64,000 nucleotides of DNA from Pseudisothecium myosuroides (taxonomy: Eukaryota > Streptophyta > Bryopsida > Hypnales > Lembophyllaceae). Shown in pieces: positions 1 through 64,000 of this stretch. Within the stretch, counting starts at the first letter, position 1. The number at the start of each line of letters is the position of its first letter. Both the position numbers and the translations under genes were made by a program. Location of the stretch: the NCBI GenBank assembly GCA_951799445.1, contig OX637290.1:23554987-23618986 (forward strand), read 5' to 3'. The notes under the pieces are model-generated. The model searched no databases, was not told where the DNA came from, and saw only the letters and a list, made by a program, of their open reading frames with translations.

Positions 1-57
1 CAGTCGAGGCGATCTGCTTATCAGAAAAAGAAGAGAGAAAGGAAGGATCACAAGTAC

Positions 58-794
58 CGATTATTAAGCAGATTTTTGACGGCGATCAGTGTGGAATCCG
101 GCAACTGTCCTCGATACACAATCCCATAGCCCCCTTCACCGAGCACATTCGCATCCGCAAAGCTTTCCGTGGCCGCTTCCAGCTCTCTCAAAGTATACCA
201 ATGCCCCCACCCTAAATGCGAAACTTCAGGCGCCGCCGACACAGGCGAGTCCAAACTTCTCGTGGAGCCCGAGCCTCCAGACAAGCTCAGAAAGCTTCCG
301 CCGTTATTGTTGGCGTCAAATTTAAGCGAACTCGGCTTGTCCGGTCTATCGATAGCACTCTCCTGCGTCTGCATAATCACAGGCTCCTCAGCATACCCGG
401 TCTTGCCCTCACGGTGGGATTCTCTCCACATAATAGGATTCTTAAAACTGGAGGATTTCACGTCGCCGACATGGACAACTCCCTTCTCCATGGAATCTTT
501 TTCTCCCGAGTTCGAGTTTTCACTGATGGTGAGCAAAACGGGGTCCGGGGGAGGTAAGTACGTGTTCCCCACGCGGTCGATCTTCACTTCCTTGATTTCC
601 TTGGAGCTGTCGGAGACTTGGTGCAACGGGAGCTTGTCTGGTTTGGGACGACGACGGGCGAGCAGCCACAGCCAGAGGAGGAAGAGAGTGGCCACAATTG
701 CGAGCGCCACGCAGACGCAGATCACGGTCCAGAGCTTTAAGCCGAAGATGCTCGTCTTCTTCGACAGCTCGCTGGTCATACTGCTGGACGCCAT
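58..794 (-). CDS. Receptor-like protein kinase (At2g42960/At3g59110 type), first coding exon, partial gene
   Basis: A membrane-anchored serine/threonine kinase with almost no ectodomain. From the ATG at 794-792 (context AAAATGGCG) the exon encodes 245 residues plus two bases. Residues 9-21 (SELSKKTSIFGLKLW) are the N-terminal signature of this plant family. Residues about 22-45 are one hydrophobic membrane span, followed by the stop-transfer ARRR. A variable Ser/Pro-rich juxtamembrane region of about 150 residues follows. The kinase domain opens with GWGHWYTLRELEAAT, the glycine loop GEGGYG is at 219-224, and the ATP-binding lysine (AVK) is at 240. After LLNN the exon ends at base 58 with a GT donor at 57-56, the expected intron site in the family; the rest of the kinase lies beyond the left edge. 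In-frame ATGs at 803 and 779 are alternative starts. Family assignment is from remembered homologues. Ligand and substrate cannot be inferred. Confidence 0.93.
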
Positions 795-2125
795 TTTGAA
801 CATCCGTAATAGTAGTCTCGGCACCTGCTGCTCGTGTTTGATGGGTTGAATTTTTTTTCTCTATGCTACTGTAGTACTCCACATTGTTACCAGATCGTTG
901 CACGTTGCCAAGAAGCTGTTGTAGATCTGGGGGTCAAGGAGGCCAGCTATGAGATACACACAACCACAGCCACGGCATTGGAACTCACTCCCCCAGCTTA
1001 GTGTTCCCAGGGCAACATGGCTATGGCTGTTGCTCTAATTCCACCCCGCTCGCTACCTTAGCTTACACCCACACAATGGCCTCACCAACAACAACAACTG
1101 CTGGAACACCGTGCTTCTCCCCGGGCTGCAACAATGTAGACCCAGGACCATCTTCCGAGGGTGAATGGCGCCCGGAACGATAACGTCCTCCTCCCACGTG
1201 ACGCCCAGTACCATCAAAACCAAGTACACTCCCCTCTCCAACACACACACACAAGTGAGAAAACCGAGTCGACTACCACCAATACACACCAATGCAAACC
1301 ACTAATAATGAATCCCTCCCTCACAATGTACTCCCTTCCCCCCCAAACAACTCCACCCACATCCAATCTCCCTCTCGCACGATCCGTTGCAACAGCGATG
1401 CACACAATAATCAAACGCTCCTAATCCTTCAGATCCACCAACACGCGCTCGTCTCCAACTCCACCAACAACACCAACACCAGCACCATCACCTCCGAATC
1501 ATGAACATGAGCAATGGCACGCCCACAGCACCCACAACGAGCTCAGCCCCGCCATAGCAGCAGCTCCCTGCATCCGCAGCCATGGTACAATGCAATGCAA
1601 GTCAAGTCGTCGTCGTCGTCGTCGTCTCTCCGCATGCCCCAACCGCCTTGCGGTGATGATGATAAAATTATTGGGGAAGCTCAAAAGGGTCGTTTTGATT
1701 GCAGACTGGCCCACTGAATGAAGCGCCAAGCTGCCTGAAGCCCGAGGGAGTGTGCAAGCCAAGGCTGGAGGACAAGGAGTGGGACCAGCAAGCCGTGAGG
1801 CAACCAAGTATTTGGTGAAGCAGGGCCTGAAAGTGCAAAGCGGAAGGACTGTTGAGGACTGTTGGGAAGAGACGGAGAGAGAGAGGGAGAGAGTGACGGA
1901 GTGAGAGTGTCAGAGAGGAGCAGCTCAAGAAAGTGGGAATGGCCCACCCACCCGGCCACCAGCCCAGGCAGGACTGGACAGGGCTGGCGCTGCCCAAGTC
2001 TGGACGTCTGGAGCCAGGTCTGGTCTGGGGTGCCTGCTTGCTTGCTTGCAGCCTGACGGAAGGGCGCTGCAGGCGCGGGTGCAGCGAGTCCGGGGTGACA
2101 GACGGGGAAGGAGGGGTGACAGGAT
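795..2125 (-). promoter_or_regulatory. 5' leader and promoter region of the receptor-like kinase
   Basis: This 1.3 kb is clearly richer in G+C and CpG than the AT-rich DNA that follows, and I see no protein-coding exon in it. Read on the minus strand it contains a pyrimidine-rich CT tract at about 1870-1915, typical of plant leaders and core promoters, and a CCACC/CAACA-rich stretch at 1200-1500. A minus-strand ATG in another frame at about 903 would be an upstream ATG if the leader is unspliced there. The transcription start and any leader intron cannot be fixed from sequence alone. Confidence 0.5.
1606..1626. repeat. (GTC)7 microsatellite
   Basis: Seven perfect GTC repeats lie inside the GC-rich leader/promoter region of the kinase gene. 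A triplet repeat in a leader can be length-polymorphic. No coding role is seen. Confidence 0.85.
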
Positions 2126-2149
2126 AACGTAACTTACTGGTTTGGGGAT

Positions 2150-2250
2150 TCGACTAATTTTTAATTTTTTTTTAATTTTTTTTTAATTTTTAAACTTTTT
2201 TTTGGACACAAATGAAACGGAATTTCATTGCAAAAATATAAAAAAATATT
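2150..2250 (-). mobile_element. Probable LINE 3' tail
   Basis: On the minus strand the sequence TTTTGCAATGAAATTCCG followed by an A-rich stretch resembles the 3' ends at 31590-31640, 35160-35215 and 52040-52115, which all have a TTTAATGCAATGG-like block before an A-rich tail. The match is short and diverged. The body of the element, which would extend to higher coordinates, is not recognisable. Confidence 0.35.
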
Positions 2251-2418
2251 ACGCCTGGGTTAACACAAAAGGCCACAAACAAAGACCCATAAGAGACCGG
2301 ACAGATTGACAGAACACGGTAGCCACCACAGATGCGACTAACTTACATGACTAGAACCGTCAGTTTCTTTCTCAAGGGAGGAGGGAGGAGGGAGAGAGGG
2401 ACCTACTCTCTCAGTAGG

Positions 2419-3795
2419 GAGACAAATTAACATGGCTCCTTAAAAGACGAGCTGGTCACCGTGGAAATCCATCCTTTTGGGAGACTGTGTGAATCATTTG
2501 CTTAAAAAAAATTCAAGAGCACTCATTGGGGGTCAAACTAGTGTGCAAGGCCTTCTCTTTTTCATACAAAATTCTAAGGATGGACACCTGTGCACGCTTT
2601 TGGTTTACATAGAAGGATTTTTTGTCATCAATCGGACAATAAATGTCCGCTACGTCGTACAAAGGGTAACCTTGGAACACCAAGCTAACACTTTCACTTG
2701 GGAGACAAATTAACCCTTAAAAGATGAGGTGGTCACCGTGGAAATCCATCCTTTTGGGAGATTGTGTGGATCATTTTGCTTTAAAAAGCACTCATTGGGG
2801 GTGAAACTACTGTGCTAGACCTTCCCTTTTCCATACAAATTCTAAGGATGGACACCTGTGCACGCTTTTGGTTTGCATAGAAGGATTTTTTGTCATCAAT
2901 CGGACAATAAATGCCCGCTACGTCGTACAAAGGGTAACCTTGGAACACCAAGGACACTTTCACTTGGGAGACAAATTAACCCTTAAAAGATGAGTCGATC
3001 TCTGTGGAAATTCATCCTTTGGGGAAGCTGTGTGAATCATTTTGTTTTTAAAAAAAATTGAAGAGCACTCATTGGGGGTGAAACTAGTGTGCAAGACCTT
3101 CCCTTTTCCATACAAAATTCTAAGGATGGACACCTGTGCACGCTTTTGGTTTACATGGAAGGATTTTTTGTCATCAATCGAACAATAAATGTCCGCTACA
3201 TCGTACAAAGGTTAACCTTGGAATGCCAAGGACACTTTCACTTGGGAGACAAATTAACCCTTAAAAGATGAGTTGGGCACCATGGAAATTCATCCTTTTG
3301 GAAGACTGTGTGAATCATTTTGCTTTAAAAAAAAATTCAAGAGCACTCACTCGGGGTAAAACTACTGTGCAAGGCCTTCCCTTTTCCATACAAAACTCTA
3401 AGGATGGACACCTGTACTTTTGTCTTGCATAGAAGAATTCTTTGTCATCTATCGGACAATAAATGTTCGCTACGTTGTACAAAGGTTAACCTTGGAATGC
3501 TAGGGACTCTCTCAGTTGGAGAGACAAATTAATCCTGAAAAGACGAGCTGGTCACCAAACGAGCTGGTCATCGTAGAAATCATCCTTTTGGGAGACTATG
3601 TGAATCATTTGCTTAAAAAAATCAAGGACTCTCATTGGGGTTTAAACTATTGTGTAAGACCTTCCCTTTTCTATACAAAATTCTAAGGATGAACTTATGC
3701 ACTTTTGTCTTACATGGAAGGATTTTGTGTCATACATTGGGCACTTTTAGGATGCCATGTTGTTTGTTATAAGCTTAACCTTGGAAGGACATTGC
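2419..3795. repeat. Tandem array, five units of about 266-283 bp
   Basis: Units begin with GAGACAAATTAA at 2419, 2702, 2968, 3246 and 3521, giving spacings of 283, 266, 278 and 275 bp. The last unit is degenerate. Each unit carries the same landmarks: GTGGAAATCCATCCTTTTGG, a CATTT(T)GCTTAAAAAA block, CACTCATTGGGGGT, CTAAGGATGGACACCTGTGC and GTCATCAATCGGACAATAAA. Spacings are not multiples of three and reading frames break between units, so it is not a protein repeat. A solitary diverged unit lies at 25735-26910, split by a TTAA element. Confidence 0.9.
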
Positions 3796-4363
3796 AGACC
3801 TAAAAGGTCTAATAGATTACTTCATTATTAACTTTAGAAACAAAGAATGCACCTATTGGTTCAATAATTGGAGTACTTTAGTGACTACCTTGCTATTGGT
3901 TATAGAAAGGGGGGGTCCTTCTAGGGTTAATGTTTTTTGTTTTGTGGAATCATTGGTGATTTAGTGGAGGTTGGGGGTACAGGGAATGTAAAATAGAATT
4001 ATATTATTTTAGCATCTTTCACAGTAGAATCCAAAAGACTAAAGATTTCATAGAAACAAATAATGCACCTTTTGATCCAAAAATCAAGGTCATCTTTTAG
4101 TGACTACCTTGGTCATGGGGTCACATCCTTTTAGAATTAATAGCCCCTGCAAGGTATAACATACTATTTCAAAAAGAAAGGAGGTTGACTCTAGCGTGAA
4201 TGAAGCGTTTGTTGGAAATCTTGGCTCAACTATCTAAGCCTCATGGACCTAGATGGTGAATTCCATCCTTAACATACTATTTCACTATACTAGTGGTTGC
4301 AATTGTTGTTAAAGAAAGTGTCATACTATTTCACTACTATAATGCCTATAATCACCCTTCTTT
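3796..4363. other. Intergenic, no gene seen
   Basis: AT-rich sequence between the tandem array and the first TTAA element. It holds short repeated phrases (CTAGTGACTACCTTG and CATACTATTTCACTA occur twice), but no open frame, RNA gene or terminal repeat that I can support. Confidence 0.6.
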
Positions 4364-4367
4364 TTAA

Positions 4368-5692
4368 CCTCTAAAGGACCAAGGCCTTTTTTTGGCCAAA
4401 CAACACTCAAGACTGTCATTTCTATTGTAAAGAGTAATAAAATTTGAAAATTATTTTTTTTCACATCTAAACATAGGATCTTACACATATAGAGTATAAG
4501 AAAGTATAGAAAAAATTTCAAAAATTTTGACTGCAGAGATTGCAAGATATATGTGTTTAAAGTGAAGAAATCAAATATTTTTGCACATTACGGGACTAGA
4601 TTTTTTGACTTTGAACCTTCTTAACTTAAATTCTCTGCAATATAAAATTTGAGATTTAAATCTTTATAGTGGAGAATTGAGTTGAGAATCTAGGGCAAAA
4701 ATTTCAAAAAAACTTAATTTTCACTCTTAAACAAATTGCTAAGTAGAAGTAGGTTCAAGATAGGAGGAAAATCTAAATTATTAATATCTCTAAGATGGAA
4801 TCAAAACGCACTAATCCCAATAGTGAGATTGTTCTAGAAAGCAAAATAAACCATGTAAAACTTTTTCTTTTGAAAAATTATAAAATTTGCATTCAAAAAA
4901 GAATCCTACATGTTGTTTTTTCAAAAGATGCCCCCAAAACAAGATTGTCCATAACTTTCAAATCACTTATCCTAATGAAATGAATCAAAGCTTTCTATGT
5001 AGACAAAAATATAATCTATAAGGAAAAAATCCCAAAAAAAATTGAATTTTTGAATTTTTTTTGTTGCCCGGTCTTCCTTGTGTTGAGCTTATTTGGGCAA
5101 AACTTTTATTCCTAGGTAGGTAGGTAGGTATAATATTCCCACAAAGCTAATCAATTTTCTATCTTCAAAAAAAGTTTCATAAAATCATGACAAAAATTGA
5201 GATTGTACGTACCACGGTTGCTAGTATGTGAGCCTAGGATCTTGAGCCCATGAGCCTAAGAGCTTAGACTCCTATATTATAAATACCTATGTTATAGGTA
5301 CTTTCTATAGTTATAGGACATTTATATTATAGGTTCCTAATTTATAGGTGTCTATATTATAGATACCTATGCTACAAGCACCTTTCATGGTTATAGGATA
5401 TTTATAGTATAGGTGTCTATATTATTGGTACCTTCCATGGTTTAATGGTTATATGATATTTATAATATCTAGATGCCTATATTAGAGGTGTCTATGTTAT
5501 AGGCACCTTCCATAGTTATAGGATATTTATGTTATAGGTACATATGTTATAGGCACCTTCAATACTTGTAGAGTACCTACTTACACCTGGGCTCAAGGCT
5601 CGTAGGCTTGCATTCCTAGACTCACATGCTAGCGTCGTTGTTGTATGTACCTACCCAATTTGTTCTTCAAAGGGATACTTGTCCTTTAGTGG
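4368..5692 (-). mobile_element. TTAA-flanked piggyBac-like MITE, copy K, with nested insertion
   Basis: Starts CCTCTAAAGGACC after TTAA (4364-4367) and ends GTCCTTTAGTGG before TTAA (5693-5696). The interior matches copies E and F, including TGCCAAAAAAC near the left end and the internal box AAACATAGGATCTTACAC at about 4472. Removing the nested element at 5214-5640 and its 11 bp duplication leaves about 890 bp. There is no transposase. Strand is called by placing the hairpin-bearing end at the 5' side; the hairpin itself is eroded here. Confidence 0.85.
5214..5640. mobile_element. Mutator-like MITE with internal minisatellite
   Basis: Flanked by the 11 bp near-perfect duplication TTGTACGTACC (5203-5213) / TTGTATGTACC (5641-5651). 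The ends are inverted repeats: GCTAGTATGTGAGCCTAG at the left and CTAGACTCACATGCTAGC at the right. The interior is a degenerate tandem array built on TATAGGTRCCTATRTTA. A 9-11 bp duplication fits the Mutator superfamily. A related copy is at 36540-36820. It is inserted in TTAA element K, so it is younger than K. Confidence 0.78.
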
Positions 5693-5696
5693 TTAA

Positions 5697-7689
5697 TGCC
5701 CTTTCCACCCTTTCTCACTATTCAATCAATGTTTTTTTCCTTTGTACAACATGAAAGACATAATATTTTATCAAAGAATTATTCAACAAATTGATCAAGA
5801 ATTAATACTCTAACATGCTAAATGTGAAAAATTGTGGCTTTATTACTATAGTCACCTAAAAACTATCAGATTCCTAGATGAAAAGGTGCATCTTTCATTT
5901 CTAAGTCATTCATTGGACACTATGAGTCTTCAATGTCCTTTCTTTTCTGCGTTAATTTCCAAAGGGGGTGCCATCTTATTTTACAGTAGTTGAGTTGATT
6001 TTGGCAAATTAGCTAAATGGTTGTCTTTAGAGATCCACCCACATCTTCAAGCAAAAAAACAAGCGTTTGTATAATTAGATATTTTGTAACATTAAACGCT
6101 CTCAAACTTTTACAAACAACCACACTCTATTATCATCAGCCACATCCTCCTAAACCAATTTCTCACCCATACATACCTCTAATACCTCAATAAGCAAAAA
6201 TAAATACAATCCCTCCTGTCTCTTCTTTTCACAACCTACACTTTTCTATTAAAATTAAGAAAAATAAACATAAAAAATTACAACAATGTTTTCCTACTCA
6301 CGGAGGTATGTAATTTCAATGTCACTTGTTTTGATTTTTTGGAGTCAGCCGTAGGACTTGGAATGAACATACTCTTAATTTATACCAACCATAAAAATAA
6401 ATGGAGGACATATAGACAAAATCACATAATATATAGATAATATTCACACTCATTCAAGCATAGTTTTTCAAGGAAGTTATATAGTCAAAATCATATATCT
6501 TTTCCTTTTAAAACCTTATATATTAATTTTTAGCTATATTATTGTCATTCTAGCTACAAGTTATATAATTAGTAAAGTTTTTTTTTTAAAAATAATTGTT
6601 AAATAGTAATATTAATTTTCTTCTATTTTCAAAGTTGCACATAATGACCAATACGGTGCACAATAGTGAAATTTTTTAATTATTATTTTGTATGAATACA
6701 AATTCTTTTAAGACGTCTTAAGGAGTTTATAAAATTGATTTTTTTTAAAGGATAATGACAACTTTAGGCTAGACAATTTTTTTGGAAAACTACGATGAAA
6801 CATTGGTTGATTTAATTCACCTTTATTTGTACTCAAATGACCCCTTTGTCCCCTTGCTAACAATATTATGAAACTATTTAAGCATAACATTATTCAAGAA
6901 GAAAAAGACTTTTTTTACTAAAAAAATCATAAGCAAAACTTTATGCAATTGTTGGACATTCCAAATTTAATAAATATGTAAATTGGAGAAGATCTATTGT
7001 ATTGGCATCATGCAATCAAAGAGCAAGTCAAAGAATAATTGGATAATGAAACCGGAGACCACATTGTATAAAAGTATTAAAAATCACATGAGTGCAAAGA
7101 TAAGGTATTTTTTTCAAACAACGTGAAATTAATCATTTAAATTTTTGTAATTCAAACATCATATTATATAATACAAAGTGGGCTTACCAAATAAATGTGT
7201 TGTATTAAAATATTTGTCGTAGAACTTTATTTAAAACTAGTAGAGCCTTCATTCTTGTACTATAGCAATTGCATGTTAAGACAACATGATTAACATAGAT
7301 TCCATCATCATTTAATGCAAAATTGGAATTATTGAAGCCAACACTTTTATATGGTTTGAAATGGTTTTATTTTAACAGAAGTACAATTTATTCTAACATA
7401 ACATTACTCTCAACTTTTGTGTTTTATATAACAAAGTTGATTGCCTCACCACATGGTGTATTAGCTAATTTTGCATTTTCACGTGTACAACTATGTATTG
7501 ACATGGTATAAATATAGAATATAGTTATTCTAAACACATGTTTGTTGTCTCAAACATGTTGTTGTTGCAATCCCTATTAAAATGTTGTTAACATCAATAA
7601 AAATGTGTCAAATGTAATAGATTGTTCTTCTATTATTATTAGAAGTTCACATGTACGTATTTCAACAATTTTATTGTTTGTTGAACAGG
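5697..7689. other. Intergenic, nothing recognised
   Basis: AT-rich sequence with no coding frame of recognisable content and no paired terminal repeats that I could find. Diverged transposon remains are likely but not demonstrated. Confidence 0.5.
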
Positions 7690-9010
7690 AAAAGACAAGT
7701 ACTTTATAGTTTGTACAAATGGGGTAGGAGGCATAATAATCTACGTGGGATATGTCAAAACGTAATAATTGTATGCTAACCAAAACTTCATACCTCATTT
7801 TACCCCTATTTTTTTCATATTTAGAGACCTACAACTGCTTCAAAATACTAATCTCCAAAGCAAGGCTAAAATCTTAATCTATATTTATTTTTCAACAAAT
7901 CCAATCATAAGATCCTTTAGTTAACATGCTAGAGTATTTATACCCTCTTAAAATTTTACAATAAAAAATCTTACCAACTACAAGATCATAATGCTTGGAT
8001 TTCAAAAAGAAGTATTTTAAACTTTTTTCAAATAGTGAGATTCCATCTTTCAAACATTTTATCCAAAAATGTGCCGATCCTACAATTTGCAACTCCCTAT
8101 AATATGTTGAAGAAATAAATTGGGAATACATATTAAAAAAAATTGAAAAAAATTCATATTTATGCATGAAAAAATATACTAAGTAGAAAGAAGTAGAGAA
8201 TGATTTAAAATACTAAATTGTTGAGGATTTAGTTATGGAATTGAAACATGCAAATTCAATGGTTGTAATATTGTAATAAACAATCTACATCCTATGGTTT
8301 TATTTATTTTTTAGATATTAAAAATTTAGTTAAATAATAGACTTCAAAGTTTATTTTAGAGTAGAGATTCCATAATCGCCTGCATACAAAAACTCCTCAT
8401 AACTTTCATCTCACTAATCAAAATGGAATGATTCAAAGCGTATGTATGAATCTAGAAAATAAATTTGAAATTTTATTCCTTAAAAAATACATTTTTTTGA
8501 GGTGCCCAAGCTATCCAATTGAAAAAAATACTACATATCATACAAGAACTTTTAAATCATGTAGTCAAAAGTTACAAAAATTGTTGCGCCTCAAAGCTAC
8601 TTCTTGACCACATGTTATGTGAAAATTTCAAAGAAAAAATTAAAAATTTCATTCTTAGTGAGCTGCCTAAAATTTCTATGTTGCCAAAAAACATTGTTTG
8701 GTCCTTTAGGAATTAAGCATATTAATTCATTTTTTTTCAAAAATTATTCAGCTTACAAAAATATAGGAATTTATGTTGAATTTCAGCTCCCCAATTTTTT
8801 TTGTGATTTGAATCATCCTTTCAAAAGTTATAGACAAAGTTGAGAGGGAAAGAGTACGAAAGTAATCACCCATATCTTTTTCTAAACTTTGTCTATAACT
8901 TTTAAATGGAAAATTCAAGTTACAAAGTAATTTTTGTAGCTGAAATTCAAAATAAATCCCCACATTTTCTAAAGTTTAAAAAAAAATTGAATCAACATGC
9001 TTAAATGAGG
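7690..9010. repeat. Foldback element interrupted by a TTAA element
   Basis: The left arm (about 7690-7799, starting near TACAAATGGGGTAGGAGG and ending CATACCTCATTT) belongs to the same family as 16497-17020 and 44573-45082. The centre is the palindrome 8713-9004: the sequence reading in from TTAAGCATATT at 8713 matches the reverse complement of the sequence ending AACATGCTTAA at 9004 over more than 100 bases, with a TTATAGACAAAGTT core on both sides of about 8858. Copy M (7803-8712) sits in the left arm; the right arm keeps the uninterrupted site. Confidence 0.7.
7803..8712 (-). mobile_element. TTAA-flanked piggyBac-like MITE, copy M (L/M subfamily)
   Basis: Starts CCCCTA after TTTA (a mutated TTAA, 7799-7802) and ends GGTCCTTTAGGAA before TTAA (8713-8716). 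At 910 bp it matches the net length of copy L, and the right half (8170-8712) is clearly similar to L: AGAAGTAGAGAATGATT, then CCTCATAACTTTCATCTCA, then GAATGATTCAAAG. The left end is more eroded. There is no transposase. The insertion site lies in one arm of a palindrome whose other arm preserves the empty site. Confidence 0.75.
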
Positions 9011-9958
9011 TTTAAAATTTTGGTACCTAAGTATACAATTACTTTGTTTCTTAGTAGAATGTTTATGCTTACACCTTGCTCTAAATTACCCTATATTCTT
9101 TGTATGCTTGCAATGTACAGGGGTGGAGGCACTATTTCTGTTGTAATTAACCATGTTGTGTGGAAGACTGTAGTAAAGTTATATTTGACATATGTTTAGA
9201 ATAACAAGAAAGTCTAACACCATTGCCGAAATTTTTCAATGATTTATGTTATGAACAATAAATATGTTATCTCTAATACATTTAACATAGAAATAATGCA
9301 ATTCCTACAATTTGGACTTGCATTTGTACTAGTGTTGTGCAATAATAATAATAGAATTGAATACCTTTGTTTGTATTGATTTTGTGCATTACTATGCATC
9401 TTCTTCCTTGGGCCGCAACAACTCCTCCGCTAGTTTGGCGCACTCTTGTTTTTTGGGTTACTTGGGATTTCCTACGGTGATCTTGGTACAATTGCAAACA
9501 ATTTCTGTAATCTTATTTTGTATTTAAAGGCCGGTTTAAATTTTTTGTTGAGTTAGGGTTAACATTGCTTGCATTTTTCATTGCGGTTTGTGGTTGAAGT
9601 ATTTGTTTGTTGTTGTAAGTGTGACATTTAAAGTCACTCTCCATTAATTTCATTATTGATGAGTTTGATGAGCTAGAGTACCCGAGCTCATTGTCAGCCA
9701 CAAAAGAAGACACATTTGCCACATTTAAGATCCAAAAACATGACAAAGAGAACCAACCGACTACACTCAATTTCATCAATACACTCATTTCCCTTATTAG
9801 TACGTGTGACACTAATTTACCAAAACCACACAATTTGTAAAATAATTAACTAGTGCATGTTGAAATATTATTGTATTGGGATCAATTTCCAAAAAATTAA
9901 AAATTAAAAAATTAGTGACACTAATTCTGTAGATGACACTAATAATAGGACAAATCAA
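9011..9958. other. Intergenic, no gene seen
   Basis: Begins with diverged remains of the foldback right arm. A block of more balanced composition at about 9390-9800 carries modest minus-strand open frames without recognisable domains. I find no support for a gene or RNA. Confidence 0.45.
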
Positions 9959-10211
9959 CCCATACCTTAAGTTAGATTTGTTTTGTCTGTTTTGTTTGTT
10001 ATGGTGAGATCTCCCAAACCGTGCGTCCCTCGGTTGCATTCTTAGTACCATTTGAAAGCCCTCAACAAGGAGGGGTGTACGGGCTTTGTTTTGTGGCGTT
10101 TCAATGTACAATGTGAAAATTATAGAAATTTCGAAGTTTTCATGAATGAAAAAACTAAAAAAATTCTTTTACTTTGATTTAGGCTATCATGGCAATGGCA
10201 CATGGCACACC
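9959..10211 (+). repeat. Dispersed GC-rich repeat family R, copy R1
   Basis: Shares an ordered set of blocks with 13644-14040, 45381-45785, 54325-54585 and 56781-56926: CATACCTTAAGTT, a TTTG-rich run, GTGAGATCTCCC..ACCGTGCRTCC, GGTACCRTTGGAAAGCCCTC, GAGGAGGGGTGCACGGGCTT, GTGTGAAAGTTATTGAATTTC, and a terminus ending ATGGCACAYGGCACAC. There is no open frame. The class is unknown, since no inverted ends or clear target duplication were found. Confidence 0.75.
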
Positions 10212-10409
10212 AATCAATAGCAATTTTTTTAAAATTTTTTTTCCAGTTTTTATGAAGTGCCAAAATGGCGATATAAAATATTATAGTGGTGCTCCAAACT
10301 TCAGCATTCATCTACTTATTGGATAGAAAATATCACATTAGCACATATCACATGTCTAATAAATTTTTTTTCATCCACAAATCTAGCGATTTCATCCAAG
10401 ATTTTTTAA

Positions 10410-11341
10410 CCCCTAAAGGACCGTTGTCCCTTCGGGGGACAAATGCGTTTTCGGGCAGGTACCTACGGGCTGAAATTTTGTCATGATTTTTTGAAACTTT
10501 TTTTGGAGATAGAAAAACTGATAAGCTTTGTGGGAATATAATTTTTTTCAAAATCGGTGCCCGGGAAAAAAAGTTATGACCATATAAGCTCAAAACAGGG
10601 GACGGCGGGCAGTCTGGGCAGCAAAAAAAAATGGACAAAAATTTGAATTTTTTTTTTAATATTTTTTTTCTCATAGATTATATTTTTACCTATCTGGAAA
10701 GCTTTGATTCATTTCATTTGGATATGTTATGAGAAAGTTATGGACATTCTTGTTTTTCGGGCAGTTAGAGCATCTTCTTGAAAAAAATAACTTGTAGGAT
10801 GCATTTCTGAATGAAATTTTTCAAATTTTTCAATTTTTTTTTTTTTTTGCATGGTCTGATTTACTTGTTAGAACAATCTCACCGTTGGGATTAGTGTATT
10901 TTAATTCCATCTAAAATATATGAATATTTTAGATTTTCCTTCTATCTTGTACCTACTTCTACTTAACAATTTTTTTAAGAATGATAATTAAGTTTTTTTG
11001 AATTTTTTTTTTCCTAGACTCTCAACTCAATTCTCCACTATAAAGATTTAAAGCTCAAAACGCTATAGTGCAAAAATTTTAAGTTAAAAATGTTTAAAGT
11101 CAAAAAATCTGGTCCCGCAATGTGTTGAAAAACTTGTTTTTTCCACTTTAAACGCAGATATCTTGCAATCTGTGCGGTCAAAAATTCTGAAATTTTTTCC
11201 ACACACTCTCATACTAGTTAGGTGTAAGATCCTATGGTTAGATGTGAAAAAAAAACAATTTTCAATTTTTTTTACTCTTTGCTATAGATATGGCAGTTTT
11301 GAGTGATTTTTGGCAGAAAAAAGGCCTTGGTCCTTTAGGGG
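10410..11341 (+). mobile_element. TTAA-flanked piggyBac-like MITE, copy A (best reference copy)
   Basis: 932 bp flanked by TTAA on both sides (10406-10409, 11342-11345). Termini are CCCCTAAAGGACC and GGTCCTTTAGGGG, a perfect 13 bp inverted repeat. Just inside the left terminus is the perfect hairpin TTGTCCC-TTCGG-GGGACAA. Near the right end are AGATCCTATGGTTAG and TGGCAGAAAAAAGGCC. Beyond the 13 bp terminus the two ends differ in sequence. It has no transposase and would depend on a partner in trans. TTAA plus C-rich ends places it with piggyBac by family rule. Confidence 0.88.
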
Positions 11342-11345
11342 TTAA

Positions 11346-13643
11346 AGATTCAAAGTTTCTGGCGATAAACTTCACATTTTTTTACCATTTTCTAACCAAA
11401 TTATGTTTTTCTGGTGTGATCTGGTGCACCAGAAAGCCAAAAAAAAAAAGAAGCGCTGGTCAATAGTGAAAAAGACTCAACCTAAGTTTGTTGCAAATCT
11501 TCATGGCAATCTCTGCACCCCACCTGGCGGGGGCATATGGGGGGCATTTGTTATAACTGTGAAGGACAACCCCCCTATTGAAGTCCCCAAGTCCTAGCTC
11601 GCAAGTTGACTGGCATTGCACTTGAGCGAGATTTCTTCTTCACTTCTTCATGAAGGCCAATGACTCCAGGCAACTGAAGGTTACGTCCCTGGCACGGTAA
11701 AATACATTCATTTGTTGTACAGTACTCTCGATCGGCCCTTTGCGACCGACGGACCGGCCAAGCTCTCTCGCTCGCTCGCCAACTTGATTCCCGGAAGGAG
11801 CCAACATGCCATTTCGATCCTAAGCCAACCAATTCAATTCCATGGGGATGATTGAAATTTGTCATCTTGCACTTGTTTTGCATTGCACCCTATGGATGGG
11901 AGATGATCGCAGCCAAGGGGGTGCCAGTGGGGAGGCACTTGGCCGTGCCCAGATCCATCAATGAAATCATGAGTACCATGGCGATGATACTTGAACAATA
12001 CCGCTGGAAGGGATGGCACCTTTCTGCTGAACTATTTAATTTTTTTAAGGTTCGGTAGAGAAAACTTGCCAAATACGGCACTGCACACATCCGAAAACTG
12101 GACAACAACCGTTACCATTTTCCGTACAAGAACCGCACAATTCAACTACCAATTCCATTGCGATAGGAATAAATTTTGTATCACCACCGAATGACTGCAT
12201 ATTGTGCGGTAAAGGGTTGCACGGAATTTTTAACTAGATTTCAGCTTCATTGCCTTTAAATTGCAATAAAAATTTGTAGGAAGAAACCTTTTTGCATTAT
12301 GTTTTTTGAAGGTGAATCTTAACATGCCATTTAATAATCACGCCAAATTTCAAAACATGTAAGTCTCTATATTTATGTGGAGAAAGATTTGAATTTTGTC
12401 TATGCAGTGATTGGCAAGTTTACTCTAGAGCTTAATTAATTTTTTTACCACATAATTTTTTTAATTTTTGAAAAATCATTTTCCTATAGTTTTGGCATCT
12501 ATTTTTAGAATTATGTTCCACCAAACTTGCCCTACAACTACAATACATCCTCTGTTGTGACCTATTTTTTCGTCATTGGATCATGGATTGAATCATAAGT
12601 GATGGAGGTATACATTGTATAAATAACTTCAAGAGTTATAGCAAAATAGAGTTAATTAGAGTAAAACGAGTATTAGTGGAAACATTGGTTGCATAGACCA
12701 TATAAAAGACCCACAAGAAGGTGTCACATGGCAATTGAAACCTAATAATCATGGATCTAGTCTGCATATTTTATGGTTAACAAGGTCATCTTTTTTACAA
12801 ATGAAGTTACATGTGTTTTTAATTAAGATTCACCAATGAATGACCAATTGAAGGCCCTAAAATAACATCAGTGTCTAAGACTTTGCACCTCATCATGAGA
12901 TTAAATGACTATAAACCAAACAAATTTGTGTGAGTTTTTTTTAATATTCAATAAAATGTGATATTTGAATCAAATATAAACAAATTAGTATTAAACTTAG
13001 TGGAAGTCAAAAAATGAGATTTCTATATTGTATGTTAAATTTATTCAAAATGAAGATAGAATTGATAGATTTTCTACAATTATGCCCTAATTTCAATGTC
13101 TTTGTGTAGGACATTGTGCAAGAAGAATGTTTCTATTGGTTAAATTTATTAGTGCACGCTTTGGGATACAATCTCAAATCATAATAATGGCCTACTTTAC
13201 ATGCAAATAATCTAATATCAAGTTACATGTACATAACATACATTTATTACACATAATAGAACATGTATCACAAATGAAGAAAATTTTGGTCCTTTTGGAG
13301 TTAGCACAAATTAAAATTCATAACATTATTTTTTGTTTTTGTAATTCTACCCCATGTATTTAGAGGGTTGGAATCAACATTGCATTACAAATTGACTTCT
13401 TCAATATTAGATAGCATTCTAAGCTCAAGTTTTATTAAACATTTGTCTATTTTTATGCAAATCCTATAGAAATTTGTTGCTACCATTTTTGTTTGGCAAG
13501 ATTGCAAACCAACACACAAACTTTAGCCAAACATTTGCCATAGAATTCAATAATGACAAATTCACCAAAGTTCACAGAAACAATGACTATCTAATGATAA
13601 ATATTGTATCTACTCAAGCCTACCTTGGTTTGATTTGAGACTA
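11346..13643. other. Intergenic, unclear remnant at 11400-12230
   Basis: The segment 11400-12230 is richer in G+C than its surroundings and carries overlapping open frames of 60-100 codons on both strands, none with a recognisable domain. It could be a fragment of an old gene or element. From 12240 to 13643 the sequence is AT-rich and I see nothing in it. Confidence 0.4.
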
Positions 13644-14040
13644 ATCTATACCTTAAAATAGGTTGCTTGTTTTTTGTTTGTTATGGTGAATTTTCCTTGA
13701 CCGTGCATCCTCCCATTGCATCCTTGGTACCATTGGAAAGCCCTCTGCGAGGAGGGACTTTGTTTCGTGTCATTAGGACACTTGGTGTGAAAGTTATGGA
13801 TTTTTGAGTTATTTTTGGATCTTAAATTATCCTAAATTACAAATCTCTTGGACCATGTGTCCCCCGGGTCACGTTCTTGGTACCGTTGGAAAGCTCTTTG
13901 CAAGTAGGGATGCACAGGGCCACAGACTTTGTTTTGTGGCATTTGGACATACGGTGTGAAAGACATTCAATTTCGTTTTTTTATGAATTTGAAAATTTGA
14001 AAATTACTTTTATTTTGATCGTGACAACGGCACAGGGCAC
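13644..14040 (+). repeat. Repeat family R, copy R2 (two internal units)
   Basis: Same block order as R1, but the GGTACCRTTGGAAAG..GAGG segment occurs twice (about 13726 and 13880), so this copy is a head-to-tail dimer like R3. It ends with GACAACGGCACAGGGCAC, matching the terminus of R1 and R3. Confidence 0.72.
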
Positions 14041-15551
14041 ACTACTGTAGTTCTTACTAATAATGTTGCGTGCCATTGTCCTCTGGACCTTGGTCAAGGG
14101 TCTTGAACTAACTTACCATCCCAATGCTTGATTCCCTCCAACTGACTCTCATCTTCTAATGTCAGGCCACCAGGGCAACCGAGGCCGTGAATGTAAAACA
14201 ATATAAGCTGTAAGTTACATGGTTGGCCCCTGAGTGCAAGTAAAAGTTAAGTTGTTGGTTTTGTTTTGCACTGACTAAATTTTCAGTCCTTCGTGTCAAA
14301 CAAGAGAAACAAAAGAAGCGAGCAAAAGAAGAAAAAACAGCGGACTGGGGTTCGGCATCTTGATCCATATCCTTGGTCTTCCTTTGGAGAGTTTGGAGCA
14401 TTCATCTGTTGGAGGATTGTCTCTCTCTTCAGTCCGTACTCTAGCTCTGCAAACTGAGGTCTTATTAGGAGTTAAGTTCCTGCACTTGTGCTCCAGTGGG
14501 CGCCCAACTCAATGCCACAGGACCACACCAACAACCAGGACAGGACTGGACTGGACAGTACAACCCAATCAGCTTCATCCATGAACAATGGAACTTAGTT
14601 GGCAACAACATTCATCCATCTCAGCTGAAAACCCACCCTTGCCGTGGCTCTTTTTACAGGAATAAGGTAGCCAACAGTCCATCTTCGTCAGAATTGGGAG
14701 TTTGCCCTCATGCCAGTGCTCAAGTTTTTTCATTTGTTTCCCACACAAAGACAAACAAGTGTGAGAAATGGTGAGAACACTTGAAATTATATTTTTTCAA
14801 CAAAGTGTGAATTTGTTAAGAATTTTTGAAGTGTGTTGTTCATCATGGCCCAAAAGAGTCTCTTGAGACTACCCCCAGACCGTGTATCCATAATGCTTGT
14901 CTTACTCACCTAAAGCAATCGTAGGTATTTTTTTTAGCGTGGAAGCCTAAAAAAGTCACTTCTAACAAATAATTTATATTGAAAAGTTGGAAGTTCTTAA
15001 TGAGGTCACTAATCACTCCACTACGGTCATCTAAGATGTTGATTGTGGCCCAAATCTCGTTTATTGAAACCCTCCTATAATGGAATCATTTCCAAGGTGT
15101 CCATCATGGATCTTTTAACATTAATGGGTAGTTTTACCTTATGAACTGCAAGAATTCACATATGATATGGATTTTTCTCATCAACACCACTAATATTGTT
15201 TTCAAAATGTATATATGTCTGTGGAGGTTATTGCAGGTTTTCTATTTCTATTGGTTGGGCAGTGCAAAAAACAATCTTCTCAAAAGTGATGAAGTTATTT
15301 AGATCCACTGTCATGAATGAAACTTACAAATTATGGACGATAAAATACTTATTTATTTGTATAAAGTATGTAGATTTGTCTATAAAAAGTGATACCATCC
15401 AAAGATTTTTTTAGCAATTATGTGATTTTACCCACCTATAAGGAACACTAAGGAAAATACTTACTTGACTAGACTAAGCTCTAAGACCTATGACTTGTCT
15501 AATTCATCTTGTAAATGACAAGTCATACCTTAGATCAAATGTAGGTCTTAA
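14041..15551. other. Intergenic, no gene seen
   Basis: 14160-14780 has near-balanced base composition and short open frames on both strands without a recognisable domain. The remainder is AT-rich. No terminal repeats, RNA genes or splice-supported coding segments were found. Confidence 0.4.
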
Positions 15552-16130
15552 CCACTAAAGTCCCATTTTTCCCTTGAAGGACAAATTAAAGTTTAGGTAG
15601 GTTCCTATTATTACAATATTTTGAAACCTTTTGTTAATCCCTAAAGTCCTTTGACTATGTTTCACCGAAAAGCCATCGAAATGGGCCTTTTTGATGGCAT
15701 AGACCCTCAAAAATGACAAATGAAATCTTGTTGCATCTAACCGTAAGATCTAATGGTAGACTACTTCATTATGATGTAGGAAAAAATGGTAGGTTTTGAC
15801 TACACAAATTGCGAGATTGTAGTATTTGAAGTTGAAAAAAATGTTTTAGGGGGGGGTCTAATTCTGGGTAGCTCTAATTTAGGGAGGCTTTTGCACAAGC
15901 TAATTTCACTTTTTTGCTTGAACCATTTTAGCTTGATTTTTGTGATAAAGTTGGCCACATGGTCAAAAAAATTCATAACATTTCAAGTTAGAGAACATGT
16001 ACCAAAAAATTCCAATAGGGAACTAGCTTCAAGAAATGTCTCATATTAAGTCCTTTTTTCAACAATTTATGGCTTGCATATATAGTAATTTCTTCAAAAT
16101 GTGAACGGTGAATTTCTAGGTTTCATATAG
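15552..16130. mobile_element. Two nested TTAA-element fragments
   Basis: A fragment starts CCACTAAAGTCCC after TTAA (15548-15551) and follows the hairpin end of copy A for about 70 bp. It is interrupted at TTAA 15634-15637 by a second left end, TCCCTAAAGTCCTTTGACTATG-like, which matches the left end of copy L and continues to about 16130 with L-like blocks (TTGGCCACATGGTC, CATTTCAAGTTAG). Right ends are lost. Confidence 0.55.
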
Positions 16131-16496
16131 CTCTAGAAAAAGAAAAAGAAAAATTGCCCAAAATATCAAACTTTGGCAAGCTTAATCAATCTGTGTCCAA
16201 GTTGAAGTGAAGGATAGTTGGACATATTGGGCTTGGTACGGGAGGAGGCTAGGTCACTGTTAGCAAAGCTCGACTCATAACAAATCACTGACATTGGATC
16301 ATGTTCTCTTTGATTTTAAAGATGTTCCCTTTTTCTTTGATTTTGAAGATGTTCTTTATTCTATGAACTATAATTTGAAAATATTCAACATTAAATTCTA
16401 ATGATATCAAACTAGAGGGCAAGATCTTTTGTAGCTTGTAAAGTCACATATATTGTGTGTTCAAAGATGAAAAGAGAAGATTTTTGTACAAGTGGG

Positions 16497-17020
16497 GTAG
16501 TAAGAGGTAAAACAACCTATACGGGACATATAAATTAGAATTACTAGGAGCTCAACCGCTCATAGTTAAGTGAAAAGTAGGAATTGTGTTCAAATTATAA
16601 TTTTAGGCCTCATTTTGGCATAGTCGAATAACTTTTTCCAAAAAAAATTGAACTAAGAAAAGTTAGTAAATTAAGCTAACTTTCATCCCCAAAAACCTTT
16701 TGAGATTTTGAGTCTCCAATAAAAAGTTATGGACAAATTTCATAGAGGGGTTGGAAGGAACATTTTCATTGACATTTTCAAACATTCTTTCTGAATTTTG
16801 TTCATAACTTTTCTTTAGAGGCTAAAATCACAAACAAGTTTTTCAAGAAGAAAATTAGCTTGATTTTCCAACTTTTTTAGTTCAAAGTTTTCTAAAATAA
16901 GTTATTCTACTATGCCAAAATGAGGCCTAAAATTCTACTCTGAACATAATTCCTATGTTTTGACAATAAATGGTCAAGCTCTCATCTTTAGATTATCCCA
17001 TATCCTTTGAGTATTCATAA
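16497..17020. repeat. Foldback (long hairpin) element
   Basis: Two arms of more than 200 bp in inverted orientation around about 16765. Matching pairs include TTTTAGGCCTCATTTTGGCATAGT (left) against its complement at about 16910, TTGAACTAAGAAAAGTT against AACTTTTTTAGTTCAAAG, and AAAAGTTATGGACAAATT against its complement at about 16800. The outer left end starts near ACAAGTGGGGTAGTAAGAGG. It is related to 44573-45082 and 7690-9010. Confidence 0.78.
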
Positions 17021-17474
17021 CAAATAATGGATTGGATTATAAAAACGGCTTTTCCATCTTGCATTCCTACAAGAGTGAAAGAAGCAATTGTTTTACTTAA
17101 CCATCAATTTTTTTTATGGTAGTTTGTCAAATGACAAATTGATAATTGATTCAATGGATTCTTTGGGCATTTTTTTTTCAATTGTGGCAACTAGGAGTAA
17201 CCTCCCCGTTAGGCCAAAGGAAGCCATAGAATAACCGCCTCATTCAATATTAGAAGAGTTACCTAGTCTGAACTTTGAACAAAAAGTTGTTCAAGACCCT
17301 GCCCAAGCTCTTCCGAGCATTGCAATTCAAATTTTGATGTAGTGTAATTACCCCAATGGCGACAAATAACAAAAGGGGTGTACTACTACCACCTACCTAT
17401 TGCCAAAACTACAAATCCAGTCTAATCCAACGGTTGCGATCTTGTCATTTTTGACATTTTTCTGAAAAAAATTT

Positions 17475-17541
17475 GACGGACTCTCGACCATAGTTTGGGT
17501 CGTTGTTTTTGGCTGACCCAAACTATGGTCAAGAGTCCGTC
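17475..17541. repeat. 27 bp inverted repeat (hairpin)
   Basis: The left arm starts GACGGACTCTCGACCATAG at 17475. The right arm, ending CAAGAGTCCGTC at 17541, is its reverse complement with one mismatch, around a 13 base loop. Related phrases (GGACTCTCGACC, GGGCATAGTGTGAAG) recur to about 17705, just before the (AC)25 tract, so this is part of a small repeat cluster of unknown class. Confidence 0.8.
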
Positions 17542-17731
17542 GCAAGGCCATTGCCATGTAGGCATTTGTTGCCATGTAGGTAGGCGGACTTTGGATCTTT
17601 GGGCATAGTGTGAAGGGTCGAGAGTCCAAAGTCTTGGTTTTTTGAAATCTGATTGGTGGAAACCGACGGACTCTCGACCTTCGGGCATAGTGTGAAGCGG
17701 CCCTAAGATAGAAAAACACATTGACTTTTGG

Positions 17732-17732
<1 letters not shown>

Positions 17733-17782
<50 letters not shown>
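17733..17782. repeat. (AC)25 microsatellite
   Basis: A perfect dinucleotide run of 50 bases next to the hairpin cluster. Open frames through it are artefacts of the repeat. Confidence 0.97.
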
Positions 17783-17785
<3 letters not shown>

Positions 17786-17890
17786 CCAAGCACAAAGTAA
17801 TTTGAATGCTCTAGGCACCCAAAAAATCTACAAAAATGTGAAACAAATTTTATTTTATTTTTCTCAAATACTACAATTTGTCTACTTCAA

Positions 17891-18799
17891 CCCCTGGAGG
17901 CTCAAGGCATTTTCTGGCTCTGAAACCACTGAAAACTGCCATTTCTACTGCGATCACTCCCTAAACCTATTTATTTATTTGTTTTCAGAATCTAACCATA
18001 GGATCTTGTACTTCACTTGTCTCAAATCATGTGGTAAAAATTTCATGAAGTTTGACTGTACGGATTGGAAGATATTAGCGTTTGAAGTTGGAAAAAGAAG
18101 ATTTTTTGAACCTTGGATTGCAATTTCAGATGACTTTGACGGCCATTTGTGGATTTTTTTTGCACTACACACCATAAAGTTAAATTTTTTTATGTTGAAC
18201 ATTTGAGTTGAGAGTCGGGGAATTTTTTTTCAGAATGTCAAAACTTGATTTTCACATATAAAAAAATTGTTAAGTAGAAGTAGGTCCAAAATTGAACAAA
18301 ACACTAAATCTTCAATAGCTCTTAGATGGAATTAAAAAACCATAACCCCAACGGTGGGATTGTTCTTGCAAACAAACTTAACCTTTTCAAAAAACAAAAT
18401 TTGAAAAAATTTCGAAAATTGCATTCAAAAATGAATTTTATAAGTTGTTTTTTGAAGAAGACGCTTAGATTGCCCGAAAAACAAGATTGTCCATAACTTT
18501 CTCATTCTAAGTCCAAATAGAATGAATCAAAGCTTCAAATATAGACAAAAACATGATCTTTGAGAAAAAACATAAAAAAAAAAATTCAAGTTTTTAAAGT
18601 TTTTTTTTCTGCCTGGCGAACTGCTTTTTTGACTTCGGACAACATAATTTTTTTTCCCGGGCACCGATTGAAAAAAAATTATATTTTTGGAAAGCTAATG
18701 TGATTTCCTAAAGTTTCAAAAAATCGGGTCGAAATTTCAGGTCGCACGAGCTGCCCGAAATCCCAAGTGTCCCTCGAGGGGACTTTGGGCCTTTAGGGG
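17891..18799 (-). mobile_element. TTAA-flanked piggyBac-like MITE, copy C (C/D subfamily)
   Basis: 909 bp, from CCCCTGGAGGCTC after TCAA (mutated TTAA) to GGGCCTTTAGGGG before TTAA (18800-18803). It is very similar to copy D (27973-28898) along its whole length, differing mainly in A/T run lengths and scattered substitutions. The hairpin GTCCC-CTCGA-GGGAC lies just inside the right end. The internal box AACCATAGGATCTTGTAC is at about 17995. It is inserted next to an older element fragment at 18804-19325. There is no transposase. Confidence 0.86.
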
Positions 18800-18803
18800 T
18801 TAA

Positions 18804-19325
18804 TCATCCCATTTAGATTCTGAAAGTTAATGAGCTTGTTTTTGTATGCTCACGATACAATGAGATTAATGTATCAATTCCATCTTAGAGATATCAATGA
18901 TTTAGTTTTTTCTTCAATCTTGTTTCTACTTGTACTTAACAATTTTTTAATGGATGTTACTCAAATTGTTCTTTCTAATTTTTTATTTCCCCTAGACTTT
19001 CAACTCACATTCTTCAACATAAAAAAAATTTAATTCACAATTTGTAGTCCAAAAAATTTTAATTGAAAAAATTCAAAGTCTTACAATCTATTCACAAAAG
19101 GTGCCCAAAAAAAACCTTGTTTTCTTCACTGAAAATGTGATATCTCATAATCCACGTAGTCAAAGTTTCTGAAATTTGTCCCTTGCATTTTAATACAATT
19201 CTAGTGCAAGATCCTATGGTTAAATAGGCCAAGAATTTAGAATTTTTTTTCCCCTCTTTGCAATAGAAATGGCAATTATTGAGTGGTTTTCGATGGGGAA
19301 AAAAGCCTTCAGACTATTGTAGGGA
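18804..19325 (+). mobile_element. TTAA-element right-half fragment
   Basis: Continues directly from copy C with the right-hand half of another family member: CAATTCCATCTTAGAGATAT, TACTTAACAATTTTT, GTGCAAGATCCTATGGTTAA (about 19204), a TGGGGAAAAAAGCC block and the end ACTATTGTAGGG before TTAA (19326-19329). The left half is not recognisable on the far side of copy C, so the host was truncated or has decayed. Confidence 0.65.
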
Positions 19326-19810
19326 TTAAATTTTAGTCTAAGGTACCGACGGGCATTCTACCGTACTATGGGAATTAATCAACCACCAAGTATTCCCTTG
19401 ACGGAAGGATCGATAGTTTAATTCAGAAAGCAAATTTTCCCTCAAAAAAGAGACCACTACAGTAGAGTTGGTGTGGCGAGCTTGCCTGTTTTTAATCCTT
19501 TTCTGACATTTTCCCTGTCTAATTGCCAAGTGCATCATTCCACAAGTGCCTTGGGGAGCATGAGAGGGACATGCCAATTGCCGAAATTTGTTTGCATGCT
19601 AAAATGAATTAACTTATACTTGGTCTAGTCTAGAAAAGGGAAGTCAAAGAGCTTTCAGGGATGTTTTGTACTTTTTTTCTTTTTTTTAAAGCACATGAAT
19701 TGGAATTTCAGTGATGTTTTGTACTTTGAGTGATGTTTCTTTGATGATGGGAGAGTTTGAACCAACATCATGGTTCTTTCAAGACCAAAAAATCATGAGA
19801 TGAATCAACC

Positions 19811-20142
19811 TAAGGTAGGAGGTCCTGAAATCGCTCATTTAAGAGCTGAAACTGAATTTTGGGGAGGTGAAACGCCTCAAAATATTTTTCAGTGAATTTT
19901 CCTTGAAAGACAAGATGAATTGGCATCTAACCCAAGTCGTTTCATATTTTTTGGAACTTTCTAGAATTAGTTATGAAAATTTGAAGTTGAAGTGGCATAG
20001 GGCTCTAAAATCGCCCATCCCCTAAAATGTACATTGTTTGTACATCGCTGAAGGCTATGAAAAAGCAACATGTACAAGCAGCGTGCATTTGAGTAGGGTG
20101 GGCGATTTTAGAGCCTATGCAATTTCAGGACCTCCTACCTTA
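19811..20142. mobile_element. TA-flanked MITE, AGGTAGGAGG family, copy 1
   Basis: Ends AGGTAGGAGGTCCTGAAAT and ATTTCAGGACCTCCTACCT are perfect inverted repeats, flanked by TA on both sides, about 330 bp in all. The interior is shared with 32623-32939 (reverse orientation) and 57490-60285. TA flanks fit the Tc1/mariner-pogo superfamily but could also be part of the terminus. Confidence 0.82.
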
Positions 20143-22577
20143 GCAGTTTGTGCTGGACTAAAGAATGGGAAAAAAATAAAAAGTTATAATAGAGGAGTTC
20201 TAAAATGTACACTAGACAAATATTATCTTCTCGTATTCCCAAATGGTATATATATAGAAATAAAATACTTTCATATTTATTGTGGGTTCACCATAGTTTT
20301 ATTACATTCTAATCCCTCAAAGACAAATATTAGCTCCGTCTCATGGAGCTTCTTGAAGATTCATATTTTGGTGTACAAAGTTATTTTTGAACGGACAGTA
20401 GTAAAAATTTTATTGAAGATTGTGCACCTGTTACCTTTGTGAAAATATAATTTTTTTTTAATGGATGCCCAAATCAAAAGTTATGGGATTTCAAAGTATA
20501 GGGGCAACTTGGGCACTACGCTAATAGAGGGCAAGCAATCAAGCAAGCTATAAATGTTTTTCCATTAATTTTGAACACTTATATCTCACAATTTATAAAG
20601 CCAAATAGTCTGAAATTTTTTCCATACATTCACATAGTTACATAGGCCAATAAAGTATAAATGAAATTCAATTTATTTTTTGACCAATTTTCACACAATG
20701 GACTAACAATAATAGTTTCTAAATAATTTTAGCACCATTAGCTCAAACTTTAGTGTAAGTTCATGAAATATTATTTATTTTATATTTTGTAATTGATTTA
20801 GAAAAGTAAATATTTGCATTGAACTTTGGGATTTTGATTTTTTCAAAATTGAATCCTCCAAAAATATTTGAAATCTTACTATTGTGGTTGCTTTTTTTTA
20901 GACATTCTCTCAATGCAAGATTTTTGTGTATGTTAGACAACTCCATTATCTTTGAAAATTAGTATGCATGTAAATAACGGGACTACCTACCCAATGGATG
21001 AAGTTCCCAAAACTGAGTTAAATTATATTGATCCTGTTGAGCAGGGCCCAAAATTTATTTTTTTCTAACTTCAAATGTTGTAATCTTGCAATTTGCGTAG
21101 TCAAATGTCTAAAAAAAATCCTGTAAATTCCTATATTGTAGATTCCTAGTAGCTTGGTCAAAAAATAATTAAAAGGGTGCCTAAATTTTGGAAAATTAGT
21201 ATCTTAATTTGTCCAAAATATGTATTTATTAAAGGTTGGCCAATATATAGAAATTCAACTTGCATTCAATTCATAGAAATTCAATTTACTCATAATCTTG
21301 CATTTCTTTGTTGTCAATAAGTATAAACATACAATGCAAAGTTTTTAGCCTTGCCATTTTGACTGTTCAAAAATATAATTTCTTACAAATAGAGAGTTTA
21401 GGATTTGGAGGTCAAGCCAAGGATTTAGATAAATGTGGGTGCCTTGGATGAAAGTAGCAACAACCATTTTGAAATTGTAAGAACAACTCAAATAAATGTC
21501 TAACTTTTTTATTTTTTATTTTTTGTATATAAATTTTTTGATTGTCTAATCATTTTTTGCACTTCAATTAATTATTAGGTATAAAATTGCCCAAACTACT
21601 ATAAATCTTTAGTAGTAGCCTTGTATACACTACAAAAAAGCGGTGTTTTAAGTATAGTCCTAATAGTATAGTCCTATAAATAATGACCTTTTAAGGAGAT
21701 TTTTATGGTTGAAAACACCCCTTTATCTTGTAGTGACAAATTTGTATGGTTGAAAATTTGAATTCTTATATTATTTTAGTTATCTTTGATCCACTAGTAA
21801 GTAGAAGTTTTCGATATGAAAAATAGTCAAAGAACTTTAGGGGTTAAAGTTTACAATATAGAAGGTTTTCAATATTTTTAGTTGAATCAAGTCTCACAAT
21901 AAGATACAAAGACTAATTCTTTAACCTCAAAAAAGACCAAAATTTCCTGTAAAGACAATAGAGAATTCTAGTAGGTTTATAATCTCAATTTTTGATGTGA
22001 TTCTTTTTTTTAAATATAGAAATAAAAAACAAATTAGCTTTTTAAGAAATTTTCATTGGTGTGGGAATAAAATTTATGGAGCTCTAAGTACAAAATGCTA
22101 AAGTCTTGGTAACTACAAAGATCAAAATAACAAAAAAATAAAATAAAATTATAGAATATATTTACATCAACATGAAAATTTTAGTCCATCTGGATTAATT
22201 TGAAGCTTTTGAAGAATCTTGTTTTATGGGCAATGAGGACATCTATTTTAAAAAATAATTTATGATTTATACGTGATTTCTAATTTCGCTATTTTTCAGT
22301 AATCAAAGGTCTATAAAATTAAGATTGTTTCTTAAAATAATGTCGTTGCTAGAATTAACATGTTTCAATTTTATTTTAAAAATATTATCAAAATAGTTTT
22401 TCCTTCCATCTTGAATCTACTTCTACTTCTACTTCTACTCAACATTTATTTTTTTAAAGAATAAAATCCAAATGGAGGTTATAGAACATTTTTCCTTATC
22501 TAGGCTTTCATATTAAAATTCTAAATTCTAAACAAAAAGAATAATAATTTAACTTCAAATGCTTCTAAGTTGGTGGC
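20143..22577. other. Intergenic, old TTAA-element remains
   Basis: AT-rich. Blocks such as GTGAAAATATAATTTTTTTTT..GATGCCC at about 20440 resemble the interior of copy A, so diverged remains are present, but no ends could be set. Short open frames (for example about 20038-20442) have no recognisable content and partly overlap the MITE end. Confidence 0.45.
21628..21735. mobile_element. Small CACTA-type MITE
   Basis: Starts CACTACAAAAAAGCGGTGTTTT and ends AAAACACCCCTTTATCTTGTAGTG in inverted orientation; about 108 bp. The flanking triplets are ATA and ACA, one base from a 3 bp duplication. The CACTACAA terminus is typical of plant CACTA elements. Confidence 0.7.
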
Positions 22578-22581
22578 TTAA

Positions 22582-23610
22582 CCCCAAAAGGATCAGTTGT
22601 CTCTTTGGGGGACAAGTAGGATTTTGGGCAAGTACCTACGGGAACAAAAGTTATGCTCCAAACACCTCAAAACATCAGAGGGCGGGGGAAAGGGGGCAAT
22701 CCAAAAAAATCAAAAATTTGAATTAATTTTTTTTTCTCACAGATTTTTGTCTACATGGAAAGGTTTGATTCATTCCACTTAGATTTGTTATGAGAAAGTT
22801 ATGGACAATCTTGTTTTTTGGGCAATTAGAGCATCTTTTTGAAAAAATAACTTGTGGGATTCATTTTTGAATGCAATTTTCACAATTTTTCAAAAAAAAA
22901 AGTTCCATATGGTTTAGTTTGCTTGCTAGAACAATCTCACTATTTGAAAGTTTTTTTGAATTTTTTTTCCCTAAACTCACAACTCAATTCTCCAATATTA
23001 AGATCTAAAGCTCAAAATTCTATAGTGCAAATTTTTTTAAGTTAAAAATGTTCAAAGTCAAATAATCTAGTCCCGCAATGTGATGAAGAACTTTTTTTTT
23101 TTACTTTAAATGCAAATATCTTGCAATCTGTGTAGTCAAAAACTCTGAAATTTTTTCCACACATTTTCATACTACACTAAAAAGGGTATTTAGTGTTGGA
23201 TTACATTTAGTGTAATTACCACCCTACTTGACCCTACACTAAATGTCAATTTTAGGACGATTAGTGTAGTGCTAAACTTCAATGCGCTGCCTTTGCCTTC
23301 TCTTCCCTTCTACCTTCCTTTAATAAGTTCTAACACTAAATGTAAACATTTTCAGATTTCAAATTTACTATAGAGTATATTTAATGTTAGAAATTACATT
23401 TAATGTTACTTACTTTAGTAGGCTTAATGATATTTAGTGTCATGGTTCGCAAATAGTGTTGCCAACACTAAATACCTTTTTAGTGTAGTTAGGTGTAAGT
23501 CCTATGATTAGATGTGCAAAACACCTTTTTCAACTTTTTTAAATTATTTGCTATAGAAATGGTAGTTTTGAGTGTTTTTTGGCAGAAAAAAGGCATTGAA
23601 TCGTTAGAGG
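22582..23610 (+). mobile_element. TTAA-flanked piggyBac-like MITE, copy G, with nested MITE
   Basis: Left end CCCCAAAAGGATC after TTAA (22578-22581), right end GAATCGTTAGAGG before ATAA (decayed TTAA). Subterminal hairpin is TTGTCTC..GGGGACAA. Net length without the nested 311 bp MITE and its TA is about 716 bp, so it also carries a deletion of about 200 bp relative to copy A (around 22940). There is no transposase. Confidence 0.78.
23175..23485 (+). mobile_element. TA-flanked MITE with CACTAAA ends, copy 1
   Basis: Ends CACTAAAAAGGGTATTTAGTG and its inverted partner, flanked by TA on both sides. Copies A and E of the host family show the uninterrupted host sequence CATACTAGTTAGGTGTAAG, so the insertion duplicated TA. 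The second copy at 53684-53995 is in the opposite orientation and about 90 percent similar by eye. Internal CACTAAATGTNA motifs recur. There is no coding capacity. Confidence 0.85.
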
Positions 23611-23614
23611 ATAA

Positions 23615-25734
23615 ATTGGCCAAGTGAAAATTGATTTTTTTCTAAAATATTTTTTTCTAAATGCTACTATTTTGCAATCTTCATAGTCAAAGTTTTGAAA
23701 TTCTATTGAAATTTAGATATAGACAACACATGAATAACCTAAGATAACATATCTTTTGGCCTATACTATACCCAACAACGTCATGTCTACTTTGCAACTT
23801 ACAACAATCAAATACATAGATCCATGTCTTTTTGTTATGTAATGAAAAATACATCAAGGCTCTCAAAAAACAAAAAAGACATATAAATATAGTATATGAA
23901 CCAATAAGCTCCTCATCTCCACCTCTAAAACAAGATGCTTTGCATTAATGAATGTATGCATATTCAAAACACAAGATAACACATTGCCATCATATCTTCT
24001 ACTATACTCATATTTTTTACTCACATGTCACTGCAAAGTACAACTAAGACCATATTTACTCTACTTATTGAATGAAAGCCTTGAACTCTACACTACTCTT
24101 CAATGCAGATGCCAACAATCAAATATAATACATTGAGTTCACATTTTGCAATGACAAATGCTCAAAACAAAGAATACAAACTAAAATACTAAAATATCAA
24201 CATCAAAAATCTAGGCTAGAAAATAAAACTACTAATAACTATTAAAACTAAGGCCTGTGGAGCATCACACATCCAATTCATTCAATTTCTATCAGAAAAA
24301 CTCAAAATCCTAATGAAAGACACTAAAAATACATTCAAAGAAATAAACTCAATTGCTATGAGATATTCCATGACTGCATTGTTAACTAAAAGAAGAGCAT
24401 AAAAAATAAACAAAATCCACCAATACTTGTAGATCCACCTTAAAATACATTTCCAAAATGGTTTGTATTAATAAAATATATTCATAAAAAAGAATCAATG
24501 GTGATGAAAGACAACCCTAGGCATATTACATGTAGAATTTTGTTGTTGATGAAGATAGAAAAACCATTGTATAACAGAAAACTACATCGATCATAATTTG
24601 TTGAAACCATGGTGCCTCTATCCATCCTTCCATTTGTCCAATTAAATTCAAAGTAGCATGTGTAACATCCTTGCCATGTAACTCTATAGAAGACACAAAT
24701 CCTTGCTCATTTGCAAATTAGCCCACATAAATTTGCCTCTCAACTTGAACACTCTTGTACAATCACCCAATAAAACTACAAATTATATTTTGAACCATAG
24801 CACGCATTTTAAATATACAATATCAAAACCATGAAATTCTACAAAGTGCTCAGACTCTTGCAAGTCTCTAATATGAACTGCCATAACAAAACCTACAAAA
24901 ACACTTCATCATAAATGGTGTTAAATATTAAAAATTAATACAAATAAAACCTAAACTAAATAAAATACTAAATTATCATAAATTCATACACTATTAGACA
25001 TGAAAATATACATACAAAAACCAAAATCCTCCAACATCAATAAAATAAATTAGCAATATTTAATATCTTAATTCACTGCAACTTAGTCACCACACTACAT
25101 CAAAGTGTCTGATAATTCTAAAGGATAATGCCACAATACTCAACACTTTAATTACAAATTGGATCATAATCACTACAAACCAATTACAATCAACCACTAA
25201 CTCATTAATGTAATGTTCACGACTATCCAATCACATGTTGGATGTAAAAATAACAATTTCTACCATCAATGCTCCTACTAAAGTTTTATTGTACATATGT
25301 CATACTGTGGATTTGAACCTCTAATCATGTATCACTACTCCTACATAATTGGCATTCACATCTAGTGCTTGCCCCAATGCTACCAAGATGTTCAACAACA
25401 CAAAACAAAGCAATATACACACCCAATTCAAAGAACACTACAACAAACACGTTTGTACATTGAGTATTTCATATGCTAAAACATAATCAAATAGACCTTC
25501 AAACATAAAACAAGTATCACTAATAAAGCACAAATAATACTTACAACCTTTACAAATACACTATATATTAAAATAGAGCTGAATTTAAATATAAAAAATT
25601 GAAAAATAATCACTCAATAAAATCCCGTATATCTTTATTTCTCTTGTTATTATAGTTAGAAAAAAAATCCACCTCGCAGCGAGGGTACATATTTTTGTAT
25701 ATGTTGAACCTTGTTGTAGAACCTCTAATAAAGA
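23615..25734. other. Intergenic, strand-asymmetric A+C-rich block
   Basis: From about 23700 to 25560 the plus strand is unusually rich in A and C. Phrases such as ACAACAATCAAATA and ACTATACTCATA/CTATACTATACCC recur. No open frame longer than about 60 codons and no terminal repeats were found. It could be an old minus-strand element, but I cannot show that. Confidence 0.4.
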
Positions 25735-26910
25735 AATTCTTAACCCTATGAGGAAGGATTGGTTGTCGTGGAAATCATCTTTTTTGGTACAATGTAAATC
25801 ATCTATTTAACCCCTCAAGGACCATTATCCCCTTCTGGGACAAAATGGATTTTAGGTACGGTTAATGTGACATCAGTTTTTGGTGAAAATTTTGAATTTT
25901 TTCATAAGATATACAAATTGATTAGCTTTATGGGAATATAATTTTTATTTCAATGGGTGCTCGGGAGCAAAAGTTATACCACAAAAGGCCTAAAATTGAA
26001 CTCAACAAGCAACACAAAAGAATTGCAAATAGTCAAAATAAAGATGTTAATTTTTTCCTTCTAAATATTGTGTTTTTGTCTATACGTGAAGCTTTGATTC
26101 ATTCTATTTGGATTAGTGATGAGAAAGTTAAGGACAATCTTGTTTTTCAAGCAATCTAAACATGTTTTTGAAAAAATAACTTATAGGATTCTTATTTAAA
26201 TGCAATTTTCACAATTTTTCTAGAAAAATTATCTAGCAATGTTAAATTTGCTTGCTAAAACAATCTCACCATTGGGCTTATTAGATTTCAACACCATCCT
26301 AGAACTATCAACGATTTAATTTTTCTTTGAATCTTAGACCTACTTCTACTTAACAATTTTTTAAGGAATGAAAATCAAGTTTTAAAAAAAATAAAAATTC
26401 CTAGATTTTTAATTCAATCCTTCAATACAAAAAAAATTAATTTAATTCAAAGTTTGTAGTGCATAATTTTTCCACAAATGGTGCTCAAAGTCATTTGAAT
26501 TTGCAAGTCAATGTTTCAAAAAAACTTTTTTTTTCCAACTTTGAATGCTAATATCTTCTAATTTGTATGGTCAAACTTCATGAAATTTTTATGACATGAT
26601 CTTAGACAAGTGAAGTGTTAGTTTATATGACTAGATTCTGGAAAAAAAAATGTTTGTTTTTGCTTTCTTAATTAACATAGCAGAAATGGCAATTTTGAGT
26701 GTTTTTTGACAGAAAGATGGCCTTTGGTCCTTCAGGGACTAAAAAACAAACTCATTGAAGGTCAAACTATTGCGCAAGACCTCTTCTTTTTGCACAAAAT
26801 TTCAAGGATGAACATTTGTACTTCTATCACACATGGAAGGATTCTTTGTCATCCATGAGACACTTAGTGTCCGCAATGGCATTTCAAGGTTAACCATGTA
26901 TTCCTGTTGC
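25735..26910. repeat. Solitary unit of the 2419-3795 repeat, split by copy H
   Basis: The left part (25735-25806: GTCGTGGAAATCATC, GTAAATCATCTATT) and right part (26743-26910: ACTCATTGAAGGTCAAACTATTG, AAGGATGAACATTTGTAC, GTCATCCATGAGACACTTAGTGTCCGC) together reconstruct one unit of the tandem array. They are separated exactly at the TTAA of the array's CATTTGCTTAAAAAA block by TTAA element H. Confidence 0.75.
25811..26738 (+). mobile_element. TTAA-flanked piggyBac-like MITE, copy H
   Basis: 928 bp, from CCCCTCAAGGACC after TTAA (25807-25810) to GGTCCTTCAGGGA before CTAA. It is more diverged than A or E, and the internal GGATCTTAC box is eroded. There is no transposase. The array units at 2419-3795 provide the unoccupied form of its target. 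Confidence 0.82.
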
Positions 26911-27497
26911 AAATACTAAATATCCGTTTGGATGACTTCACCTAAGACTATAGGATGGAAAAAATATTTTTTCATCCAATTTTTTTAAAGGTGCTTGGGT
27001 ACATTTTCAATGAATAGTATTACAAATTCCCTCATTATGATATTATTCATTTTTCTAAAGAAAAAGATGCTTAATCCACAAATCACCCTTGTGGTGTATT
27101 TTGGCCATTTCTTGCTATTTACTCTTGATGTGAATTTTAATTCAAAAATGATGTTTTTGAATTAGAGTTCAACTAATGAAATGAAGCTTATCAAGTTGAG
27201 TTTCTACTACAATTGGAAATTTTGAAAAATTCATGAATTTCAATATTTTATAGCAATATAAAAATTGGGCCTATAAACATAGTTTGTTGATTTTCTAATT
27301 TCAAAGCTGGACACGATAGCTTCAAATTATACCATGATGTTTTTCACTATAATATACATCTGTGGTGAAAATTTTAGATTTCTTGAGTATATTATATATT
27401 TGATATTATTTTTTTTCATTTCTATCTTGAAAAATTTATAATAATTTCAATTTTTTTCCAAAAAGTTTGAAAATTGTAAGACTTGTAGTAGACATAT
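26911..27497. other. Intergenic, nothing recognised
   Basis: AT-rich sequence with no coding frame, paired ends or RNA-like structure that I can support. Confidence 0.5.
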
Positions 27498-27766
27498 ACA
27501 TTAGAAGAGATTTGAGGGCTCTAAGAGCCTACGAGTTATCAGGCCCTGGGAACCCTGGGAACAGCTTGGAAGCAGTAATCTAACGTGGCCAAGAGAGTGC
27601 CACGTCAAAAAATAATAATAAATTAAATTTTAAATATTTTTTTAATAATAATATTTTAATATTTTTTAATTAATTAATTATTTTAATTATTTTAATATTC
27701 TGACTGTTCCCAGCTGCGGGAACAGCCTGAAACGGCCCCTTGCAGCCCTCAAATCTCTTCTAATGT
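27498..27766. mobile_element. MITE with 23 bp terminal inverted repeats
   Basis: The left end starts ACATTAGAAGAGATTTGAGG. The right end, finishing CAAATCTCTTCTAATGT, is its perfect inverted partner over 23 bp. Inside are a second inverted pair (GGGAACAG / CTGTTCCC) and an AT-only core with TTAATTAATTAATTA. No clear target duplication is seen, so the superfamily is unresolved. Confidence 0.75.
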
Positions 27767-27972
27767 GACTTCATTTTTGAAAATAAATATAAAAACCTTC
27801 ATTCATATCTAGTTGTAAAATGACAACAAACAAAATGAAGGACATTCAGGCTTGAAATCAATGGTCACAGGCCTGTCCTTTGAGGTCTAATGAACACTGA
27901 TTCCAAAACAAAGAATCAAAGTTATTTCTCTCTATAAAACAAAGCTTGTTTCTAGTTGAGGCAGGACGTTAA

Positions 27973-28898
27973 CCCCTAAAGGCCCAAGGCATTTTCTGGC
28001 TCCGAAACCACTGAAAATTGTCATTTCTGCTGCGATCACTCCCTAAACCAAATAAACTTTTTTTTAGAATCTAACCGTAGGATCTTGTACTTCACTTGTC
28101 TCAAATCATGTGGTAAAAATTTCATGAAGTTTGACCGTACGGATTGGAAGATATTAGTGTTTGAAGTTGAAAAAAGAAGTTTTTTTGAACTCTGGATTGC
28201 AATTTCAGATGACTTTGACGGCCATTTGTGGATTTTTTTTGCACTATACACCATAAAGTTAAAATTTTTTATGTTGAACATTTGAGTTGAGAGTCGGGGA
28301 AAAAAATTTCAGAATGTCAAAACTTGATTTTCACATATAAAAAAATTGTTAAGTAGAAGTAGGTCCAAAATTGAACAAAACACTAAATCTTCAATAGCTC
28401 TTAGATGGAATCAAAAAACCATAATCCCAATGGTGGGATTGTTCTAGCAAACAAACTTAACCTTTTCCAAAAAAAAATTTTGAATTTTTTTTGAAAATTG
28501 CATTCAAAAATGAATTTTATAAGTTGTTTTTTGAAGAAGACGCTTAGATTGCCCGAAAAACAAGATTGTCCATAACTTTCTCATTCTGAGTCCAATTAGA
28601 ATGAATCAAAGCTTCAAATATAGACAAAAACATGATCTTTGAGAAAAAAAATAAAAAAATAAAAAAAATAAAAAAATTTTAAAATTTTTTTTTGTTTGCC
28701 CAGCGAACTGTTTTTTTGACTTCGGGCAACATAATTTTTTTTCCCGGGCACCGATTGAAAAAAAAATTGTATTTTTGGAAAGCTAATGTGATTTCCTATC
28801 TTCAAAACAAGTTTCAAAAAGTCAGGTCGAAATTTCAGGTCGCACAAGCCTACCCGAAATTCCAAGTGTCCCCCGAGGGGACTTTGGGCCTTTAGGGG
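27973..28898 (-). mobile_element. TTAA-flanked piggyBac-like MITE, copy D (C/D subfamily)
   Basis: 926 bp with intact TTAA on both sides (27969-27972, 28899-28902). Termini are CCCCTAAAGGCCC and GGGCCTTTAGGGG, a perfect inverted repeat. The hairpin GTCCCC-CGA-GGGGAC lies just inside the right end. Box AACCGTAGGATCTTGTAC is at about 28076. It is the best preserved partner of copy C. There is no transposase. Confidence 0.88.
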
Positions 28899-28990
28899 TT
28901 AAAGCGGTCATTTGCAATCTTCTTCTTGCGTTTGTCTTCCCCCAACCAAGGATAAATGTAAGAAATTACTTTTGTTTTATGGTTGCTTAG

Positions 28991-29923
28991 CCCCTAAAGG
29001 ACTGTTGTCCCTTCGGGGGACAAATGTGTTTTCGGGCAGGTATCTACGGGCTGAAATTTTCTTGTGATTTTTTGAAAAAAAATTTGGAGATAGAAAAACT
29101 GATAAGCTTTGTGGGAATATAATTTTTTTCACAATCAGTGCCCGGGAAAAAAAATTATGACCAAATAAGCTCAAAATAGGGGACGGCGGGCAACCCAGGC
29201 AGCAAAAAAAAATGGACAAAAATTTGAATTTTTTTTTTTAATATTTTTTTTCTCATAGATTATATTTTTGTCTATTCAAAAAGCTTTTATTCATTTCATT
29301 TGGATTTGTTATGAGAAAGTTATGGACATTCTTGTTTTTCGGGCAGTTAGAGCATCTTCTTGAAAAAAATAACTTGTAGGATTCATTTCTGAATGCAATC
29401 TTTCAAATTTTTCAAATTTTTTTTTTTGCATGGTTTAGTTTAGTTGCTAGAACAATCTCACCATTGGGATTAGTGAATTTTAATTCCATCTAAGAGATAT
29501 GAATATTTTAGATTTTCCTTCTATATCGTACTTACTTCTACTTAACAATTTTCTTAAGAATGATAATTAAGTTTTTTTGAATTTCTTTTTTTTTCCTAGA
29601 CTCTCAACTCAATTCTCCTCTATAAATATTTAAAGCTCAAAACTTTGTAGTGCAAAAAAATTTAATTAAAAATGTTTAAAGTCAAAAAATCTAGTCCCAC
29701 AATGTGCTGAAAAACTTGTTTTTTTCACTTTAAACGCAGATATCTTGCAATCTGTGCGGTCAAAAATTCTGAAATTTTTTCCACACATTCTCATACTAGT
29801 TAGGTGTAAGATCCTACGGTTAGATTTGCAAGAAAAACATTTTTCAATTTTTTTTACTGTTTGCTATAGAAATGGCAGTTTTTCTTGTTTTTTGGCAGAA
29901 AAAAGGCCTCGGTCCTTTAGAGG
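28991..29923 (+). mobile_element. TTAA-type piggyBac-like MITE, copy B
   Basis: 933 bp closely matching copy A end to end (CCCCTAAAGGACTGTTGTCCC at left, GGTCCTTTAGAGG at right, with the hairpin TTGTCCC-TTCGG-GGGACAA and the box AGATCCTACGGTTAG). The flanks are TTAG and TCAG rather than TTAA, either decay or a variant target. There is no transposase. Confidence 0.82.
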
Positions 29924-29927
29924 TCAG

Positions 29928-31099
29928 TGTCTTGCATTCTTCACTTTTCTAATGTGTTCTTCACCACTTCTAGCAAAATTGGTGCATCTGATTTAAAATT
30001 TGAATTCAAAATTTCCAAAATTCATCATGGGTGGAAAGTAAAAAATTCTAGTGTTTTTCCAAGAGATAAAACCAAAGACTTCGAATGACCACTTTAATGT
30101 CCTCCCTAGTTGTTGAGGGGCCCCCTCCTAGACACCAGTCTCCTCTCACAGGTCGCTCACTTGTAAAACCCAAAGCACCTTCTCCTGCTCAAAAAGATAT
30201 TTTTCAAAAAGATATCTTTATCTTCATTTGTGGGGGTACAAGTCAAGTCAAAGTATTCTATGGAGCATCGATGAATATATGCAGGTAATCCATCTTTTAA
30301 AAATAAATAAACCATCCCAACCCTGCCGTGTCTGTTCCCTTTTTTACCGGTAAAAGTATGTAGAATGAATGAATGAATGCGTGCCTTTTTGAGACAAAAT
30401 GATCATCTTTGCAGAAGACAAAGTGCTTTCAGTTACTCACATAAGTTAAATATAAGCAGATCCAAACGAAAAACATGAAAGTGAAAGTGATGAAACCAGG
30501 TTTTTTTCTGATGGGAACCAATACCCACATCTTGGGTTAGGTTTCATTCTATTTATTCTATACCTCAGAAGGAATTTTTTTTGTTGGAACAAAAACAGTA
30601 AGGTAGAAGCATCAGTAGTCAACGACGCCCAACACCCAACGTGTAGAGGTGCTGTATTTCCAACCAAGGCTGGAAAAGATGTCCAACCAAGGCTGGAAAA
30701 GATGTCCAACCGCAGCTTAGAATATGTTTTCTTGGTCTTTTTCAAGGTTGGGACTAACAAGGATATGACACATGTCCGGAAAGTAGTGAGCAAGAAAGTA
30801 TGAAGCAGTGAGTGGGAAAATTGTTCTTGAATGATTGGAATTGGAAGACTTTAGACAATGGCTACTAGTGAAATGCACTTTCTGATTCCCAAAATTCAGT
30901 GTATATTCAATTTTGGGAATAAAATTACGAAAATTTTGTAATTCCCATATTTCCTATCTTCCTACATGGGAACAACTTCCACCACCTCTTATTGTGCACA
31001 ATTTGCTCCAAAATTGCTTAAAAGATTGACTACCGGTGCTTTTATCTTACATTGAGACCAAAGGAACAAGAATTTTTTCTTTTTTAGACAATAAATAAA
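29928..31099. other. Intergenic, unclear
   Basis: Mixed composition. A 23 bp phrase (CCAACCAAGGCTGGAAAAGATG core) is exactly duplicated in tandem at about 30659-30704. A plus-strand frame at 30085-30288 and a minus-strand frame at 30446-30793 have no recognisable domain. No gene can be supported. Confidence 0.4.
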
Positions 31100-31640
31100 A
31101 GACCGAGAACATAAAAGAGAACTAGATCCTCCAAAGGACTTTCAAGTTTGATACACCTCGCTCAATTGCGTATAGGATCCACTTAGCAAGTAGAGCCGTG
31201 AAGTGATCCCAGGATCAAGAAGTTTGGTTGCCCAAAACAACCACGTATTCTCACAATCTCAGTGGCCTCTAGACTTTGTTCAACAGGTTCTGTAGAACAC
31301 ACTGTTAGACTTAGTCCGAGCTGCGCAGTTGAAGGTGCATAGTGCTAGAAAATGCCCCCAATAGACTAACACCATTTGGCTCAAATTTGATCAAGTTTGG
31401 TATAGTATCCAGTCATTGCTACTTGTACTAGTAATCAAATTAGTTGGAATAGGAGTGGTCCCCTTCGATGTCATTTTGTTTAATTTTGCTTTGGTTCTCT
31501 TTTCCTTTCTTCCACTCATTATCTCTTCATTATCTAGCCTTTTGGCTTAGCCATCTTGTATTTGGTTCTCTTTTTTAATGCAATGGGCTCCTCATTTGTT
31601 TAAAACAAAAACAAAAACAAAAACAACAAAAACAAACAGT
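31100..31640 (+). mobile_element. LINE 3'-end fragment
   Basis: Ends with CTAGCCTTTTGGCTTAGCC, TTTTTTAATGCAATGGGCTCC and then a CAAAAA-rich tail, matching the 3' end at 35120-35215. Upstream, a disrupted plus-strand frame contains weak similarity to the region before the tail of the second copy. The coding region is destroyed. Confidence 0.55.
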
Positions 31641-32622
31641 TTTTTTCCATTTATTATAGGCAGAGCCAAAAGCAATTTGAACTGTAGTGAGGAAGCTACT
31701 TACATCCATAGAAATAGATGAACCCTACAATATATGAATTAAATTTTATTTTTACATCCAAAGAGTGTACATTCATCCAAACTAGAGCAATATGGTTCCA
31801 AGATTTGGCAGTATTTAACGATTTCATCCATTGTAAAAGCAAAATAGATCGCCTAAATATTCCCTGAAAAGAAATCATTGCTTTTCAGTGAAAAATTGCA
31901 AAAAAAAACCTTGGATGAAATCCCTTCAATGAAATTCTGTTTTATGTGTGTAAAAAAAAAAGTGATGAAACACCTATCTGCAATTTCTTATTAGAAACAG
32001 CTGTTTCTTTTCCATCAAATTAAAGTTTTTTTGTTTTCGTTTTTTTAAAAACACGTGGAAAATATCTAGCAATAGAAGGAAAGAGTACAACAAACCAAGG
32101 GAAACAAGTCCGCAGTGGAAAACTTACCGATTTTCAGATAATAAAAATAAACAAAAGAGCAACAAGGCCAACAAGTGAAGCCTGCAGGCCTCGTCAAATA
32201 AACGACCCCATCTGTGAATGTTTCCCAAAGCACAAGTTCATTGGGGTGAGTTAATAAGATGAACACGGACGGACGTTGAAGAAGCCAATTTGAAGTCAGG
32301 TATTGTCGGACAGATGAAGGAATATGACTAAGCTTACCTTGTGTAGTTAGATTTTGCAGAGCTTCATAACTTTCAACCAGGCAAAGCGGGCATGATCTGT
32401 GAATGTTTCCCAAAGCACAAGTTCAAATTTGTGAGTGCGCCAGTCAGAGTTATTGAAGCAAATAGCATTTCAGTCTAGCCATGAGGTCCATATGACGGAA
32501 CCTCTGAAGAGACACCACATAGAGCTGCTGCCATTCCTGAGTTGATGCGGTAGCTTTGAGCCAACGATACATTATAATTGCCATTTTAGGTTTGGCCAAC
32601 AATTGTAGGTAGTCGGGATGTC
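31641..32622. other. Intergenic with dispersed 180 bp repeat and a 31 bp duplication
   Basis: 31740-31915 is a reverse copy of a repeat also at 48660-48845 and 49580-49730 (landmarks AGTGTACATTCATCCAAA and GAAAAATTGCAAAAA). A 31 base phrase starting ATCTGTGAATGTTTCCC is exactly repeated at 32210-32240 and 32395-32425, 185 bp apart. The minus-strand open frame at 32066-32413 spans both repeats and has no recognised domain. Confidence 0.5.
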
Positions 32623-32939
32623 TAAGGTAGGAGGCTGTAAAATGGAGTGGGCATTAAAAGCGAACATGACTCAGAGGTACATTTTGCTTTCTGGAATGTA
32701 CCACCTATGCACATTTCAGGAGGTGCTCACTTTTGATGACCACAAATGACCACTTTTTTCCAAATTCAAAATTTCATAACTAATTCTAGAAAGCTCCAAA
32801 AAATATGAAACGACTTAGGTTAGATGCCAATTCTTCTTGTCTTTCAAGGAAAATTAACTGGAAAATATTTTGAGGCGTTTCACCTCTCCAAAATTCAGTT
32901 TCAGCTCCTAAATGAGCGATTTCAGGACCTCCTACCTTA
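32623..32939. mobile_element. TA-flanked MITE, AGGTAGGAGG family, copy 2
   Basis: Begins TAAGGTAGGAGG and ends CCTCCTACCTTA. The right two thirds are the reverse complement of copy 1 (blocks TCATATTTTTTGGA, CTTGAAAGACAAG, ACTGAATTTTGG). The left end is diverged after the first 12 bases. There is no coding capacity. Confidence 0.78.
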
Positions 32940-33145
32940 GAGCCAAGTAAAAGATGGAAAAGGCAAAGTGTCAAGCGTGCCTACTCTTTGCACAATGATG
33001 GATTAAATTAAAGGTTACTTTCATGGTTGTTGCTATTTACTCAATGACATGACCAAATTTGCCAAGATGAGTGGATAGGTGTATTTTCCAGCCTTAAAGA
33101 TCAACTTCTAGTAGTTGTATGGCAAATCAACGCCTACAATGTTAA

Positions 33146-34074
33146 CCTCTAAAGGACCGAGGCTTTTTTTTCTGCCAAAAAACTGAAACTTGCCATTTCT
33201 ATAGCAAGGAGTAAAAAAATTTGAAAAATGTTTTTTATGCACATTAAACCGTAGGATCTTACACCTAACTAGTATGAGAATGTGTGGAAAAAATTTCAGA
33301 ATTTTTAACCGCTCAGATTGCAAGATATCTGCGTTTAAAGTGGAAAAAACAAGTATTTCAGCACATTGCGGGACTAGATTTTTTGACTTTAAACATTTTT
33401 AACTTAAAATTTTTGCACTACAGAGTTTTGAGCTTTAAATCTTTATAGTGGAGAATTGAGTTGAGAGTCTAGGAAAAAAATATATATTCAAAAAAACTTA
33501 ATTATCATTCCTAAAAAAATTATTAAGTAGAAGTAGGTACGAGATAGAAGGAAAATCTAAAATATTAATATATTTTAGATGGAATTAAAATACACTAATC
33601 CCAATGGTGAGATTGTTCTAGCAAGTAAACTAAACCATAAGAATTTTTTTTTTTGAAAAATTGCAAAAAGAGCATTCAGAAATGAATCCTACAAGTTATT
33701 TTTTTCAAGAAGATGCTCTAACTATCCGAAAAACAAGAATGTCCATAACTTTCTCATAACAAATCCAAATGAAATGAATCAAAGCTTTCCAGATAGACAA
33801 AAATATAAAATACAAGAAAAAATATTTTTTTTTTAAATCAAATTTTTTCAAATTTTTTTTGCTGCCCAGACTGCCTAGTTACGAAAAAAAGTAACATATT
33901 TGGCCATAACTTTTGACTCTTGTTTCCAAATGTGCTGGAATTTAGTGCATATGAAAGATATTCCTTGCGTCCACCTTCTATTAATATTTTAGCTTAAAAT
34001 ATAGAAATCTCTAGTCACACATACCTGCCCAAAATTTCTATTCAGCCAAAAAACGCATGCCGGTCCTTTAGGAG
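33146..34074 (-). mobile_element. TTAA-flanked piggyBac-like MITE, copy F (mosaic)
   Basis: 929 bp with TTAA at both sides (33142-33145, 34075-34078) and ends CCTCTAAAGGACC / GGTCCTTTAGGAG. From the left end to about 33865 it follows copy E. From about 33880 to the right end it follows copy L instead (TTTGACTCTTGTTTCCAAATG, AATTTAGTGCATATGAAAGA, CTAGTCACACATACCT). The switch lies in a shared CTGCCCRGRCTGCC block. There is no transposase. Confidence 0.83.
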
Positions 34075-34439
34075 TTAATGTGGTGCTATCGCAATGTTAG
34101 ACATTGTCTCTTCCGAATGGGATGCCACGAGCAACAGTAGAGAGCCACTCTCCTCAACTAACCTATATAAAAACCACAACAATGGGGGCTATCTACAACA
34201 ATTACATTCGAAGAGTTCAAATTGTACAAATTCATAAAAGTTGGAACTGCTCCTTACACCTCTTATTTGTTGGCATCACATAATGCCTTGTTTTGATCCC
34301 GGAAAGTGGCAATGGGGAAATGGTAAACTCAGGTCGCCAGCTCTTCACCCAACGATGTCAATTATGTAAAACCATTCCCTCGAAGTGGCCAAGGCACCTT
34401 CATGACTTATTCGTATCCACATGGAAGGATGTCTAGAAC

Positions 34440-35215
34440 ATAGTTCAATCACAAAAGGAATCGGCATTTATTTGGTCGCTTTGGCACAATACAATTGCTG
34501 TAAACTCTTGGCAAGCATAGTCCTCTTCTGGTATCAACACTAGGTGTGTATATTGTGACTTTGGACTTGAAGAGACCCCCATCCATAGGATAGTTGCATG
34601 GGTGAGACAATTTGTGGCCTAAAGCCTTTCTAATGCTCACATTTTTTTAAAACATCTTTGTGACCAATTTATTGAGATACTCATCCATGCATCTACTCCA
34701 CAGATTCTACTCCTGTCCAAGAGCCCGTAAAGTCTGGGAATATGCACATTCTATACTTCACCATGCCCAAGGATCCTTACAGATTATGAGACCTCATTGT
34801 TGATTTACCCCAACACAATGTATCTTTGCCTTGTCAATTTCCAAGATTGTTGGCCCATCCTCAATATGCATAAAGCTTTGTGGGATAGCCTTCTAAATTC
34901 GGACTACGCGATGTTACAAAAGATCCAATATAGGATGCACCACCAACCTTTGCATTCTGATAGGATTTGGGATGAATTTGATAAAATTTGGCTTCAATCT
35001 CTGACCTTCGCTAGTAGAATTGTCGATAGTATTTTCTGGAGTAGGAAGGGTTGTCCTCCCTATTTTTTCTTCTAGTTTTACTTTTTATGGTTGTCTGTCC
35101 GTCGCTCATTTTTGCTTCATTTGTCTAGCCTCTTTTGGCTTGGTTGACATATTTTGTGGATTTTTTAATGCAATGGGTTTCCATTTTTTTTCAAAAGAAG
35201 AAAACTTTCATTTGT
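34440..35215 (+). mobile_element. LINE ORF2 C-terminal (zf-RVT) fragment and 3' tail
   Basis: Decayed plus-strand frames contain SAFIWSLWHNTIAVNSW, then CVYCDFGLEETPIHRIV, then CPRARKVWEYAHSILHH. This order (FxWxLxHxxI, CxxCxxxxET.H, CPxAxxVW) matches the zinc-binding region downstream of reverse transcriptase in plant non-LTR elements. Frames are broken by stops and shifts. The 3' end (TCTAGCCTCTTTTGGCTTGG, TTTTTTAATGCAATGGG, A-rich tail) matches 31100-31640. The reverse transcriptase itself is absent, as usual for 5'-truncated copies. Confidence 0.65.
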
Positions 35216-35676
35216 GAAAATGAAGGACAAAGATTCTAAAGAGGATTTTTGTATTCAATTGTGTTTAAGGTCACTAGTGAAGTAACGCAAGCATGTTTTA
35301 CAACTGCACAAGTCAATTCAATGTGTTTTCCACACTAATAACATTATTTTGCACTACTTTGGAAATTATGTGAATTTGTAAAACTCACTCATTTAAAATT
35401 TTGTTGGATTTTGTGGAAACTTATAGTATTTTAGATCAAATCTATGTGATGTGGTCTACATTGTTTTTATACTATCTAAAATAGTGTGATTGTCATCCAT
35501 TTTATACAATTTCCATCTATATTTGTTTAATTTGCATTTAATTTTCATTTAGTTTCCATCCATTCTTCCACAATCACTTAATTCTCATTTGAAATCTGTC
35601 CAAATGTTTACATTAATTAGAGCACACACATCCAACATTTATCCAATTTAGTATGAATGGAAAATTGTACTATTAA

Positions 35677-36646
35677 TTCCTAAACTCCCATTGTACCCTT
35701 GGGGGACAAGATCGATTTTGGGTAGGCCCCTACGGTCTCAATTTTTGTTACAATTTTTTATTTTTTTTAAAAATAACAAAATAAATGAACTTGGGGGGAA
35801 TATGATCTATATGTCAATAGGTGTTTGAGAGATAAAGTTATGTCATCCTTAGCCCAAATTGGAATTCATTGGGCAATCCAAAAAAAATCACAAAAAATCA
35901 AAGTAAAGCTTTTAGATTTTATTTCTTGTAGAAAGTATTTTTGTCTAAAAAGAAAGATTTGATTCATTCTATTTGGATTAGTGATGAGAAAAATATAGGC
36001 AATCTTGTTTTTTGGAAAATCTAATAATCTTCATGAAAACATAACTTATAAAATTCATTTTTTAATATAATTTTCACAATTTTTCAATAAGAAAAGTTCA
36101 ACAAGGTTTCATTAGCTTGTTAGAAAAATCTCACCGTTGCGATTAGTGATTTTCAACACCGTCTTAGAGCTATTAATGTTTTATTTTTTCCTTCAATCTT
36201 CTACCTACTTCTACTTAATAATTTTTTAAAGAATGATGTTTTTTAATAAAAAGAATAAAAATCAAATAAAAAGAATAAAAAGAATAAAAATCAAATGTGT
36301 TTTTTACAAAAAGAATTCCCAGACTTTCAACTCATTTTTTCAACATAAAAAATAAGAAATTCAAAATGTGTAGTTCAAAAATTTCAAGCGAAAAAGATTC
36401 AAAGCCTTAAAATCTAGCCAAGCAAGGTGCAAGGAAGGAATAAAATTAGATTTATTCACTTCAAACACAAATATCTAATACTCTATGCTATCAAAAAAAT
36501 TGAAATTTCTTCCAAACATTTTTATACTAGTCTAGTGCAGGGAGTGCTAGCAAATGAGCATAGAATCTATTAGCCCCATGAGCCTTGGAGTCTATATTAT
36601 AAACACCTTCCATAGTTATTGGTGTCTATGTTATAGGTACCTATGT

Positions 36647-36730
<84 letters not shown>

Positions 36731-36944
36731 ACAACTTCAAATGGTTGTTAGGTACATTCCTACAATTAGGTCCAAGGCTTGTAGGCTCACATCTTTGCAT
36801 TCACACGCTAGCATTGTTGGTCTAGTGCAAGATCCTACGATTAGATATGCAAAAAAAATAATTTATGAAGTTTTTCGCAATCGCAATAGAAATGACAATT
36901 TTGGGTGGGTTTTGACAAAAAAAAATGTCTTAGAAGTTTAGGGG
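35677..36944 (+). mobile_element. TTAA-flanked piggyBac-like MITE, copy I, with nested insertion
   Basis: Left end TTCCTAAACTCCC after TTAA (35673-35676), right end AGAAGTTTAGGGG before TTAA (36945-36948). The hairpin end TTGTACCCTTGGGGGACAA is kept. Net length is about 980 bp after removing the nested 281 bp element and its 9 bp duplication; a short AAAAGAATAA repeat expansion at about 36240-36310 adds length. Box AAGATCCTACGATTAG directly follows the insertion. There is no transposase. Confidence 0.8.
36540..36820. mobile_element. Mutator-like MITE, copy 2, with (AT)n core
   Basis: Flanked by the perfect 9 bp duplication TCTAGTGCA (36531-36539, 36821-36829). Ends GTGCTAGCAAATGAG and TTCACACGCTAGCATTG are inverted and match those of 5214-5640. 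The interior has the same TATAGGTACCTATGTTATA units, here expanded into an (AT)n run at about 36650-36726. Confidence 0.78.
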
Positions 36945-37222
36945 TTAAATTTCTAGCACTAGCTAAATTACCTTGCATAGTACTCCGTAATACAATAGTA
37001 GTTGTTAATCAATAGTACTATTTAATTTAAATCTAGACATTTATATTTTAAAATTTTATGATTATTATATTTTATTAATGATAACATTTATTATTATTAT
37101 TTTAAATAAAAATAATAAGTGTAATAAAAATATATATTCGTTGATCTAACCAAATTTGAGTTACGATTGCAATATTTTTATTCATAAAGTTGTACATTGT
37201 ATACAAATGAATATATTGTTAA

Positions 37223-38130
37223 CCTCTAAAGTCCTAATGTCCCCTCAAGAGACAAAATGGATTTTGGGTAGGCTCCTATGGTCTCAATATTTGTTGTGAT
37301 TTTCTGAATTTTTTGGAAAAATAGAAAAACACATTAGCTATCTGAAAATATACTTTTTACATTAGTCGGTGCCTGGGACCAACAGTTATGGCACAAAAAG
37401 CCCTTTTTTTTTAGTTTGGCGGGTAGAAAAAAAACCTAAAAAAAACTTTAAATGAAAATTTTAATTTTTTCCCCGTAGATTATATTTTTATCTACATTTG
37501 AAGCTTTGACTCCTTCTATTTGGACTAGTAATGACAAAGTTATGGACAATCTTGTTTTTCGGGCAATCTAAGCATCTTCTTGAAAAATAACTTATAGAAT
37601 TCATCTTTAAATTCAAAATCAATTTAAAAAAATAAACAAGATTGTTTTTGCTTTCAAGAACAATCTCACCATTGGAATTACTGTTCAATTCCATCTAAGA
37701 GCTATTAATGATTTAGTTTTCCCTTCAACTTTAAACCTACTTCTACTCAACAATTTTTTAATGAGTGAAAACTAAGTGTGTGTTTTTTGAATTCTTTTTT
37801 CTAGACCCTCAACTCAATTCTTCATCATGTAAAATTCAAATTTCAAAATCATTAGAGCAAATATTTTAAGTTAACAAGGTTTAAAGCCAAAAAATGTAGT
37901 TGAGGAAGGTGCAAAAAAACTTGTTTCCTTCACTTTAAATGCAAATATTTTGCAATCTACATGTTCAAAGTTCTTGAAATTTCTTCCATACATTTTTATA
38001 CTAGTTTAGTACAAGATCCTATTGTTAGATATGCAAAAAATTAATTAATTAATTGATTTTTTGCTCTCTGATATAGAAATGGCAGTTTTGAGTGGTTTTT
38101 GATAGAAAAAAGGCCATGGGGTTTTAAAGG
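37223..38130 (+). mobile_element. TTAA-flanked piggyBac-like MITE, copy J
   Basis: 908 bp from CCTCTAAAGTCCT after TTAA (37219-37222) to a decayed end GGGGTTTTAAAGG before TGAA. It keeps the ordered interior of copy A, including ATGTCCCCTCAAGAGACAA at the hairpin position, AAGATCCTATTGTTAG at about 38020 and TAGAAATGGCAGTTTTGAGTG. There is no transposase. Confidence 0.78.
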
Positions 38131-38134
38131 TGAA

Positions 38135-40102
38135 TCAAAGTGAAAGTTGTTGTGTATTCATGAGGTATTGCACAAGTTTACAAAAAATTGAAGCATGATG
38201 CAGTTCACATTTGGGAATATAGTATATGAAATGAAATCACCCACTTTAAAATTTTGCTTTGATTTTTCTTGGATGTATTCAAAAACATCACATTGTTTTT
38301 CTAAAGTCACTAAATCGATGATGGTTATTGGTATTTCATTATTTAGGAGGCTCATAAATGGCACATGTAAGGATTTCTCTAGATCTGTAGAAGAAAATTC
38401 CAGCCTAATCATTAAAATTATTTTTTTATGGAAAGAAAAATGAAAAACAATTATATAGCAATTTTAACTAAAATTTTCTGACTTAGAATGAATTAGATAC
38501 AATTTTCTAAAGTGAAGAGACCATAGGGCACTATAGATGCTTATAGAGCCCTGCAATAATGAAATGGAATTTGCCTTTGAATAAAAACAAGTCAGTCCAA
38601 GAAGCGATCAATCGGGTGCGTAGGATATTCATGAGAGTTCCGTGAATGACTAATTACATTGTCAAAAAAGGACTTAGATACATGTGTATTGTCTCCAAGT
38701 TAGTGCTTTCCAAGTCTACACTATAGTGCCATAAGGGCTAAAAAACGCGATTAGGCAAATTAAAAAAAGTGTGAGAGGTCATTAGATTGTGGCCCACAAG
38801 GCTTTAGAATGGCCATGTTGTAGTCCTAAAATGGACAAGGGCTTACTATGTGGGATCCCTGACAGCATTATGCGAAGTCAATCAATTCTATTAGAAAGAG
38901 TCGTTGGTGCCACAAAATTCCTCCTTCTCGTCGTGCATATCCCTTGCTTTCTTCGTTGTCATCAATGTCGTGCACCGTGCTTCCGTCATTGTAGAATTTT
39001 TCTTACTAGGTTGAGGTTTATGGTCCATTAGCTTTGCTGGCAATGAAGCAATTGCATATAAAAAATTGTCGCATCTAGTTTTGGTCATATCGTTTGCCGT
39101 TGGTAAGGACTCCTTCACGTTGTTTTCATTTTCACTCTTGTTCTTCCTATTTTCTAAATTGTTGTGGCCTTATGCATTTTGTCGTGCTTATCATTGCAGA
39201 AGTTGCCCATGCTGCTACTATGGTCGTTGAGGAAAAATGAGGCCTCCCCCTAAGTTGCATACCATCTCCAATGTGTTGGCGTCCTCGCTTTCATGTGGCT
39301 AATTAATGCGTAGTTCTGTCATTGTCGCGACCTCAGCTCTTGGTTTTCTGCTTCCGCAACCTGTGCTTTTCATCTCTTGCTATTAGACTTGTGGTCATTG
39401 TCTCTTCTAGTCGGCTCTCTGCTAGCAATCTGCTCCTTTTTAGTCCTTAAGACGGTCGATGCTCGGTGATGGTATGCTTCCTACAAAATCCACTTGTACT
39501 TATTTTTGTTCCTTATCGTAGACAGACGTCATGTACATGAGTAGATTATTCAAAATGCTGATTGTGCTTCCATGTTCTTTGTTCCAAAAATGTCAAATGA
39601 GCTTGCAACATCTTTGTTTCTGTGACATGAGTGTAATCTCATACTTGGAATGCCTCTCTACCACATCTCAAGGTAGCTGCCTTCTTTCATGTCTTTGCTT
39701 CCATGTGTTGCACAACAATCCTTTAATTTCTCCTACAATGACAATACCAATTCTTGCGGTTTATATATAATTTTGATCTATTGTAGTTTCCATTTCCATC
39801 ACATTTGAGGCTACTAGTAAGACTGTAGGCTTTGTTTCTAGGTAGCCCTTCTTCTTATTCACATTGTGAAGTATCTGATTTCTATGCTCACTGTGGTAAA
39901 TGCAATTCCATGAGCATCAATGAAAGGCCTTGCCTATTGTAGAATAGGTGGAAAAATGTTGAGAAAAAATTCATACGCAACTTCTTGATGGCGCCTAGAG
40001 ATGATGACTAAAAGCCTCATTTCACAGAGAGGTGGAAAGGTAATTGTATCCTCCCCTTGTTCTTCGCCTTTCAATAGCCAATCGTTGATTTTTTTTACAC
40101 AA
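38135..40102. other. Intergenic or transposon remnant, unresolved
   Basis: 38780-40100 is of more balanced composition than its neighbours. On the minus strand it gives hydrophilic frames such as 38891-39118, rich in K, T and D, without a recognised domain. It lies just downstream of the pogo-like pseudogene on the same strand and may be part of that element, but no terminal repeats were found to prove it. Confidence 0.4.
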
Positions 40103-41928
40103 TTATAGAATGATGATGCAATATGGTGTTATGTATCCGGTTATTAGGGCATTTGCTTGAATAGCCACATGTAGCTTATCCCCTAAAGCTCTTACATTCT
40201 TCAAGTTGTACAATTCCTTGTGCTTTTTCATTGACATTCGTAACTCAGCTCTTTCTCTCTTTGCTTGCAGTTTGTCTTCTTTCTCTTGTGTCTTTTTCTC
40301 CTTGCTAGCCTCCTTCTCTAACCTCCGCCTCTCTTTTTCTTCCGGAGTTGCTAGCATGTTTGTTGTCAATTCTTTCAAATCCTTCAAATGTTGTTCCTTC
40401 GTCAGTAATATGGACTTTTGTTAGTCTATAAGCAGCTTCGATTGTCCCTTCAATTTGCTGGCTACTTCCACTTGGAGAAGTTCTAGGAGCTTGCGGAAAT
40501 CGTTGTATTGGCCATGTCTAGATACATCAGCTGCCTCACTATCGCTTGAATTATTACCATCTTCCTCTCCATCTGTTTGTACATTTTCACCGTCTACTTC
40601 TACGCAATATTGTTGACATTTAGGAATATCTAATGGGAATTCATTGAAAAGCTCTTAAATTTTTTAGTCTTCTAATTGGTATTTTGTTGTTGGTTCTTAT
40701 TGGTTTCCCTCTATAGGATTCTGACTTCCTTGTGTTGTATAATATGTTTGGTTTGGTCCCATCTTTGAGTTCATGGCATTAGCATTAATAGAGAATTTTC
40801 TAATAGCTTCAAATCCTTTTGTAATATTGGAAATTGTTAAGGCTCACCTCAGTCCATGTGACACCCATTGTATTAAATCCTCTTCATTAGGAACTTGACT
40901 TTTGTGACTCAAATTCCATTTATTTCTATAAACTCTTAATGATAGTTTAAACAGTTTAAAGCAAGTGACATCCAAAGGCTGTAAGGCATGTGAGGTGTGA
41001 GATGGAAAGTTTATCATATCTAAACCTCTAGCCATAACAAATTTAATTACTCTTAATGTTATATGAAAGTTATGTCCATTGACAATTAGCAACTGCCTAC
41101 TAATTGGAGATAAGTCATACATCTTTGAAATGTTATAAAGAAAATAGAACTTCCAAGATCTAAACAAATAATGTGTCATCTAAGCTTTCTTCTGCATTGT
41201 CATCACAGAACTTTTCTCTCTAGTTTATATCTAAAAAATTCGGATTTTTTTCTTTCATTTAAATATATAAAAATTTGGAACATTCCCGTTTGGCATTTAT
41301 GCAAAATAATACTACCAGCCACTCTCTTTGGTCTAGTGTCACTGTATGTACATTCTTTGATCCTCTTCTAGCTATAACATAGCCACCACCATCTTTTCCG
41401 GCTTGAGCGCCACTTTTGCCGCAATTCCAAACTTAGTGAGTCTTATATGTATGTGTATCATATAGCTTCCACAAATTATTTTAGAAAGTAACTACAATTT
41501 TGGGACATAAGTTTCGGTTTCTCTTTTGCTCTAAAGCTTGGAGTTGTTTCATGGCTAATTCAGGGTGTCTTCTTTTAAAGCATTTTACCCATCTAGGTCC
41601 GGGGACCCATCTTTGAATGGAGTCATTCTAGCTTGAGTTACAATCCAACTTTTTCTCGGAGTTGTCCAATTGTGAGAATGAAGCCTAAGTGTTGCATTTC
41701 TATAATGTAGTCAACTAATTCATTTTCTTCATTATATGTCAAAACTCTCAATTTTCCTCTCCTTTGTATGGTAGTGCCATAAATGTGGCCTCTCAAACTA
41801 GATGAAGGAATGCCATGGTCCCTTAATGCGGATTTGATTAGCATTCCTTCATCCTCTTTAGCTATAGCACTTAAAAGTTGTTCCGTAGTCCACTTCCGAT
41901 TTATCCTTTGCTTACACTTGGAGTACAA
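40103..41928 (-). pseudogene. Pogo/jerky-like (Tc1/mariner superfamily) transposase pseudogene
   Basis: The order is that of plant pogo-like DDE transposases. 41638-41928 encodes an N-terminal helix-turn-helix region (RKWTTEQLLSAI, HGIPSSSLRGHIYG, LTYNEENELVDYI). 41180-41637 continues with WVKCFKRRHPEL, VIARRGSKNVHTVT and REWLVVLFCINA. 40844-41179 carries LLIVNGHNFHITLRVI and MINFPSHTSHALQPLD. 40780-40843 has ALTISNITKGFEAIRKF. 40103-40387 encodes a charged coiled-coil tail. It is dead: at least three in-frame stops and two frame changes lie between 41180 and 41640. The usual first catalytic aspartate motif reads WNCGKSG instead of WNxDE, and the usual LDGH reads VNGH. Terminal repeats were not found. 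Family assignment is firm; the element's borders are not. Confidence 0.85.
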
Positions 41929-43140
41929 ATTAATAGTCTAATAGAAGATTTTGCATTGGCTATCATGTAAGAAGAATTACCTGGATCAATAAACGCAGTT
42001 GACGGGATTGCATGTTGACAGCCGATCCTTCTCTACACATTGCTTCCGGCTTCCTCTAGCATGTTGGCAGCCGGACTATTGAAATTTCCATAAATTTTGT
42101 TTAACATTTTGGTAACGTTTTATTATTGCCAAATATAGTGTAAACCTTTGAAATGACTTATCCACGTTGATTGTTCACATCTTAATTGATATCAATTACA
42201 TTTGGAACTGTATTAGGTTATTTTGACATTGAATTATCTATAAAAAATTAACCTTGCACTTTTCTAAAACAGAGATGTGCACATTAATGTTTTCTACATA
42301 CTTGAAAAATCAAATTTGAAAAATTAATTATTAATATTATCTAATCAATTATTAAAAATAAAAAAATAAACAAGTAGATTGTCAAAACTAGAATTTTTAA
42401 TTTCAAAATGTGAAATTTGGTGTGTTGATCAAGATTGCATAGAAGAACAAATTTAATAGATTAGTTTTAAAAATAAATTCTTTGAGAGGTGAAATTTAGA
42501 AAGATATCCTTTTGGTAGTGCAAGATCCTAAGGTTAAAGTTCAACGCTAGAATCCCAAAATTTTGCATTGGAAACATGGTTTTCAACAAATTTCAGCCCA
42601 CATTTTTTGTTTAGACCAACACAGATTTCTTCTAATGACTTGTATAAAAACATCAGGGTATACAAATTGCAAGACACTAGCATTAGAAGTTAAAAGAAAA
42701 TGTTTTCTTAGAGCCTACATGATAATTTCATGTGACTTTAAAGGATTTTTGCTGGAAATTTTTGCGCCATTGGTTTTGAATTAAAAAATCTAAGATACTC
42801 AAGGTCATGTTAGGTATATCTTTACCATACTTTACAAATAAAAAAGATGCAAACGACATCTTAAAAATCCTACAATGCTAAGAATTGTCAATCCACTAGA
42901 CTTCTTTCCAAACACATTTTTTCAATAAGTATATTTAATTAGCTCCCTACCAAAAATTTCCTTTACAAAAAATGATTAAACTCATTGCAACAAACTTTGG
43001 AGACTTCACATATTCTCAAAAAAGTATAATTTGAAAATATTTCCAACAATATACCACTTGCTAGATTTAAAGAATTGTTGTTCTTACAATTGCTTTCAAA
43101 GTTTTCATCTCAAATATTCCATCAAAGCCTTACATTCTTT
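41929..43140. other. Intergenic, with a TTAA-family internal box
   Basis: AT-rich. GTGCAAGATCCTAAGGTTAA at about 42518 and the adjacent 42540-42780 resemble the L/M interior, indicating an old TTAA element without definable ends. No gene is seen. Confidence 0.45.
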
Positions 43141-43144
43141 TTAA

Positions 43145-43740
43145 CCCCTAAATGTCCAAGCCTTCTTTTTTGTTTTGGAAAGGCATTTTGACCTTCTAGA
43201 ACACAAGTTCTAAAATTGATTTAAAAAAAACTGAACAAAAACTTGTAACAATATGATCTTGGACTTTAAGGCTTGGAGATGAGGTGCCAAAAAAAAATTA
43301 GAACAACTAGGCATAGAAATGTAGAGATTTTAGGATTGAATATGGATGGGTAAGCTTTTTTTTTAATGCAGCTATCCAAAACTTTAGATGCCAAGCTGAC
43401 AAGCTTCATGCTAGAATTTGGAGAATAATCAATTATGATGTAGTTCTTACAATCCATAAGAGAAATCAATTAATTCCCCTCCCTAATCAATCGCATCAAC
43501 TTGAGAAATGAACTTGCATTGCAAATGCCTAGGAGGTCTCATCTAATACAAAGGAATTTTTTAATCCCATTTTTTGGAAAAATGATACTATGTATAAAGA
43601 AATTTTCAATGGTACATCAATTTTATAGTACGTAACAAAAATTTTATGACTGAAATCAATGATAAAACCATTTGGATTTTCTTAGATGACAATTTATCAA
43701 GGATTGAGGCTTTGTTGCCCAAGGTAGCTGCTCATAGGCT
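43145..43740. mobile_element. Probable second-family TTAA element, right end uncertain
   Basis: CCCCTAAATGTCCAAGCC directly follows TTAA (43141-43144) and matches the left end of 50452-52028. The following bases (CTTCTAGAAC, ACTGAACAAAAAC) also resemble that family. The right end is only guessed from expected length. Confidence 0.45.
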
Positions 43741-44198
43741 TAAAGAATGGATTCTCATAAAAAATTTATTCACATGATGCCCTAATTTTCAATGTTGTGG
43801 AAATCTTCAATGAATAGGGGTATTAAGGGGACCAAGAAATTGAAGGGATTTATTATGAAAAACTATAGATGTTTGAAACATGATGTACAGCCTCCGAACA
43901 CTTCAATAACTATTGATGTACAACAAAGGTAGATATTTATACAGTGTGAAATGTCAATTAACTAGTATGGATCCCCTTAAAATCCCTATTCAGTGTTGAT
44001 ACCAAAAACGTTTTTATTGGTGGAACTCTAACTAAGTTTAGGATTGAAACTTTTGGCAAAATGGATTCCCTTATTTTTGTAGGCCCCAATTTTCAACCTA
44101 CTATCCACTTATCTGACATGACTAGTAACTCTCATATTAGTAACTCTAATATTGAGGCTCATTTTTCAGTGCAAAACAGATGTGGTTGCTCTCCCCTT

Positions 44199-44246
44199 CC
44201 CCGAATGAAATGGTGTGGAATACACCACACCATTTCATCCGAGGGG
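44199..44246. repeat. Inverted repeat hairpin 1
   Basis: A left arm starting CCCCGAATGAAATGGTGTGG faces CCACACCATTTCATCCGAGGGG, with a small mismatch and a 6 base loop. It is immediately followed by a second hairpin at 44265-44300. Confidence 0.85.
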
Positions 44247-44264
44247 TGAAATGGTACGGTATAT

Positions 44265-44300
44265 TTCGCACCAAATCAGTAACTACTGATTTGGTGCGAA
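44265..44300. repeat. Perfect 17 bp inverted repeat, hairpin 2
   Basis: TTCGCACCAAATCAGTA, two bases (AC), then its exact reverse complement. It stands 18 bases after hairpin 1. Confidence 0.92.
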
Positions 44301-44572
44301 CAGTTGTCAATAATTGTCAAACATCACTTGGTGCCCGCGTTGCGACGATACATTGCTAGTGGCAAATTTATTTATTTTTAAATAAAATTGAAAACCAAAC
44401 AATAGGACCTTTAAACAAAATGCTAATGAATTCAGTGAGATTATTGATTTCAATGTTATTGTAGAATTACCTCACTTTGATTTGGAATCCATTTGTGCAT
44501 TGTACTTTTAAAGTAAGAAGACAACTCTTTATATGCACATGGAGTGGTAGGATGTAGAACAATCCATGTGGG

Positions 44573-45082
44573 ATATGTAAATTAGAATTTGTAGTTTCTC
44601 AACTACCACTCATAGTTAAGTCAAAAGTAGAAATTGTGTTAAAAGTAGAATTTCATACCTCATTTAGGCATAGTAGAATAACTTTTTTCAAAAGACTTTG
44701 AACTAGAAAAAGTTGGTAAATGACAATAAATTTCACCTCCAAGAATCCGTTTGGAATGTTGAATCTCCAATCAAAATTTATAGACAAATTTTGGAGAGGA
44801 TTTTCAATGGACATTTTCTTTTTAACACTTTTTAAAATCCATTCCAAACCCTCTCCAAAATTTGTCTATAACTTTTGATTGGAGATTCAAAATCCCAAAT
44901 GGATTTTTGAAAGTTAAATTTATTGTCATTTATCAATTTTCTCTAGTTCAAAGTTTTTTGAAAAAGGTTATTTTACTATGCCTAAATGAGGTCTGAAATT
45001 CTACTTTTAACACAATTCTTTGTTTTGACTTAACTATGAGTGCATGAGAACCTACAAATTCTAATTTATTTATCCCACATGT
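44573..45082. repeat. Foldback (long hairpin) element
   Basis: About 510 bp with arms of about 245 bp around about 44825. Pairs include CATGTGGGATATGTAAATTAG with its complement at 45060-45082, CTCATAGTTAAGTCAAAAG at 44612 with its complement at about 45020, TTTGAACTAGAAAAAGTTGG with its complement at about 44940, and AATTTATAGACAAATTTTGG with its complement at about 44863. The right end abuts the CACTA MITE at 45090. There is no coding capacity. Confidence 0.85.
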
Positions 45083-45089
45083 GTGTATA

Positions 45090-45353
45090 CACTAGAAGAA
45101 AACTGTATTGTGCTCAACAAAAAGTATGGAATTGGTTTTGTTGAGTTCTCCCTTTGTAATGCAAAATTCTGCATTCTAACACAAAATTCTGCGTTTTACT
45201 TTTCAAATTCTATATTGAAACGTTGAAACGCAGAATTTTGCGTTGCAAAGGGAGAACTCAACAAAACCAATTCCATACTTTTTGTTGAATACAACGCAGA
45301 TTTGACAAGTAAAACGCATTTTTTGACAAGTGAAACGCAGTTTTCTTCTAGTG
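45090..45353. mobile_element. CACTA-type MITE with large internal hairpin
   Basis: The 16 bp ends CACTAGAAGAAAACTG and CAGTTTTCTTCTAGTG are perfect inverted repeats, flanked by the 3 bp duplication ATA (45087-45089, 45354-45356). Inside, about 60 bp starting CTCAACAAAAAGTATGGAAT is repeated in inverted orientation around about 45205. The triplet duplication and CACTA ends follow the CACTA superfamily rule. Confidence 0.85.
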
Positions 45354-45380
45354 ATATAGAGTTGTCCTTCCTCTTTGAAA

Positions 45381-45785
45381 TCCATACCTTAAGTTCGGTT
45401 GTTTGTTTGTTTTGTTTGTTTGTTTGTCACGTCGAGATCTCCCGGACCGTGCATCCCCCGGGGGCGTGCTTGGTACCGTTGGAAAGCCCTCGGCGAGGAG
45501 GGGTGCACGGGCTTGGTTTCGCAGCGTTTGGAGTTAAGGTGCGGAAGTTATTGAATTTCGAAGCATTTATGGGTCAAAAAATTTAGGAAATTACTTTTAC
45601 TTTGATTTTGGTGACGCTCTTGGTACCGTCGGAAAGCTCTCGGCGAGGAGGGGTGCACGGGCTTGGTTTTGTGGCGTTTGGACGTATGGTGGAAAAGTTA
45701 TTGAATTTCAAAGTTTTTTATGAGTCAAAAAATTAGAAAATCGCTTTTACTTTATTTTGGGTGTGGCAACGGCACATGCCACATT
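45381..45785 (+). repeat. Repeat family R, copy R3 (dimer)
   Basis: Begins TCCATACCTTAAGTTCGG and a TTTG run, then two units of about 170 bp each containing GGTACCGTYGGAAAGC, TCGGCGAGGAGGGGTGCACG and AAGTTATTGAATTTC. It ends GGCAACGGCACATGCCACA. This is the most GC-rich and best preserved copy. Confidence 0.78.
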
Positions 45786-47391
45786 AGTCCAAATTAAGTT
45801 ACTGATTGCAAAGATTAATAATGCATTAGTGTATCACTCATTAGATTCTTGGCCAACATCTTTCACTACAAGTATTTGTTGATTTGTATGTTTAGTTCTA
45901 AAAATTAAGAAAAGAAAATAGAACATATCATAATGGACAGTCACTATCCCGGTACCGAAGCTTATATTAAATATGTGGGGATGAAAGTCGTGGATGAGGA
46001 CTCTAGAGAGGAAAAGGCAACCTCTCTGAAGGCTACTGAATGTTATGGCAATCGAGGTCCATTAAAAAAAATTTAAGTTAGTATGCAGGAAATAGAAATT
46101 GATAATAAAAATTGAGTTCACATCGCAACTTGCTCCGAAAAACATTGTAAAAAAATGAAGCAATGACTTTAGTATTGCCTGAAAGTTTTATGAACACTAG
46201 ATTTTGGTGTCTTCATGCATTCAAGGATTAATGATTTCATTAGCTACCATCCTCCTAAATTCCCCTCTTACCTCATTCCTTGCCTATTTTGGAAGTCAAA
46301 GAATGTTCCTATGACCGACCTAACCCTTGATATGCATATCATGGGAAAAAAATGGCTCCAACTTCTAAACCATAAGTTTGATTTACATGAAAATTATGCA
46401 CTTGCAAAGCTATCAAAACTTTTCATCTCTAAAAGAAAATTCTAAAAATCACAACAAAGATTGAGAATATAATAACCTATTTGAAATCCATTTTGTATCC
46501 GAGGGGACAATGAGACTTTAAAAGTTACTAATTGAAACCAATATGAAATGCTTATTTGGACAATTTTAGGCAATCACCTTAATTCCTACAGCTTTGTAAC
46601 TATGTTTTGCCAAAATCCTCTCCAAAACTACCATTTCTATTGCAACTCTAATCATTTGTTTTTTTTAAATATTCAATTGTAGAATATGGCACTAAACTAA
46701 CATGAGAATGTTTGGAAGAGATTTCATAAACTTTGATTGTGTAGAGTGTAAGATATTAACATTTGATGTGGAAAAAAACTTTTATCTTCTTTCCAATACG
46801 AGATTTGAATACTTTGAATCCTCTTAATTAACTTGAAGTTTTGTACTTCTAATTTTTGAGTTTTAAATCTAATTGGTGGAGAATTGAATTGAAAGTCTAG
46901 GGAATAAAATCAAAGGTTAGGTGGAAGTGGGTACAAGATAGAAAGAAAACCTATTCATAATTCTAATATAGAATTTTAGAAAATTCTTAAATCATTCCTA
47001 AAATTGAGCTAGAATTTATCTACCAAAATTTTTATTTGTTCCTTAAAGAAACAATGGTCTTGCAAGAATTAAGGCCTAAACCCCCAAAATACCAAGTGCC
47101 TAGAAGCACTTTTTGATCAAATTTCCTTAGTATATACATCTTATAAATCAATATGTATTTGTTGTTGAAGAAATGATTATAGAAAATCTATCTAAATAAT
47201 ATTAATCCCTCATAACTTTTGTATCTGGTTTCCAAATTATGTATTAAAATTTCCTTTAATTTGCCAATTTTGTAAATATGTATATATTATGTGTGTGTAA
47301 TTTGTTTGTTTGTTTGGTATAATAATAGAATTTGGACACAGTTGGAAATTAAAGTGATGATTCTAGATGTTTTTACGTTAACCCATAAAGT
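45786..47391. other. Intergenic, diverged TTAA-element remains
   Basis: 46570-46960 resembles the first half of the TTAA family (CTATGTTTTGCCAAAATCC, TTTGGAAGAGATTTCA, AAGATATTAACATTTGA), but ends and flanks are not definable. The rest shows nothing I can name. Confidence 0.45.
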
Positions 47392-48546
47392 TCCTTGACT
47401 ATGTTTTTACCAAAAATGCTCCAAAATTGCCATTTTTAGTACAAGTACCAAATTTTAAATCAAAAAAACATTTTTGGACACATGTAACCATAGGATCTTA
47501 TAGTATGTGAGGTTTAAAAGATGTAGAAAAAATTTCAAAGTTTTCTACCCTGCAGATTGGAAGATATTAGCATTTGAATTGGCAGAAATCATTTTTTGTC
47601 CCTACGACAAACAAGGCAGTTGCACTTCACAAGGTCACATTTGTATGAAAAAATGTCCAAAATGGTGGTGCTTCTTTGGATTCTTTTTTCTAAACAAGTT
47701 GGCTACATGTAAAAAAAATTTAAATCATTTGAAATTGTACAACATATAGGAAAAAAATAGTAAGAAGAAAGAAGTAGAGAATGATTCAAAATATAAAATT
47801 CTTAATCCATGAGCGCCCCACAAGCCAGAATCAGTGGCCTTTCAATTTTGAAAGATTTCCTTGTTTGACCATTATAATCTTTTCATCAGTACGATCAAAG
47901 GACGTGTTCCTTTCTTTGGAGCTCTAAGCCTATTTCCACTACCAATTGGTACGGCCAGTTTATGTGGATCTCTTTTTAGGTGATAATTTGATTGAAATGA
48001 ATTCCAAAGGGTCTAGATTTTAGTAAACTTGAGTTGGGCGCTCAGGGGTTAAGAATTTAATTATGGAATTGAAAATGTCAATCCCAGTGATTGTAATGTT
48101 GTAATAAACAACCTATGATTTAATTTTTTTCCAAAAAATTGAAAATTGAGTGAAATAAATGACTTATAATCTATTTCAGAGTGAAGAATCCATATTTGCC
48201 TACAAACTAAAATTCCTCATAACTTTCATCTCATTAATCAACATGGAATGATTCAAAGTTTTCTACATATATATATATAAATCTAGAAAACCAATTTCAA
48301 ATTTTTGTTTCTGAAAAATGATTTTTTCTGATCTACCCGGACTGCCCAAGTTGAAAAACAAACAACATATTAGGCCATAAACTTTTGACTCATATTTCCA
48401 AGTGTCATGAAATTTAGTGCATATAAAAGATATTCCTTGTCTTCACCTTCTATTATAAGTTGGGCCTAAAATATGCAAATTTCTAGTCATAAGTACCTCT
48501 TCAGAATTGCAATGTTGCTTAAAATAGCAAGGTGGTCCTTTTGGAA
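47392..48546 (-). mobile_element. TTAA-flanked piggyBac-like MITE, copy L, with nested TTAA element
   Basis: Starts CCCATAAAGTTCC after TTAA (47388-47391) and ends GGTCCTTTTGGAA before TTAA (48547-48550). Removing the nested element and one TTAA leaves 908 bp, equal to copy M within 2 bp. Box AACCATAGGATCTTATAG is at about 47490. The right quarter also occurs in copy F. There is no transposase. Confidence 0.82.
47806..48048. mobile_element. Small TTAA-flanked element with GAGCGCCC ends
   Basis: 243 bp between TTAA (47802-47805) and TTAA (48049-48052). Ends TCCATGAGCGCCC and GGGCGCTCAGGGG form a 13 bp inverted repeat with two mismatches. The interior is unrelated to the larger TTAA elements and has no open frame of note. 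It is nested in copy L. Confidence 0.78.
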
Positions 48547-48659
48547 TTAAGGGTTTGATTAATCATCAAATTCAGAGTCATAACATCTAAATATAGTCTC
48601 TAAATACCTTCCTACATTTTTCACTTGGAGCTTGGTAGGTGCCATACATTCACGGTCAT

Positions 48660-48845
48660 TTTTTTGAGTGAATTTTTGCTAAAAAGCAATGCAGTACTTT
48701 TTATAGGGAATATATATTTGGTGAGACATTCTTCCTTTTTCAATGGATGAAACCGCTAAATTGCTTCCCAATTTGAAAATGGGTGTCACTCTATTTTGGA
48801 TGAACGTACACTCTTTTGGATGAATAAATGGATTTTCATCCCATA
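48660..48845 (+). repeat. Dispersed 180 bp repeat, copy 1
   Basis: Shares GAATTTTTGCTAAAAAG, AGGGAATAT and, further on, GTACACTCTTTTGGAT in the same order and spacing with 49580-49730, and in reverse with 31740-31915. The class is unknown. Confidence 0.6.
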
Positions 48846-49579
48846 TATTGTTGGTTTCGGTCCATTTCCATGGTTCTAAATAGCTTCAATGAAGATCCGT
48901 AGCTTTCTGCCCTGCCCCAAAATAAATGAGAAAAAAACACCCTGATGACCGGGTCAGGTTTTCTTTGTAAGAATTTGTCACATTTTGGTGTGAAAAACGG
49001 AGATTGAAGCGAATTTTCCCCTTCCTGGCAAGCAGGGCAGTGCAGTCCAGGCGGGGGCAGTCTTTGGAATGCTAATTCCTAAAGATAGCAGACGGCAGAC
49101 GGACCCCAAAAGGATTTAGGTCAGAATGGAGAAGGGAGCTCACGGCAGGAATGCAGGATTGATTGATCAATATTCCTGAATATTTGGGCCCACTGGATTT
49201 TTGCTTAAAATAATACTACTGTAGTGGAATAGAATATTTTTGTTGTTTTCTGGAGGAAAAAAAGGGACTTATTGGGTTAATTAATACCCTGATTCTGACC
49301 GTTGCAGGTAGGTGCCTTCCAGACCCCCCACTAAATTGGGCCAGTATTAATATTATATTAATATTATATTATTAGCCCTCACTGTGGTTGGCTGGTCTGC
49401 TAAACATGTTTTTGCGTGGCTTAACTGCTCTTTTCTGCAAAGTCAACATGGGTGGCAGTTATGGGGCCGGCCAATGGGGGCAGGGACGATTAGATGCTCC
49501 GAAAAAGGATACGGCAGCAGGGGGGGTACAATACAGGAATGTACCGGTACAGTAGTTGGGAGGGATTCAGGCAGTCTAT

Positions 49580-49730
49580 TTTTTGTTGAGCGAATTTTTG
49601 CTAAAAAGAGATGCAAATTTTTGTAGAGGGAATATTTGGAGAGAGGATGAAATTGCAAAATGCTAACAAACCTTGGAATGGTATCGCTCTATTTGATGAA
49701 TGTACACTCTTTTGGATTTAAAATGGACAT
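49580..49730 (+). repeat. Dispersed 180 bp repeat, copy 2
   Basis: Second copy of the repeat at 48660-48845, about 0.9 kb downstream in direct orientation. The segment between them (48850-49580) has near-balanced composition and short frames with no recognisable domain. Confidence 0.6.
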
Positions 49731-49986
49731 AAAAGAAGTTTCCACGTGCAAGCTTTTCTACGCTTTGCTTTTTTGCTTCACTCTACCTAATGATTCTACC
49801 ATGGTTGTCGCTAGAAAGCACAAAAGGGGTGTCACACCTCCCTTCATGATGAAGAACACCTATTTGCTCGTATTGATTGAAGGTCTCTCTTCTATAAATT
49901 TTTTTGCTTCAATGACTTTTCCAACAACCCATTGAGGATGCTCTTGCATTTGTATTATTTACCTCTCAAAGTGCACATTCCTACTA

Positions 49987-50085
49987 TACCACGAGAATAT
50001 GTTACATTGCATTCCCCATATGATTCCGTAACTTCCACGTATATCAAGTTTTGAATCCAACCGGAGCTCATTGTCCCCATGGCAA
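49987..50085 (+). repeat. Direct repeat, about 100 bp, left copy
   Basis: TACCACGAGAATATGTTACA, CCCATATGATTCC, CTTCCACGT and CGGAGCTCATTGTCCCC occur in the same order here and at 52127-52226. The two copies flank the nested TTAA elements at 50452-52028. Confidence 0.8.
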
Positions 50086-50451
50086 TAAGGTAGATATTCC
50101 CATTAGCGTCCTTGTTTTTATTCTTGTACCTTAGACTGTCACCAAATCTGTCCATAGACTTCTCATTAGTATGTCCTTGAAAGTTTTAACTCTGATTCGT
50201 TGATGCATTTGAGGGACACATACCTAACTCTCATTTGTTGATTAGTGATCTTTCCAGATTTCAATTTTGGGTCCACCTATGTGACAATTTTAGTGGTCTA
50301 GGGAGCCAACACTTTGAAAAATCATAGAAATTACATACCATATCCAAAAAAAATTAATTAATTTTTTTTAATATTCACGATTTTCACTCGCTAATACTAC
50401 AATAATATCATTTTTAGGAAAAGGTGCCTCCAATTATTTTCAATTGCTTAA

Positions 50452-52028
50452 ACCCTAAATGTCCAAGCCCTTTTTGAACTTCTAGGAATTTGCTCTAAAT
50501 TGAACAAAAAGTCAACAATTTGATAAGTTCATTCAGTTTTTTATGAATTGTAACCGTACAAATTCAAACTACATGTTAGAGGTCACATAAGAAAAGAAAA
50601 CACAACAATATCACTTATCAATTGAAAGACTATAATGTTTGAACATGAGGGTGTTAACCCCTAAAGGCCCAAGGTCTTTTTTCTGCCAAAAAACACTGAA
50701 AACTGCCATTTCTATTACAAAAAGTAAAAAAATTAAAATTATTTTTTTTCACATCTAACCGTAGGATCTTACACCTAATTGGTATGAGAATGTGTGGAAA
50801 AAATTTCAGAATTTTTGACCGCACAGATTGCAAGATATTTGCGTTTAAAGTGGAAAAAACAAAATTTTCAGCACATTGCGGGGCCAGATTTTTTGACTTT
50901 AAACATTTTTAGCTTAAAATTTTTGCACTACAGAGTTTTGAGCTTTAAATCTTTATAATGGAGAATTGAGTTGAGAGTCTAGGGAAAAAAAAAAATTCAA
51001 AAAAACTTAATTATCATTCTTAGAAAAATTGTTAAGTAGAAGTAGGTACAAGATAGAAGGAAAATCTAAAATATTCATATATTTTAGATGGAATTAAAAT
51101 GCACTAATCCCAATGGTGAGATTGTTCTAGCAAGTAAACTAAACCATTCCAAAAAAAAAAATTACAAAATTACAAAAAATGCATTCCGAAATGAATCCTA
51201 CAAGTTATTTTTTTCAAGAAGATGCTCTAACTGCTCGAAAAACAAGAATGTCCATAACTTCCTCATAACAAATCCAAATGAAATGAATCAAAGCTTTCCA
51301 GATAGACAAAAATATAATCTATGAGAAAAAAAATATTAAAAAAAAAAATTCAAATTTTTGTCCCTTTTTTTTTTGCTGCCCGGGCTGCCCGCCGTCCCTT
51401 CTTTTCAGCTTATTTGGTCATAACTTTTTTTCCCGGGCACCGATTGAGAAAAAATTATATTCCCACAAAGCTTATCAATTTTTCTATCTCCAAAAAAATT
51501 TCAAAAAATCATAACACAATTTCAGCCCGTAGGTACCTGCCCGAAAACGCATTTGTCCTCCGAAGGGACAACGGACTTTTAGGGGTTAAAAATGCAAAAG
51601 TGACTTGAAGTCTTTCAATCCTCTTTTCACATGCCAAATCTAAAAAGTTGGGCAACAAAAAAAATATGAGGTTAAAGGACCTAACATGCATAACCCCAAT
51701 CAATTTATAGCTTCTCAAAATCTACTCTACAATTTTTTTAAATGAATTTCTATTGCGATTTTTCCTTCAAGAACTAGTGTATTTGAGGGTCATTTCCAAG
51801 AGCCCTCAATACTACAGAAAGTCAAGATTGCAATGGATACCCTTGCACAAAATCTTGAATAGAAAAATCATAATCCATCATTTTCAAAATCGGACTTTTG
51901 AAGCTAAAACTAGAGTTCAAAAAGAATTTTTTGAAAATATAAATTACTAAAAATAGCAACTTGGTTAGGTTTTATTTAACTTCAAAGTTTTGTCAACACC
52001 CAAATTGAGTGCCTTGGGCATTTAGGGG
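50452..52028. mobile_element. Second-family TTAA element, interrupted by copy E
   Basis: Starts ACCCTAAATGTCC after TTAA (50448-50451) and ends GGGCATTTAGGGG before TTAA (52029-52032). Without copy E and one TTAA it is about 645 bp. The interior is shared with 55638-56212 (AAGAAAAGAAAACACAACAA, GAAAGACTATAATGTTTGA, CAAAATCTACTCTACAAT, CCCTTGCACAAAATCTT) and differs from the A-type elements apart from the ends. There is no transposase. Confidence 0.82.
50658..51585 (-). mobile_element. TTAA-flanked piggyBac-like MITE, copy E
   Basis: 928 bp with TTAA on both sides (50654-50657, 51586-51589) and ends CCCCTAAAGGCCC / GGACTTTTAGGGG. It is the reverse orientation equivalent of copy A throughout. 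Hairpin TTGTCC..GGACAA-like sequence lies inside the right end, and AACCGTAGGATCTTACAC at about 50759. It lies in a second-family element whose other copy (55638-56212) shows the empty TTAA. There is no transposase. Confidence 0.88.
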
Positions 52029-52039
52029 TTAATATTGAC

Positions 52040-52115
52040 AATTTGGATTTTTTTTTTATTTTTTTTTATTTTTAACAAATGGAACGAGCCATTGCATGAA
52101 AAGAAATTTTTTCGG
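52040..52115 (-). mobile_element. Probable LINE 3' tail
   Basis: Read on the minus strand it gives CATGCAATGGCTCGTTCC followed by an A-rich tail, close to the 3' end at 31590-31640. The element body cannot be followed beyond it. Confidence 0.45.
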
Positions 52116-52126
52116 TGTTTCCACCG

Positions 52127-52226
52127 TACCACGAGAATATGTTACATTGCATTTCCCATATGATTCCATCGCTTCCACGTGTCAAGCTCTGAGTCCGACC
52201 GGAGCTCATTGTCCCCGGCCATGGCA
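52127..52226 (+). repeat. Direct repeat, about 100 bp, right copy
   Basis: Right-hand partner of 49987-50085. It continues into 52227-52370, a GC-balanced stretch whose open frame has no recognised domain. Confidence 0.8.
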
Positions 52227-53681
52227 GTGCAATTAGGGAGGGTTGAGTGCCTACTTTCTATTCTAACTCTGCAAAGAGTTTATTCCCACGAGAAAAACAC
52301 AACGCAACCTCCCATTGAAGAGACGGAGGAGCCAGCCCCTGACAAAGCCACAAAGGGTTTATATAATTGAGAAACTTGCTATCGATGGATCATTTTGGGG
52401 TTCAGTTCCTTGAACACGATTTCTAAATAAAAAAATAAAAAAATAAAAAAAATGATTCTGCTCCGTCTGGCACTCACTGACCACCATATGCACATGAAAA
52501 ATAGTTATTATGAAGTGCAGAGACCCAATTTCAGGTCTTATTATTATGAGGCACCCACATCTGACGTGTAGGCTAGGCGGTGTGCTGGCACTGCCGCAGA
52601 TGTACTAATTTTACTCATCACCACAGGAAAGGAGTCCGAGGCTGGGTTTTATACAATTTCTTCTGCTTTCAATTTGTATTTTTAAAGTTTTTTAAAGTTT
52701 TTAAAAGGCACAAACTGAACTTCTGTGCAATTGCAAACATTTAAAACTCAGAATATTCCTCTGTAGTTGATTGTTTAGTCAAACTCAAGACAGGTTAACT
52801 TTGTTTCGTAGTCAAATCCAACCAGGAAACTTTTTTTTTATTCTTGAAACACAACCAGGAAACTCACTGTTGAAGAGTTTTCCAACAAAAAACAAAAACA
52901 AAACAAAACAAAAAACAAAACAAAAAGAGTTTTCCAACTACGAATCGCCGTAGTTCAAAACCCAACGTGTTATATACAGTAGTATGTATGCAAAGGTCTG
53001 AATCGGCACTCATGTGCTGAAATTGAATTTCTACATCGAATTCTCAGGCGTCCACGTCACCTCATACCATTCACAAAGAGACAAGAGAACATTATTTTAA
53101 ACCAAAAAACTTCTTCATTTATGTCATTTTTTATTTTTTATTTTTTATTTGGAAAACTGCCGAATCTGACCTTCACGTCGTCATGTCACGTAGGGTATTG
53201 TGAGCGTTATTCTACCATGCAAGTGAGTACAGTAGTATTTGCAAATCTGGTATGGAGGAATCTTTGAACGGAAATGCTTGTCATCCTGGCTGATGAGTTC
53301 AGATTGTTTTTGATGCAGACGGACAGAGCTACCCATGTGTTGGAGAGACTGACTGGCAGAATTTATTAGAGTTCCAGGCAGTTGTTCTCTCTGATAAGCT
53401 TACATGAAGTCATTCTTCCAAAACTGTTTACCACCGAGGCTCACTGTTTTTTGGCATTGTGGTGTACAGTAAGTTAGCATATAAGTTACACACAACTACT
53501 TCCCTCTGAAAGGATAAAGTCCTCACATCTTGGATACAGGCAGTTGTGAGTAGAGTACGAGTGGGGTCTCAAAAAAATATAGAGCCTTATAATTTTAATT
53601 TTGTAGCCTACCTATCTCCAGGGAAAAATAGGAGTTTAGATTCTTGCATCCCAGGAGAATTGACAACTGCGGTCACAGCAT
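52227..53681. other. Intergenic, no gene seen
   Basis: More balanced composition than the AT-rich blocks, with A-rich simple repeats (CAAAACAAAAA at about 52885-52925). No splice-supported coding segment or recognised domain was found. Confidence 0.45.
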
Positions 53682-53683
53682 TA

Positions 53684-53995
53684 CACTAAATAGGGTATTT
53701 AGTGTTGGCAACACTATTTGCAAACCATGACACTAAATATCATTAAGCCTACTAAAGTAAGTAACATTAAATGTAATTTTTAACATTAAATATACTCTAT
53801 GGTAAATCTGAAATCTGAAAATGTTTACATGTAGTGTTAGAACTTATTAAAGGAAGGTAGAAGGGAAGAGAAGGCAAAGGCGGCGCATTGAAGTTCAGCA
53901 CTGCACTAATCGTCCTAAAATTGACATTTAGTGTAGGGTCAAGTAGGGTGGTAATTACACTAAATGTAATCCAACACTAAATACCCTATTTAGTG
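53684..53995 (-). mobile_element. TA-flanked MITE with CACTAAA ends, copy 2
   Basis: 312 bp with ends CACTAAATAGGGTATTTAGTG and its inverted partner, TA on both sides (53682-53683, 53996-53997). It is the reverse complement of 23175-23485 across its length, including the AAGGAAGGTAGAAGGGAAG block. No open frame is seen. Confidence 0.87.
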
Positions 53996-54324
53996 TAGTT
54001 AGGAATGAGCTACGAGTATCTTTGGAAGTTAATTTTCACTTTTTTACCTTTATATTGGACATGTACCACCAAATCACCACATACCCTATGTGAAGGTCAG
54101 ATTCAGACATAAATTAAGTATTTTTTGGGATGTTTAAATTTTTGAAAATATTACAAGTTAAATTTTTGGAAGATTACAAGTGAAATTCTGGAATACCCTA
54201 GAATATACCACTTGTTTAATCCCTTTGCGCCTGAAAAAGAAACTAATTCGGCACTTCACTGCCGAATCAGACCTTCATGTACAGTAGTGAACTTCTTACT
54301 CTCTTCCTATTTAGACTAACTAGT

Positions 54325-54585
54325 GGGCCATGTGCGGTTGCCAGAGTCAAAACAAAAGTAAAAGTAATTTTCTAATTTTTTTTATTTATAAAGACTTTGA
54401 AATTCGATAACTTTCTCACCATGAGTCCAAATGCCACGAAACAAAGCCCGTGCACCCCTCCTCGCCAAGAGCTTTCCAACGGTACCAAGAAAGTGACCAA
54501 GGGACGCACGGTCCGGGAGATCTCAATATAACAAACAAACAAAACAAAACAAAACAAACAAACAAACAAACTTGAGGTATGGATG
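54325..54585 (-). repeat. Repeat family R, copy R4
   Basis: Single-unit copy in reverse orientation: GTTTGTT-rich run, GAGATCTCCCGGACCGTGCG, GGTACCGTTGGAAAGCTC, GGCGAGGAGGGGTGCACGGG and GAAAGTTATCGAATTTC on the minus strand, ending near GGCAACCGCACATGGCCC. Confidence 0.78.
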
Positions 54586-55637
54586 TTTCAAAACTATTGG
54601 CAAAAAATTAAAAAAGTCATATTTTTCAAAATTAAAAATTTGCCTTTTAAAAAAAATGGTTCCTACAATAATAGAATGTTCTCTATCTCTTCCTTTGACT
54701 TTGGAGAACAATCAATTTAACTAAATAATGTTATGATTTATGAACATTTTATTATGGTTTGTGACACACAACCAACTATGGTGATGTGACATTCATTGAA
54801 AACTTGAATCCAAAATGAATCCAAAATGAAACCAAATTAATCGAGAATGGTCCACATGGGCATCACTTGATAGTCACGTAACCACCCTACAGAGGGTATT
54901 AAATATGTCATGCATTGCATTTTAGGTGTGATGGAAGATTGCAATTTCACTTGCACTCTCCTCAAGTGTACAAAGTATATATTGTCTCGTGCATTGAAGT
55001 TGTGTAGGCCTACTAATTCCCATGGCCAATCACAACTCCTACAAATCCTAGAGCACCTACTTAACATAACTTGGTGTGATGACGCTCAAGGTTTTCAAGA
55101 ATGTTACAATAGTATGACTTGTAGGAGAGAACAACTTCTCCTTCATTGTTCAACCATTCCGTTTCCGTAAGTAGAGCAATTTAAGAGGGGCATTCTAGAA
55201 CGCTCAAATAACAAATGAATTTGCAATCACCTCAAATGCACAACTACTGTTTTGGAGGTTTATAACATTTATAAACCAGCAATGAGAATCAGAATCTATT
55301 GCAACACCAACTGAAGATTTCAATTCTTGTAATCAAGCATGAATTTCAAATGTAAGCTCATTCAACTTCTCAATTGATAACATCACGTCAATCCAGTTCG
55401 GAGTAATCTGTCACCGTATTTCGAGAGTCAGTTAGGCTTGTGTGGTGACGTTGTGAGAATGCATGCAATAAATTTACTTAGTTTGGGTGCAAACTTCACC
55501 CATTGCAAGTAGAGAAGATAATTATACTGTTCCACTTGAATTTTGCAACTGGCCAACACCTCAGTTGCTCTGGTACAACACTAACAAAATTAATATTTAT
55601 GGGACAAATGGTCTGCCCTTTTTTTTTTTTCTGATAA
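54586..55637. other. Intergenic, no gene seen
   Basis: AT-rich to balanced sequence. The plus-strand frame at 54910-55170 has four or more cysteines but no domain I recognise, and no splice or homology support. Confidence 0.4.
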
Positions 55638-56212
55638 CCAGTAAATGAGCAAGGCCTTTTTGAGCTTGTTGGGGTTTGTTCAAAACTAAACCAGAAGCCC
55701 AAGTTTGGATTAGTCACTATCAATTTTCTTCAAACTAGATGTGTTGTGGATCATGTAGGAAAAGAAAACACAACAATATCACTAATGGATTGAAAGATTG
55801 TGATATTTGATCATGATGGTGTTAAAATTGTGAAAGTAATTTTAAAGTCTTTCAATTCACTTTTTACATGTCAAATCTAAAATTGAGGTCATGAAAAAAA
55901 AATGATGCTAAAGAATATAACATGCCTAATCACAATTCATTTCCGCCTTCCCAAAATCTACTCGACAATACTCTTAATGAATTTCCAATGTGATCTTCTC
56001 CTCAAGATCCACTGTATTTGAGGTTTATCTCCAAGAGTCTCTAACACTCCAAAATCAAGATTTGCAACTAACACCCTTGCACAAAATCTTTGATAGAAAA
56101 ATCAAGAACATTTTTTTTTAAAAACAAACTATCCCAAACAGTATTATGGTACGATTTTATATAACTTTGAAGTTTAGACAACTCCAAACATAGTAACTTG
56201 GACATTTAGGGG
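55638..56212. mobile_element. Second-family TTAA element, uninterrupted copy
   Basis: Starts CCAGTAAATGAGC after ATAA (decayed TTAA) and ends GGACATTTAGGGG before TTAA (56213-56216); 575 bp. Its interior aligns with 50452-52028 on both sides of copy E, and TTAA at 55822-55825 is the unoccupied equivalent of E's insertion site. Confidence 0.8.
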
Positions 56213-56216
56213 TTAA

Positions 56217-56780
56217 ATTTGGGTGAGTGATTGAAGAAGACAACAAGGTGAAGAGAACAACTACGACACTATCTTTGTTGACCCCCAACATGGCGGAGAT
56301 TGTAAGGAGCTTGAACCTAGCATAAACAACATGCACCAAAACAATAAACGGATGAAGAATAGCCAATAGAGGCTCTTCCGAAAGTGCAGGCCTTCCCCCA
56401 AAACAAAACAAAAACAAAACATAACAAAACATAACAAAACAAAACAAAGTGGAACATCGTTTTCGTCTAGTAGCAATGGATTCTGTGTCCCCAATAAGAA
56501 AAGATGAAAGTATTGTATGTACCATCCTCAGTCAGTCCTACCCAATTCTTTGCTTTGTACAAAGCGATTAAACTGTGTGTTGCTCACTCCATAATTGAAC
56601 TAATGGCTTCATCAGTAGTACTGATTAGTGCGACTAAGACCAACCAACCTCCCGGAGTTAATCATGGGTTTCCTCTTGTACAGTACAATTTGCCTAGTGG
56701 GGGAGAAATACAGTATGACTTAATTTATACTAGTGTGCCCTGTGCCATTGCTACAACAAAAATGTAATTTAAAATGTAAT
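56217..56780. other. Intergenic, no gene seen
   Basis: Contains an A-rich simple repeat (AACATAACAAAACA) at 56400-56450 that creates spurious minus-strand frames. The frame at 56504-56767 has no recognised content. Confidence 0.45.
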
Positions 56781-56926
56781 AGGTCCAAATGCCATGATTC
56801 AAAACCCGTGCACCCCTCCTCGCCGAGGGCTTTCTGACGGTACCAAGCACATCACTCGGGACGATTCGAGAGATTTCAACATAATAAACTAAACAAAACA
56901 AACAACCAAACTTAAGGTATGGATGA
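56781..56926 (-). repeat. Repeat family R, copy R5 (truncated)
   Basis: Minus-strand copy of the first half of the repeat: CATCCATACCTTAAGTTTGG, TTTG run, GGTACCGTCAGAAAGCCCTC, GGCGAGGAGGGGTGCACGGG. It stops near the GGACCT at 56781, lacking the second half. Confidence 0.75.
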
Positions 56927-57489
56927 TAGGAGTCACCCTTCGACATATTTTTGGTGTTCTGCCTGTGGAGTTGTCACACCACTCTCACTCAGGCATTTCA
57001 TGTGGATAAGTTAGATGTTAAGTTAAGCTTATCTGATCAATTACTGGGCCACGCACTTATGTGCAGCAGGACAGCCAATGCAATTATTTAAAAAAACTGC
57101 TGCAGATCAGTCTCAGAAGTCCATTCCATCACCTTCGACATCTACGTACTCCAGTGGCAAAATCACCGCCTTCCAAATGGAAGCTAATCAGGGACCTGGC
57201 CTATGCAAAGAATGACAGAAATTGCAGTACTGTTGTAAGTTAATCAATTCATTTGGAGTGTCATGGAAATGCAGGCATGATCCGAAACTATGAACAGATA
57301 GATATTGATTAGAAATATCATCAAGAACCAATATTAGGTCTACCCCTGCCACAACCAGTTTCTATGTCTTGTCCAAATTTACAAGAGTTGATATAACTTA
57401 GCCAACATTGAAATATCTAATGGATGCTGTAGCAACCAGAACTTCAGATGCACTGTCTAGCAAGTGAAGTGACAGAGACCGAAGTACTG
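56927..57489. other. Intergenic, no gene seen
   Basis: Balanced composition, no recognised domain, no paired terminal repeats. Confidence 0.45.
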
Positions 57490-60285
57490 TAAGGTAGGAG
57501 GTCCATAAAGCAATCATCTAAGCACTGAAACTGAATTTTGGGGAGGTAAAACATCTTGAAATGTTTTTAAGTAAATTTTCCTTGAAAGACAAGAGGAAAT
57601 GGCATCTAACCCAAGTTGTTTCATATTTTTTGGAGCTTTGTGGAATTAGTTTTGAAATTTTGAAGTTGAAATGCCGTCACTACAAGAAAATGGCCAAATA
57701 TGTGACTGCAAAGAATGACTGCATGAAAAATGTGACTTCAAAACGACTGGGGCTCCCTAATTGCACCAACACCGCTAACCCCACAGCCTTCGAGTCACCA
57801 CAGAGTCGCGTCCGCGACTTTGAGATGAAGAGTTAACGAGAGGCGAGTTTCATCCAGCACATTCTGTTGACAGTGTCATCGATGGTCTGATGTGGCAGGG
57901 TGGCATTCCGATGTCAAGGCCCAGTTATATATTGTAACTTACCTTCACTACAACACATCTAAAAAATGACTATAGTGTAACTAGTAGACGACTTCAAGAA
58001 GTTTTGGCTTCTTAAAGGAAAAGAAAAAGAGAGAGGCCACTACAAAAGATGTGGTAGAAAAAGATGTTCTGAGCGACCTTGGTTTCACTGTAGGGCCACT
58101 ACAGAATGAGTGACTCCTCACCGTACCTTACTAGGTACTTTGGCACAAAATAATTTTATTCTTTAGGATGGTTCTATATGCCACGTTGTTAATAGATGCA
58201 ACTTCAACAAAATGATGTGTTGTCCATAAATAAATTAATAAATATTAAGCAATACAAGTGCCTTAGCTCCTAATTACTTTGAGTATGCACTCATTGAATT
58301 AATAGAAAAATCTGAGATTTTTGCATTGCAAATACACAATGATGTCATTGAGGACTGCAATGTGATTTTGATAGATTAGTTAAACCACCCTAGACTAATG
58401 AATTCATGACGGTTTTTCCTTTTTGGTTGTATATATTGCTTTCTTCCTTGGATTTTCCTGTATGATTTATTTAATCTTCTACAAATATGGAAGCAATTAT
58501 TTTTGACAATTTTTGCCATTGTTTTTAAACAATTCTTGAATAGCTGATATGATTGAGCTTTGAATCTGTAGAGGTCACAAGAAGCACATAGTGAAGGATT
58601 TCTTATATTATCTCTTTTAAGCATTCCGGAATTATTTTGAAAATGCCTGACAATGACACAGTTTACGGTAATGAGTCTTCACGATGGAGCTACTGTGCAG
58701 ACTACTACAGTCACGTATATGCATGACCTCTAAGGTTGGCTCTCATAGTAGTGCGTTTAGTACTAGGATTAGAACATAGACAACAATGTATAGAACAAAG
58801 CCATGCCCTATAACCACACTTTACTTCACCATGAATGTAAAAATACTAGGGGCTTATTTAATTTTTTTGTGTCTTCAACAATCCACTTAGTATAGAATCT
58901 AACATTGACAATGCCTTTGGAAGTTGTTCACATGCGCTTCTGTCTTCTATAGACGACTATGTCACGACTCTGCTGCTACTATAGAATGACTTCTAGCAAT
59001 GGAAGATAGTAATGCAAAAGTCATAAACTACTAAGCACCTAGTGACAAAATTCTGAAAGGACGTTAGAAAATTTCAAAGAAAATATCTTTTTCAATCTGC
59101 TTTCTCATATTTGTCTAAAACTTTTGATTTAAGGCTTGAAATCTAAAACGGATTTTTAGAGATGAAAGAAAGGTTGATTTCTCAATTTTTATAAGTCCAA
59201 AACTTTTTGAAAAAAGTTAATCTACTATGCCTAAATGAGGTCTGAAATATTACTTGTAACACAATTTCTACATTTTACATATCCCACATGGTTTGTCTTG
59301 CCTCCTACCACCCCACTTGTATAAAGGGCTTGTCATTTCATCTCTTCATACTCACACTCTAAGTGGCTTTGGAAGCCATGGGACATATTTTGCCAAATAT
59401 GGTGTATTGTGTATTATATATGGAGTGTTGTGTATGGTATATTGTGTATTATGTATGCAATATTGTGTATTGTATGGAGTATTGCCATGGAACTTTAAAT
59501 GTACTCATATGAAACTCTTAAATGAATACTTCCCATGCAATTGTCATTATACTCCTTTTTGTATACATTTTTGCAACTTGAAAATGACAAAAAATGACTT
59601 CCCACATCCTCGGGGAGTGACCTGAACCCTAAATCCGCGTCACTTCAAGATGACTACAAAATGACTTGCCACATGTCAGTCCAATTGAACGATACAACGA
59701 CTCCATCACAACTTCCAAATGATTATATAATGACTTCTGATGTGGCTGTCCACGTCAAATTTGTAATGGGTCTATCATAACTTCAAAATGACTTACAAAT
59801 GACTAGCCACGTGGCTGTCCATGTCAGATTTTTAATGGGTCAGTCATAACTTTGAAATGACTTGTAAATGACTGGCCACGTAGGACGGAAGGGGGAAGCA
59901 CTTTCCATATGGCAGCACAACAGCCATTTCCTTAAGTTGAAATTTCTTTATGAGTTCAAAGATAACAGTCTTTCATCCATTTATACATCCAAGGCCCAAA
60001 TGGATGGTGATAATACACTGCCAATCATTGACCGAAACGACTTGACCACAATGACTCTAGGGCCCTCTAGTCATTTTTCAGTCATTTTGACCAAAACGAC
60101 TGGTTTCCAGTCGTTTTTGCCAGTCATTCTTACCATCATTTTCTTGTAGTGCGTAGGTCTCTAAAAGCGACCACCTCCTAGAATGTACATTGTTTGTTCA
60201 TTTTGGTAAACTGAAGAAAGCAAAATGTACCTCTGTGTCATATTCAATTAAAAATGCCCAATTGGAGTTCCAGCCTCCTACCTTA
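57490..60285. mobile_element. TA-flanked MITE, AGGTAGGAGG family, copy 3, split by CACTA element
   Basis: Starts TAAGGTAGGAGGTCC and ends CCTCCTACCTTA. The left 190 bases match copy 1 (ACTGAATTTTGGGGAGGT, CTTGAAAGACAAGA, TCATATTTTTTGGAGC) and the right 130 bases match its other half (TAGAATGTACATTGTTTG). The two parts are joined exactly at the CACTA insertion 57678-60151. Confidence 0.8.
57678..60151. mobile_element. Non-autonomous CACTA element, 2.47 kb
   Basis: Ends CACTACAAGAAAATGGC and CATCATTTTCTTGTAGTG are inverted and match the common plant CACTA terminus. The 3 bp duplication CGT flanks it (57675-57677, 60152-60154). Subterminal repeats are present near the right end: variants of AAATGACTTACAAATGACT with GCCACGTGGCTGTCCA-like blocks recur four times at 59640-59885, as expected of transposase-binding regions in this superfamily. 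The interior includes one arm of a foldback element (about 59080-59330) and a degenerate TATTGTGTATTGTATG minisatellite. No TNPA or TNPD-like coding sequence is seen. Confidence 0.85.
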
Positions 60286-61588
60286 GTTGCATTCAGTGAG
60301 TACTATATTTCACCCTTACAATTCCTTGGATCAAAAATTAGAAAATACTTTTGAAGTTGTCAAAAAAACATCACCTTCTAAAAATATGCCTATAAATCAA
60401 AATTTATTCACTTTTTAGAATTTGGAACCATAGGACCTTATTCTTGACCAGTACAAGGGCAAGGGTCTTGCCCCTCCCAAATGGGGTTTAAAAGTAGTAT
60501 ATGTGTGAGATATGACCAAGCAAAGAGCATCATGATGTTTTTTTCAAGGTTGTCTGAGATTTTGACAATGTAGCTTTGTCAAGCTTTGAAGCCCCATAAC
60601 TCACATTCTACTTTGCAAAAAGATCTAAAGACTTCTAATTTGAGTAAAGCCTCAAGTTAGGAAGAAATATGCAAAGATTTGAAGCAAAATAATGTTTTGC
60701 TTGACCTACTCAAATTGGAGGGTCAAAACAAAAAAATTGCATAACTTTTTAATCAACCATTGGAACTTTGTAAAAATTAGATTGCTTAGAAGGTTGTTTG
60801 ATTTTTCAATCTAAAATAAAACATGAGAGAAAAAAATAAAAAATTTGACACTTCACTTTGATGCCCCAAACACCCTAAAACCATTTCGGATTTAAGGGAG
60901 AAGCACCCAAAACCAAAAATGTACCCAATTGCGTCAATTTCTAAATATGATAGTCATTTTAGAACTCAAATTTAGATAGACCATAGATAGCCTATTGTTT
61001 GTTGACCAAATGATAAGCTATCTATGGCCTCTCTAGATTTACGTTCTAGAATGACTATTGTATCTAGAAATTGACACAATTGGGTACATGATTGTTGGTT
61101 TGGGGTGCTTCTACCTCAAAAGAGTTAAGTGAAGAGTTGTGTAAGTTAATGGAAGAAATAAACCATCTAGATAGGGACGATTCGATTTCTAACTTTTGTT
61201 TAAACACAACATCCAATCCACCATGCAAAATAAGTCATTACTTGGTAGAAATGAAAAAAAACTCTTGTTTTCATAAAACAAAATTTGAGATGATACTAAC
61301 TTGGAAAGTGGGACTTGGTTTAAAATCTAGAAGTTCTTGGCAAGCCGACCCCCCTAATGTGACCCTCTCTTCAATGAGAACTCTACTCTAGAACATCTTG
61401 CACACTTGCCACACTATCATTGCCTGTAGCACACTTGTCTCACATGTAATACAACTCTCTCTCCAAAGATTAAGGGAGTTACATTGTAATCCTCCTTGCT
61501 ACTCAGGAGAACAATCTCATGACATCTTTCAGGGGTAGGTTTACATCAAGATTTCATCGCCTAGGTCCTGTTTATCCATCTTGGAGTT
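60286..61588. other. Intergenic and probable 3' flank of the amidohydrolase gene
   Basis: 60300-60900 carries diverged repeat sequence, including AACCATAGGACCTTATTC at about 60425. 61390-61588, just after the stop codon on the minus strand, has balanced composition and is the likely 3' untranslated region. No separate gene is seen. Confidence 0.45.
60903..61117. repeat. Inverted repeat, arms about 95 bp
   Basis: The left arm (60903-61000) with ATGTACCCAATTGCGTCAAT, ATAGTCATTTTAGAACT and GACCATAGATAGC faces the right arm ending AATTGGGTACATGATTG and GGTTTGGGGTGCTTC. The loop is about 20 bases around 61010. Several mismatches suggest an old hairpin. It lies about 0.5 kb from the 3' end of the amidohydrolase gene. 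Confidence 0.8.
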
Positions 61589-63759
61589 CTAGCTTCTCCA
61601 GCCACCCTTGAAAACGGAGAGAGCAGTGCCACCCATCAAAGCTTCAAGCTCTTCTTCTGAGCAAAGTGCCTCTGCTGAATTTTCCGAGGGCAACACTCGC
61701 CATGCATTTGTATACCCACATTCGGATGTCACAAAGGGAAAATCACTGCCAAAACAGACGGGATTTTTATCAACAACAAAGAAATGAAAGACAAAACAGA
61801 CAGGAAGTGCTGGGGTCAGGGACCATGCAGGCTGCCTTGAACCAATAAAAAATGCACCACCTGGACAGAAGGGTACATCACCTCATGTATTGAAGAAGCA
61901 CCTAAAAGCGAAAATTGTTTAGGGACAGCATTCAATTTTAGGAGTGTATTTCTAGGAACATCATACATCGTCATTCTCAAATTCAAAGCTTTTAGGTGCT
62001 TTTTTCTTACGAACAAATTTCTCTAAGTTAGTAGTGTTTGGGTTGTCTGATAGGATATATGAAGAAGTATATGAAGTATTAAAGGGCTTGGTTATGCTTA
62101 TAAATAGTCCATGGAAAAGGTTCAGTTACGACAGGAAGAAATATTGCAAGCATTCATTGGAATGAGAAATAAATGGAGGGCACGCTCATTACCTCCCCCA
62201 CATGAGCCGGTTGGCACCATACGATTCAAGTAATTGCCTCAGCAACGGCCACGTATCTTTGTATGGAAAGGGTTCTCTTGAAACCCGGAAAAATGCACTT
62301 AGCTTCACATGAACCTACATGACATGAACACGCATCACAATTAATTAAACAAGTTTACGATTATGATTAATATTCATTTAAACATTGAAGTATTGAAAAA
62401 AACATCACTGACTTGATGCAATTCAGCTTAAAAGAGAAGGACCTTTCTCTTTCTCATCAGGGCAGGTATCCACACCTAAAATTAACCAGGGCAGGCTACT
62501 GTACTATGACAATTCTTACTGCAAGTACTAGGAGGAAATTGATCAATAGTGCGACATACTTGTGAATATTTCGACAAATGTAGTAAGCGATTCCAAGCTT
62601 CTGCTTCCTTTTCGGTACTGCACAACAGCATGATGTCACTAACTCTTTTCGTAATCAGCATAAGAGCTCTTTGATGAATGTTGAGGTTATATCAACACAA
62701 ACTACTCAATGCTGCTGGCAGTCCAATCTTGGTTGCTATTGAAAATTGATGTAGCTCAGATCTCAGAAAAAATCCAGAGGTCAGTTAAGGAGTCTTTTCT
62801 ACTTTAAGTAGAAAATAACAACTAAGGGCTTAGACTCACAGTGGAGGCTTGCAAAATCCAAGGTGGTCCATCAATACTGTTGTTGCTGGAAATTCTGTAC
62901 AAAGCTCCTCGATTTCTTCAACGTGTAGCAGGAGGCCCTGAAAGACACGTGTTCATGAATTGCTTTAATAAAGCATTGTCCAAAGCATCCTCTTCACTTG
63001 AAACAGTGCTGATAAAGGACTTTCAATGATGTGTGTGCCACAGCCTCCGATGCAGAAGGATGCGGCATGTGTGACAGGATTCGTGATAAATCATGACAAA
63101 AGACAGCAGGCGCAAGTAGGGGCTTCTACACACCATAGAGAAATACTGTGGCTATCACCGGACTTTTAAAAAATATCAAGAGGGCCCTATTTGATGTCTG
63201 CTTGTATTCTAACCTACATGCATGTGTATAAAACAAGGAATATTACTGATACCTTGAAGCACATGAACCCAACTGGAACACCAAGTTCTCCAGCCTTGGT
63301 AAACATTGCCTTGCCCACTTGATTCGTCATCTGATCATCAGCAGAGAAGTAAAGTACACAGAGACTTGTGAGTCATTGCAAAATTTATATCTACAAGCAA
63401 TTATCATATTGTGGGTCCCAAATAGAAGCATTCAGAGAATACCTTTTCTCCTGTTGGCCAGAGGTATGGATTGAACCGAACTCCGCTGAAGTTCTCCTGC
63501 AGTAACCCGCAAACTACTGTCAGAAGCAGATAAGTGGTGCAATGCACTATGGCAGATAAAATAACAGATGGAACCACATACATGGGCATTGCGTCCACAA
63601 CAGTTGACATCTTTGATAAAAAAAACTTTAGTGATACATAATTGTCCAATATCCTATACCTCTTCTATGAGACGCTGAAGCTCTTCAACACCGCCTCCTC
63701 CGTCAGTTGGGTCCGCCAGGCACATCCCTACAAACTTATCTGGGTACTTCTGTAGCACA
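61589..63759 (-). CDS. Amidohydrolase-2 family protein (plant metal-dependent hydrolase), last seven exons, 5' partial
   Basis: Exons on the minus strand: 63759-63660, 63496-63443, 63330-63253, 62937-62840, 62617-62560, 62314-62193, 61745-61589. All introns are GT-AG and the phases join without a break to the stop codon TAG at 61591-61589. The product carries, in order, VLQKYPDKFVGMCLADP, GVRFNPYLWPTGEK, AGELGVPVGFMCFK, GLLLHVEEIEELCTEFP, VLMDHLGFCKPP, VHVKLSAFFRVSR, RLMWGSDFP and a C-terminal EALMGGTALSVFKGGW. These match the plant TIM-barrel amidohydrolases related to 2-pyrone-4,6-dicarboxylate hydrolases. The H of DHLGFC and the D of GSDFP are the expected active-site residues. The N-terminal part with the first metal ligands lies beyond the right edge. 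Substrate and location are unknown. Confidence 0.93.
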
Positions 63760-64000
63760 CTGTTCAGGAACGACCAGACACGAATATAAGAAGCTCTATA
63801 GGAGAAAGATAGCCCGAAGTTCGAGTAGAAGTAAAACACAGGAACCATGAGATTCATTAAAATGAAGCCTGGCTATCTTACTTCTATGACGATGTGGCTA
63901 ACCCAGCAGAATTGCTAAAAATAGTTCTTCATGAATTGACATAGCAGTTCAAACATCTGTCGATTGAAAGCAAGTGCATCACGATAGTAGCTGCAGATAC
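63760..64000 (-). other. Probable intron of the amidohydrolase gene
   Basis: The acceptor AG at 63761-63760 is preceded by a T-rich stretch on the minus strand. Continuing the frame upstream gives residues (SYIRVWSFLN) unlike the expected family sequence before VLQKYP, so the exon most likely begins at 63759 and the preceding exon is outside the window. Confidence 0.6.

Follow-up and report, generated by a model that had tools for sequence, protein, structure and literature searches.

A TTAA-flanked family of large non-autonomous elements in a bryophyte, with a piggyBac-type transposase as its probable mover

A new family of non-autonomous elements flanked by TTAA was found in a bryophyte genomic window (the whole stretch of DNA that was analyzed, 64 kb), and a piggyBac-type transposase is proposed as its probable mover, with a probability of approximately 0.6. 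The same estimate applies to the joint proposal that the elements are large MITEs, namely non-autonomous cut-and-paste DNA transposons of ~0.93 kb in a moss-like plant, moved by a piggyBac-type enzyme. The TTAA-flanked family itself is confirmed: its copies carry short terminal inverted repeats (TIRs) and TTAA flanks, and for two of them a related site that lacks the element and has one TTAA is present. Its piggyBac identity is partly supported. The host is a bryophyte and probably a moss, as judged from a protein search with a kinase exon in the window, consistent with the land-plant host named in a preliminary description of this DNA.

Family structure and copy number

A profile built from 11 copies placed the non-coding ~0.93-kb family in 28 rows totaling 14,187 nt, or 22.2% of the window, a total that includes the ~390-bp internal insert of copy A and agrees with the earlier estimate that TTAA elements occupy about a fifth of the window. 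The end motif CCCCTAAAGGNCC, with up to three mismatches, gave 58 matches in the window, and its shuffle control gave a mean of 24.18 (sd 4.35, maximum 38), with none of 100 shuffles reaching 58. Other written forms of the family ends are CCCCTAAAGG and TTAACCCCTAAAGG.

Both ends were placed in 12 copies (A–K and M), the remaining copies being fragments. The preliminary description had counted thirteen near-complete copies of 0.91–0.93 kb; only these 12 proved to be two-ended, and the size holds for eight of them, which measure 908–933 bp. These are copies B (10410..11341, plus strand, 932 bp), whose two ends are identical over the first 13 bases, C (17891..18799, minus, 909 bp), E (25811..26738, plus, 928 bp), F (27973..28898, minus, 926 bp), G (28991..29923, plus, 933 bp), H (33146..34074, minus, 929 bp), in which the first ~195 bp on the side of the end designated E2 cannot be aligned to copy B, J (37223..38130, plus, 908 bp) and K (50658..51585, minus, 928 bp). 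Four are longer, namely copy A (4368..5692, minus, 1325 bp) with its insert, copy D (22582..23610, plus, 1029 bp) with extra internal sequence, copy I (35677..36944, plus, 1268 bp) with a TA repeat in an internal stretch, and the diverged copy M (47382..48546, minus, 1165 bp), matched by the profile in two pieces. The fragments include a truncated copy adjoining C (18859..19315, plus), which lacks TTAA at its own end, a partial copy at 8102..8712 (minus), whose E2-side end at 8712 is flanked by TTAA, and two partial copies within 15552..15943, with TTAA-flanked ends at 15552 (plus) and 15638 (minus). K2P distances, computed for nine pairs, were 7–10% for B–G, B–K, G–K and C–F and 23–40% for the other five, a spread that repeated bursts of the family would fit.

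TTAA target and related empty sites

Exact TTAA is present on both sides of seven of the 12 two-ended copies (A, B, F, H, I, K and M), the same number as had been described previously. Four others pair an exact TTAA with a one-base variant at the opposite flank (C, TCAA/TTAA; D, TTAA/ATAA; E, TTAA/CTAA; J, TTAA/TGAA), and copy G (TTAG/TCAG) is the only two-ended copy without an exact TTAA. One-base variants of the target duplication (TTAG, CTAA and TCAA) are known in piggyBac (PMC10813416). Exact TTAA adjoins 20 of the 29 profile-placed ends, and 25 are within one base of it; with TTAA making up 0.84% of tetramers, the binomial tail is ~3e-35, an indicative figure, given the relatedness of the copies and the extrapolation of some ends over as many as 7 bases. 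A cruder and less clear scan for 12-base inverted pairs flanked by TTAA and lying 150–4000 bp apart gave 18 pairs from 540 sites, only some of which join the two ends of one copy; AATT gave 13 pairs from 952 sites, and six other tetramers gave 0–6 pairs.

Empty sites were sought in the window for 12 elements; none was found there for ten, and related ones were found for K and E. Copy K is nested in an element of a second TTAA family, X1 (50452..52028; 645 bp after subtraction of K and one TTAA), which itself has TTAA on both sides. A diverged X1 copy without K, X2 (55638..56212; TTAA at the right end and ATAA at the extrapolated left end), constitutes the related empty site: the joined flanks of K align with 55729–56067 at 77% across the junction, where a single TTAA is present. 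The host repeat of copy E is related to an array at 2438–3733, and the joined flanks of E align with four array units at 2460–3746 at 69–75% across the junction, each with a single TTAA, in alignments that are gapped within ~15 bases downstream of the junction. Insertion at TTAA, as claimed previously, is supported by these empty sites, which carry one TTAA each and were obtained for two of the 12 elements tested, together with the flanks described above.

Palindromic TTAA sites read alike under a 4-bp and a 2-bp duplication, and a perfect TTAA site alone cannot separate the two. A Tc1/mariner or pogo element with ends ACCCC..GGGGT that inserts at TTAA and duplicates the 2-bp TA would give T[TA]ACCCC..GGGGT[TA]A, which has the appearance of a TTAA duplication because TTAA is palindromic, and a pogo-like (DDE_1) transposase remnant, the sole credible transposase remnant detected, is located in the window (E 3.6e-11). 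Such an origin is nevertheless improbable, since 26 of the 29 ends as called retain the outer T, which implies a four-base target either way, the flanks of copy G would require one change under a 4-bp duplication and two under a TA duplication, and no facing end pair specific to the DDE_1 remnant was seen. PIF/Harbinger (Tourist-like) elements, a common MITE type in plants (PMC12550479) with a similar-looking target, would duplicate 3 bp (TTA or TAA). This origin is very unlikely, as a 3-bp duplication calls for one additional A or T at a single end and would leave the fourth conserved base unexplained in a family with TTAA on both sides of seven copies; a 3-bp TTA or TAA duplication with symmetric ends was not found.

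Terminal and subterminal sequences

TIR-like spans with up to two mismatches measure 9–18 bp in ten copies. The spans of seven (13–18 bp, six of them 13–15 bp) lie inside the 12–19 bp range of piggyBac (PMC2872659), and those of C (11 bp), I (10 bp) and J (9 bp) fall below 12 bp. The family consensus starts with CCCCT and has CC..GG ends, and its first three bases, CCC, are found at 13 of the 29 ends as called; short TIRs with the C-rich termini noted previously are supported. Likewise, piggyBac ends start with CCC, besides CAC (PMC10140906). In contrast, the published piggyBac motif CC[C/T]T (PMC2872659) is matched by 2 of the 29 ends as called, one of which (26737) was placed one base inward of where it probably lies. 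CCCC is the most frequent start (11 of 29), followed by CCTC (5 of 29), and is not among the piggyBac end motifs named in PMC10813416 (CACTA, CCCTC, CCCTT and CCCAT). A further C-rich end, CCCCTAAATGTCC, follows TTAA at 43145..43175 (plus); its partner end was not found.

Asymmetric subterminal inverted repeats of the T. ni type were taken from PMC10140906 as a piggyBac criterion. No shared repeat of this type was found in the ten copies analyzed, in each of which the best inverted match was equalled by at least 10 of 200 shuffles. Direct subterminal matches, consisting of T/A-rich words, exceeded the shuffles in two copies, with 0 of 200 shuffles scoring as high in G and 1 of 200 in H. A subterminal palindrome is located at the E2 end only; in copy B it is TTGTCCCTTCGGGGGACAA (10424..10442, plus), just inside the E2 end, and it is recognizable in several other copies. 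A hairpin at this palindrome was considered and set aside, as four ends folded as single-stranded DNA gave z values of −1.75 to 0.05, and Rfam gave no match within the window. The piggyBac assignment of the preliminary description is retained in part: the TTAA target, the short TIRs and the CCC start speak for it, and the rarity of CC[C/T]T, the lack of a T. ni-type repeat and the lack of a piggyBac domain in the scanned parts of the window speak against it.

Coding content and candidate transposases

A six-frame Pfam scan, with stops read as X, covered 5450–26260 and 29900–61980, and four of the six frames in 26700–28898. Neither a piggyBac domain (DDE_Tnp_1_7) nor a Sola domain was found in the scanned parts. 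Copies B (six frames) and F (four frames) gave chance-level matches only (E 0.18–0.32), and these two copies contain no credible coding domain. A protein search with the pogo-like remnant returned 17 matches, none named beyond "hypothetical protein." As the autonomous partner, this remnant was set aside because no facing end pair specific to it was seen: the nearest end on its left belongs to copy J, and the element that begins with the closest end to its right (43145) extends in the direction away from it. Searches of non-plant collections, which are little informative here, gave no match for the 32-base end pattern in genome_contigs or viral_contigs, for copy B in plasmids, or for the window's kinase exon in viral_contigs.

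Sola3 targets TTAA, as the present family does. A transposase of Sola3 or of an undescribed TTAA-targeting lineage might have moved the family, an explanation that is possible but rather unlikely. Sola is present in the moss Physcomitrella patens (PMC10741241), the ends start with CCCCT rather than CC[C/T]T, and the scanned parts are without a piggyBac domain; on the other hand, they are equally without a Sola domain, and the CCC consensus start and TIR length fit piggyBac (PMC10140906, PMC2872659).

Comparison with known TTAA elements and proposed mobilization

The family resembles piggyBac and its MITEs, such as the coral CMITEs, in TTAA duplication, short TIRs and C-rich ends, and sites with and without the element are likewise known for piggyBac MITEs (PMC2872659). 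The consensus CCCCT differs from CC[C/T]T, and the ~0.93-kb elements differ in size from the ~0.1-kb CMITEs (PMC2872659). Moreover, the T. ni piggyBac subterminal repeat is without a counterpart in the bryophyte family, the host is a bryophyte, and a transposase was not seen in the scanned window parts. Wuneng and Microuli are rice elements. They are non-autonomous, like the present family, and are reported to generate TTAA duplications (PMC2872659).

Kolobok, known from chlorophytes and rhodophytes (PMC9587614), and the T2-MITEs also target TTAA and include non-autonomous families (PMC9587614, PMC6004289). The previous statement that TTAA specificity with C-rich termini defines piggyBac was therefore too strong, because Kolobok duplicates TTAA as well, as Sola3 is said to do. 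However, the ends of Kolobok and T2-MITEs are 5′-RR..YY-3′ or AGGRR (PMC9587614, PMC6004289), in contrast to the CC..GG consensus, in which RR..YY termini were not found. Judged by these ends, Kolobok is disfavored and would be a most improbable mover.

For the preferred piggyBac-type enzyme, we infer cut-and-paste mobilization in trans. The transposase, supplied in trans, would bind the TIR CCCCTAAAGGNCC and may also bind subterminal sequence that differs at the two ends. The bound element would then be excised and inserted at TTAA, so that each of its ends adjoins a TTAA.

Significance

The main text of a 2025 MITE survey of 207 plant genomes contains neither "piggybac" nor "TTAA" (PMC12550479), and a review from 2022 on the elements of land plants gives six TIR superfamilies in plants without the word "piggybac" (PMC9033089). 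The presence of piggyBac in plants is mentioned in passing (PMC10813416, PMC10140906), and a fern genome paper includes a table with 1,230 PiggyBac repeat matches (PMC6890710); these sources speak against a first report of piggyBac in plants. Some other plant genome papers use the word piggyBac a single time (e.g., PMC13084152, PMC12783112, PMC13180808 and PMC11074139). No account of the present family was noticed in the literature covered, from which subscription journals were mostly absent. The family might instead represent a land-plant TTAA transposase lineage that is new or a sister group of piggyBac, marked by CCCCT ends, a one-sided subterminal palindrome and non-autonomous copies filling more than one fifth of the region, a proposal that is tentative and doubtful. 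If the transposase is piggyBac, plant catalogues would be overlooking a TTAA class that is able to fill one fifth of a moss region.

Size and structure of the TTAA family

The TTAA family, a non-coding element of approximately 0.93 kb, is real. Its end motif CCCCTAAAGGNCC gave 58 matches in the window when up to three mismatches were allowed, whereas 100 dinucleotide shuffles averaged 24.18 and never attained this count. A search of the window with a nucleotide profile built from 11 copies returned 28 match rows covering 14,187 of the 64,000 nt (22.2%, counting the internal insert of copy A), in agreement with the share of about a fifth given in the preliminary description. The thirteen copies of 0.91-0.93 kb counted there proved slightly too many: both ends could be placed in 12 copies, which occur in both orientations; eight of them measure 908-933 bp, and the other four (A, D, I, and M) exceed this length. 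In copy B (10410-11341, +), the end E1 reads inward CCCCTAAAGGACCAAGGCCTTTTTTCTGCC, and the opposite end, E2, reads CCCCTAAAGGACC followed by the palindrome TTGTCCCTTCGGGGGACAA, which is recognizable in several further copies. On the E2 side of copy H (33146-34074, -), the first ~195 bp are not alignable to copy B; they are similar (71%) to part of 48218-48545. A 45 bp stretch common to 32896-32940 and 19810-19854 (98%, opposite orientation) stops about 205 bp before copy H. In the ten copies tested, terminal inverted repeat (TIR)-like spans with at most two mismatches are 9-18 bp long. No significant structure emerged when four ends were folded as single-stranded DNA, and Pfam matches to coding domains were at chance level in copy B (searched in six frames) and copy F (searched in four).

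Target site and duplication length

An exact TTAA adjoins 20 of the 29 profile-placed ends and TTAA within one base is found at 25; TTAA lies outside the profile itself, but the profile copies were picked with their ends in view. This tetramer makes up 0.84% of those in the window. Inverted 12-base pairs were flanked by TTAA in 18 cases, by AATT in 13, and by six other tetramers in 0-6, a control less sharp than the profile ends because internal repeats form pairs as well. TTAA stands on both sides of seven of the 12 two-ended copies; in four more, one flank is TTAA and the opposite one differs from it by a single base (TCAA in C, ATAA in D, CTAA in E, TGAA in J).

Twelve elements (copies A-K with the limits then assigned, and X1, a second TTAA family at 50452-52028) had their flanks joined and compared with the window; junction-spanning matches were obtained for two, K and E. 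The flanks of K (50658-51585, -), which is nested in X1, match 55729-56067 at 77% across one TTAA; this stretch is part of X2 (55638-56212), a second copy of X1. Those of E (25811-26738, +) match four units of a tandem array at 2438-3733 (278 bp unit, 4.7 copies) at 69-75%; every junction carries one TTAA, with gaps a few bases downstream. A stretch related to this array flanks E. Such related sites, as compared within the window, indicate that K and E inserted at TTAA into pre-existing sequence. Where the site is a palindrome, a TTAA duplication looks the same as a TA duplication with ends ACCCC..GGGGT. Copy G, flanked by TTAG and TCAG, can be explained by a single mutation if 4 bp were duplicated and by two if 2 bp were, so a 4 bp duplication is taken as the more likely.

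Superfamily assignment

In favor of piggyBac are the TTAA target, the short TIRs, and a consensus beginning CCC, features described in the available parts of PMC2872659 and PMC10140906; however, the described CC[C/T]T end was found in two of the 29 ends as called, because the consensus carries an additional C, and CCCC is not among the end motifs named in the accessible part of PMC10813416. None of the ten copies tested showed a shared subterminal inverted repeat of the T. ni type, and DDE_Tnp_1_7 was not found by Pfam in the parts scanned (5450-26260 and 29900-61980 in six frames; 26700-28898 in four). Kolobok also duplicates TTAA, but its termini, RR..YY in the portions consulted of PMC9587614 and PMC6004289, do not fit this family. 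Sola3 is a further candidate. The sole credible transposase remnant seen is a broken pogo-like one at 40106-41937 (-), with a DDE_1 match at about 41245-40811 (E 3.6e-11); its 17 homologues are all named "hypothetical protein" at most, and no two facing ends belonging specifically to it were noticed in the window.

Wuneng and Microuli are rice elements. They are cited as generating TTAA duplications in the available part of PMC2872659, piggyBac in plants is mentioned in passing in those of PMC10813416 and PMC10140906, and 1,230 PiggyBac matches appear in a table of a fern genome paper (PMC6890710); TTAA elements in plants are therefore not wholly new. The word "piggybac" does not occur in the accessible text of PMC12550479, which surveys MITEs across 207 plant genomes, of PMC9033089, which reviews the elements of land plants, or of PMC10741241, a guide to plant annotation that lists seven TIR superfamilies, and no description of the present family was noticed in the literature search.

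Other features of the window

Protein homologues mark a receptor-like kinase exon at 51-860 (-). Its closest matches overall (91-93%) stand above the best named homologues, from Sphagnum (51-54% in seven rows), followed by the liverworts Calypogeia, Marchantia, and Riccia and then by a lycophyte and seed plants, with none from Physcomitrium or Ceratodon, among the best 120 of 1,380 matches. The host is a bryophyte and most probably a moss. A weak Amidohydro_2 match at 61607-61783 (-; E 0.00055; 20.2 bits, short of the 26.4 set as the Pfam cut-off) is perhaps a host gene exon. A 150 bp unit occurs in two tandem copies at 45469-45760.

Amplification history

Since K sits inside X1, it is younger than X1. 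Among the nine copy pairs for which K2P distances were computed, B-G, B-K, G-K, and C-F differ by 7-10% and the remaining five by 23-40%, a spread that fits more than one wave of amplification of the family.
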